Source: Candidatus Caenarcanales bacterium (lineage in GTDB: Bacteria > Cyanobacteriota > Vampirovibrionia > 2-02-FULL-35-15). From it: DNA of 40,717 bases. Location: the NCBI GenBank assembly GCA_020050435.1, contig JAGVKQ010000010.1, forward strand, positions 119,355 through 160,071. Direction: 5' to 3'. Below the pieces are notes generated by a model. That model made no database searches. It had not been told where the DNA came from and worked only from the letters and a program-made list of their open reading frames with translations. Positions within the stretch are counted from its first letter, which is position 1. Each line of letters opens with the position of its first letter. The translations under genes and the position numbers were made by a program. Of this stretch, positions 1-40,717 are shown in pieces.

Positions 1-239
1 TCAGCAAGTTGATTGATATATATAGCACCGATAGCAGCAATAGTAACTAAAAAATCTATATTTAAGAACCTAGACTTTAAAAGCCCAATAAGTGCAGACT
101 TAAAAACAAAAAATCCTCCCAGAAGAATTGCTATTAAATAAAGCAATTCTACTCCTATACCAACCTTTAACCAATTAAGTGTTGTAGCCAGCAAAAAACA
201 TAACCCTGAAATAATTGTAAAAATCTTTTTTAAGCTCAT
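1..239 (-). CDS. Heavy-metal P1B-type ATPase, N-terminal part (cut by window edge)
   Basis: Leftward reading frame from ATG at 239-237 that runs off the left edge, so only about 79 residues are visible. It starts MSLKKIFTIISG and has two hydrophobic segments, the second followed by SRFLNIDFLVTIAAIGAIYI. That last stretch matches the RxLnIdxLmtiAaiGA segment in the N-terminal membrane region of CadA/ZntA/CopA-type pumps. No N-terminal HMA metal-binding domain precedes the first helix. The ATG overlaps the TGA of the SulP gene as ATGA, so the two are probably translationally coupled. Its place at the end of the RND operon suggests inner-membrane metal export into the periplasm, from where the RND pump would complete export. 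Metal specificity cannot be read because the CPC/SPC motif lies outside the window. Confidence 0.75.
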   Translation of the reverse strand, partial: MSLKKIFTIISGLCFLLATTLNWLKVGIGVELLYLIAILLGGFFVFKSALIGLLKSRFLNIDFLVTIAAIGAIYINQLA

Positions 240-1774
240 TTTTTATTCCTAAACTTTGACACAAGATGAGGCTTATCAAATGATGCTTCAAGCTCATTCC
301 ATGCTATTACAACCTTGCCCCCTGAATCCTGATATGCTTTTTCCCAGTTAATAACTAACTCCAGACAAGCATGGTCAATATAATTAAACTCATCAAAGCA
401 TATATAAACTTCTTTTTTTAGAGGAATCTTTTCAAGCGTACCTGCTAACTTAGGAAGGTTTAAGAAGTTTGCTCCTCCTTTAACATGAACCGTAAACCTG
501 TTTTTAGTAGAATCTTCTTCAACTTTAATATCAATATGAGAAAAAATATAGAGTAGTCTCATGAGTGATAAAACAAAACCTACAATAATTCCTTCTAATA
601 AACTGGTTGAAATAATCATTAAAACTGTAGCGATAAAAGTAAATATTTCAAACTTGCCAAGTTTAGCAAGATTTTTTAATGCCTTTATGTCAATAAGTTT
701 ACAGCCAGTATAAACCAATATTGCAGCTAAGCTTGCCTTGGGGACAAATCGCAATAACTCAGGTAAAAACATTACAAAACCTAAGATCCAAACCCCATGA
801 AATACCCCTGATAACCTTGTTTTAGCACCTGCAATAACATTTGCTGAACTTCTTACTATACCTCCTGTTATTGGCACCCCCCCTACCAGTCCAGCAACAG
901 AGTTTCCTATTCCTTGAGCTATTATTTCTTTATTGTACTTAGTTTTAGCTCCCTTACTAATCAAGTCCAATGCAGTACATGCAAGTAAAGTTTCAGCACT
1001 TGCAATAAATGCCACAGTTAAAGATTGAATTAGAACTTCCCACTCAAGCAAACACTTAAAGCATTTAATTGAAGGGAAACTTATTACTGACCAAAAGTTC
1101 TTAGGAATATTTATATATTCAATAGGAAAACGAAAATAACCTGAAATGAAAACAGACAATAAAACTCCAACCAGAGTAGGAGGAATATATTTAAACTTAC
1201 CAGGCAAATATTTCCAAATAATTATAGTACTTATAGTAAGAATGCCAATTAATGCTGCCAGATAATGACTTCTTCCATGTGAATGAGATAAGCCATTAAA
1301 AACTGCTTCAGGTAAAGAGATAATGTTTAATACCCCATTACTTTTTGGCAAATCATCAACCATTATATGAAACTGACTTGAAAAAATTAAAATACCAATA
1401 CCACTAAGCATTGCCTGAATTAATGTAGGGGATACTGCTCTAAAGACTGGACCAAGTTTAAAAATACCAATAATAATTTGAATTAAACCAGCAAAGCAAA
1501 CTACCGCTCCTAATCTTTCAGGACCATCTTTTTGTAAGATTTCATAAACTATGATTACAAGCCCAACTGAAGGGCCACTTATCTGAAGTGAACTACCACC
1601 AAGACTACTTACAATAATTCCACCAATAATACCTGATATAAGACCTGAAGATGGAGGTAATCCTGATGCCATAGCAATACCTAAACAAAATGGCACAGCA
1701 ACAAAAAATATCACTACAGAAGCCAGAAAATCCTTACCAAAACCACCTGTTTTTATGTAATTGTTTAAGTTCAT
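236..1774 (-). CDS. SulP family anion transporter with STAS domain
   Basis: 512 residues. About 10-12 hydrophobic segments fill residues 15-410, with the SulP N-terminal signature region (residues 20-75, GIAMASGLPPSSGLISGIIG and QISGPS). A C-terminal STAS-like domain follows from about residue 425, with VYICFDEFNYIDHACLELV. Length and order are normal for SulP permeases, which carry sulfate, bicarbonate or other anions across the inner membrane. The gene starts 9 bp after the czcA stop and overlaps the P-type ATPase start by 4 bp, so it belongs to the metal operon. A role as a counter-anion or sulfate/bicarbonate supplier during metal stress is inference; the substrate cannot be told from sequence. 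Confidence 0.9.
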   Translation of the reverse strand: MNLNNYIKTGGFGKDFLASVVIFFVAVPFCLGIAMASGLPPSSGLISGIIGGIIVSSLGGSSLQISGPSVGLVIIVYEILQKDGPERLGAVVCFAGLIQIIIGIFKLGPVFRAVSPTLIQAMLSGIGILIFSSQFHIMVDDLPKSNGVLNIISLPEAVFNGLSHSHGRSHYLAALIGILTISTIIIWKYLPGKFKYIPPTLVGVLLSVFISGYFRFPIEYINIPKNFWSVISFPSIKCFKCLLEWEVLIQSLTVAFIASAETLLACTALDLISKGAKTKYNKEIIAQGIGNSVAGLVGGVPITGGIVRSSANVIAGAKTRLSGVFHGVWILGFVMFLPELLRFVPKASLAAILVYTGCKLIDIKALKNLAKLGKFEIFTFIATVLMIISTSLLEGIIVGFVLSLMRLLYIFSHIDIKVEEDSTKNRFTVHVKGGANFLNLPKLAGTLEKIPLKKEVYICFDEFNYIDHACLELVINWEKAYQDSGGKVVIAWNELEASFDKPHLVSKFRNKK

Positions 1775-1783
1775 ATTATTCTA

Positions 1784-4700
1784 TTAGCCATTACCAGTTG
1801 TTCCTACAAACCTTTTATAAACCACAGGTATAACTAAAAGTGTAAGAGCTGTAGCTGAAAACATACCGCCTAGAATTACTATTGCAAGTGGGTGTTCTAT
1901 TTCACGTCCAGCACCTGGAAACAGTGCAAGGGGAAGCATTGCAAAGGCTGCTGCAAGTGCTGTCATCATAATTGGAGGGAGCCTATCAAGTGCTCCTTGT
2001 TTAACTACATCATCAATTTTCATACTTGGATTTTCTTCTTGAATATCTACAAATCTATTTACTAGTAGTATTGAGTTCCTGGTAGACAGTCCAAAGAGTG
2101 TTATAAATCCAACTACACTGGCTATACTTATAGCTTCCCCAGCAACAGCTATTGCAAGAACTCCACCAATTAAAGCAAGTGGAAGATTAATCATTATTAC
2201 CGAAGCAACTTTAAAGGACTTAAATGCAAGTGATAAAAGTAAATATATCCCACATAAAACTAAAAGACTAAGCAATCCAAGTTTTTGATTTGCTTCTTTT
2301 TGCTGCTTGTAATCTCCTTCAAAATCAAGTGAATACCCCTCAGGGAAGTTTATTTTTTTACTTATTAATTCTTGAGCCTTTTCTACAGCTTTTGAAATAT
2401 CACCTTTATCTGCATTTGCCTGAACTACAATTCTTCTTGAAACTTTTTCCCTATTTACTATATTTGGTCCAAGAGATTCTTTTACTTCAGCTACTTGACC
2501 TAAAGGTATTTTAGTACCTACAGGTGTGTCTATTAGAGTTCCTTTAATAACCTCTAATTTGTTTCTATAGGGTTTTTCAAACCAGACAAATAAGTCAAAT
2601 GCTTTTTGTCCTTCAATTACTCTTTGGTGAGTAGCAAAACCATTAAATGCTGTTTCTATGGTATCTGATAAATCTCCTACGCTTAATCCATACCTAGCTG
2701 CAACTTTTCTTTTTATTGTTATATGAATCTGTGGTATTTCAGTTATTGGTTCTATTTGTATTTCTCTTAGAGTTTTGATTTCTTCAAGAACCTCAGCTAT
2801 TTCACCTGCATATTTTCTTAAAACATTTAAATCATTTCCATATAGCTTTAGTACAATTGGGGCTCTTTCACCAGTTACTACCTGCTCCATAGTTTCTGTA
2901 ATAAATGACCGAATTAATGTAACTACACCTGGTAGGTGTTCAAAATCCTCTCTAATTTGCTCAATTAATTTTTCTTTTTTACTATCAGAAATCCCTTTTT
3001 TTAAACTTACATCAAAATGGCTAATATTTCCAGAAATTGGTTCATCATCTGATTCTGCTCTGCCAGCTCTATTTCCTGCCCTTAAAACTTCAGGATATTT
3101 TTTTAGGACTTTCTCCATAGTAAGAGCTACTTCCTGGGTAGATTTAAGACTACTTCCAGGAGGTGATATTGCCATTATGATTAGATTTTCTTCACCAAGT
3201 TCAGGTAAAAATGAACGCCCTAAAAATGAAAATGTTACAAGCCCAATTATTGTTAGTGTAATTGCAAAAATAAACACTCTTTTCGGGGCATTTAATGCTT
3301 TATCAAGTAGGATAATATATTTTTTCTTTAAGGTTGTTATGAGTTTTGGTTCATGTTCTTCAAGATTGTCACTTTTTGAAAGCAGGTAAAAACACATTGC
3401 TGGCGTAAGTGTAAGTGCTACAAATAAAGAACCAAAAATTGAGATTATATATGCCCAAGCAAGAGGTTTAAATATCTGACCAGCAAGTCCACTTAAAAAT
3501 AATACTGGTAAGAAAACTATAGTGATAATGTAAGTTCCATAAACTACTGAACTTCTAACTTCTAAAGAAGCATTGTAAATAATTTCAAGAGCTGGTTTTG
3601 GACTTGAACTAAGTTTATTTTCTCTTAGTCTTTTATAAATATTTTCTACATCTATAATTGCATCATCTACTATTTCTCCTACTGCTACAGCAAGTCCGCC
3701 AAGTGTCATTGCATTTATAGTTTGTCCAAATGCTTTTAAAATAAGAACTGCAATAATAATTGAAAGTGGAATAGCAGTAAGACTTATAAAGCTTGTTCTC
3801 CAATTGCCTAAAAAGAAAAATAAAATAATAATAACTAAGATTGAACCTTCAATTATTGCTGAAATTATATTTTTAATTGAGGTATTAATAAAATCAGATT
3901 GATTATATGTAGGCGTTATCTTAATATCTTGCGGAAGTGATTTTTTTATATCCTTTATTGCAGCTTGGATTTTTTCATTTACTTCAAGGGTATTTACTCC
4001 AGGTTGCTTACTTACTGCTACAATTACTGCATTTTTCCCATCTACACTTCCATAACTTCTTTTAAATGCTGCACCTAATTTTATTCTGGCAACATCTTTT
4101 AAGTAGACTGGGATATTGTTGTTAACTGTTACAACTGAATCTTCTAGGTCTTCAATAGATTGAACCTTGCCAATTCCCCTGATTAAATACTCTCTATCAT
4201 CTTCAAGTAAGTAACCCCCACCGATAATTACATTTGCTTTTTCTGCTGCTTTTACAACCTGGTCAAGACTTACATTGTATTGTTTTAATTTGTTTGGACT
4301 TACTAGAACTTGATATTGTTTAACATCTCCGCCATAGGCTAAAACCTTAGCAACTCCTGGTATTGATAAAAGTTTATTTCTAATTTCCCAGTCTGCATAA
4401 GTTCTAAGTTCCATCAGGGGGGTACTTTTGCTTGTTAATGCAAAAAAGTAAACAGAGCCAATTGGAGAAGTTATTGGAGAAAGTATTGGGGTTTTTATAT
4501 TCTTTGGTAAAAATCCAGAAACAGATTGAATCTTTTCATTTACTAATTGCCTAGCTAGGTATATATCAGTACCCCAGTTAAAAACTACTGTTATAAAAGA
4601 AAGTCCTTCTATTGAACTACTTCTTACTGTTTGAATTCTTGAAGTGCCATTTAATGCACTTTCAAGAGGAATAGTAACCAATGATTCTACTTCTTCTGCT

Positions 4701-4870
4701 GCAAGTCCTGGAGCTTCAGTTTGAATTACTACTTGTGGTGGTGCAAACTCTGGCAAAACATCAACAGGTGTATTAAATGTAGAGATTGATCCATAAATAA
4801 AAAATATCAGACCTAGTGCAATAACTATTAGTCTATTTTCAAGCGACCATTTGATTATGCCATTTATCAT
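1784..4870 (-). CDS. czcA: RND heavy-metal efflux pump subunit (CzcA/CusA family)
   Basis: 1028 residues, normal for HME-RND pumps. It has an N-terminal helix, PVDVLPEFAPPQVVIQTEAPG near residue 35, two large periplasmic loops and 12 predicted membrane helices. It would be the proton-driven inner-membrane part of a tripartite exporter. In the TM4 proton-relay region (about 393-411, AVAVGEIVDDAIIDVEN), D402 and E409 align with D408 and E415 of the classical CzcA. The position of classical D402 is A396, and an acidic E399 lies nearby. This variant occurs in a recognisable branch of HME pumps rather than being damage. Its ATG overlaps the adaptor stop as ATGA. The metal is probably a divalent cation such as Cd, Zn or Pb, judged from the neighbouring regulators. 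Confidence 0.93.
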   Translation of the reverse strand: MINGIIKWSLENRLIVIALGLIFFIYGSISTFNTPVDVLPEFAPPQVVIQTEAPGLAAEEVESLVTIPLESALNGTSRIQTVRSSSIEGLSFITVVFNWGTDIYLARQLVNEKIQSVSGFLPKNIKTPILSPITSPIGSVYFFALTSKSTPLMELRTYADWEIRNKLLSIPGVAKVLAYGGDVKQYQVLVSPNKLKQYNVSLDQVVKAAEKANVIIGGGYLLEDDREYLIRGIGKVQSIEDLEDSVVTVNNNIPVYLKDVARIKLGAAFKRSYGSVDGKNAVIVAVSKQPGVNTLEVNEKIQAAIKDIKKSLPQDIKITPTYNQSDFINTSIKNIISAIIEGSILVIIILFFFLGNWRTSFISLTAIPLSIIIAVLILKAFGQTINAMTLGGLAVAVGEIVDDAIIDVENIYKRLRENKLSSSPKPALEIIYNASLEVRSSVVYGTYIITIVFLPVLFLSGLAGQIFKPLAWAYIISIFGSLFVALTLTPAMCFYLLSKSDNLEEHEPKLITTLKKKYIILLDKALNAPKRVFIFAITLTIIGLVTFSFLGRSFLPELGEENLIIMAISPPGSSLKSTQEVALTMEKVLKKYPEVLRAGNRAGRAESDDEPISGNISHFDVSLKKGISDSKKEKLIEQIREDFEHLPGVVTLIRSFITETMEQVVTGERAPIVLKLYGNDLNVLRKYAGEIAEVLEEIKTLREIQIEPITEIPQIHITIKRKVAARYGLSVGDLSDTIETAFNGFATHQRVIEGQKAFDLFVWFEKPYRNKLEVIKGTLIDTPVGTKIPLGQVAEVKESLGPNIVNREKVSRRIVVQANADKGDISKAVEKAQELISKKINFPEGYSLDFEGDYKQQKEANQKLGLLSLLVLCGIYLLLSLAFKSFKVASVIMINLPLALIGGVLAIAVAGEAISIASVVGFITLFGLSTRNSILLVNRFVDIQEENPSMKIDDVVKQGALDRLPPIMMTALAAAFAMLPLALFPGAGREIEHPLAIVILGGMFSATALTLLVIPVVYKRFVGTTGNG

Positions 4871-6183
4871 CTTTTAACACTTTTCCTACCAATAAAAAAT
4901 ACAAATATTAAAGCAAAAATACCAAGAAGTATTTGTCCATAAAAAGCAAAATTGGGTTTTAATTTATCTGCTTCGCAGCCATCTTTGCAACCCTCATCTT
5001 TGCAAGCGTCGTCTTTACAACCGTCATCCTTTTTAGCTTCTTTATCATTATGTTCATGCTCATGTTCACCTTCACCAAACTGTAATTGATATGCTCCATT
5101 TGTAACCAATATTTCACCTACTGAAAGCCCTGATAAAACAACAACATTATTTGAATCATGCGGTGCTACTTCTATATTTCTTGGTTCAAACTTATCCTTT
5201 ATCTTTAAATAAACTATATGTTTATGTTTGCCTTCAGTTTCATCTTTATCAGCTTCCACAAGAGCTGTTCTTGGAATTACAATTGAGCTTTGCTTTTTAT
5301 TAGTACTTACTGCAAGTTGCAAAAAAGCCCCAGGTTTTAAAATCTCATCTTTATTTAGTAAAGTTGCCTTAACTGCTAGTGTTCTTGACTCTTTATTTAA
5401 TACTGATCCAATATATGTAAGCTTTCCTTGAAAGGTTTTATCTGGTATCCCATCAAGTGTAATGGTCACATTTTGACCAAGTTTTACTTTTCCTAAATCT
5501 CTTTCATATATATCTGCACTAGCCCACACTGTAGATAAATCAATTCCATGAAAAAGAAGCTGGTTTGGATTTACAATTTGCCCAACAGTAATATTTCTTT
5601 CTACTATATTTCCTGATTTTGGTGCAGTAATTGTAAATGAGCCTTGTGAACTGGCAGAACTTTGGGTAAGAATGTTTAAATTACTTTCTGCTGCATTTAA
5701 CTTTGCTTCTTGACTAGTTAAAACTGCTTTAGCAGCTTCAAAATCTTTTTTTGCACTTATACCTTTTTCAAAAAGTACTTTTTCTCTTTCATAAGTACTT
5801 TTAGCTAGTTCTAATTCAGCATTAGATTGATTTATTTCAGACTGTAACCTAGCTATATCCGTACTTTGAATAACAGCCAATGCTTTACCAAGTCTTACAT
5901 TATCACCAAGCATGGCTAAAACTGAAACTACTTTCCCTTGTACAGGGCTATTTACATCAAAGTGATTGTCTGGTATTTCTTCAATTTGTCCTGTGGTTCT
6001 AACTGCTTCATCTAAAGCAGTTTCTTTTATTTCCTTAGTTTCTATTTTAAATCCTCTAATTGCAATTTTGCTTGCAGCAACTTTTTCATTCTTTGCACTA
6101 AAGCCAGCTTCACCACAACCACACTCAGCAAAAGAAACTGAAACTGTTGAAATAAAAGCTACCAGTAAAAGTAAATACCTCAT
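4867..6183 (-). CDS. czcB: RND periplasmic adaptor with metal-binding tail and C-terminal membrane helix
   Basis: 438 residues. Signal peptide 1-19 is followed by ECGCGE. The membrane-fusion architecture runs from about residue 75: lipoyl/barrel half PVQGKVVSVLAMLGDNVRLG, an alpha-helical hairpin (about 110-175), the second half TAPKSGNIVERNITVGQIV and beta-barrel domains. It would link the RND pump to the outer-membrane channel. Two features are unusual. A His/Asp/Cys-rich stretch near 370-405 (HEHEHND, then four short GC or AC repeats in Asp/Lys) probably binds metal. A hydrophobic helix near 412-432 ends in RKSVKR, whereas most adaptors have no C-terminal anchor. The start overlaps the czcC stop by 4 bp and the stop overlaps the czcA start by 4 bp. 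Confidence 0.9.
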   Translation of the reverse strand: MRYLLLLVAFISTVSVSFAECGCGEAGFSAKNEKVAASKIAIRGFKIETKEIKETALDEAVRTTGQIEEIPDNHFDVNSPVQGKVVSVLAMLGDNVRLGKALAVIQSTDIARLQSEINQSNAELELAKSTYEREKVLFEKGISAKKDFEAAKAVLTSQEAKLNAAESNLNILTQSSASSQGSFTITAPKSGNIVERNITVGQIVNPNQLLFHGIDLSTVWASADIYERDLGKVKLGQNVTITLDGIPDKTFQGKLTYIGSVLNKESRTLAVKATLLNKDEILKPGAFLQLAVSTNKKQSSIVIPRTALVEADKDETEGKHKHIVYLKIKDKFEPRNIEVAPHDSNNVVVLSGLSVGEILVTNGAYQLQFGEGEHEHEHNDKEAKKDDGCKDDACKDEGCKDGCEADKLKPNFAFYGQILLGIFALIFVFFIGRKSVKR

Positions 6184-7463
6184 GATTTATTATTTTCTCC
6201 TAAGTCATCCAGTGGTACACCAAAGGCATATTCAAGATTTGAAAATGCAACCTGATAATTTAAAACACTTTGTAAGTATGCCTGCTTAACTTCCCTATTC
6301 TTTTGTTCAGCATTTAATACGTCTGTTAAAGAAAGTTTCCCTTTTTGATAACCAAACTCTATTAGCTCTAGTATATTTTTTGACTGTCCAAGAAGTTTTT
6401 CTTCATATCTTTGAAGTTGTTCTTCTCTAACCTTAAAGTATTGAAGGGCATTTGAAATCTCAGATTCTATTACTAGCTTTAGTCTATCTTCTTCTTTTTC
6501 AAGGTAATCTAGTTGAGCTTTTGCTCTTTTAATTTCACCTTGTTTCCTATTAAATACTGGGATTTCAGCTTGAGCAGCTAAGTACGGTCCCCAGATATTA
6601 GTACCAACACTGGGTTTTACTGCACCCCCTTCAATAGTAAGATTAGGTATTATTTCCCACTTTGCTTGTTTAAGCTGAGCTTTTGTAATTCCATATTCTT
6701 TTTCTAAAATAGCTATTTCAAATCTGTTTTTCAGAACATCAGTTTGCAATTCATTAATAATTGGATTTTCCGATATTTTTTCTTTTGGTTTTAGGGTTTT
6801 TACATCTTCAAGAGTTATTTCATTTTCTGATTTAATCCCAAGTAAAAGCTTAAAATCTATCTTTGCCTGTTTTAATTTTCCTTGAAACTCATTAAGTTCA
6901 TTTTCAGCAGTTAAAAGTTCAATATTTGCCCTATCAACATCAAGTTCAGAGATATCTCCAGCTTCAAATCTATCTTTTGTAATTTGAATTAGCTTTTCAT
7001 AAAACTCTTTTCTTTGTTTTGCTAGCCCAATTAAATCTTCTAAAACTGCAACTTGACTGTATGCACCGTGAACCTGAGTATGTGTTTCCCAAACTGCTTT
7101 TCTAATCTCAAGTTCAGTTTTTGATATTTGTTCTTTAGCGACTTTCATTCTATAGTGCCTCTTTAATCCAAGTTCAAGAGGTACTGCTACTTGAGCAGGA
7201 TGTAACGAGCCTTGTTTAACTAATTCATTTTGGGAAGAAAGAATTGGATTTGGTCTATATTTTGCAATGATTAGATTTGCTTCAGTTACTGGTAATGTAG
7301 CTGATAATGCTTTTATTTGTTTATTGTTTTTAATTGCATAGTCAATTGCTTCTTGAATTGATAGTTTTGAAGGAATCTCAGACTCAACAGGTAAAGTTTC
7401 AGCATTACAATAAAATTGCAATAGGCCAATACTAATAACTGTTAATAATAATCTTGAAATCAT
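6180..7463 (-). CDS. czcC: TolC-family outer-membrane efflux protein (CzcC-like)
   Basis: 427 residues with signal peptide MISRLLLTVISIGLLQFYCNA. Two repeated OEP-type halves of long amphipathic helices are visible, about 35-215 and 240-415, with LTDVLNAEQKNREVKQAYLQ near the C-terminus typical of TolC/CzcC proteins. It should form the trimeric outer-membrane exit duct for the RND pump. It is the first gene of the leftward operon; the region 7464-7560 must hold the promoter, but I see no strong boxes there. Divergent from the ArsR/CmtR-like regulator, which probably controls it. Confidence 0.9.
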   Translation of the reverse strand: MISRLLLTVISIGLLQFYCNAETLPVESEIPSKLSIQEAIDYAIKNNKQIKALSATLPVTEANLIIAKYRPNPILSSQNELVKQGSLHPAQVAVPLELGLKRHYRMKVAKEQISKTELEIRKAVWETHTQVHGAYSQVAVLEDLIGLAKQRKEFYEKLIQITKDRFEAGDISELDVDRANIELLTAENELNEFQGKLKQAKIDFKLLLGIKSENEITLEDVKTLKPKEKISENPIINELQTDVLKNRFEIAILEKEYGITKAQLKQAKWEIIPNLTIEGGAVKPSVGTNIWGPYLAAQAEIPVFNRKQGEIKRAKAQLDYLEKEEDRLKLVIESEISNALQYFKVREEQLQRYEEKLLGQSKNILELIEFGYQKGKLSLTDVLNAEQKNREVKQAYLQSVLNYQVAFSNLEYAFGVPLDDLGENNKS

Positions 7464-7562
7464 ATTTTTCTTTTATTAAACGAACAAGTCCTACCCAGTT
7501 CATCTTTAATTACGTTTTTTAGTATATCCTCTTTTACAAAGGTAAAGAATGTATTATCTGTA

Positions 7563-7592
7563 TTGCATAATATAAGTACATGCTTATATAAT
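7563..7592 (+). promoter_or_regulatory. Promoter and imperfect dyad of the CmtR-like repressor
   Basis: TTGCAT (7563-7568), 18 bp, then TATAAT (7587-7592). Between the boxes is ATAAG (7572-7576), 6 bp, CTTAT (7583-7587), an inverted repeat where an ArsR-type repressor would block RNA polymerase. The preferred ATG at 7602 is only 9 bp after the -10 box, so the mRNA would be leaderless or nearly so. Autoregulation is inference from position. Confidence 0.5.
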
Positions 7593-7601
7593 TATACGAA
7601 T

Positions 7602-8024
7602 ATGGCAAGTCAAGTTGATATTCAAGCAAAGTTTTTTAGAGGTTTAGGAGACCAATCTAGATTAACTATTTTAGAAACAGTTCTGGATAGGCCCAAAACT
7701 GTGTCTGAAATAGTCAAACTAACAAAACTCTCGCAACCAAATACTTCCTTACATCTTTCCTGCCTGCTTGAATGTGGGCTAGTAACAAAGATTAAAAAAG
7801 GGCGTGAGGTCTTTTACAAAGCTTCAATGAAAGATATTTCCAACTTAATTAGCATTGCCAAAAGAGTAATCAAAAAGCACTCAAAAGAAATGTATAAGTG
7901 TACTCATTACATAATATTAATAGCAGCAATAACCGCTTTTACTGCATTTTGTACCGTCAGGGCTAAAGCACATTGCCCTATTTGTGTAGTTTATTGCTTT
8001 GATTGTCATTGTCATTCGAATTGA
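7602..8024 (+). CDS. cmtR: ArsR-family metal repressor, CmtR-like, with membrane segment and Cys-rich tail
   Basis: 140 residues from ATG 7602. An upstream in-frame TTG at 7563 coincides with a -35 box and is less likely. Residues 1-98 are a winged-helix ArsR repressor (recognition helix region about 40-55). C54 and C58 in the motif HLSCLLECGLV, plus C100, match the C57/C61/C102 ligands of mycobacterial CmtR in spacing (4 and 42, against 4 and 41), which senses Cd(II)/Pb(II). Oddly, the protein continues into a hydrophobic helix (about 102-118) and a tail with C125, C128, C132, C135, C137 and two His. That tail resembles the two small Cys-rich peptides nearby. The gene is divergent from czcCBA, its probable target. 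Confidence 0.85.
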   Translation: MASQVDIQAKFFRGLGDQSRLTILETVLDRPKTVSEIVKLTKLSQPNTSLHLSCLLECGLVTKIKKGREVFYKASMKDISNLISIAKRVIKKHSKEMYKCTHYIILIAAITAFTAFCTVRAKAHCPICVVYCFDCHCHSN

Positions 8025-8045
8025 AAGTTAAACTAACTCAATACA

Positions 8046-8201
8046 TTACTTACAACATGAACAAATGCCACAAAAGCATTTTATTCCACAACAGCTACAG
8101 TCAGATTTGGCAATAATTGAAGTAGCCAGAAGAAAACCTGCAGCAACCAAAGTCATTAGTAAATAATTTATATTGGTATTTGAAACTATAGCTTTAAGCA
8201 T
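8046..8201 (-). CDS. Small exported or anchored Cys-rich peptide (51 aa)
   Basis: 51 codons from ATG 8201-8199 to TAA 8048-8046, with a purine-rich GAAAGGAAG a few bases upstream. The N-terminus is polar (MLKAIVSNTNINY), followed by a hydrophobic helix (about 13-30) and a short tail beginning AKSDCSCCGIKCFCGICSCC. There are eight cysteines in the last 17 residues, in CC and CxC pairs. It starts 18 bp after the stop of the YHS gene, so the two may be one transcript. A metallothionein-like metal trap on the outer face of the inner membrane or in the periplasm is a reasonable inference; no named family is recognised. Confidence 0.65.
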   Translation of the reverse strand: MLKAIVSNTNINYLLMTLVAAGFLLATSIIAKSDCSCCGIKCFCGICSCCK

Positions 8202-8219
8202 AATAAACTTCCTTTCATT

Positions 8220-8525
8220 TTATGATTTTATTTCAGGTTCAATATACTTGTCTGGATTTTTTAAAAACTGTTCCTTACATCCTGGACAACAAAAATAGTA
8301 GCTTTTACCATTGTATTCAGTTTTATCAGATGCTTCAGAAGCTAGAATCCAGGTTTTCATAACTGGACATTGGACCTTACTTTCTGTTTGCTGAACCTGA
8401 GCAGGTACAGTATTAGAAGCACCACAATTACCACCCATGCACCCACAGCCACATGCCATAGCAATGGTAAAAGTCGTTAGAGCGATAAATAATGAATAAG
8501 CAAAAACTAAAATGTTTTTGTACAT
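8220..8525 (-). CDS. Exported YHS-domain metal-binding protein
   Basis: 101 residues. A signal sequence (1-24) is followed directly by CGCGCMGGNC, a Cys cluster at the mature N-terminus; AMA|C is only a poor lipobox, so lipidation is uncertain. Residues 51-95 are a YHS/TRASH-type domain: CPVM (53-56), YNGKSYYFCC (71-80), PGC (81-83) and FLKNPDKYI. YHS domains occur in P1B ATPases and metal-handling proteins and bind copper or other soft metals. AGGA lies 8-9 bp before the start. It sits between the two Cys-rich peptides and probably serves periplasmic metal binding or delivery to the RND pump. Confidence 0.85.
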   Translation of the reverse strand: MYKNILVFAYSLFIALTTFTIAMACGCGCMGGNCGASNTVPAQVQQTESKVQCPVMKTWILASEASDKTEYNGKSYYFCCPGCKEQFLKNPDKYIEPEIKS

Positions 8526-8559
8526 TGCACTATCCTTCCTTATATTTTACTAATTTATG

Positions 8560-8592
8560 AAAATAATAAAAAGGACTGGTATAAACCAGCCC
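8560..8592 (-). terminator. Intrinsic terminator after the 42-aa Cys peptide
   Basis: On the minus strand, an 8-bp stem (8592-8585 with 8580-8573, one G-T pair, loop ATAA complement) is followed by TTTTTATTATTTT. It lies 12 bp past the peptide stop and before the YHS gene, so the YHS gene depends on read-through or its own promoter. Confidence 0.75.
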
Positions 8593-8603
8593 CTAATATT
8601 AAT

Positions 8604-8732
8604 TTACTTCCCACAGTTACATGGACTACATGCACAAGATGTTCCACATGGACAATTACCACTTTGTGCTAATGCAAAGCCCCCGACTAAGAGACTAATT
8701 CCAAATACTGCTGGTAGAATATATTTTTTCAT
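8604..8732 (-). CDS. Secreted metallothionein-like Cys peptide (42 aa)
   Basis: 42 codons, ATG 8732-8730, TAA 8606-8604, with a strong AGGAG 6-7 bp upstream. A signal peptide (1-22, ending FALA) precedes a mature peptide of about 20 residues: QSGNCPCGTSCACSPCNCGK. It has six cysteines, mostly in CxC pairs, and almost nothing else that could form a fold without metal. It is the first gene after the MerR-type promoter at 8784-8815 and is followed by a terminator. I infer a periplasmic metal-sequestering peptide induced by the MerR regulator. It belongs to no family I can name. Confidence 0.75.
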   Translation of the reverse strand: MKKYILPAVFGISLLVGGFALAQSGNCPCGTSCACSPCNCGK

Positions 8733-8783
8733 ATTGTTCTCCTTTTTATTTAGTTTATATCCTATTTATTAGGGTACAATTAT

Positions 8784-8815
8784 AATGTACACTCTAAAGT
8801 CTACTTGAGGGTCAA
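8784..8815 (-). promoter_or_regulatory. MerR-type operator/promoter for the leftward Cys-peptide transcript
   Basis: Read leftward: TTGACC (8815-8810), a 20-bp spacer, TACATT (8789-8784). The over-long spacer contains the dyad ACTCTAAAGT-CT-ACTTGAGGGT (8791-8812; 8 of 10 positions symmetrical), matching the ACYCTnnAGT half-site style of MerR/ZntR/CadR operators. A 19-20 bp spacer that only works when the DNA is twisted is the hallmark of MerR activation. A rightward TATAAT at 8781-8786 could drive merR itself across the same operator. Confidence 0.8.
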
Positions 8816-8833
8816 CAGGGATAACCCTAAAAA

Positions 8834-9271
8834 ATGGAAAATAGTCTTAAAGGTCTACTAAAAATTGGTGAAATAGCCAAAATTACAGGCATTGCCGTTA
8901 GTACATTAAGATACTATGAAGCAATTGGTCTCGTAAAACCCACAGATAAATCAAGTGCCAAATACAGATATTATAAAAAAGATGATGTTCAACTAATTGT
9001 TTTTGTTAAAAAAGCTCAAAATATTGGATTTAAATTGGATGAAATAAAACTTATTCTTTCTGAAAGAACCTCTGGCAAATCACCATGTCCAAAAGTTAGA
9101 GATTTAGCACAAACAAAAATTTTAGAGCTTAGAGAAAAAATTAAAGACCTGAAATTAATTGAAAGAGATTTAAAAAGATATATTTTAAACTGTTGCCACG
9201 AGGAAGATAGCAAGCCAGATGAAAACAATGTATGTAAAATGATTGATAAGGTGAAAGTTAAACGGTCTTAG
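8834..9271 (+). CDS. MerR-family metal-responsive activator (ZntR/CadR type)
   Basis: 145 residues. The winged-helix DNA-binding part is at 9-75 (KIGEIAKITGIAVSTLRYYE, IGLVKP), a dimerisation coiled coil at about 88-118, and a metal loop at 118-137. C85, C120, C121 and H122, with C134, follow the ZntR arrangement: 35 residues between the first Cys and the CC pair, as between C79 and C114/C115. This favours a divalent Zn/Cd/Pb sensor over CueR (copper) or Hg-type MerR. Divergent from the 42-aa Cys peptide, whose promoter has the matching operator. It would bind as a dimer and activate on metal binding. Confidence 0.9.
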   Translation: MENSLKGLLKIGEIAKITGIAVSTLRYYEAIGLVKPTDKSSAKYRYYKKDDVQLIVFVKKAQNIGFKLDEIKLILSERTSGKSPCPKVRDLAQTKILELREKIKDLKLIERDLKRYILNCCHEEDSKPDENNVCKMIDKVKVKRS

Positions 9272-9394
9272 CATATTGCTCCTTAAGCTGCTTCCAAGAA
9301 CTCACTAACTCTAAGTCGGCTAAAATCTACCCTTATAGTACTAAGAGCGTCAACCAGTGGGACTTGTTATTAAATAATTCTATTTATATAGAAG

Positions 9395-10495
9395 TTATTT
9401 GACTTTATCTAATTTCTCCTGCCTAGCTTGAACCAACTTTACCAAATCTTCTTCAGATTCAAGACCTCTTAGTCTTCCAGTAATTATTCCAAGTTTATAA
9501 TACATATAATCATCTATTAATTTCCAGTTTGTTTCTATTAAGGCTTTATTGATAGTTTTCTTTAATTTCATCTTTCTATCATGTTCATGAATACCACTGG
9601 TAGTATCTTGAACGGTAAATTCTATTTTTATATCTCTACTTATCTGAGGATTTTCTAGATTTAACTTTATAAATCCCTCTTTTTGTAAGGGCTTACTTAA
9701 AAGCTTTTCTATATCTGCAATGTTTAGCTTCTTAACTTTGGCTACTGAATCATATAAATCCTTTTGTTTTTCTCGCCCTTTTAGCTCCTTAATACAGTCA
9801 ACCGCATCGATTAATCTCCGCTTGCCATCAAGATATTTTTCTCCATCTTCTTTGGAAAGACAAAATTGTTTTTTAGCAGCAAGATAACCTTCATTATGGA
9901 TTTTTTCAGTTACCTCATCTAAATCTAAAATACTGCTTTCTGTAAACTCACAATCCGAGCATTTATACTTAGTGGTAATTTTATTTTTCTTTCGTGAATG
10001 AGCTGCTTTAGCTCTTTCTCCACATTTAGGGCATTCGCATATTGTCTTAAACTCTTCACCATTGTCATAGAAAGCTCTATTCTTGCAGCATTTATTACAG
10101 TGAAAGAAGAAAAGCACCCCTTCACCATTAATCCCATATAGATGCTTATCAGTATAGTTCATTGGTGAGCTGCATTTAGTGCATAAAACACTTTTAGATG
10201 GCAGTGCACTTCCTAGAAACTCATCTAGCCTTCTATCCTTATCCATCCATTCTTGAATAGTCTTAGCCTTGTTTGTATACCGTTCTCCACAAAAACAGTT
10301 AAGTGTAATTCCAACTATTTTCTGTAATTGTTCTATTTGGGCTTCTACAGAATATTTTGACTTTATTTCCTCTGTTAAAACAGCTCCTGAAAACTTTAGA
10401 ATTAGTCGGTAACATTCTTCAACAGTATATTGATCATATAAATCAATATAGTACTGCTCATCTTTTAAATTGTTATTTATTATTGTTTTCTGCAT
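9395..10495 (-). CDS. Zinc-ribbon protein of unknown function next to recombinase fragment
   Basis: 366 residues, not recognised as a named family. Three or four CxxC pairs are visible between residues about 85 and 185 (CFC; CTKC; HCNKC; CECPKC; YKCSDC), which look like consecutive zinc ribbons. They are preceded by a helical N-terminus and followed by a Lys/Glu-rich helical C-terminus. It begins inside the last 23 bp of the serine-recombinase-like gene, and no ribosome-binding site of its own is evident, so translation may be coupled. A DNA- or RNA-binding accessory protein of a mobile element is plausible but inferred only from the ribbons and the neighbour. Confidence 0.6.
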   Translation of the reverse strand: MQKTIINNNLKDEQYYIDLYDQYTVEECYRLILKFSGAVLTEEIKSKYSVEAQIEQLQKIVGITLNCFCGERYTNKAKTIQEWMDKDRRLDEFLGSALPSKSVLCTKCSSPMNYTDKHLYGINGEGVLFFFHCNKCCKNRAFYDNGEEFKTICECPKCGERAKAAHSRKKNKITTKYKCSDCEFTESSILDLDEVTEKIHNEGYLAAKKQFCLSKEDGEKYLDGKRRLIDAVDCIKELKGREKQKDLYDSVAKVKKLNIADIEKLLSKPLQKEGFIKLNLENPQISRDIKIEFTVQDTTSGIHEHDRKMKLKKTINKALIETNWKLIDDYMYYKLGIITGRLRGLESEEDLVKLVQARQEKLDKVK

Positions 10496-10847
10496 AAATT
10501 TTCATTGGTTGTAATAAGGGATTAAATTCCATACTAAGCTCTCTATCTTTTAAGGTATAGTTTTGACCTAGAGCCATAACCATTGCTCTTTTGGTTTTAG
10601 TGTCACCTTCTTGAAAGACCTTATGTGCATGCGTAGAAAATTTAAATGCTACTTCTGCAATAGTTCTCCAGTCCTGTACTCCAGGTTCAGGCTTTTTTAC
10701 TCTTTCCTTTAACAAGCTAATTTGTTTAAGGAGCGGAGTTCTAATAGCAGCATATTCTTCTTTTGTTAGTTTGCCAGCTAACCTCATATCAATTAATGTT
10801 TCCATTTGTTCTTTATAAGGAATTATTGTTTTTTCTTGTGTTTCCAT
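10473..10847 (-). CDS. C-terminal fragment of a large serine recombinase
   Basis: 124 residues. The helical segment at about 15-55 (MRLAGKLTKEEYAAIRTPLL) and the end (KRAMVMALGQNYTLKDRELS, then FNPLLQPM) match the C-terminal coiled coil and terminal segment of large serine recombinases, where ALGSNLxLKDxxLxI is a familiar motif. The catalytic serine domain and the recombinase domain are absent, and nothing upstream encodes them. It has an ATG preceded by AAAGGA, so it may be expressed. Either a decayed integrase remnant or a retained short protein; recombinase activity is impossible as it stands. Confidence 0.6.
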   Translation of the reverse strand: METQEKTIIPYKEQMETLIDMRLAGKLTKEEYAAIRTPLLKQISLLKERVKKPEPGVQDWRTIAEVAFKFSTHAHKVFQEGDTKTKRAMVMALGQNYTLKDRELSMEFNPLLQPMKIYAENNNK

Positions 10848-10953
10848 GAATACTGTTCCTTTCGATTAATGTAATATTGTTCATCTTTTAGGTGGTTGGT
10901 TGATTTTGTGTTATACATATTTGCTATAATTATTATAATTAAAAGGAGTAATT

Positions 10954-11310
10954 ATGAGTACTACTAACGAAACAATTCTTGATTTGGTAGATGAATATAA
11001 CGGATATAAAATCTATAAAAAAAGAGGTTTAGAGCCAGCAAGTGGTGAACAAACAAAAATATTTTTTAGAGCTCATAAAGGAGAAAATATACATAGATTC
11101 TTTGTAATTCTTCCTAATTTTTATGATAACTGGCTTGATGATAGCCTAGAAAGTAATTTGGGAGATGTTGGTATTAAAGCAATAAAGCTACAGTTAAAGA
11201 GAAATGATTTTAATAAAGACATTTACATAAAACCAGAAGACACCGAATCTTGTAAACTTATTACTCCTAGAGAATATATAGAATTACTTGATGCAGAATT
11301 GAGTTCTTAA
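10954..11310 (+). CDS. Unknown 118-aa protein
   Basis: 118 residues with no recognisable family. It has a mixed alpha/beta look, is acidic at both ends (NETILDLVDEYN; EYIELLDAELSS) and has no signal peptide or membrane segment. An AAAAGGAG sits 6 bp before the ATG, and a TATAAT lies at about 10922-10940. Coding is supported by the strong ribosome-binding site and normal composition. No functional link to neighbours is evident. Confidence 0.65.
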   Translation: MSTTNETILDLVDEYNGYKIYKKRGLEPASGEQTKIFFRAHKGENIHRFFVILPNFYDNWLDDSLESNLGDVGIKAIKLQLKRNDFNKDIYIKPEDTESCKLITPREYIELLDAELSS

Positions 11311-11407
11311 GAATTATTAATTAAACAGCTGTTTTTGCTAGATACTTTCCCTAATCAATCTAGAATCTCTGTTCTCTTATATTAAAAGCAAGTATATAAT
11401 TGTAAGT

Positions 11408-11785
11408 ATGTTAGCTTCAAGAAAAAATAGTAATTTAATTATTTTTTTGTTTATATTTTTAAGTTTATTTATAATGCCCTTAATGGCTAAAGATGAAGCG
11501 TACCAAAAAGGGAAATTACAGGACGTAGATTCAAAACAGTATTTAAGAGTTGTAGATGGTACTGGTAAAACATATGATGTCTATTTTTTGTCCATTAAAG
11601 TGGATGGTATTACCTATACAGGTTCATATAAACCTAGTTTATTACTTCGGAGAGAGCGTCCAACTGAATGGATTGTTGGTGATGCTGTTGATGTAAGGTT
11701 TAATGATAAAAAGACAAAGATGTATCTTAAAAAATCAAATGGTGGCGAATTAACAATTAAAATTACTAAAAAAGTTAGAAGTTAA
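11408..11785 (+). CDS. Small exported protein, unknown
   Basis: 125 residues. A basic start and a long hydrophobic stretch (about 10-27, ending PLMA) form a convincing signal peptide. The remainder (about 98 residues) is rich in beta-formers and Lys (YLRVVDGTGKTYDVYFLSIK; VGDAVDVRF), suggesting a small beta-sandwich or barrel in the periplasm or outside the cell. No Cys in the mature part and no catalytic motif seen. Not recognised. Confidence 0.65.
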   Translation: MLASRKNSNLIIFLFIFLSLFIMPLMAKDEAYQKGKLQDVDSKQYLRVVDGTGKTYDVYFLSIKVDGITYTGSYKPSLLLRRERPTEWIVGDAVDVRFNDKKTKMYLKKSNGGELTIKITKKVRS

Positions 11786-11977
11786 GAAGAAGTAACTTTT
11801 ATGGGTGCAGCTTATAATATAATTTACACTCTTATATACTGAGAGGTGTTTAATATTTACAGTTAAGATTTATTGCAATTTATTTAGCTTGAATCTTAGA
11901 AGTGACGTTAAAAATCGGCTATGAAAAATTAGAAAAATTCAAAAGTAAATATGTTTGGCAATTAAAAGGTAATAAAA

Positions 11978-12763
11978 TTGACTAGTATTAGAATTAAAAT
12001 AGGGATTCCTTTAATCATACTTCTTGTTTTATTAGGACTCGCAGATTTTTTTCACGACTCAGTTTTAGTCATACAAAAAGTACCAAATGATTACCTCCGA
12101 GGACTATTTACAGAAACAGTGGGTATAGCACTTACAGTATTTCTAGTTGATTATATATTTTCCCAACATGAGAACAAAGAAAAGAAAAAAAGGTCACTTG
12201 AAGCTCTTTCTAGAGCAAATATCTTATGTAGAGCCCACTTTGATAATTTTAAAAGATATTCTTACTATCTGACAACCCCCGATGATAAAAGGAAAAGCGG
12301 TGATGGTGCAAAGCTATTTAATAAAGAGTTTAAATTTCAAGATATGTACTCATTATTTGAACCATCCTTTACATCAATAGATGATTTACAAGAACCAATC
12401 GTATTTAAGTGTTTAAAATTGGTAAATAGTCTAAAAGATTCACTCGAAAAAGTATTATTGAATATTGACTTAACTGACTATCCTAAAATATCAACAATGT
12501 TTCTAGGAGCTGTCGATATAATTACTAAATCAAATGTTTATGATGGAATATATTTTGATTATAATGCAGTAGCAGGTAATCCTAAAGAACCAACTTCAAT
12601 AAGAGAGGTTATGAAAAAAGCAATTAAAGAATATAAAGGTGAGCCAAAAGCGGAATACAGTAATATGATAAATAAGTATGTTTTATTGTATTCCTTAATC
12701 AGAACCATTGGCTTTGTAGAAGAAAAATACACAAACGAGATAAAATCCCTTCTAAAACCATAA
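11978..12763 (+). CDS. Two-helix membrane protein with cytoplasmic helical domain, unknown
   Basis: 261 residues using TTG at 11978, with AAAGG about 8 bp upstream; no good ATG lies nearby. Two hydrophobic helices (about 7-23 and 44-62) are followed by a basic stretch (ENKEKKKRS) and a soluble helical domain of about 190 residues. The basic residues after helix 2 place this domain in the cytoplasm. A two-helix anchor plus soluble domain is common among membrane effectors of defence systems, but no diagnostic motif is present. The intrinsic terminator at 12908-12935 is the first one downstream. Confidence 0.6.
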   Translation: MTSIRIKIGIPLIILLVLLGLADFFHDSVLVIQKVPNDYLRGLFTETVGIALTVFLVDYIFSQHENKEKKKRSLEALSRANILCRAHFDNFKRYSYYLTTPDDKRKSGDGAKLFNKEFKFQDMYSLFEPSFTSIDDLQEPIVFKCLKLVNSLKDSLEKVLLNIDLTDYPKISTMFLGAVDIITKSNVYDGIYFDYNAVAGNPKEPTSIREVMKKAIKEYKGEPKAEYSNMINKYVLLYSLIRTIGFVEEKYTNEIKSLLKP

Positions 12764-12818
12764 TAGTACAGTTTAAATCAAATCAATATTAAATATCATT
12801 AACTTATATCTTATGTCC

Positions 12819-12936
12819 AGCAAACCTAACATCCTTAATGACTTCCGTCCAAGTGGGTAGTGTCCCTCCGCAATAACACCGCAATGGACGTGAAAGTAAA
12901 ATGAATTAGCCCCAGAAATGGGGCTTTTTTTATTTT
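12819..12936. repeat. Intergenic repeat A (left half L1, right half R1)
   Basis: The left part, 12819-12873, matches repeat B (18327-18381) over 55 bp with one difference. The right part, from the core CTCCGCAA (12866-12873) through the terminator, matches repeat C (about 22659-22720) nearly base for base. CGTCC (12846-12850) can pair with GGACG (12886-12890) across a 35-nt loop, as in repeat C. It lies directly 3' of the leftward AAA+ gene. Confidence 0.85.
12908..12935 (+). terminator. Intrinsic terminator in repeat A
   Basis: AGCCCC (12908-12913), loop AGAAAT, GGGGCT (12920-12925), then a seven-T run and more T. It works rightward and could end the transcript of the 261-aa membrane gene or an RNA from repeat A. 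Confidence 0.85.
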
Positions 12937-12964
12937 CTAATAAACCAAATCCGACACCGTGCCA

Positions 12965-15646
12965 TTAACTTGTTCTTTTTAGAGCAGTTATTATATTTTC
13001 AGTAGTTAACTGAGTCGGAGCATATTCTCTTATTCTTCTAGAAATTTCTGCAGCAGTAATCTCTTCTGCATGCTGAGCGATAGCGTCAAAATCTAAAGGA
13101 GTGGATATGGACTTAGCTTCATCTATATCTACTAATGTTGTTACTATGCTTGAAATGATTCTTACCAATCTAGGATTCTTTTGTTGAACGAATCGAGGCA
13201 TGCTGGATGATAATTCTGCTTTTATTGAATCAAAACTAATTACATGTTCTGGACGGTTCGATGCTATAGAAATTGCTCTGTCTATTGTTGCTGGAGTATA
13301 TAGACCTAGAAGCTCTCCAGCTTCAGTCATATTTATCTCTTCGACTAATCTTCCTGATTGTATTAAAGGTTGAAGGAAGAATTCTGCTAGTGCATCTGCT
13401 TGATGGTTTGTATATTTTCTATGAAATGAGAAGTCTACAAAGTCAATTCTTTTTTCCCTAAATGTAGCAGCACTAATATGTTTGCATAGTTCTAGTTTAG
13501 CTTTTGCAGAATTACCGTCCTTATCAATTGAATCTAAATCTAAATCAGAAGAACGAGGGGCATTAGTGGTCATAAGAATAGCTACTGTTGAGGATTGATT
13601 GACACCATTTCTAAGGTTTTGAATACGGGTAAGGAATAGACTGGTGAGGGCTTCTTGTTCTGGGGTAACTTCACCCTGCGAGTGTTCATCTACTCTTCTT
13701 GGTTTTAAGTATGCTTCTATTTCATCAAGGAGTAAAACACATGGTGATTGTGACTGAACCATGTCAAAATATGTGGCTACTGGAATATTCTGACCTTCAT
13801 GCTCAATATAAAAGTTCACTCCACTGCGAACTATTTTATCGGGGCTTAAAGTAAATAGAGGAAGTCCCATTTGATTAGCAACGATTGTAGCGAGTAAAGA
13901 TTTTCCAGTGCCCATAGGACCTGAAAGTAAGTATCCACTATCGTATGAATCACGTTTTTCATATAAGTTAGCTACTACTGTTTTTAATATGCGGTCTCTG
14001 TGTTCGAATAGATCTACATAACCACCATTAGTAAAACACCTAGTTAAAGAGTGATTTAGTGTTAATGCTTGTCCTAGTACGGAAGACTCATGAGGATTTA
14101 AAAAGAAGTCAAGGTTTCTGGCAGTTGCTGGAAATGAATCCACATCATGAATTAATAGCTTGGTTATGGTTGTTAAATATTCTCTAACAGCCGGGGATAA
14201 AAAAGTGACAAGTGGCAACTCCGCTCTTCCTGCAACTTTTACAGGTCTATTTAATTCTTGATTTAAATATCTAAGAAAATATAAACCCTTGTGCGAATTG
14301 TCTTGTGTAAGTTTTTCTCCGACTGTATTTGACTCAAGTTTTATAAGACCAAGGATTTCAATTATCCTTTCATTTAAGGATGCTTCATCTGGGAAATTAC
14401 TTGTACGATGAAAGTTGTTAAATAAACTTATGCTGTCTTTTTGAACTTGGTTAAATTGTGCAAATGCTAATTCCATTTCTCTACTAGGATAAGGCAAACT
14501 TCCTGCTCTAACAAAGTTCCCCCACCCGCAAAAATTTACACATTCTCTTTGATTTTTTTGATCTAGCTCTCTTTGTTGTTTTGCTTTTTCATTCCATAAA
14601 TGTCTTTCTATTCCAGTAGCTTTATCTAAAATCTCAAGTAATAAAGTACAACTAGCTTCTGAATATCTTTCTTTATCAGTTTGTCCTAAAGCTACTTCAT
14701 TAGTTAATGCATCTAAAAGACCTTTTCTAAATTGTTCAGACCTTGTTCTTTCACCTATGGGTACACTATCTATATGTGACTTTAAATATAAAGGATCATC
14801 GTCTCTAAATAGAATATGTAATAAGGTTTTATACATACCTACTCTATAAGCCCTACTTCTTTTATATGATGGAATACTACTGCCTTTAATTTTACCTGCT
14901 TCATCACCATTAGAAGTTACAGGGACTTTTTTATTTAGAATTAAAATCCTTCTTAGGCTATCTTGTGCTTGTTTGTTTAATGCTGGGAATTTTCCTTCAT
15001 GAGAATGTTCAAGAACACTTGCACACATATCATATGCTGTGCTGCATTCATACCAGCCTCTTTCTGCGGTAAGATCTACTACCTCCCCAAAAGCTTTATT
15101 TAACCTTGTTCTATCCCACATTGTGGGAAGATTGATTATTAGATAGGCTCTATCAGCAAGTAGCCTTGTTTTATTCCATATAGGGTTTTGATCTTGCCAG
15201 CCGTGAGTAACGGTAGAATCTAAGACTATCTTACTAGTTGATAATCTGTCATCTATGCTATATAGCTCTTCTAGTAAAGTAGCTTGTGCGGAAATAACAT
15301 TTTCACTATCATTGAAAGCTCCTCCACTTAGTTCTGTAGATTTTACAAGAGATAAAGAAAATATGGTCTCAACTTTACAGATTACTTCATGTTGGTTTTT
15401 TACTGTTATTTGAGAAGCATTATTAGAATCTATATCTTTAATTACTGCAGTTTTCAACATTCTAATAGCGGCACTTCTAATCTCTTCATCTGAATGAGAC
15501 AGATTTTGGATAGTTGAAGTATCTACTCCAGAAACAACGGATCCATTAACAAGCCCAGAGACTTTTTCACCTACAGCACCTACAGTCTTGGCTGTACCGA
15601 TTTTTATTAAGGTAGTTGCTATGGTTGAGATTGGATCAATAGACAT
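12965..15646 (-). CDS. Large AAA+ ATPase (893 aa), catalytically intact member of a local family
   Basis: 893 residues. About 560 residues of mostly helical, unrecognised sequence precede one AAA+ module. Walker A GPMGTGKS is at 576-583, Walker B VLLLDE at 637-642, sensor-1 Asn near 695 (MTTN), and a candidate arginine-finger region FREKRI follows. The C-terminus TQLTTENIITAL resembles the final helix of classical AAA proteins. The N-terminus (SIDPISTIATTLIKIGTAKT) is Ala/Thr/Val-rich, with no clear signal. Two nearby genes (15821-16702 and 22982-25378) are paralogues that lost the ATPase residues, and 22751-22829 is a remnant of another copy. Shared landmarks with the 798-aa paralogue include NLDFFLNP and ERHLWNE. 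An ATP-driven remodelling role is inferred; the substrate is unknown. Confidence 0.85.
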   Translation of the reverse strand: MSIDPISTIATTLIKIGTAKTVGAVGEKVSGLVNGSVVSGVDTSTIQNLSHSDEEIRSAAIRMLKTAVIKDIDSNNASQITVKNQHEVICKVETIFSLSLVKSTELSGGAFNDSENVISAQATLLEELYSIDDRLSTSKIVLDSTVTHGWQDQNPIWNKTRLLADRAYLIINLPTMWDRTRLNKAFGEVVDLTAERGWYECSTAYDMCASVLEHSHEGKFPALNKQAQDSLRRILILNKKVPVTSNGDEAGKIKGSSIPSYKRSRAYRVGMYKTLLHILFRDDDPLYLKSHIDSVPIGERTRSEQFRKGLLDALTNEVALGQTDKERYSEASCTLLLEILDKATGIERHLWNEKAKQQRELDQKNQRECVNFCGWGNFVRAGSLPYPSREMELAFAQFNQVQKDSISLFNNFHRTSNFPDEASLNERIIEILGLIKLESNTVGEKLTQDNSHKGLYFLRYLNQELNRPVKVAGRAELPLVTFLSPAVREYLTTITKLLIHDVDSFPATARNLDFFLNPHESSVLGQALTLNHSLTRCFTNGGYVDLFEHRDRILKTVVANLYEKRDSYDSGYLLSGPMGTGKSLLATIVANQMGLPLFTLSPDKIVRSGVNFYIEHEGQNIPVATYFDMVQSQSPCVLLLDEIEAYLKPRRVDEHSQGEVTPEQEALTSLFLTRIQNLRNGVNQSSTVAILMTTNAPRSSDLDLDSIDKDGNSAKAKLELCKHISAATFREKRIDFVDFSFHRKYTNHQADALAEFFLQPLIQSGRLVEEINMTEAGELLGLYTPATIDRAISIASNRPEHVISFDSIKAELSSSMPRFVQQKNPRLVRIISSIVTTLVDIDEAKSISTPLDFDAIAQHAEEITAAEISRRIREYAPTQLTTENIITALKRTS

Positions 15647-15653
15647 TATAAGA

Positions 15654-15681
15654 ATTATACAGAGTTAGGAAAAATAATCAA
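15654..15681 (-). promoter_or_regulatory. Promoter of the 893-aa AAA+ gene, leaderless
   Basis: Leftward TTGATT (15681-15676), 16-bp spacer, TATAAT (15659-15654). Only 7 bp separate the -10 box from the ATG at 15646, so transcription would begin at the start codon. No Shine-Dalgarno sequence could be transcribed from this promoter. Confidence 0.6.
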
Positions 15682-15820
15682 GAGGAGGATTATCAGTATC
15701 TTATCGTATAGATCAGATATAAAGCCTTTGATTAAATTAAGAGTCCTTAATTTACTTTTTATATTAGTAATGATATTATAAACAAACTATTTAACAATCT
15801 AATATTTAAGGAGTTTATAT

Positions 15821-16702
15821 ATGAGTTCAAGTATTCAAGCCATTAATCCTTTGGCTTCTTTTCCAAAGGCTAATCAATTAGTTTTAGATCATATTAACAA
15901 TCGAATTTTAAATGATTCAAGTAGTGATATAGGTCATGCAAGAAGGGAATCTGAAGGTGTTTTGATATCAGGTCCAAATCAAGCTGAGCTTAATTCTTAT
16001 GTTAATTGGGTTGCTAGTCAATTAACATTACCAATTTATGAGTTTAATCAAGAAAGCGTGTTAGATAATGATACAAATTTATTGTTGGCGCATGATGATA
16101 AAGAGCTTAGTATTTCAGAGGTTGTATCATTGCTTCAAGCAAGCGCTCCTTGTTTACTTTATTTAAATGGTGCCGAACAATTGTTACCTCCTCGAGAAAT
16201 AGATAAACATATTTATAGAATGAAGCCCACAACGAATAAAACGATAAATTTAGATGATGAAAAATTAAGTGCAGGTTTTAGAGGATTAATTAATGGAATT
16301 GGTACAAGTAAAGTAGCATTATTTGCTAGTACTAATATGCCAAAATATGTTAATCACTCGTCGATTGAAGATGATGGTAGCTCTTCGGAAGCTAACTACA
16401 ATCTCCACAGTCATTATGTGAGTTCAGGTGGTACAAGAATTGGTAGGATCAACCATAGTGTTTATTCATTTCATAAATTGCATGAGGAAAGCGTTTTTTC
16501 TAAAAGAAAAAAAGTTATTAACTCAGCTCTAATAATAGGATTGAGTATAGAAGATAAAAAAATTAGCGGAACTGTTGACTTGGAAGAATTAGAATTAAAA
16601 TCAACAAATTTGAGTGATAGAGAAGTGATGCAGATCTTGCAAAGAGTAGAAAACTTAACGCAGGAAAATATTATTGCTGCATTTGAAGGAGCAAAGAGTT
16701 AA
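15821..16702 (+). CDS. ATPase-dead short AAA+ paralogue (293 aa)
   Basis: 293 residues, with a good AAGGAG before the ATG. It corresponds to the AAA+ module of the 893-aa protein without its long N-terminal region. Walker A is replaced by GPNQAELN (51-58) and Walker B by LLYLNGAEQL, where N116 and G117 stand for the catalytic Asp-Glu. The stretch after Walker B, PPREIDKH (123-130), still matches KPRRVDEH of the active protein. The C-terminus ends LTQENIIAAFEGAKS. The clean frame and intact start argue for a maintained pseudo-ATPase rather than decay. It is divergent from the active AAA+ gene and separated by 174 bp, so they may act together, for example in a mixed ring; that is inference. Confidence 0.75.
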   Translation: MSSSIQAINPLASFPKANQLVLDHINNRILNDSSSDIGHARRESEGVLISGPNQAELNSYVNWVASQLTLPIYEFNQESVLDNDTNLLLAHDDKELSISEVVSLLQASAPCLLYLNGAEQLLPPREIDKHIYRMKPTTNKTINLDDEKLSAGFRGLINGIGTSKVALFASTNMPKYVNHSSIEDDGSSSEANYNLHSHYVSSGGTRIGRINHSVYSFHKLHEESVFSKRKKVINSALIIGLSIEDKKISGTVDLEELELKSTNLSDREVMQILQRVENLTQENIIAAFEGAKS

Positions 16703-16753
16703 GTTTGAGATTACGGTCCCTTTTTATTTCTTATCAAAATTCTATATTTATTG

Positions 16754-16830
16754 CACAAAACTTACGAAAAATGTAAGTTTTGTGTTAATCCTTCGAGATT
16801 TAGTGTATAATACTTACGTAAACTGTAAGT
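16754..16830 (+). promoter_or_regulatory. AbiEi operators and abiE promoter
   Basis: Two inverted repeats share the half-site ACTTAC/GTAAGT and both have 7-bp spacers. IR1 has perfect 12-bp arms (16754-16765 and 16773-16784); IR2 has 6-bp arms (16812-16817 and 16825-16830). Their centres are 52 bp apart, about five helical turns. A TATAAT at 16806-16811 abuts IR2. Two inverted repeats bound by AbiEi for negative autoregulation are known from the streptococcal AbiE system. Confidence 0.8.
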
Positions 16831-16833
16831 TCT

Positions 16834-17445
16834 ATGCAAAGCAAAAATAAAATAAATAAAGAAAAAAAGCTTATAGAATTAGCTATAAGTCAAGGTGGAT
16901 ACTTTACTGCTAAGCAAGCTCTTAAGTTTGGATATAGTTATAGAGCACAAAATTATTATGTAGAAACAAAGCAGTGGTTAAAAGAAGATAGGGCTCTTTA
17001 TAGGTTTAACTTCTTACCATTTTCCAAAGAAGATGAGCTTATAAAAGCATGTTTTTGGAGTAGAGATAAAAAAGATATCCCTCAGGCTGTAATTTCTCAC
17101 GAATCTGCTCTTTCTGTTCATGGAGTAGGGGAAGTAATATCAGACAAGGTAAATCTTACTGTCCCTAAGTCATTCAGGAAAAAACCACCTAAGAAATATT
17201 TAATTTATAAGGTTGATTTAACAAATAAAGAAATTGAGGAAAAAGATTTCTTTAGAGTTACCAGTGTAATAAGAACTGTTGCTGATATAGCAGAAAAAGT
17301 TGACCCTGAGCAATTAAAGAAAATAGTTGAAGATGCCTACAAAAAAGGGCTTTTAAGTCAGCATGAAATAGAATTATCTAATAGCAGTGTAGAAGTTAAA
17401 AGAAAACTTTTATCTGTTTTTGCACAAGTAAGAAGTAAAAGGTAA
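16834..17445 (+). CDS. abiEi: AbiEi-family antitoxin / autorepressor
   Basis: 203 residues. A winged-helix domain (about 10-57, ISQGGYFTAKQALKFGYS and RALYRF) is followed by the AbiEi antitoxin domain, with AVISHESALSVHGV at about 88-101 and a helical end. It is the antitoxin and transcriptional repressor of a type IV toxin-antitoxin pair. Its stop codon shares one base with the ATG of the next gene (TAATG at 17443-17447), so translation is coupled. The two inverted repeats at 16754-16830 are its likely operators. Confidence 0.9.
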   Translation: MQSKNKINKEKKLIELAISQGGYFTAKQALKFGYSYRAQNYYVETKQWLKEDRALYRFNFLPFSKEDELIKACFWSRDKKDIPQAVISHESALSVHGVGEVISDKVNLTVPKSFRKKPPKKYLIYKVDLTNKEIEEKDFFRVTSVIRTVADIAEKVDPEQLKKIVEDAYKKGLLSQHEIELSNSSVEVKRKLLSVFAQVRSKR

Positions 17446-18311
17446 TGAAGAATAATAAGTATAAAACCCCAGAAGATTTTAGAAAGGCTCTTGAAGAAAA
17501 AATTAGAAGGACTGCTGAGTCTGAGAATAAAACTGTTAATGACATAATGTATAAAGTTGCTTTTGATAGGTTTTTAGCTAGGATTTTTCATAATGGGAAT
17601 GAAAACTGGATTTTAAAGGGTGGGTATTCTTTAGAATTACGGTTTAAAGATATCAGTGGTATTTCAAGAACAACTACAGATATAGATTTTGCTCTTAGAG
17701 AATTGAAAAATATTACTGAAGAAGAACTCTGGGATTCTTTAAAAGAAATAGCAAAAAAAGATTTAAATGACTGGTTTAGTTTTGAAGTGAGTGAACCAAC
17801 AAAAGAGCTAGTCTTACCTACTTATGGGGGTTGGCGTTTTCTTGTTGTTTCAAAAATTGGACCAAGAGAATTTAACAGGTTTAATGTAGATGTTTCTATT
17901 GCTGAAGGCTTTGTTTCAAAGCCTATATGGGAAAAAGGAAGTGATATTTTAAGTTTTGCAGGTATTGAACCAGCTAAGATATTAATTATTTCTGCTGAAA
18001 AACAATTTGCAGAAAAGATACATGCTTATACAAACCCTCTAATAATTAACAATTCAAGAACCAGAGATTTAGTGGATTTAATTATTTACATAGACCAAGG
18101 ATTTAAAGATAAAGAGTTACTGAGGAAAGAAATAAGTTTAACTTTTAAGACTAGAAACACTCACGATGTTTCAAAAGTAATTTTAGAACCACCAAAAGAC
18201 TGGGAAAAGCCATACCAAGCCCTGGCTAATAAATGGGGTGCTTCTAAGACAAGTTTAAAAGAAGCCTTTGAATGTTTAAACGATTTTTGGAATACTTTGT
18301 ATAAAAGTTAA
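17445..18311 (+). CDS. abiEii: AbiEii-family nucleotidyltransferase toxin
   Basis: 288 residues. Motifs of the AbiEii/AbiGii family are present: KGGYSLELR (58-66), TTTDIDF with D79 and D81 (77-82), and the later EKIHAY and SRTRDLVDL stretches that hold the conserved Lys and Asp. It is a DNA-polymerase-beta-like nucleotidyltransferase; relatives inhibit growth and abort phage infection, and some modify tRNA acceptor ends. All expected catalytic residues appear intact. An intrinsic terminator follows at 18407-18434. Confidence 0.92.
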   Translation: MKNNKYKTPEDFRKALEEKIRRTAESENKTVNDIMYKVAFDRFLARIFHNGNENWILKGGYSLELRFKDISGISRTTTDIDFALRELKNITEEELWDSLKEIAKKDLNDWFSFEVSEPTKELVLPTYGGWRFLVVSKIGPREFNRFNVDVSIAEGFVSKPIWEKGSDILSFAGIEPAKILIISAEKQFAEKIHAYTNPLIINNSRTRDLVDLIIYIDQGFKDKELLRKEISLTFKTRNTHDVSKVILEPPKDWEKPYQALANKWGASKTSLKEAFECLNDFWNTLYKS

Positions 18312-18326
18312 TTACAAATACTCTTA

Positions 18327-18405
18327 AGCAAACCTAACATCCTTAATCACTTCCGTCCAAGTGGGTAGTGTCCCTCCGCAACCATGTTGAACGCAATCTA
18401 AATCT
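18327..18405. repeat. Intergenic repeat B (left half L1, right half R2)
   Basis: The left half 18327-18381 matches repeat A with one difference in 55 bp, up to and including core CTCCGCAA (18374-18381). The right half (about 18386-18406, GTTGAACGCAATCTAAATCT) matches repeat D (about 29930-29950) at 19 of 22 positions instead. It lies 3' of the leftward 812-aa gene and 3' of abiEii. Confidence 0.85.
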
Positions 18406-18406
18406 A

Positions 18407-18434
18407 AAGCCTCGGAGTGATTTGAGGCTTTTTT
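18407..18434 (+). terminator. Terminator of the abiE operon
   Basis: AAGCCTC (18407-18413) pairs with GAGGCTT (18424-18430), followed by a run of six T. The same GCCTCGGAG...TGAGGC hairpin recurs at 25418-25446 and 27671-27696. Confidence 0.85.
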
Positions 18435-18542
18435 GTTTAATTATGGTTGATTAATTTCTATCTGCCTAGAATGTTGTAGCAAATCCAATCCCTAGAAGTT
18501 TATTAAATTCACTTTAATCGGGAGACAACTCAAACAAAAGAA

Positions 18543-20981
18543 TCATGGCTCGATCCTGGTGTTAAGTGGTTTATCCCAGCTATCAAAGAATCCAGACCCT
18601 TTCCCCAAACCATTAAATAGAGTATTAAGAGTATCTAAATTTGGGCTAACAGTAGGAAGAGAACGGTTATGTAATGCTATACCTGTAATTCTTATCATTC
18701 CTGAAAGAAATTGAATATCTTCACTATGTTGAGCTAAATCTCCAGGTATTGCTTCTTGCCATAGGTATCTTAAGTCATCTAGCTTTTCTTTTGTTTCTGG
18801 ATCGTTTAAGCCTTTCATTACCAAGTCAAGCCAATCCGTAAGTTTATAACTAAAGACAGCAGTTTCATCACCACCATACTTATGTGTAATTTCATGTAGA
18901 TAAGCAGCCAGTCCTCTTTCAAAAGTAATAGAACCTAAAAAGGTTCTATCGAACCAAACATGCTGTCCTTGATATTCAGCTAAAGCATCTTTGTTAACTA
19001 ATCTTTCTTCACGGTCAAAAATGTAAACAGGTTTAGCTATGTCACTTTCTGAGACAGTAAATTGAGATTTTATAAATGCTTTTCTTAAAATGTTTGCGGC
19101 TTCTTTTAAAATATTTATTTGTTTAACTTCATTATCCGTAGGTTGAAGTGGTTTTTGTTCTGATAATTTTTTATAAACATCTTCAGCTTTTGGCATTCCC
19201 ATTGAATCAAAGCCAGTTGCATAAAAACTGAATCCTAACTTTTGAAGCTCAGCCAAGTATTCACGTGGAAACCCACCATGGTTTGGTGGAATAGTCAAAC
19301 ATTTATCTTCAAACTTAGTAACTATACCTCTTGTGCTTGCTTCCCTGATAAGTGAATGTAAAAGAGAAGAAGCTGGACCTGTTGTATTTAGGTCTGATTG
19401 TCTTCTATGATCAAACATAAATGATGTACTCATACCTAGTCCATGATCTCTAATTTGAGTGCCATCATAAAATGCTAAATTCCTGCTCCAAAATTCTTCA
19501 AGCAACTTTATGGATTTTATTAATTCTTCATCAGACATGCTCTCAATTATTGGACTAAGCATACTACCTTCAATAACTCCAGTTGAAATAGCAGTTCTAT
19601 CTCTATCTGGTTCCCAGTACCCAACTTTTTTATTTGTCCAAACTGATAACTGATGAAGTCCACCACCCCATCGTTTATTTCTATTATCATTAAAAGAACC
19701 TGATTCTATTTCATATCTTTGCCTTAAAGGGTAAGCATTTCCATAGGCATCCCTACCTAAATACTTAAATCCACCTATGTCATTTTCAAAAGTTGGATTA
19801 CTAAAATCAATATTCTGTGGGTGGTAGAATAAATCGACACCATTTATGATTTCATTTACTAGTCTGGCATCGGTAGTAGTTATTTCAACATAGTTTCCTG
19901 GTCTATCATCTGCAAGGTTTAATTTTCTAAAAAGACCTCTATTACCAGAAGCAAACTCACCAAGTGTATATTCCATCTTCCAGTTTCTCGATGAAAAAGC
20001 AATTTCTTTTGCATTATGATCTCTTAAAAACACTAAAGAAAGAATCTTAGCTCCTTCTCCAAATCCCCCAGCACTTTTATCATTGCCTTTTTTAGTGGTA
20101 GCTCCAGTTTTTTCAACATATTCAGGATGAAATTCTCCAAGCCCTTCTACTCTAATTACATATGGTTCACTTTTACTATTTCTTTGTACTCTTATTTTTA
20201 CTCCTTCTAAAGTTAAACCGTGTGAATCTAAAAAGTTTTGAAATAAGTCTCTTATACATTTGGTTCTGTCCCACTTTACACCGTAATCAGCCAAATAATC
20301 ACTTTCAAGCAATAGCCCAAGCTTATTTTTAATTAGAGTATGTTCTGGGTCTATCAGAGCTTCTTTTTGTTTAGTTGCTTCTATTCCTGTAGAATGAAGC
20401 TCAGGATCGATAGGAATTTCAAGTACTATTTCTCCAATTAGATCTTGGATTGAAGATTCTGTTGGTTTATCAAGTGGCTGTACTGTTTTTCCATTACCAT
20501 TGGATACTTTTTCAGGCAAAGGAATAAATTTTGTCTCTTTTCCTTTAATTCTATGTTTAGTATCTTCACCTTTATCTTCTGGTTTCCAGTCAGGTTGATT
20601 GTTTATTGATACCTGTTGTCTTAAAGAATCTAATCTTTGCTCATGAGCTAAAGGAACTTCTAATAATTGATTTAGTAAAGCATGTACCTGGATAGCTTTA
20701 GTAGGGTCAATGGTTTCTGAATGACTCACTGATTTTAATTCAATATCTAAAAATTTTATAAGCTGACTTAGTAATTGGTCTGATGCTTTTCCTGTTTCAG
20801 TAAGATAGGCTTTAAGTGCTTCAAATTTCTTTTGTGAACTCCCACTATCAAAACCAGTAGAAGCTACCTGATTTGGTGCAGCTTGTTCACAAACTTCTGT
20901 ATGATGACTTTCATCAGAAGATTGTGCACTGTCAGTTCTTACCAGTGCTCTTACTTGGATTAATATTTCACTTAGATTCAT
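18543..20981 (-). CDS. GHKL-type ATPase fused to an HExxH metallopeptidase-like domain (812 aa)
   Basis: 812 residues. The first 190 are polar, low-complexity and probably disordered. Residues about 215-420 look like a GHKL (Hsp90/histidine-kinase/MutL) ATP-binding fold: N-box RDLFQNFLDSH (244-254, N249), a G1-like VEGLG (278-282, with Glu where Asp is usual) and a clear G2 lid GGFGEGAK (305-312). Near the C-terminus HEITHKYGGDE (696-706) has the HExxH zinc site with a Glu 6 residues after the second His. Neither half matches a named protein I know. An ATP-gated protease is an attractive inference. No Shine-Dalgarno is visible. Repeat B lies just 3'. Confidence 0.7.
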   Translation of the reverse strand: MNLSEILIQVRALVRTDSAQSSDESHHTEVCEQAAPNQVASTGFDSGSSQKKFEALKAYLTETGKASDQLLSQLIKFLDIELKSVSHSETIDPTKAIQVHALLNQLLEVPLAHEQRLDSLRQQVSINNQPDWKPEDKGEDTKHRIKGKETKFIPLPEKVSNGNGKTVQPLDKPTESSIQDLIGEIVLEIPIDPELHSTGIEATKQKEALIDPEHTLIKNKLGLLLESDYLADYGVKWDRTKCIRDLFQNFLDSHGLTLEGVKIRVQRNSKSEPYVIRVEGLGEFHPEYVEKTGATTKKGNDKSAGGFGEGAKILSLVFLRDHNAKEIAFSSRNWKMEYTLGEFASGNRGLFRKLNLADDRPGNYVEITTTDARLVNEIINGVDLFYHPQNIDFSNPTFENDIGGFKYLGRDAYGNAYPLRQRYEIESGSFNDNRNKRWGGGLHQLSVWTNKKVGYWEPDRDRTAISTGVIEGSMLSPIIESMSDEELIKSIKLLEEFWSRNLAFYDGTQIRDHGLGMSTSFMFDHRRQSDLNTTGPASSLLHSLIREASTRGIVTKFEDKCLTIPPNHGGFPREYLAELQKLGFSFYATGFDSMGMPKAEDVYKKLSEQKPLQPTDNEVKQINILKEAANILRKAFIKSQFTVSESDIAKPVYIFDREERLVNKDALAEYQGQHVWFDRTFLGSITFERGLAAYLHEITHKYGGDETAVFSYKLTDWLDLVMKGLNDPETKEKLDDLRYLWQEAIPGDLAQHSEDIQFLSGMIRITGIALHNRSLPTVSPNLDTLNTLFNGLGKGSGFFDSWDKPLNTRIEP

Positions 20982-21268
20982 ATCGATTTAAAGTAGATAA
21001 ATAATTACACCTACCTCGATATTACAAAACCATAACCTTCTTTGTAAACAGAAACAGGAGAGAAATTTGATTTCTAATATTAATTCTTTTTAATAAATTA
21101 CTTTTAATTGCCCAAATATAAAGAAACAATAAATATTAGACCTATTTATATCTTATATTAAAAAAGTATACTTTTAACCTCCGCAAATTTCAGTTTTAAG
21201 ATGTAAGTAATAAGTTGCAAGGATAATATAGAACAAGGAAAGTTCTCTTTACAATCAAGATATTTAAA

Positions 21269-21691
21269 TTAATCTTGAAATAGTCTGTTCCAGCTTCTTG
21301 CAAAATCTGGATCATCTGGAATAGCAAGCACATCAACATTTAGAACTATTACATTTCTTCCACCCGTAATAGGTTGGGTGCTAAATATAAGCCTAGAATC
21401 TAGAGGATTAGGGTCTGGCTCACGAACTTTTAACTCAACATGAAAAAGGTCTTGTTGAAACCCATCTAATCTCCCCATATTGACTTCTGCTAGACTTCCG
21501 GCAACTTCACCATTAGTACCATCACTTTGATTAACACGAACTAAGCATTTTCCAGACCATCTTTGACTAGACAACAATCTTAAAGCTTCTGCTTGTTGGT
21601 TTGGTAGTCTTTCCCCTGTCATTCCTCTTCTAATTGTAAAATTAGCAGTTGCCATTTTACTACCACTGGGTATTGCAAAAACCGATGTCAT
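21269..21691 (-). CDS. Unknown 140-aa protein
   Basis: 140 residues, soluble and beta-rich by composition (KCLVRVNQSDGTNGEVAGSL; NVIVLNVDVLAIP), with no signal peptide, membrane helix or recognisable motif. AGGAG lies 7-8 bp before the ATG, so the start is good. It sits between two equally unknown leftward genes. An isolated CCTCCGCAA, the core of the local repeats, occurs about 80 bp 3' of its stop without the rest of the repeat. The 286 bp between it and the 812-aa gene hold no other gene I can support. Confidence 0.65.
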   Translation of the reverse strand: MTSVFAIPSGSKMATANFTIRRGMTGERLPNQQAEALRLLSSQRWSGKCLVRVNQSDGTNGEVAGSLAEVNMGRLDGFQQDLFHVELKVREPDPNPLDSRLIFSTQPITGGRNVIVLNVDVLAIPDDPDFARSWNRLFQD

Positions 21692-21850
21692 AAAAACTCC
21701 TAAAATTATTATCTATATTCTAGCGGGAAATACAACTAAAAACGCTAACTTCTTTTGATAGCTCTATTGTAACAAGTTTTAAATTGCTTAATCAAAATCA
21801 AGAAACCAAATTTTAATTAAATCTCTCTCATAAATCATCTTAACCTTAGT

Positions 21851-21884
21851 CCTTAACCTAGCGTCGCAAAAATCAGGGCTTGTG
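21851..21884. repeat. Short repeat E, left of the 189-aa gene
   Basis: CCTTAACCTAGCGTCGCAAA and the following bases match 22567-22599 at about four of five positions. Both copies are in the same orientation and flank a single gene, 716 bp apart. Confidence 0.6.
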
Positions 21885-21912
21885 TGGGATGAAGTGAATC
21901 TAACAACTGCAA

Positions 21913-22482
21913 TCAAGCTGCCTTTGTCATCGGTTGATTTGTCAGTATTTCACTTCTTAAAGCTTGAGCAAGTCCTCTATATAAAGCTTGTGTATAACTT
22001 AAAGTTAGTATGGGCGGAGGTTCTGGCAACTCCCTACTAGGGGCATTCAATCCATCATTATCTAATATATGAGATTCAATATCATCTGGAAGTGGCTTTG
22101 AATCATCTAGCAATTCAGGGACTTCATTCGTAGTTCTCATTTGATCTATAGGCTTAAAAGCGTGATAATTTCTTCCTGGGTTTGTCATTATATTAAAATG
22201 TTCAATATGAGGACTTCTTTCCACCATAGATAATTTTAAACTAGCATATTTATCCCCATCATCAAAATATGTTCCAGCTGTTAGATATAGACTTGAAAAT
22301 CCATATGCTTCAAAGCCAATATGTACTCTTGATGGACTGTTATTTATTTCAACTTCTTGTGATCCGAAATCTCTAATTAAACCATCAGATTCTTTAATAT
22401 CACCCCAAAGCTTTGTCTTTAGGCATTCTGAGTATCCATTAATATGAGCACTTGTTAGTGCAATTATAGAGTTAGTAGACAT
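21913..22482 (-). CDS. Unknown 189-aa protein
   Basis: 189 residues, not recognised. The N-terminal 115 residues look globular (HIGFEAYGFSSLYLTAGTYF); a Pro/Asp-rich linker (about 118-160, ELPEPPPIL) leads to a short helical C-terminus (TQALYRGLAQALRSEIL). No signal or membrane segment. AGGT sits 6-7 bp before the ATG and an 18-bp dyad overlaps the likely -10 region. The gene is flanked by direct repeats (21851-21884 and 22567-22599), which makes it look like a discrete inserted cassette. Confidence 0.65.
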   Translation of the reverse strand: MSTNSIIALTSAHINGYSECLKTKLWGDIKESDGLIRDFGSQEVEINNSPSRVHIGFEAYGFSSLYLTAGTYFDDGDKYASLKLSMVERSPHIEHFNIMTNPGRNYHAFKPIDQMRTTNEVPELLDDSKPLPDDIESHILDNDGLNAPSRELPEPPPILTLSYTQALYRGLAQALRSEILTNQPMTKAA

Positions 22483-22507
22483 TGTTTACCTGCTAATGTG
22501 AATTAAT

Positions 22508-22525
22508 ACTTAGTATACACTAAGT
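22508..22525 (-). promoter_or_regulatory. Palindromic operator-like site before the 189-aa gene
   Basis: ACTTAGT (22508-22514), 4-bp centre, ACTAAGT (22519-22525), with perfect 7-bp arms. A leftward -10-like TATACT (22517-22512) lies inside it, about 30 bp before the start codon. Position suggests repression of the gene; the regulator is unknown. Confidence 0.5.
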
Positions 22526-22566
22526 GTTAGAAATCTATTGTTTACATTGAGGAGATTAGATTAATT

Positions 22567-22599
22567 CCTTAACCTACCATCGCAAAAAATGGGGTTGTG
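22567..22599. repeat. Short repeat E2, right of the 189-aa gene
   Basis: Direct copy of 21851-21884. It runs straight into repeat C. A weaker relative (CTTAACCT, then CTCGCAAGAATT) starts at 27606. Confidence 0.6.
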
Positions 22600-22604
22600 C
22601 TCAT

Positions 22605-22720
22605 GCCACCCTATAATCCCTTATAGTATGCGTCCAGGTGTATTGTCGTCCTCCGCAATTTAACCGCAATGGACGTGAAAGTAAAATGAATTAGCCCCTG
22701 AAATGGGGCTTTTTTTATTT
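22605..22720. repeat. Intergenic repeat C (left half L2, right half R1)
   Basis: The left half (22605-22636, GCCACCCTATAATCCCTTAT onward) matches repeat D (29848-29880) with about five differences. The right half, after core CTCCGCAA (22651-22658), matches repeat A through the terminator. CGTCC (22631-22635) and GGACG (22671-22675) enclose a 35-nt loop, the same length as in A although the loop sequence differs. Confidence 0.85.
22693..22717 (+). terminator. Orphan rightward terminator in repeat C
   Basis: AGCCCC (22693-22698), loop TGAAAT, GGGGCT (22705-22710), then T-rich. No rightward gene lies upstream: the nearest gene is leftward and begins at 22482. It therefore serves an untranslated RNA or is left over from a lost gene. 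Confidence 0.75.
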
Positions 22721-22750
22721 TTCGAATAAATTAAACCTTACACAGTAGGA

Positions 22751-22829
22751 TTAACTAGTCTTTTGTAAGGCAGCTATTATATTTTCTTGGGTAAGTTCAA
22801 CTGGTGTTAGTTCTTCAATAGCCCTTAAT
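22751..22829 (-). pseudogene. 3' remnant of another AAA+ family gene
   Basis: Leftward TAA at 22753-22751, preceded in frame by about 25 codons reading LRAIEELTPVELTQENIIAA and ending LQKTS. This is close to the C-terminus of the 893-aa AAA+ protein (TQLTTENIITALKRTS). The DNA aligns with 12965-13040 at roughly three of four bases, and the match continues through the repeat and terminator on its 3' side. A stop codon interrupts the frame upstream. A fourth family member once stood here and was removed up to its last codons, apparently replaced by the rightward 798-aa paralogue. Confidence 0.75.
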
Positions 22830-22981
22830 TAAGTTAAGGAGGTTAAGGCTTTTGCAAAACAATGAATTATTGCAAGTATTTATGAGATTTTGCCTGTTGA
22901 AGTTAAAAGATAGAAAATGGTAATATCAGAATAGTTAGTATTTTAATAGAACATTATTTAATTGATCATTTATAAAACCAC

Positions 22982-25378
22982 ATGAGCAATATAAGTGCAC
23001 CCTCATTTTTTAGTAGATCCTCGACTTGGCTAAGGCAAGAGACTTTTCCAAGCAAGGCAAATAATAAAAATGCAAATACTGCTGCAAGATGGGTTGCAAA
23101 ACAAACAAAAGCAACAAATATTTCTATAGCATCAGGAATTGTTTGGCTTGGTACTTATCTGGCTGGATACTTTGCGAAAGATTCTGAGAATAAGGGTTTT
23201 AACTTTTTAATAAAAGGGACTAGATGGCTTTCTGGTATTTTAGGAATAGTAACACCGTTTGTAAATATCTCTACCAAGAAACCTTCGATTTTTGAATCCT
23301 CACAACTTCTTTTTAATGAAAATGACACAGACCTAAAAGAAAAGGTTGTCAAGGCAATTATAGAAGATCTAGAAATTCCTTTCCATGATTTGTACAAACA
23401 AAGTATCTTCCCATCTTATTCAAAAGAAAAAGCATACAGGGAGAAGATATATTCAACTGTCTTTGAACTTATAAAAGATCCAAAAGATCCTTTATGGTTA
23501 AACACCCCTCCAGAAAAAATTCCTCTTGGTCTAAAAGAAAGAATCCAAGAACTTAAAAGATCTCTTCTTTCAATATACAGAGCTGAGCATTCTATTTGTT
23601 ATAGTGAAGACTACAAATCTAACTACTCAAGAGAAGTTGACAACTTGCTTGAGAACATATTTATAAGTTGTAGTGAGCTTTCATATGCAGAAGCTATAAA
23701 ATACGATGTTGGTTCAACAAACGTACCAATGGAGTCAGTCTTTTGCGACCAACATGAGGTAAGTTTGTGGGAATCAGAAGATAAATCTTATAAGGAGAAT
23801 AAATATAGAGCGTTTGAAGAACTTTCAAGAGATGATAAAGATGATCGTTTTCATCTAAAGAAACTTCCTCAATATGCATCTGGTAATGGTGATTGCAAGA
23901 TTCACGAACTTTTAATAAAAGCTTATGAAGGGGAAAAAAGACTTATTGAGCTAAGTGATCCAAGAGGATCCAAGAGAGCATTAGCTTCTCTTGAGTCTAT
24001 CCTTGCTCGTGGAGTCACTATTGATCGTAATTTATGGGACGAGGAATATGTTTTCAAACAGTTTGAAGCTTGGGGTTCTAAAGTAGCAGAAGGTAATCTT
24101 GATTTAAGAAAGATCTTTAATGAATGTACAAAAATAGAAAGAGAAAATCTTGATAAATGTAAAAAGATTTTAGAAGCATCAGATATTGGATATGGTGACA
24201 TCAACAAGGATGTTTCGGAAATACTTGAAATGATTAACTCTAGTATTGAAAATCTAAATTGCAATCCAGCAGCTAATAATTTAGATGGCTCAGTTTGTAG
24301 GGCTTCATTTCTTATTTCATGTTTAAATGAGCTGCTTTCTAAAAAAGTACTAAATGGTGGTTTGGTAGCTATCATGCACTTAATTGATGAAAATAATACA
24401 GAAAGAATTGCAACTAATTTAAGAAAAATTGTTTGTAATATAACTATCTCTCCTGAAACAAAAAGAGATTTAAACTTCTTTCTAAACCCAAAGAAAAACT
24501 CACTCCCAGCACAAGCCGCGTATTTCCTTCAGAAGTTGTTACCTTCTCAGCTACCAAGTAATGATGAATTCAATGAGTCTAATCAAGTATTGCAAGTTGC
24601 TCATAGATGTTTATATGCCAATGATCAGGACATGGCTTCTAGGGTTGTCCTAATAGCAGGGGATCCAACAATAAGTAGAGATTTTAGAGTATATGCTTCA
24701 AGGAAACTCTGTGTACCAACTATAGAGCTCGAAGACTTTAATTTTGTGGTGAAAGACAATGATGTATGCATTAGGGATGGTTCAAGTGAAATGCCAATAA
24801 CTGAGTATTTTGAAAGTCTAACTAACAGAAGTCCAATAATAATTTCACTTAAGTATTTTGACTCTATAGTACAAAACAAAGCTACAGATGATCAACAAAT
24901 TAATATTATAAGATCTGCTCTCTGTGAACAACTCAAAAAAGTTAAACAATTAGGCAACTCTATTATGGTAATAGTTGAGATCGAAGGAAATGTAGATTAT
25001 AAAAAACTTAAAAATGCATCTTTTGATAATTATGGGTACAGTTCTTTAGTAAATAGTGCTCTAGAAGAATATTTATATCCTGAATTTATATCTCCTGAAA
25101 TCAATCCAATCTGTTTCCATGGACTGCAAATGAAGAAGATAGAAGAACACAAAGTTGAGGAGTTAAGAGAGAGAAGAAGTCATATAGAAGCATTGATTTA
25201 TTATGTATTAGAAGTGGAAAAGTCAAAAACAGTCACTTCCCCACTTAACTATATAGAAATTACTCTAGCTTCAGAAGGACTTAGCCTTTCCCAAGTCGGA
25301 AGAGCTATTAAAGACATAGCTTCAAAAGATTTAACTCAAGAAAATATTATTTCTGCATTTGAAGGAGCGAAGAGTTAA
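22982..25378 (+). CDS. ATPase-dead full-length AAA+ paralogue (798 aa)
   Basis: 798 residues, aligned end to end with the 893-aa protein by landmarks: DRNLWDEE for ERHLWNEK, RDLNFFLNPKKNSLPAQA for RNLDFFLNPHESSVLGQA, and the C-terminus LTQENIISAFEGAKS. The P-loop position reads GDPTISRD (560-567), with Arg for the catalytic Lys and Asp for Ser. The Walker B position ends SLKYF, with K624 and Y625 for Asp-Glu. Two hydrophobic stretches in the N-terminus (about 46-64 and 82-96) may be membrane segments, which the active paralogue lacks. The frame is open over 2.4 kb, so the protein is maintained. Its last codons and 3' flank match the 293-aa paralogue very closely. No clear ribosome-binding site. 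Confidence 0.75.
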   Translation: MSNISAPSFFSRSSTWLRQETFPSKANNKNANTAARWVAKQTKATNISIASGIVWLGTYLAGYFAKDSENKGFNFLIKGTRWLSGILGIVTPFVNISTKKPSIFESSQLLFNENDTDLKEKVVKAIIEDLEIPFHDLYKQSIFPSYSKEKAYREKIYSTVFELIKDPKDPLWLNTPPEKIPLGLKERIQELKRSLLSIYRAEHSICYSEDYKSNYSREVDNLLENIFISCSELSYAEAIKYDVGSTNVPMESVFCDQHEVSLWESEDKSYKENKYRAFEELSRDDKDDRFHLKKLPQYASGNGDCKIHELLIKAYEGEKRLIELSDPRGSKRALASLESILARGVTIDRNLWDEEYVFKQFEAWGSKVAEGNLDLRKIFNECTKIERENLDKCKKILEASDIGYGDINKDVSEILEMINSSIENLNCNPAANNLDGSVCRASFLISCLNELLSKKVLNGGLVAIMHLIDENNTERIATNLRKIVCNITISPETKRDLNFFLNPKKNSLPAQAAYFLQKLLPSQLPSNDEFNESNQVLQVAHRCLYANDQDMASRVVLIAGDPTISRDFRVYASRKLCVPTIELEDFNFVVKDNDVCIRDGSSEMPITEYFESLTNRSPIIISLKYFDSIVQNKATDDQQINIIRSALCEQLKKVKQLGNSIMVIVEIEGNVDYKKLKNASFDNYGYSSLVNSALEEYLYPEFISPEINPICFHGLQMKKIEEHKVEELRERRSHIEALIYYVLEVEKSKTVTSPLNYIEITLASEGLSLSQVGRAIKDIASKDLTQENIISAFEGAKS

Positions 25379-25417
25379 GTTTGAGATTACGGGTCCTTTT
25401 TATTGTGAATAAGATAG

Positions 25418-25446
25418 AAAGCCTCGGAGCAATCTGAGGCTTTTTT
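25418..25446 (+). terminator. Terminator of the 798-aa gene
   Basis: GCCTC (25421-25425) pairs with GAGGC (25436-25440), followed by six T. It is essentially identical to the hairpin at 27671-27696 and close to the abiE terminator. Confidence 0.85.
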
Positions 25447-25472
25447 GTATATTAATTTTTGAGAATAATACC

Positions 25473-27407
25473 CTATGCCTGTTTAAATTCTAATAGTTTT
25501 GGACCATCTTCAGCATTTACCTCTAAGTTTTCCAGGTTTTCACCTAAGCCAAATGGCTTAAATATTTCCAACCTTTGTTCTGGAGTTAAATCTCCTAAAT
25601 GACAATTTTCTCCCTGTAAAATATAAACAACTTGGCTCAATCCTAGTATGCTTTTTACATCTTGGTCAGTAATGACTGTATTAGGAAAATAGGTTTGAAC
25701 TTTATTTTTAAGAACTTGAGCTAAATATTCTTGTAAACCTGGATCTTGTTTTTCAGATCCAGTCGTGCGGAGCAGATCAGTTCCTCCTGATTCGAATATA
25801 TCAGTGCTTTGTGCTGTCCCTTCATCTATTATGGTATGAGCAAGTGCTGCTGCTGCGTGGATTGTTTTTCTTCTTTGCATATTACTATCTGCTGCATCTT
25901 TAGGTTTACTTACAACAGTTCTCCAAAACTGATGTTCTGTAGCTTTAATTTCTTTTGCAACAACGTCATCTACCCTATTATGTTTATCATCAGCTGCTGC
26001 TTGTCTCATCCTACTAACAGTTGTTGAATATTTTAGTGGAAGTGGCCCTGTGTGTCCTGGAGAGAGTTCTCCTCTATTGATAAGATATCTTTTTAAGTTT
26101 TCTCTAACAATAAGATTTTCTTCTTCTTCATTTTTGGCATTAAATACTCTACGTATAACACCTGAAGGCTCATCTGAACCTTTTATCTCAGCTACAACAT
26201 CATCTATAGGGGCATCTGTAATTGCTTTTTGAAGGGCTAGATATCTTTTCCCATTACCACCCCTTCTAACTTCATCTGCAATAGCAAGAAGTTTTGATTC
26301 ATATGCATCTAATGCTGGTCTTTCAGGAGCGCCTGAGCTTAAATATCCTTTCATTTTTTGTTGTACTATAGGTAGTAAAGGTTCGTCTGAAGAGCCTGTT
26401 TCGCATTCTCTTAGCATTTTCCAAAAACTCTTAGGAAGATGCATGAGTAAAAATTTTACTCTTTCAGCATTTGTAAAATCTACCTGTATATCTCCAGATC
26501 CAACTATTTCAAAAGCTTTTCCAATACCAATCAAGTGTTTTAATTGTCCATCTTGAATTCCTTTAAGAAGAGTGCTACATAAATCATCACTTAATTGGTT
26601 TTTAATATCTTGATCAGCTTCATTTATTATTTCCCTATAGTTCTCAGCAACATCCATACGTGCTTTCCCTTTAAACAAATCTCCTCCATATGTGGCAGTA
26701 AAAGTGTTAGCAAGTTGCTTTTTTTGAATTGGCAAAAGATCATCCCAAAACACCTGTAAAAAATCATTTGCTGCCCAAGTAGGTATAATGCCATTTGGTA
26801 GTCCATTTATTAAATATAAATGTAGGTTATCTCTTATAGCGGGCAAGTTACTTATATTAGTACTTTTATAATCTTGAATAAAAGGAATCCTTCTATTCGG
26901 ACCTATTTTGGAATGAGATAATGCTATGCCGATATCAGAAATATAATCTATACTCACAGGGTCAACAATAACTGCTCTTCCTCTAAGATACTCTTCATTC
27001 ATTTCATGGATTCCAATAGCAGAAAGTCTTTTCCCAAACCTTGTAACTTCGACCTCTCCTATATTAAATACAGCAGAATCTTCCTTCATATCTCTAACAA
27101 ACAGAACAAATCCAGCAGGTTGTAGATAGTATAGTTTGTATCTAGTTCCATTAATAATTATTTCATCATTTTGTCTAATAAATTTAAAAAATTCTATTGC
27201 TAATTCTTGTGGACTCTTTTGTGTTTCACCAGCTTCTATACTTAATCTTGTTCTAGTTGCAGCATCTATGAATGCTCCTGGTTGAACACCAGTACTTTTT
27301 TCAGAGTCTGATGGTGAATTAGCTGCTGAACCGATAGAAACAGTTTCTTTAGCCGAAAGCGTACCTGGCTGAGGTGTAGTAGGTTTTAATGGATCAAGAG
27401 GATTCAT
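25473..27407 (-). CDS. Unknown 644-aa protein with disordered N-terminus
   Basis: 644 residues, not recognised. Residues 1-60 are Pro/Ser/Thr-rich and probably unstructured (MNPLDPLKPTTPQPGTLSAK), without a classical signal peptide. The rest is soluble and mostly helical, with a possible beta domain at 85-190 (IIINGTRYKLYYLQPAGFVL). No catalytic motif stands out. An unstructured, uncharged N-terminus on a large soluble protein is typical of substrates of specialised secretion systems, but no such system is in this window. It is convergent with the 798-aa gene, about 95 bp apart. Confidence 0.7.
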   Translation of the reverse strand: MNPLDPLKPTTPQPGTLSAKETVSIGSAANSPSDSEKSTGVQPGAFIDAATRTRLSIEAGETQKSPQELAIEFFKFIRQNDEIIINGTRYKLYYLQPAGFVLFVRDMKEDSAVFNIGEVEVTRFGKRLSAIGIHEMNEEYLRGRAVIVDPVSIDYISDIGIALSHSKIGPNRRIPFIQDYKSTNISNLPAIRDNLHLYLINGLPNGIIPTWAANDFLQVFWDDLLPIQKKQLANTFTATYGGDLFKGKARMDVAENYREIINEADQDIKNQLSDDLCSTLLKGIQDGQLKHLIGIGKAFEIVGSGDIQVDFTNAERVKFLLMHLPKSFWKMLRECETGSSDEPLLPIVQQKMKGYLSSGAPERPALDAYESKLLAIADEVRRGGNGKRYLALQKAITDAPIDDVVAEIKGSDEPSGVIRRVFNAKNEEEENLIVRENLKRYLINRGELSPGHTGPLPLKYSTTVSRMRQAAADDKHNRVDDVVAKEIKATEHQFWRTVVSKPKDAADSNMQRRKTIHAAAALAHTIIDEGTAQSTDIFESGGTDLLRTTGSEKQDPGLQEYLAQVLKNKVQTYFPNTVITDQDVKSILGLSQVVYILQGENCHLGDLTPEQRLEIFKPFGLGENLENLEVNAEDGPKLLEFKQA

Positions 27408-27605
27408 AATGGTTTAAGTCTTGTTGTCTCTATAAAAAAATGTTTTTTGGTGCCTTTATGTTAATTGATTATCATCTTAAATTCAATGCAAATTCTAAAC
27501 AAAAAATTAAATAAGGAACGAATTTTTTACTTTTAAAAATTAAATTAACTTGTAAGACCTAAATAGTAGGTAAAAACTTATCGAAGTTTAAATTTTTTTA
27601 ATGTT

Positions 27606-27668
27606 CTTAACCTTATCTCGCAAGAATTAGCGGTCGTAAGCGGTGAACAAAATCAAACATTTTAAGAA
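27606..27668. repeat. Diverged repeat F before the terminator
   Basis: The left part (CTTAACCT, then CTCGCAAGAATT) recalls repeats E/E2 and the CTCCGCAA core. The right part (GGTGAACAAAATC, 27637-27650) recalls right half R2 of repeats B and D, and it runs into the same terminator hairpin as B. Similarity is weaker than among A-D. The 461 bp between 27407 and 27868 otherwise hold the orphan terminator and the fic operators; no gene is visible there. Confidence 0.4.
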
Positions 27669-27670
27669 AA

Positions 27671-27696
27671 GCCTCGGAGCAATCTGAGGCTTTTTT
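27671..27696 (+). terminator. Orphan rightward terminator
   Basis: GCCTC (27671-27675) pairs with GAGGC (27686-27690), followed by TTTTTT. The gene to the left runs the other way, so nothing coding ends here. Confidence 0.75.
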
Positions 27697-27787
27697 GTTT
27701 TTAAGGTGGAGTACCAAGATGGTTAAAACTTTGTCTATTCACAGCAGTAAAAAAGATTTGAAAAGAAATTGTAACGAATTTATACCT

Positions 27788-27863
27788 AGGACTTACAATA
27801 AAGCTTAGTCCTGGATATAATACTTTCCCAGGACTTACAATAAAGCTTAGTCCTGGATATAAA
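27788..27863 (+). promoter_or_regulatory. Tandem promoter/operator repeats of the fic gene
   Basis: Two direct copies of a 33-bp unit start 42 bp apart, four turns of DNA. Each has AGGACT and AGTCCT arms (27788-27793 with 27807-27812; 27830-27835 with 27849-27854, the latter extended to 8 bp by CC/GG). Each also contains a promoter: TTACAA, 17 bp, TATAAT (27793-27821) and TTACAA, 17 bp, TATAAA (27835-27863). The palindrome arms overlap the -35 boxes and spacers, so a bound dimer would block both promoters. The Fic protein's own C-terminal helix-turn-helix is a candidate regulator. Confidence 0.75.
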
Positions 27864-27883
27864 AAGGATTGTCAGGTAGATTT

Positions 27884-29017
27884 ATGGGTAAAATTGGTAC
27901 TCAAGGACAAAATGGTAGTTCATTTATCCCAAGGTCATTTCCACCAAATGAGTTAATAAAATGGAATAATAATCTTATATCTTTACTTTCAAAAGCTGAC
28001 ATGGCTATAGGAAAACTTAATGCAATTGACCAGCTAGTGCCTGATGTTGATTACTTTATCTTCATGTATATAAGAAAGGAAGCTGCTTTATCAAGTCAGA
28101 TAGAAGGAACACAGGCTACTCTTCTTGACCTTGTAAAAGCAGAAGCAAAATTAGAAAATGAAAAACCACCTTCTGATTTAGACGAAATCATAAACTATAT
28201 TAAAGCAATGAATTATGGAATAAAAAAAATGGAAGAATTACCACTTTCACTAAGACTAATAAAAGAAGTACATAAAGAGCTACTAAAAGGGGTAAGAGGA
28301 GAAAATAGATATCCTGGAGAATTTAGGAGAATCCAAAATTGGATAGGAGGTAGAACTATTGAAACAGCAGCTTTTATACCACCTAAAGTACCTGAAATGC
28401 AAAAAGCACTAAATGATCTAGAAAGATTTATGCATGAAGAAAAAGAATCGCTTCCTCCACTAATAAAAACAGCACTAATCCATGCACAGTTTGAAACAAT
28501 ACATCCATTCTTAGATGGTAATGGAAGGACAGGAAGGCTTTTAATTACTTTTTACTTATATAAAGAAGGGATTCTGTCCAGACCACTGCTATATCTATCA
28601 GACTACTTTAATAGATATAGAAATCATTACTATGAGAAGTTGAACAGTTATAGATTTGGTATGGGTGTTGAAGAATGGTTAAAGTTTTTTCTAGATGGGG
28701 TTAGGGTGGTTGCAGAAGAAGCGACAGAAACAGCTATCAAGATTACAAAACTGAAAGAAAAAGATACGGAAAAAGTTTCAGGTTTTGGTAAAAATGCAGA
28801 GAAGGCATTGAAGTTATTAAATAAGCTTTATTCTCTACCTATCGTTGACTCCAAACTAATTTCTAAAATAACTGGAATCACATCCAGAACAAATACTAAT
28901 AGCTTAATTGAAAAATTCATAAAAGCAGGGATTTTAAGAGAAATTACAGGGAAGGAAAGAAATAAGAGATATATTTATAGTGAGTATATTAAACAGTTTA
29001 GCAAAGAGAAAATATAA
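27884..29017 (+). CDS. Class II Fic-domain AMP-transferase with winged-helix C-terminus
   Basis: 377 residues from ATG 27884 (AGG 7 bp upstream). A TTG at 27869 would add five residues but lies right behind the second -10 box. The Fic motif HPFLDGNGRTGR (207-218) is complete. The inhibitory helix motif SSQIEG (70-75, S/TxxxEG) lies N-terminal, which defines class II, where the Glu blocks productive ATP binding until relieved. A C-terminal winged helix (about 315-365, SKITGITSRTNTNSLIEKFI) may bind DNA. Family members transfer AMP from ATP to a protein hydroxyl; targets vary. Tandem palindromes upstream suggest autoregulation. Confidence 0.92.
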   Translation: MGKIGTQGQNGSSFIPRSFPPNELIKWNNNLISLLSKADMAIGKLNAIDQLVPDVDYFIFMYIRKEAALSSQIEGTQATLLDLVKAEAKLENEKPPSDLDEIINYIKAMNYGIKKMEELPLSLRLIKEVHKELLKGVRGENRYPGEFRRIQNWIGGRTIETAAFIPPKVPEMQKALNDLERFMHEEKESLPPLIKTALIHAQFETIHPFLDGNGRTGRLLITFYLYKEGILSRPLLYLSDYFNRYRNHYYEKLNSYRFGMGVEEWLKFFLDGVRVVAEEATETAIKITKLKEKDTEKVSGFGKNAEKALKLLNKLYSLPIVDSKLISKITGITSRTNTNSLIEKFIKAGILREITGKERNKRYIYSEYIKQFSKEKI

Positions 29018-29028
29018 AATGTTTCCGT

Positions 29029-29160
29029 CCCCATTCGGGGTTTAGATGATTTGAATCCATCATCACGGTGGATTACTCTTTCATCAGGTTCAAGTTTCAA
29101 GGAAAACAGTTAGGTCGTTCCTTGTCCACCGAAGACCGTATGCGTAGGTGGAAAATCCAC
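29029..29160. ncRNA. Candidate structured RNA or multi-hairpin element
   Basis: In 132 bp between fic and the next convergent gene lie CCCC-ATTC-GGGG (29029-29040), GATGAT/ATCATC (29045-29050, 29059-29064), an outer stem GGTGGA/TCCACC (29067-29072, 29125-29130) enclosing CAAGGAA/TTCCTTG (29098-29104, 29118-29124), and GTGGA-AAA-TCCAC (29148-29160). Base composition is clearly more GC-rich than its surroundings. A T-rich stretch follows at 29168-29178. Strand is not determined and no family is recognised. Confidence 0.4.
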
Positions 29161-29190
29161 TCTCTATAATTTCTTTTTCCATAAGGTTAA

Positions 29191-29787
29191 TTATAATCCT
29201 AATTCAAAAGGTACATTTTCAAAATTGCACATTAAAACAAGCTGTCCATTATTAGAAATCAAAATAGACGAGCCTGTTTCCTTGTTAATTGTTTCTTCTC
29301 TTAGAGTTTTTGGAAAAACAATTTTACTTTTTCCTGTAATTCTATTATCTTTAAATTTCTTGATTTTATTTATACCAGTTCCCACAATAGTTCCATCTTC
29401 ATTTTCATTAGTTATTGTATAAGCGGCATCTTTTGTTTTGTCAGTTACATTTAAATTAAGCATAAAATTCTCAACTGTGAAAGGAAGTATCATGCCATCT
29501 GTTGGTTTCGTAATGGTTCTACTTCCTTCTATTAACCCGTCAATGTTTGCTCGTGGAGAGTCAACAGCGAAACTAAGCTTAATATCTAGTAGCATTGTTT
29601 CAAGATTATTTTTAATACTAATATCTGTAGAAGTAATTTTTCTTATTGGTATATTGCCCTTAAAAACACAGGTGCACTTTTTTTCAGGTGAACTCAAACC
29701 GCTTTCTGTAGTCTGTGCATAAAGACAATTATTGAAAGTAAGAATTGTACAAATTATGAACAAAATTATTTTTACTTGAAATCTCAT
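29191..29787 (-). CDS. Exported protein of unknown function
   Basis: 198 residues from ATG 29787; a GTG at 29820 would add 11 residues (MNYRSWVYIYS) and cannot be excluded. The shorter start gives a textbook signal peptide, MRFQVKIILFIICTILTF followed by a cut near YAQ. The mature protein starts with a Cys pair (KKCTCVF) and is beta-rich (LDIKLSFAVDSPRANIDGLI; GSSILISNNGQLVLMC). No enzyme motif. Probably a periplasmic or surface protein; not recognised. Repeat D lies upstream of it. Confidence 0.65.
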   Translation of the reverse strand: MRFQVKIILFIICTILTFNNCLYAQTTESGLSSPEKKCTCVFKGNIPIRKITSTDISIKNNLETMLLDIKLSFAVDSPRANIDGLIEGSRTITKPTDGMILPFTVENFMLNLNVTDKTKDAAYTITNENEDGTIVGTGINKIKKFKDNRITGKSKIVFPKTLREETINKETGSSILISNNGQLVLMCNFENVPFELGL

Positions 29788-29847
29788 ACTATAAATATAT
29801 ACCCAAGATCGGTAATTCACTTATTCTTCTTAGTAAAAGCTTAACTA

Positions 29848-29950
29848 GCCACTCTATTGTCTCTTATAGTATGCGTCCAGGTCTCCTAAAGGATAGTGCT
29901 TCGCCTAAAATGTCGTCCTCTGCAAGTTCGTTGAACGTAACCAAAATCTA
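29848..29950. repeat. Intergenic repeat D (left half L2, right half R2)
   Basis: The left half matches repeat C (TATAGTATGCGTCCAGG identical at 29866-29882). The core is CTCTGCAA (29918-29925), one base different from the others. The right half (GTTGAACGTAACCAAAATCT) matches repeat B. An extra 20-25 bp not found in C sits between the left half and the core. It ends a few bases before the stop of the leftward 745-aa gene. Confidence 0.8.
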
Positions 29951-29954
29951 ACTT

Positions 29955-32192
29955 TTAACAAACCTTCTTTGTTTTTTTATGTGCTATAAAATCCTGGATA
30001 TCATATTCTCTAACCACTTCATATAAAAATACAGTAACTTTTTCTATTAATTCTAAGTAACCTTCTTGAGTTGAAACACCTTTTTTTAAGAGTCCTCTTT
30101 CACTTTTAATTGTTTCAAGTAGAAACTCTTTTTGTCCATCTTCTACGTAAAGAATATCTTCTAAGAGTTTTTTTAATTTAACTTTTGTTCTGGGATCAAT
30201 GTTTATATAGTCAATAAAAGATATTCTTAAGGTCTCAAAAAACTCTAATAAATCATCACGATTAGCGCAACTAGCTATTTTTTCAATATTGCAAAAACTT
30301 AATCTGTCTTCATCTTCTATAGTGAGTAATAAATCCTTTATCCTATATAAAAACTGTCTACCTGATTCATTATCTAGAATATCTTTTATTTTAGTGTGTG
30401 TTAAATCATACCTTCTTAAAGGTGTTTCACCCACTCTATTTTGTCTTTTAAATCCAATTTGTTCTCCAGGAATTATAGTTATTTCTTCTGTGAGTAAATC
30501 TAAACTCAATTTGTGTCTATTTACCGTTTTCTTAACAGGTTCAAAGTCTACAGTGCAGCTATCATTAGCGGCTTTAAATAAAGCTAAAGCAGTAGATCTT
30601 ACTCTTGGTTTTTGATCGGTTAAAACAGGTGCTTGTGTGGCGAATAATATTTCTAGTGCTCCACCCTGACATTTGCCGGCTATTGTGTCGTATGGACTAG
30701 ATAGACCGTTTTCATTTAACATATCCTCTATAAATAAATAATTATGTTTTACTCTTTCATCGTACCAATGTAAAAATTCACTTTTAGTAAATGAAAATTT
30801 TGGTCTGAATGCTTCGCTATTCATTGAGCCTAAGCCATTTGACCACAAAGTATATGCCATTGCTGATTGAAAAAGCTTAACTCCATTTTCATTTTTCCAC
30901 ATAGGATCCTGAGTTATTTGCCATGGTTTTATTTGTTCTTTTCTCCATCCAAATAAATCAGGATATTTGTGAGATAAGGCATTGTAAGCAGAAATAGCTC
31001 CTGACTTATTACTTTTTAGAGCAGTACTGCATTCTGTTTTATATTCCGTATGCCAATTTTTATGATCAACTATTTTTTCTGCAGATACTCTTCCTCTAGC
31101 ATCTACACATTTCAATTTATGTTCTACAAGATACTCAGTAAGCTCATCTATTAATTGTTTATCTTCCCATTTGTTGTCATATTTTACTTTCCACCTATGA
31201 AGCTGATTTGGTTTTCCTCCTACTGCTTTTGGAATAGCTAGCCTGATTGCTTCCACTGCATTCGGAGTATAAGTACAATTTTGTAACATCCCCATCGTGC
31301 CATATTCAGTACTATTAAAAGCATCTGATTCAATTACTTCTTTCAGTCTTTTTAAATCGTAATTTCCTTCATCATCAACTACACCCTCACCATATTTTAA
31401 AAGCCAAAAAGTAGCTCTTCTTGCAAGGTCTTTTCCACCGTCTCCCTGCCATTTACCAGGCTGGTAAGACAACCAAGGTCTAATCGGAGGATCTTCACCT
31501 TCTAAATAACCTGGAAAAGTTAATGCAAGAAGATCATTTCTATTAAGTATATGATCAATAGTATCTAGTCCAGCAGCCTTCATAACTGGTTGAAAATTTC
31601 TTAGTTTTTCTATTTGCTGGGCATTTTCATAGCCCTCAATATCAATTAATAAATGTTTCATTATCAACCTAACTCTACTTTCAAAATGCTCATTTTCATG
31701 ATTTAAAAACCTTGGTGGGAATCTGTTGAAAAGCCCAGTATGTTCAGGACCATTTTTCAAGCTTGTTTTTAATGAATAAAAAACAATTAGCGTAGTTAAA
31801 TCATCATCATTAATAAGCTCTGGTGCATGCTTTTTTATAGTACCTGTAATGTTTTCTAATTGATTTTTTGAGCTGTCATAAGAGTCATTAAGTTCTTTTG
31901 CAAGCAATCTTGCAATTATAGTTTTTAGTCCTCTAATTTCTTTTTCTCCATTATCCTCATTATCCAGTTTTATTGCTTCTCTTGATTGTCCATTTGCTTC
32001 GAGTAGAGTACTTCTGAAAGTTTTTTCTATAATTTCTCCACCCTTAAGATGTAAATGATATCTTGTGTAAGAAGGAGCTGATTCCCTACTTGCTCTTAAT
32101 AAATCTGGTGAATCCACCCCAACATAATTACTAGGTAGGCTGCTTAACCTTTTTATTAGTATTGGTACTCCAAGAACACTTATTGCTTGCAT
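29955..32192 (-). CDS. Unknown 745-aa protein with repeated Trp-bounded modules
   Basis: 745 residues, soluble, mostly helical, no signal peptide. Residues about 240-470 appear to contain two or three degenerate modules of about 80-90 residues, each ending in a Trp-centred boundary (HRWKVKYDNKW; KPWQITQDPMW). One contains the memorable AYNALSHKYPDLFGW. Such repeats often form protein- or DNA-binding scaffolds, but I do not recognise the family. The C-terminus is Lys-rich (AHKKTKKVC). No Shine-Dalgarno is seen; a TATATT lies a few bases before the ATG. It shares repeat type D with its 3' end. Confidence 0.7.
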   Translation of the reverse strand: MQAISVLGVPILIKRLSSLPSNYVGVDSPDLLRASRESAPSYTRYHLHLKGGEIIEKTFRSTLLEANGQSREAIKLDNEDNGEKEIRGLKTIIARLLAKELNDSYDSSKNQLENITGTIKKHAPELINDDDLTTLIVFYSLKTSLKNGPEHTGLFNRFPPRFLNHENEHFESRVRLIMKHLLIDIEGYENAQQIEKLRNFQPVMKAAGLDTIDHILNRNDLLALTFPGYLEGEDPPIRPWLSYQPGKWQGDGGKDLARRATFWLLKYGEGVVDDEGNYDLKRLKEVIESDAFNSTEYGTMGMLQNCTYTPNAVEAIRLAIPKAVGGKPNQLHRWKVKYDNKWEDKQLIDELTEYLVEHKLKCVDARGRVSAEKIVDHKNWHTEYKTECSTALKSNKSGAISAYNALSHKYPDLFGWRKEQIKPWQITQDPMWKNENGVKLFQSAMAYTLWSNGLGSMNSEAFRPKFSFTKSEFLHWYDERVKHNYLFIEDMLNENGLSSPYDTIAGKCQGGALEILFATQAPVLTDQKPRVRSTALALFKAANDSCTVDFEPVKKTVNRHKLSLDLLTEEITIIPGEQIGFKRQNRVGETPLRRYDLTHTKIKDILDNESGRQFLYRIKDLLLTIEDEDRLSFCNIEKIASCANRDDLLEFFETLRISFIDYINIDPRTKVKLKKLLEDILYVEDGQKEFLLETIKSERGLLKKGVSTQEGYLELIEKVTVFLYEVVREYDIQDFIAHKKTKKVC

Positions 32193-32340
32193 AATAATAT
32201 AAATTAATTATTTAAATTGTTGGTAATTCTACATCTTTTTTTAATCTGATATGTTAAATATGAATTACGGATAAGCCTACTTAGTAGGCGAGAAGCTAAA
32301 GCCCCAAAGTGATATTCTTGACTGGGTCTGCCGAAGTCAA

Positions 32341-32790
32341 CTACTTCTCTGTTCCAAAATACTTTTTAAACAATGTCTCATCTAAGCTGAACTTACCTGG
32401 TCCAATTGTTAAAAGTACAAACAACATAGTCATGTAATAAAGAGGTATCTCGAACCCGTTGTCTGAAGCGTGAAAACCGTGTGATCCATGAACTGTAGCT
32501 ATAGCTACTATCATTACAAACATCATTGGGATAGATATAAATCTAGTCATTAAACCAAGAGAAAGTAAAATTACTCCACTTACTTCTGTAGTGACTGCTA
32601 ATATTGCATTTAAAAATGGGAATGGGATATGTAAGCTATTTCCAAACCACTCTACTACACTTTGAAAATTACTTAGTTTTTTCATTGCAGGCTCGTAAAA
32701 CCCGTAAGCTAGAATTAAGCGAACAATTAAGAGTGAAATATCTTTAAGTGATGAGAATATCTTAATGACTTGTTTTGTATACTTCTCCAT
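32341..32790 (-). CDS. DoxX-family membrane protein
   Basis: 149 residues with four hydrophobic helices (about 17-35, 55-78, 84-104, 118-135). It has the DoxX features LLIVRLILAYGFYEPAMKKL near the N-terminus and a GxxLLSLGLMTRFISIPM loop. DoxX/SURF4-type proteins are small inner-membrane proteins linked to redox or thiol stress and, in some clusters, to metal-binding peptides (HvfX). It stands alone here between an unknown large gene and hairpins. Family assignment is firm; function is not known. Confidence 0.88.
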   Translation of the reverse strand: MEKYTKQVIKIFSSLKDISLLIVRLILAYGFYEPAMKKLSNFQSVVEWFGNSLHIPFPFLNAILAVTTEVSGVILLSLGLMTRFISIPMMFVMIVAIATVHGSHGFHASDNGFEIPLYYMTMLFVLLTIGPGKFSLDETLFKKYFGTEK

Positions 32791-32815
32791 ATTTTTATAA
32801 TTAGCGAAGCTAAAA

Positions 32816-32881
32816 CACGAAGACTTATCTTCGTGGTGAAGCGAGCAATTTCAAAGCGTGTCACGCTAGTAGACACGCTTT
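32816..32881. other. Two strong hairpins between DoxX and the 110-aa gene
   Basis: CACGAAGA/TCTTCGTG (32816-32823, 32828-32835; 4-nt loop) and AAAGCGTGTC/GACACGCTTT (32853-32862, 32872-32881; 9-nt loop), both perfect. Neither has a long T-run, so they may be mRNA-leader hairpins, a weak bidirectional terminator or a repeat. They lie upstream of doxX on its strand. Confidence 0.6.
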
Positions 32882-32911
32882 ATCTTAACTCAAGTTCTGG
32901 ATATTGATAGA

Positions 32912-33244
32912 ATGTATATAACAAATGGGAGCAAAAGTATTATGGATTTAGATTCAGCATTATTAAAGCAAAAAAAAAGACTAGAGGATATTATTCAAAA
33001 TGGGCTGCCAATACTTCAAAATAAAGATGATATGGATATGATTTTGCTAGAGCATTGGGGATGGTTAGGAGCTGCAACTAACATTGTAGAAAAATTAACC
33101 TCTCATAGTTCACCTTATTATAATCAGGCTATGTCAATATTGGAAAATACAAAGCTATCATCAGGTTTTATGGGATTGCATGTCAAAAAAATGTTATCAG
33201 TACTTGAACAAGTTAAAAAAGATACAGAGTTTGGAGTGGTTTAG
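32912..33244 (+). CDS. Unknown 110-aa helical protein
   Basis: 110 residues, or 100 if the internal ATG at 32942 (MDLDSALLKQ) is used; neither start has a good ribosome-binding site. All-helical composition with a coiled-coil-like start (LLKQKKRLEDIIQNGLPILQ), no signal or membrane segment, no recognised family. It overlaps the convergent HNH gene by 4 bp at the stop codons. Confidence 0.5.
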   Translation: MYITNGSKSIMDLDSALLKQKKRLEDIIQNGLPILQNKDDMDMILLEHWGWLGAATNIVEKLTSHSSPYYNQAMSILENTKLSSGFMGLHVKKMLSVLEQVKKDTEFGVV

Positions 33245-33681
33245 CGTTTTTTTCTAAATCTATATGGATTTTTTTCATGTTCTTTCTTATGACAGCTTTT
33301 GCAGATTAGCTCTAGATTGGATTCAAGATGATTCCCACCGGCACTAATGGGAATTGTATGATGGAATTCCAGTGGACATTTTCTATATTTCCTTGTGCTT
33401 GCTTTCCCGCAAACTGAGCAAACCTTTCTTTTTTCCCTAACCATTTGTTTTCTTTCATTCCAATCTGGTGGGTAGGAAGGCCAATAGTCATAAATGCTCT
33501 TTTGAAGGTTTTTTAAATTATCTAATTCAATATTTCCTGCGTCTTTCTTATCTTTAGTTTTATCTTTTATTGAAAGATATAGGTCTTGTTCACAGCCTTT
33601 ATGCACAAGTAAATTATTTAATAATAGGACATCTCCTGAAGTGTCAAATTTATTTTTTTTACATATTAGACAAGTATTCAT
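33241..33681 (-). CDS. HNH endonuclease-family protein
   Basis: 146 residues. The N-terminal CLIC and later HKGC (residues 4-30) form a possible small zinc finger. The C-terminal HNH module contains CSVC (88-91), the double His EFHHTIP (105-111), GGNHLESNLELIC (115-127) with the Asn, and CKSCHKKEH (127-135). This is the McrA/HNH arrangement, with a two-CxxC zinc site next to a beta-beta-alpha metal nuclease fold. Its role could be restriction, phage-derived cleavage or repair; no partner gene is adjacent. Confidence 0.88.
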   Translation of the reverse strand: MNTCLICKKNKFDTSGDVLLLNNLLVHKGCEQDLYLSIKDKTKDKKDAGNIELDNLKNLQKSIYDYWPSYPPDWNERKQMVREKRKVCSVCGKASTRKYRKCPLEFHHTIPISAGGNHLESNLELICKSCHKKEHEKNPYRFRKKR

Positions 33682-33809
33682 GAAATTTATTCTCTTATTC
33701 TAACTTTTTTTTGTTAAAAAAATATTAACTTTAGTCTTTCCACTTGAAAATAGATAGTTAAGAAGTTGATTTATAGTAAATTTAAATTGTAAGAAATAAA
33801 GGAACAAGC

Positions 33810-34673
33810 ATGTCTTCAGGATCAGAATCTATTCATAGCATTCATCTTTCTCCACAGATTGATAAGGGGAATGCAGTTTTATTTGAAAGAGCACCTTTAC
33901 GAAGAGATTCTTTATTCCGTGAGCTTGCAAACATAAGTGTTGATCTCTATCAAATGGCTCTTACAAACAGACCATTTTTTAATATGTTAAGAATGCATCC
34001 TGGCCTCGTATATTTACTTAGAACAAATCCTGAACTGTTAAATGTAGCAATCCAAAACCCTACATTTTTAGATGAATTGATTAATGAACCTCAAAAATTT
34101 ATTAAAAATAAAAATTTACCCAAGGATGAAAAAGCAGATAACCTTTTAGCAAAAAACAAAGTAGATGGATTGGCTAAATCAAAAACAAGAAAGCAAGTAG
34201 CTTCTGAAAAAGCAGATACTTTAAGTAAACAATCCTCAGTAAATAACACTCAATCAAAACAGGTAAGGTTAAGTGTTAATCTTCAGCCTCATAAATTAGA
34301 ATCTGAAGTAATGGCTAAGGCACATGTAGAAAATCCAAATACGGGAATACCTGTGGGAGACTTTAGACAATTAAATAGAAGTCTTATTAAAAATTCTTCT
34401 GCTATACCTCATGATTTAGAGCTTCAGCCTGGGCTAATTACCAATGCTAGGGCTTTTGCTTTAAGTCCTGAGCTTTTAGCTTTGATGAGTGCACAGGCAA
34501 TAGCAACTAGCAGAACTAAGAGACTTTCTATGAGTGGTAATCCAGATGATGATGATTATGAGATAGAAAATGAATCTGAAGAAGCTATTTCAGCTGAAAA
34601 AGAAAATATAAAAGCAATTCATGGGGTAGAAGCTTCAGAGCCTACTCATAAAGTTCATTCTTATATAAAATAG
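33810..34673 (+). CDS. Unknown 287-aa protein, effector-like composition
   Basis: 287 residues with AAAGGA 6 bp before the ATG. A polar start (MSSGSESIHSIHLSPQIDKG) leads to a short helical domain (about 25-100, LRMHPGLVYLLRTNPELLNV), then a long Lys/Ser-rich disordered middle and acidic end (NPDDDDYEIENESEEAISAE). The repeated MHPGLVYLL/TNPELLNVAI/QNPTFLDELI pattern resembles STI1/HOP-type helical repeats (NP dipeptides), a weak match. No signal peptide. Possibly co-transcribed with the 63-aa gene 75 bp downstream. Confidence 0.6.
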   Translation: MSSGSESIHSIHLSPQIDKGNAVLFERAPLRRDSLFRELANISVDLYQMALTNRPFFNMLRMHPGLVYLLRTNPELLNVAIQNPTFLDELINEPQKFIKNKNLPKDEKADNLLAKNKVDGLAKSKTRKQVASEKADTLSKQSSVNNTQSKQVRLSVNLQPHKLESEVMAKAHVENPNTGIPVGDFRQLNRSLIKNSSAIPHDLELQPGLITNARAFALSPELLALMSAQAIATSRTKRLSMSGNPDDDDYEIENESEEAISAEKENIKAIHGVEASEPTHKVHSYIK

Positions 34674-34748
34674 TGCAAATGTACTATCAATAACATTCTT
34701 AACTTCCCTTTTTATTATTAACAACCAAACATTGTAAAGGAAAAATTT

Positions 34749-34940
34749 ATGTCAGCACCAGTAAGTAGCCTGTTGGGAGCTTTTAGTAAGAAACCAATTG
34801 AAGCAATATCTAGAGTTGGTAGGAAATTACCAGAGGTAGTTGCGGATCCGTTAAAAAGTTTAGCGAGAGCTGATAGGGCTTTTAACCAACCCAGCCTATC
34901 ATCAGCTTCTAAAGGGATTAATTTATTAACAGCAGCTTAG
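34749..34940 (+). CDS. Small 63-aa protein
   Basis: 63 residues, AAAGG before the ATG, same strand as and shortly after the 287-aa gene. It is basic, with amphipathic segments (LLGAFSKKPIEAISRVGRKL) and an Ala/Ser-rich end. No membrane helix or Cys; not recognised. The good ribosome-binding site and tandem placement support translation. Confidence 0.55.
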   Translation: MSAPVSSLLGAFSKKPIEAISRVGRKLPEVVADPLKSLARADRAFNQPSLSSASKGINLLTAA

Positions 34941-34951
34941 GATTTAAACCC

Positions 34952-35251
34952 CTATAAACTGTTGATTCGTCTAACAATGTCTTGGTAGACATTTATAACT
35001 GCAAAGAATGTAAACAATGTAATTGGGAGTATAAAAACAACCATATTGAAGCACCATTTTAATGCTTCAGTTACTCTTTTATCATCTTGTTGCGTAGCAA
35101 AAAATACCCAAATAAATGTACAAGGTAGAGCCACTACTGCAAAATAAAAATAAACATTTAATATGTTTTGAGAAGATTGCCAAAAGCTAACACGGAAAAA
35201 ATATAACCAGTTGACGTAAGGTAATTTACTCGTTAATTCAGATAATTCCAT
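34952..35251 (-). CDS. Small two-helix membrane protein
   Basis: 99 residues with two strong hydrophobic helices (about 33-51 and 70-90), separated by a charged loop (FATQQDDKRVTEALKWC), and short polar ends. No motif for a known family. Convergent with the 63-aa gene. The start at 35251 is the only ATG that includes the whole N-terminus; no clear ribosome-binding site. Confidence 0.55.
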   Translation of the reverse strand: MELSELTSKLPYVNWLYFFRVSFWQSSQNILNVYFYFAVVALPCTFIWVFFATQQDDKRVTEALKWCFNMVVFILPITLFTFFAVINVYQDIVRRINSL

Positions 35252-35309
35252 ATAATTAAAGACCCTTCTTTATAGTTATATTGTTCCCTTATTTGGTTAA
35301 AATAATAAG

Positions 35310-36197
35310 TTAAAGATTTGGGTTAACTAATATGTTTGTTTTAACAGCTTTAATGAATCTATATCCTAGTATTTTGTCGCTAAATAGTCTCTCTAAAATG
35401 TTACAAGAATCTAAAAAGTCTTTAATTTGATCATCTTTAAGAAGTTTTGATATTGATTCTAAGTTATTGCTTACATTGTTTCTCCAATGATACATAGTAG
35501 GACAAACATTTGCGCTGACGTCAGATTGTTCGAAATGTACAAAACCGATTTTTGTCATCATCTCAATTTTTTCATTAACTGTACAAAGATGAGCCTTACC
35601 AAAGGTTCTATTTAAAGTATTCATATCTTTTATATAAGAAAATAAATTTTTATAATATTTAAAACCTTCAAGATAATTATGTTTGAAGTTTCCCATAAAA
35701 TCACAAAGCAAAATTTCACCATTGTTTTTTAATATTCTATAGGCTTCTGAAAACAACTTTTTTTTATCTTTTATTAGGTGTGATACTTCCATTATCCAGA
35801 TTGTGTCAAAGGTATTGTCGGGAAAGTTATTATGAAGGATGTCAGCTACTTTAAAATGAACCATGTTGGAGAGTCCTTTTTCTGCACATGCTTTATTTGC
35901 TAGCTCTTCTCCTCTTTCACTTATGGTAATTCCAGTTATTTTTGATTTATACTTTTCGTGAAGATGAAAAGCGGGTTCACCGATTCCACATCCTATATCA
36001 AGTACATTTGAACTTTCATTTAAATTGCCCATTTCAGAGAGCTTGTCTATTAATAATTTTGTACCTGAAATTAAATCTTGGTCATTACTTTGAAAATAAC
36101 CCACATGGAAATCATCACCAAAAATGTGCCTCCAAGAATCTGAGACCATGTTGTAGTGTTCTTTTGCTTCTAACGTTATTATTGAGGATTTATTCAT
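35310..36197 (-). CDS. Class I SAM-dependent methyltransferase
   Basis: 295 residues. SAM-binding motif I is VLDIGCGIGEPAFHL (65-79), the acidic residue after beta-2 follows in ITGITISERG, motif II is FDTIWIMEVSHLI and motif III is LKNNGEILLCDF. The preceding YNMVSDSWRHIFGDDFHVGYF resembles the substrate region of sterol/tocopherol and rebeccamycin-type small-molecule methyltransferases, which begin with a similar HxGYW element. The substrate is therefore probably a lipid or small metabolite, not RNA. It stands alone, divergent from the MBL-fold gene. Confidence 0.88.
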   Translation of the reverse strand: MNKSSIITLEAKEHYNMVSDSWRHIFGDDFHVGYFQSNDQDLISGTKLLIDKLSEMGNLNESSNVLDIGCGIGEPAFHLHEKYKSKITGITISERGEELANKACAEKGLSNMVHFKVADILHNNFPDNTFDTIWIMEVSHLIKDKKKLFSEAYRILKNNGEILLCDFMGNFKHNYLEGFKYYKNLFSYIKDMNTLNRTFGKAHLCTVNEKIEMMTKIGFVHFEQSDVSANVCPTMYHWRNNVSNNLESISKLLKDDQIKDFLDSCNILERLFSDKILGYRFIKAVKTNILVNPNL

Positions 36198-36364
36198 AGT
36201 TTTTATCCAAGTACTACTAACTATAGACTTGAACTATTGTTCTTTTATTAAGATTATTAATAGTACATCATTTTTTCTAGTACTTACTTACTAAATTCTT
36301 TAAGCTTTACTTATTTTTTTTATGATTATGAAATACAATATGTATTCAGAGGATTTAGAGGGAA

Positions 36365-37072
36365 ATGAAAGATATTATTTTAAAACAGTTAGAAGTTGGA
36401 CCAATGGAAAATTTCATTTATTTCATTGGGGATAAAAAAAGTAAAGAAGTTTTAGTTGTTGATCCGGCTTGGGATGTGAATTATTTATTAGAAACAGCTA
36501 ATCAAGAAGGTCTAAAAATAAGTGGTGTTTTAGTTACACATGGACATTCTGATCACACTAATGGTGTTGAAGAGTTATTAAAAAAACTTGACATCCCTGT
36601 TTTTATTAATAAAACAGAAGCAGATTTTTTTAAATTTCCCTGGGGAAATGAAAATGTAAAAAAAGTAGATTCTTTTGAAAAGGTAAAAGTTGGTGAGATT
36701 GAAGTTGAGCTAATTCATACACCAGGACATACTCCTGGGTCTCAATGCTTTTTAGTAGGGGCGCATCATGATACGCCCTTACTAATTGCTGGGGATACGC
36801 TTTTTATTAATGGTTGTGGGAGATGCGATCTTCCTGGAGGTAATGTAGAACAAATGTTTGATACGATCTATCATAAGCTAATGAAGATGGATAGCCAGAC
36901 AGTTATTTTTCCTGGACATAATTATGCTCAAATAAAGTCTGACACATTGGAAAATCAAAAAAAATCAAATCCATACATGCAATATGAAAATCTAATGTCT
37001 TTTGTAAAAAAAAGATTGCCAAGTTTAATTTTATTATTCGGAATAGCGTACAGACCTTTTCTTTATTATTAG
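36365..37072 (+). CDS. Metallo-beta-lactamase-fold hydrolase (glyoxalase II-like)
   Basis: 235 residues, AGAGG before the ATG. Metal ligands are in THGHSDH (58-64), HTPGHTPGSQ, AGDTLF and FPGHNYA, the full set for a dinuclear site. The layout and GRCDLPGG loop fit the small glyoxalase II/YcbL group, possibly a thiol-ester hydrolase or persulfide-handling enzyme. The usual end (NPYMQYENLMSFVKKRLP) is followed by about 17 hydrophobic residues (SLILLFGIAYRPFLYY) directly after an A-rich run. These may be non-native sequence from a lost stop or a frameshift. Confidence 0.9.
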   Translation: MKDIILKQLEVGPMENFIYFIGDKKSKEVLVVDPAWDVNYLLETANQEGLKISGVLVTHGHSDHTNGVEELLKKLDIPVFINKTEADFFKFPWGNENVKKVDSFEKVKVGEIEVELIHTPGHTPGSQCFLVGAHHDTPLLIAGDTLFINGCGRCDLPGGNVEQMFDTIYHKLMKMDSQTVIFPGHNYAQIKSDTLENQKKSNPYMQYENLMSFVKKRLPSLILLFGIAYRPFLYY

Positions 37073-37153
37073 AAGATGAGTTATCAAGCAAAATGAAAAA
37101 GTTTTACATGTCAGCGAGTATGGTTTGAGTTAAAATTATCTTTTGGGGAAATT

Positions 37154-37435
37154 ATGATTACATTAGAGGAAATTAAATTAAAGATTCAGTCAGGCATTGA
37201 TACTGATTTTGTTCAGGTCATTGATCTTAGAGGTGGTGATCATATCCAAGCCATTATTGTTTCAAAAGGTTTTGAGAATAAATCTTTAGTTGAACAACAT
37301 AAAACAATCTATAATATTTTAGATAAAGAAATGAAATCTAATGTTATCCATGCTTTAACTTTAAAAACTTACTCGCCAGCACAATGGGAAAAAATGGGAG
37401 GAAGTGTGAAAATAGGAGTTGATCATCAGATTTAA
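37154..37435 (+). CDS. bolA: BolA-family protein
   Basis: 93 residues. The BolA core is complete: GGDHIQAIIVSKGFENKSLV (27-46), conserved H49 in EQHKTIYNIL, and IHALTLKTYSPAQW (65-78). The GDH motif in the loop is the form seen in BolA2/IbaG-type partners of CGFS glutaredoxins. It should form a [2Fe-2S]-bridged complex with the glutaredoxin encoded 40 bp downstream, serving iron-sulfur trafficking or iron sensing. Confidence 0.93.
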   Translation: MITLEEIKLKIQSGIDTDFVQVIDLRGGDHIQAIIVSKGFENKSLVEQHKTIYNILDKEMKSNVIHALTLKTYSPAQWEKMGGSVKIGVDHQI

Positions 37436-37475
37436 AAGGTCCTTATTTTAGTGAATTATATTTCAGGAGGTAATA

Positions 37476-37814
37476 ATGTTAGATATTGTAGAAGAAATTA
37501 AAAAAGATATAAATGAAAATAAAATAGTACTTTATATAAAAGGTACGAAAGATTCTCCTCAGTGTGGATTCTCTGCTGCAGTGATTGATATTTTTAAATT
37601 TATGGGTGTTCCATTTGAGACAAGAAATGTTTTAGAGAATGCAGGATTGAGAGAAGAAATAAAAAAATATACTAGTTGGAATACCATCCCACAAGTCTTT
37701 ATAGATGGCAAATTTGTTGGTGGGTGTGATATTACTAGAAAACTTTATCAAAATGGTGAATTGCAAAAACTAGTAGAAGATGCCGTGAACCATTCTCAAA
37801 CACCTAATTCTTAA
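37476..37814 (+). CDS. grxD: Monothiol CGFS glutaredoxin (Grx4 type)
   Basis: 112 residues with a near-perfect AGGAGG before the ATG. The active site is CGFS (30-33) in GTKDSPQCGFS. The glutathione-binding WNTIPQVFIDGKFVGGCD stretch (about 69-86) is complete. It binds a glutathione-ligated [2Fe-2S] cluster and passes it on, usually with BolA, which directly precedes it. Its stop overlaps the convergent surface-protein gene by 11 bp. Confidence 0.95.
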   Translation: MLDIVEEIKKDINENKIVLYIKGTKDSPQCGFSAAVIDIFKFMGVPFETRNVLENAGLREEIKKYTSWNTIPQVFIDGKFVGGCDITRKLYQNGELQKLVEDAVNHSQTPNS

Positions 37815-40717
37815 GAATTTTACTTTGTGTTGAGCTGCTAGAATTGTTTCTTTCTTGAATTACTCTTTCAAGTATTGCATCTATTGCTCTTGAGCTTGAG
37901 ATAATCCTTCCTTTGTTTACATCATCAGGAATATCTACAGCCCCAATATCTGCACATTTTGCAGTAGCTACGTTGAATAGCCTTAGACCAGGTCTAATGT
38001 TTGGTAGGATTGTTGATCTGACAATTATTTTTTTCTTATTTTGTTCGTTAATAGCGATTCTGAAACTATCTATGTGAAGACCCTGACTAGGAAGGTAGTT
38101 TAAGTTTGTAAGATATTTATTCTTTTCTTTGATAGTTATTTTTTTATTGTTAATGGTAGCAACTTTACCAAGAATATTTTTTACATTTAAGCTGAGTATT
38201 AAACGTGGGGTTGGCGTTTTAAGTATTTTTACTTTTGCAAATATTGGATCTTTTATGCGTGGGCTAGGAATAGCTTTTCTTGCTTTGCCGGCAAATACTA
38301 CTGTTTCTGCCTCTATAGATAAAGGGATGCTTATGATTGTATCTTTATCTTTTAGTATTGAAATTGATGCTTCACCCTGAGTTATATCTGTAGGGATACT
38401 TAAAGTTGTGACGAGTGTTAGTATCTTTCCTGAATTGGTTTCGAAAACAAAGCTATTGCTGCTTTCATCTTTATCTATTTCTGTGAAGAATGCAAACCCA
38501 GCGATAAAGGTTCTTCCTGAGTTGTCTACGAGTACAGTAGCAAATCTTTCATCAATTAATGAGTCATCAACAATAATATTATTGTCTTGTGGTCTTATTT
38601 CACTTGCAACAGTGCAACTTCTTGGTATCTGAATTGATTGACCAGTTTGATGTGCAATGTCTAAACCAGTTACTTCAGGTAAATTGTAGATTATTCCTAA
38701 ATTGGTAGGTTTAATAGGAATTGGAGAGGTTTCTACTGGAGTAGTGGCAGGATCTACTATTGGTTCATTTGGTGGGTTTATGTTTACAAATACATCTACT
38801 ACTGAGGTTGTATTAGGTGGGATTGAAACTACAATGTTTCCACCACCTGTTCCACCTGAAGTGGAACTTGAAGAACTTGATGAACTTGAAGAGCTTGAAG
38901 AGCTTGATGAACTTGAAGAACTTGATGAACTTGAAGAGCTTGATGAACTTGATGAACTTGATGAACTTGAAGAGCTTGATGAACTTGATGAACTTGATGA
39001 ACTTGAAGAGCTTGATGAGCTTGATGAGCTACTAGATGACCTGGTTAATACAAAGCTTAGTGAGCTTTGACCATCTAAGTCATCAACTGCCTCTATATTA
39101 AAGGAATTGTCTCCTAGTAAAAGATTTGATGTTGTTGTGAATTCACCAGGGGCACCATCAAATAAGATTGTACCTTTTTCTGAAAGTGTTCCACCTACAA
39201 AAGAACCACTACCAGGTGCAGAGAGCTTAAATTTATCAGAGATTCCATTAAGTTTCATTCTTTGAATAGGTCTTCCTTTCGGATGAGTCACTCTTACTTT
39301 TATTTCTACAGTGTCGCCGTTTATTACATCGCCATTAGTAGGTGATAATAATGTTATTTGAGGATAAGCTTTATCTGTACTCGTTGTAACTTCACTTTCA
39401 TTTCCTGCTGCATCTGAGGCATTGATTTTTGCAGGGAGTTCATTGAAAGGAATATCAGTAGTAAATGAAACCAATCTATCTTGATTTGGTGCTTGACCGA
39501 TATGGGAAACTGGAACAATTGTATCGTTAACTTTTACACTAAAGACGGGTGATCCACTTCCATCGACTGTACCACTAATAGTTGCTGTATTTGCACCATT
39601 TTGTTCTGCAATTGCAGTGATAATAGGACTTTCAGTATCTATAAAGAAATTAACTGTTTTGCTTGCAGTATTATTAAATGAATCTGAGGTCTCAATTATT
39701 GCTGTATTTTCTCCATCACTACTATATTGAATATTAGCAGAGAATGTATTTGCTCCGTTTGATCCCATAATAAAGGGTACTGAGTTTCCATTAATTTTTA
39801 AGAAAGAAAGAGTTGAGTCATCAGTTACTGTCCCTGCTACTAATACTCTTCTAGTACCTTTATAAGTTGAATCATCAGGGGAGATAAGCATTATTTCTGG
39901 AGGTGTTGTATCTACTAGAGGAGGTGTCGTGCAAGTATTATTTTTACAAGTTTTGCCATCAGAACATCCAGCATCACTACAACAATTACCAGCTACACAA
40001 GAGCCCTCACACTTAACTTCACCAGTAGAACACATTAGAGGAAGAGGAGTACAAGTATGGTTATTACAAGATTCACTATCAGAACATCCAGCATCAGTAC
40101 AGCAATCTCCAGTAACACAAGAGCCATCACACTTGACTTCATCATCAGAACAAGTTACACCAGAAGTACCTGAAGTACCAGAAGTTCCTGAAGTACCGGA
40201 AGTCCCTGAAGACGTGCAAGTATTACTAGAACAAGATTTGCCATCCATGCAATCATCATTAGAACAACAATTACCAGGGATGCAGCCGTTACCACAATTA
40301 GTCTCGCCAGTAGAACAGCTAGGCACACCAGAAGTAGAAGTACATGATAATTCTCCACAACCAATATTGCAACCATTAACATCTTCAGGAATATTTATAT
40401 AATTACAGCCCTCTTGTGGTGCTGGGCAGGAAGGAGGATTAGGACAGCCAGAAGAAGAACTGGAGGTAGAGGAACAAGTTCTTTCAAAGGTAGTGCAACC
40501 ATGTTCATCAACAATTGAATTACAAGTACAGTCTGAATCTTCTATACAATCAGCAACAGGACAACCATTAGAGCCAGAAGTGGATGAAGAAGTTGAAGAC
40601 TCACCCATAATATCTAAAGTAAAGTTAGCAGATTCAGTATTAAACTTATCAAATTTGTTTTCAACAGTAACTTTAAGATCATATAGACCATTAGGATAAT
40701 CAGCTAAAGAAAGAGTG
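37804..40717 (-). CDS. Large surface/adhesin-like protein with Cys modules, Ig-like domains and poly-Ser (5' end outside window)
   Basis: At least 971 codons. The frame stays open to the right edge (upstream of the ATG at 40608 it reads YPNGLYDLKVTVENKFDKFN, another beta domain), so that ATG is probably internal. Order from the N-terminus: Ser/Thr and Cys-rich part; three modules with the spacing C-x6-C-x3-C-x4-CC-x4-C-x5-C-x4-C (about 40330 down to 39935), the first two separated by five GTS repeats; two or three Ig-like beta-sandwich domains (DTTPPEIMLISPDDS); 59 consecutive Ser (38863-39039); a Gly linker; then a Pro/Thr-rich and beta-rich C-terminal region. No C-terminal sorting motif is seen. 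Probably exported and involved in attachment. Confidence 0.8.
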   Translation of the reverse strand, partial: TLSLADYPNGLYDLKVTVENKFDKFNTESANFTLDIMGESSTSSSTSGSNGCPVADCIEDSDCTCNSIVDEHGCTTFERTCSSTSSSSSGCPNPPSCPAPQEGCNYINIPEDVNGCNIGCGELSCTSTSGVPSCSTGETNCGNGCIPGNCCSNDDCMDGKSCSSNTCTSSGTSGTSGTSGTSGTSGVTCSDDEVKCDGSCVTGDCCTDAGCSDSESCNNHTCTPLPLMCSTGEVKCEGSCVAGNCCSDAGCSDGKTCKNNTCTTPPLVDTTPPEIMLISPDDSTYKGTRRVLVAGTVTDDSTLSFLKINGNSVPFIMGSNGANTFSANIQYSSDGENTAIIETSDSFNNTASKTVNFFIDTESPIITAIAEQNGANTATISGTVDGSGSPVFSVKVNDTIVPVSHIGQAPNQDRLVSFTTDIPFNELPAKINASDAAGNESEVTTSTDKAYPQITLLSPTNGDVINGDTVEIKVRVTHPKGRPIQRMKLNGISDKFKLSAPGSGSFVGGTLSEKGTILFDGAPGEFTTTSNLLLGDNSFNIEAVDDLDGQSSLSFVLTRSSSSSSSSSSSSSSSSSSSSSSSSSSSSSSSSSSSSSSSSSSSSSSSSSSSSSSSSSSSTSGGTGGGNIVVSIPPNTTSVVDVFVNINPPNEPIVDPATTPVETSPIPIKPTNLGIIYNLPEVTGLDIAHQTGQSIQIPRSCTVASEIRPQDNNIIVDDSLIDERFATVLVDNSGRTFIAGFAFFTEIDKDESSNSFVFETNSGKILTLVTTLSIPTDITQGEASISILKDKDTIISIPLSIEAETVVFAGKARKAIPSPRIKDPIFAKVKILKTPTPRLILSLNVKNILGKVATINNKKITIKEKNKYLTNLNYLPSQGLHIDSFRIAINEQNKKKIIVRSTILPNIRPGLRLFNVATAKCADIGAVDIPDDVNKGRIISSSRAIDAILERVIQERNNSSSSTQSKILKN
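38863..39039 (-). repeat. 9-bp minisatellite coding for 59 serines
   Basis: 177 bp of a degenerate 9-bp unit, read on the minus strand as TCAAGYTCW, coding Ser-Ser-Ser each time with both TCN and AGY codons. The codon mixture keeps serine while third positions vary. The length is a multiple of three throughout, and unit gain or loss by slippage would keep the frame. Confidence 0.95.

What the first reader, a model, noticed from the sequence alone, without database searches (positions are those of the whole stretch)
12819..29950. Four intergenic repeats show all four combinations of two left and two right halves around a CTCCGCAA core
Repeats A (12819-12936), B (18327-18405), C (22605-22720) and D (29848-29950) share the core CTCCGCAA (CTCTGCAA in D). 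Left of the core, A and B are nearly identical (55 bp, one difference), while C and D share a different sequence. Right of the core, A matches C, and B matches D. So A=L1R1, B=L1R2, C=L2R1, D=L2R2. All four combinations in 17 kb are hard to get by simple duplication and point to exchange at or near the core. The right half lies next to the 3' end of a leftward gene or gene remnant each time, as in a cassette array. The mechanism (site-specific or homologous recombination) is inference, and no intact recombinase is visible nearby.
Basis: seen in the sequence. Interest (0 to 1): 0.78.

Follow-up and report, generated by a model that had tools for sequence, protein, structure and literature searches.

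The report
Tandem att sites of tRNA-fMet islands
The four repeats are scars of site-specific DNA insertion at the end of the initiator-tRNA gene, probably made by a large serine recombinase whose gene lies just outside the window, and they mark the joints of a tandem array of mobile gene modules, a known kind of arrangement found here in uncultured relatives of cyanobacteria.

Summary
Four same-orientation repeats (A-D) combine two left and two right arms around CTCCGCAA; the B/D right-arm match is the weakest. The core is the 3' end (positions 66-73) of the initiator tRNA gene. That gene lies 31 kb left of A, outside the window, in the same orientation. An intact large serine recombinase (LSR, 584 aa) lies directly against it. 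Relatives of this LSR in other Melainabacteria/Gastranaerophilales genomes also sit against tRNA-Met or its 3' fragment. In the same family, seven other genomes carry statistically supported sites, clustered at one locus in most, with many left/right pairings. Homologous modules in different genera end at the core: a 1.04-kb dinD/BRO cassette is 82% identical from core to core in two genera with different neighbours, and the AbiE pair stops at the core. So the pairings follow from tandem insertion of modules that each bring their own two arms, rather than from shuffling among repeats. Closest precedents are the ssrA islands of Dehalococcoides and SCC. The enzyme's role and present activity are inferred, not shown. 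One oddity remains: B carries the tRNA-flank arm, yet C and D lie beyond it.

The parts
12819..12936 (+). Site A = L1 arm + core CTCCGCAA + R1 arm + intrinsic terminator; attP-like (P.P') joint
18327..18436 (+). Site B = L1 arm + core + R2 arm (CCATGTTGAACG..., resembles the native tRNA-fMet 3' flank including CCA) + terminator; P.B'-type joint
   Evidence: R2 compared with the flanks in G008/G009 and site c of G003
22605..22721 (+). Site C = L2 arm + core + R1 arm + terminator; attP-like joint
29848..29980 (+). Site D = L2 arm with ~26-bp insertion + core variant CTCTGCAA + R2-like arm; probably degenerate P.B' joint
12866..12873 (+). Core CTCCGCAA of site A (= tRNA-fMet positions 66-73); cores of B, C and D at 18374-18381, 22651-22658 and 29918-29925
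12937..18326 (.). Module A-B: AAA+ ATPase (12965-15646 -), small AAA paralogue (15821-16702 +), AbiEi/AbiEii pair (16834-18311 +); AbiE homology with G003 runs to the core of B
18437..22604 (.). Module B-C: three unassigned leftward ORFs (812, 140, 189 aa)
22706..22840 (-). Remnant of the AAA+ gene 3' end that travels with R1 at site C (repeat D8, 74% identical to 12920-13000)
22722..29847 (.). Module C-D: AAA remnant, 798-aa paralogue (22982-25378 +), 644-aa ORF, Fic protein (27869-29017 +), 209-aa ORF

Best explanation
A-D are attachment (att) sites left by repeated site-specific integration at the 3' end of the initiator tRNA (tRNA-fMet) gene. An LSR distantly related to CcrB and XisF, encoded directly against the tRNA gene at G000:C8 (L052:1295-3049, outside the window), probably cuts within CTCCGCAA. 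Incoming modules carry a P arm and a P' arm and are inserted in the same orientation downstream of the tRNA. Each joint between tandem modules therefore shows the left arm of one module and the right arm of the next, either P' (R1) or a tRNA-flank-like B' arm (R2). The crossover leaves the tRNA intact to its discriminator base and moves the encoded CCA away. Most modules lack a recombinase and would rely on one supplied in trans. Shown here: identity of the core, one locus per genome in most members, shared orientation, breakpoints at the core, LSR linkage to tRNA-Met in two bacterial families. Inferred: that the LSR is the enzyme, the exact crossover dinucleotide, circular intermediates, and present activity.
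For: (1) The core is the 3' end of tRNA-fMet: the repeat profile itself picks up tRNA 3' ends, and ARAGORN calls tRNA-Met(CAT) at L052:1239-1315. (2) The LSR lies next to it with PF00239, PF07508 and PF13408 all above cut-off. (3) LSR homologues in another family lie against tRNA-Met in L090, L091, L103, L105, L106, L110 (some of these are the same genomes seen through two tools) or against its 3' fragment in L092/L100/L107 and L104; the G186 island has a distal 25-bp copy of the tRNA end and flank 10.9 kb away. (4) An LSR C-terminal remnant (75% identical) abuts an att site in G005, with right-arm homology to the tRNA-LSR joint of G000. (5) In family f1 the sites cluster in one orientation; in G007, G002 and G009 they lie downstream of tRNA-fMet. 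(6) Breakpoints: dinD cassette core to core; AbiE and A/B stop at the core. (7) The motif TTGRACGNAA lies 17 bp from the centre in L1/L2 arms (except D, displaced by its insertion) and 11 bp in the tRNA arm and R2/R3 arms, close to the 16-24 versus 11-19 bp zinc-domain positions of attP and attB in PMC3783163.
Against: No excision, circle or empty/occupied pair was observed; these are draft genomes. Most array-bearing genomes lack a detectable homologue of the LSR. The P-arm shift is 6 rather than 5 bp, R1 carries its best motif match at 22 bp in several copies, and L3 arms lack a good match. Sites C and D lie beyond B although B carries the tRNA-flank arm. The right arm at the G000 tRNA (R3) looks B'-like rather than P'-like. 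The SppA gene next to the distal G003 site is not next to the array in G000, so the distal chromosomal junction is unresolved.
Confidence: 0.86

Rival explanations
1. The sites are att sites at tRNA-fMet, but the acting enzyme is a tyrosine integrase, as for most tRNA islands, and the LSR is a passenger.
For: tRNA genes are the usual target of tyrosine integrases (PMC4383910 abstract); all 11 family genomes encode PF00589 proteins.
Against: The tyrosine recombinase genes whose surroundings were fetched lie by other tRNAs (Arg, Pro, Asp, Val, Thr/Tyr) or none, not tRNA-fMet. LSR homologues adjoin tRNA-Met in a second family. Shared identity is only 8 bp with flanking inverted motifs, which fits LSR sites.
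Confidence: 0.08
2. The combinations arose by homologous recombination or gene conversion between repeats, or by ordinary segmental duplication; the repeats are merely terminator-bearing 3' flanks.
For: R1 travels with the AAA gene 3' end at A and C; A, B and C end in strong hairpins plus T-runs and D in a weaker one.
Against: Cross-genus homology stops at the core at both ends of the dinD cassette. The same right arms are joined to a tRNA gene in other genomes. The core equals a tRNA 3' end.
Confidence: 0.04
3. The array is an integron-type attC cassette array.
For: Tandem, same-orientation, modules down to one gene, many with defence-type genes.
Against: No attC architecture was recognised by eye (no consistent R''/R' pairing), no linked IntI-like gene was found, the core is a tRNA end, and the linked recombinase is an LSR.
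Confidence: 0.02

Closest known systems
ssrA-specific genomic islands of Dehalococcoides (DsiB, CcrB-like LSR; PMC3146451)
   Same: LSR gene on the reverse strand beside the RNA gene, tandem islands in one region downstream of it, bounded by short direct repeats of the RNA 3' end, about half of the islands without an integration module
   Different: Target is tmRNA with a 20-bp repeat and the inferred insertion point in the T-loop; here tRNA-fMet with an 8-bp core at the extreme 3' end, no small partner serine recombinase (DsiA-like) noticed beside the LSR, and modules as small as 1.04 kb
SCC/ECC cassette chromosomes (CcrAB; PMC6222049)
   Same: LSRs, insertion at the 3' end of a conserved gene, extra att sites in half of the ECC elements, inverted motifs in attR and circle sites; the NCBIfam CcrB model gives a weak hit to this LSR
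   Different: rlmH target, paired CcrA/CcrB, TATCATAA core; the LSR here is far below the CcrB cut-off (25.5 against 900 bits)
Phage serine integrases such as A118/LI integrase (PMC3556126, PMC3783163)
   Same: Three-domain LSR; motif nearer the centre in attB-type arms than in attP-type arms
   Different: tRNA target, tandem recombinase-free modules; no phage structural genes were noticed in the array, although this was not searched for systematically
CIME accretion at tyrosine-integrase islands (ICE/IME literature; PMC5704250)
   Same: Integrase-less modules retaining att sites, tandem accretion (one search lists the papers; the concept is as cited in PMC3146451)
   Different: Serine rather than tyrosine recombinase; no conjugation genes were noticed

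Membership tests
tRNA-targeting islands with large serine recombinase | att core identical to the 3' end of a tRNA gene, same orientation, downstream | tested here: met
tRNA-targeting islands with large serine recombinase | Linked LSR with resolvase, recombinase and zinc-ribbon domains | tested here: met
   R23 V24 S25 (RVS, the usual catalytic-serine motif) invariant in the alignment
tRNA-targeting islands with large serine recombinase | Module boundaries coincide with the core | tested here: met
tRNA-targeting islands with large serine recombinase | attP/attB zinc-domain motif shift of 5 bp | tested here: inconclusive
   17 versus 11 bp on left arms; R1 arms have motif matches at 16 and 22 bp
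tRNA-targeting islands with large serine recombinase | Recombination activity, circular intermediate, directionality factor | not testable with these tools
   draft assemblies only, no reads
SCC (CcrAB) elements | ccrAB pair and rlmH target | tested here: not met
   target is tRNA-fMet; LSR below the CcrB curated cut-off
Dehalococcoides ssrA islands | tmRNA (ssrA) target with 20-bp direct repeat | tested here: not met
   core is tRNA-fMet positions 66-73, 8 bp
Integron cassette array | attC sites and IntI tyrosine integrase | tested here: not met
   no attC architecture recognised by eye, no linked tyrosine integrase
Rfam structured RNA | match to a curated family | tested here: not met
   0 matches in the window

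The most novel reading that the evidence does not exclude
A serine-recombinase counterpart of the integron: a resident LSR beside a regenerated attB at tRNA-fMet (tRNA.R3 carries B-type motifs at 11 bp on both sides) that captures small one- or two-gene cassettes (dinD 1.04 kb, AbiE about 1.7 kb) supplied with their own P/P' arms, using them as interchangeable defence and metal-resistance modules across genera. In G005 a P-type left arm is joined to the R3 arm of an LSR remnant, as if cassettes had entered between tRNA and LSR.
Probability: 0.2. Interest if true: 0.7.

Novelty: new member of a known kind. Interest (0 to 1): 0.45.

Why it matters
It shows where and how this poorly known lineage (uncultured Melainabacteria/Gastranaerophilales relatives) gathers accessory genes: at the initiator tRNA gene, probably by a serine recombinase, in modules that include AbiE, restriction-modification, SIR2, Fic and heavy-metal genes. 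It supplies a tRNA-targeting LSR family with natural attB/attP arm variants to test, and may explain why some assemblies break at these sites (one G003 contig ends at the tRNA 3' end).

Tried and rejected
Rfam on the window: no match. A terminator-ended small RNA: single-copy folds of A and C are better than shuffles, B is only slightly better and D is not, on the + strand, so a shared RNA fold is not supported. Integron attC sites: considered by eye for RYYYAAC/GTTRRRY boxes and dropped for lack of consistent pairing. Tyrosine integrases as the enzyme: the fetched loci lie by other tRNAs or none. Locating the chromosomal end with SppA: synteny not conserved. A third dinD copy in G003 (88% identical) has no core within its 1.5-kb flanks. 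Viral contigs: one distant LSR homologue only.

Full report
Observation. A and B share 54 of 55 bases on the left, and their homology stops at the last base of the core. A and C align at 89% over 91 bases, right arm included; C and D left arms at 89% over 35 bases. The B/D right match is weaker (35 bp, 77%). D has about 26 bp inserted and a C-to-T change in the core. Profile E-values run from 6e-25 to 3e-5. An ungapped left-arm weight matrix finds A, B and C and nothing else above 8 bits in about 80 kb of this contig; the best of 20 shuffles reached 10.5, against 36-50 for A-C. L1 and L2 are diverged forms of one arm.

What the core is. A sequence profile of the repeats (R1, built without structure) was searched in 146 genomes. 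Hits below E = 1e-3 occur in G000 and seven relatives of the same family (G002, G003, G004, G005, G007, G009, G010); G008 has only a weak hit, and weak hits elsewhere look like chance. Three hits are the 3' end of a tRNA gene...GGTTCAAATCCACC-CTCCGCAA. ARAGORN calls tRNA-Met(CAT) at L052:1239-1315, G000:C8:101139-101215. From its sequence it is the initiator: a C1xA72 mismatch and GGG:CCC in the anticodon stem (my reading). CTCCGCAA is positions 66-73. The tRNA lies 31 kb left of A, in the same orientation, outside the window. tRNA-fMet also lies upstream of the sites, same orientation, in G007, G002 and G009. The contig G003:C7 ends one base past the tRNA core.

The enzyme. Directly against the tRNA, on the other strand, is a 584-aa protein (L052:1295-3049) whose last codons overlap the tRNA 3' end. 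It carries resolvase, recombinase and zinc-ribbon Pfam domains, all above cut-off. Its homologues at 30-37% identity occur in Melainabacteria/Gastranaerophilales genomes. Several sit against an intact tRNA-Met (L090, L091, L103, L105, L106, L110) or a 3' fragment of it (L100/L107, L104). The L-numbers from the two tools partly overlap: contig lengths and ranges indicate that L105 is G186, L107 is G081, L109 is G125 and L110 is G153, so they are not all independent. In G186 a second 25-bp copy of the tRNA end and flank lies 10.9 kb away and marks the far end of an island. In G005 an LSR C-terminal remnant, 75% identical, abuts an att site, and homology with the G000 tRNA-LSR joint starts near the core. 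The tyrosine recombinase loci that were fetched lie by other tRNAs or none.

Why four combinations. The left/right pairings seen in the family are broad. L1 pairs with R1 (A, G003b) and R2 (B). L2 pairs with R1 (C, G003a, G002a), R2-like (D), R3 (G005) and others. A third arm, L3, pairs with R1 (G007a), R2 (G003c) and others. The tRNA itself is followed by R1 (G004), R2 (G008, G009), R3 (G000, G001) or others. Breakpoints fall on the core. The dinD/BRO cassette of G007 and G002 is 82% identical over 1.04 kb, beginning 7 bp before one core and ending 3 bp after the other, with unrelated neighbours. The AbiE pair (84%) stops at the core in G000 and G003. A hydrogenase/NADH-dehydrogenase-like block with an ArsR gene follows the tRNA in G007 and another att site in G004, and an AAA gene follows R1 at A, as a remnant at C, and at the tRNA of G004. 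Thus each module brings its own right and left arm, and a joint shows the left arm of one and the right arm of the next. Two common left arms and two common right arms give four combinations without further exchange.

Arms and mechanism. The motif TTGRACGNAA starts 17 bp from the centre in L1 and L2 arms (not in D, where the insertion displaces it), 11 bp in the tRNA left arm (the T-loop) and 11 bp in R2 and R3 right arms. Serine integrases read the zinc-domain motif at bp 16-24 in attP and 11-19 in attB (PMC3783163). The fit is good for attB-type arms and off by one for P arms; R1 has a poor match at 16 and a good one at 22, and L3 has none, so I count this as suggestive. On this reading A and C are P.P' joints and B and D are P.B' joints. 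R2 of B contains CCA and resembles the tRNA flank in G008/G009 (CCATGTTGA...).

What stays open. C and D lie beyond B although B carries the flank-type arm. The distal chromosomal junction was not found. Most array genomes have no detectable homologue of this LSR, so their arrays may be fossils or depend on recombinases from newcomers. No reads were available to see excision.

Comparison. The Dehalococcoides ssrA islands (PMC3146451) are nearly the same in layout: CcrB-like LSR, tandem islands, short repeats of an RNA 3' end, about half without an integrase. SCC/ECC (PMC6222049) is the other close relative. I therefore file this as a new member of a known kind. The small core-bounded cassettes leave open an integron-like reading, at low probability. 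I did not find a report of such arrays at tRNA-fMet in the library, but the library is incomplete.

Noticed in passing
L080 (G006:C30) and L081/L083 (G001:C25): Group I introns (RF00028) split the initiator tRNA gene in two relatives; G004 also has the gene in two pieces, on two contigs.
   Followed up: partly
L090-L092 LSR C-termini: The LSRs of the second family end in GAGFEPTTFGL, a tail read from the antisense strand of the tRNA gene; the G000 LSR likewise ends over the tRNA.
   Followed up: no
L053:9923-9947 (G000:C14:19921-19946): An orphan 26-bp piece of the L1 arm forms the end of an unrelated ORF on another contig.
   Followed up: no
window 27785-27862: Two 36-bp direct repeats (97%) just upstream of the Fic gene.
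   Followed up: no
window 18406, 25418, 27668: The same terminator hairpin (AAAGCCTCGGAG...GAGGCTTTTTTG) occurs at three places in the array, only one of them at an att site.
   Followed up: no
window 21850, 22566, 27604: Three copies of a 23-bp motif (TCCTTAACCTAGCGTCGCAAAAA), one just left of site C.
   Followed up: no
window 12965-15646, 15821-16702, 22982-25378; L049:247-2934: A family of large AAA+ paralogues, the first with weak similarity to the anti-phage ATPase IetA.
   Followed up: partly
window 38837-39070: A 9-bp tandem repeat array inside a 934-aa serine-rich ORF.
   Followed up: no
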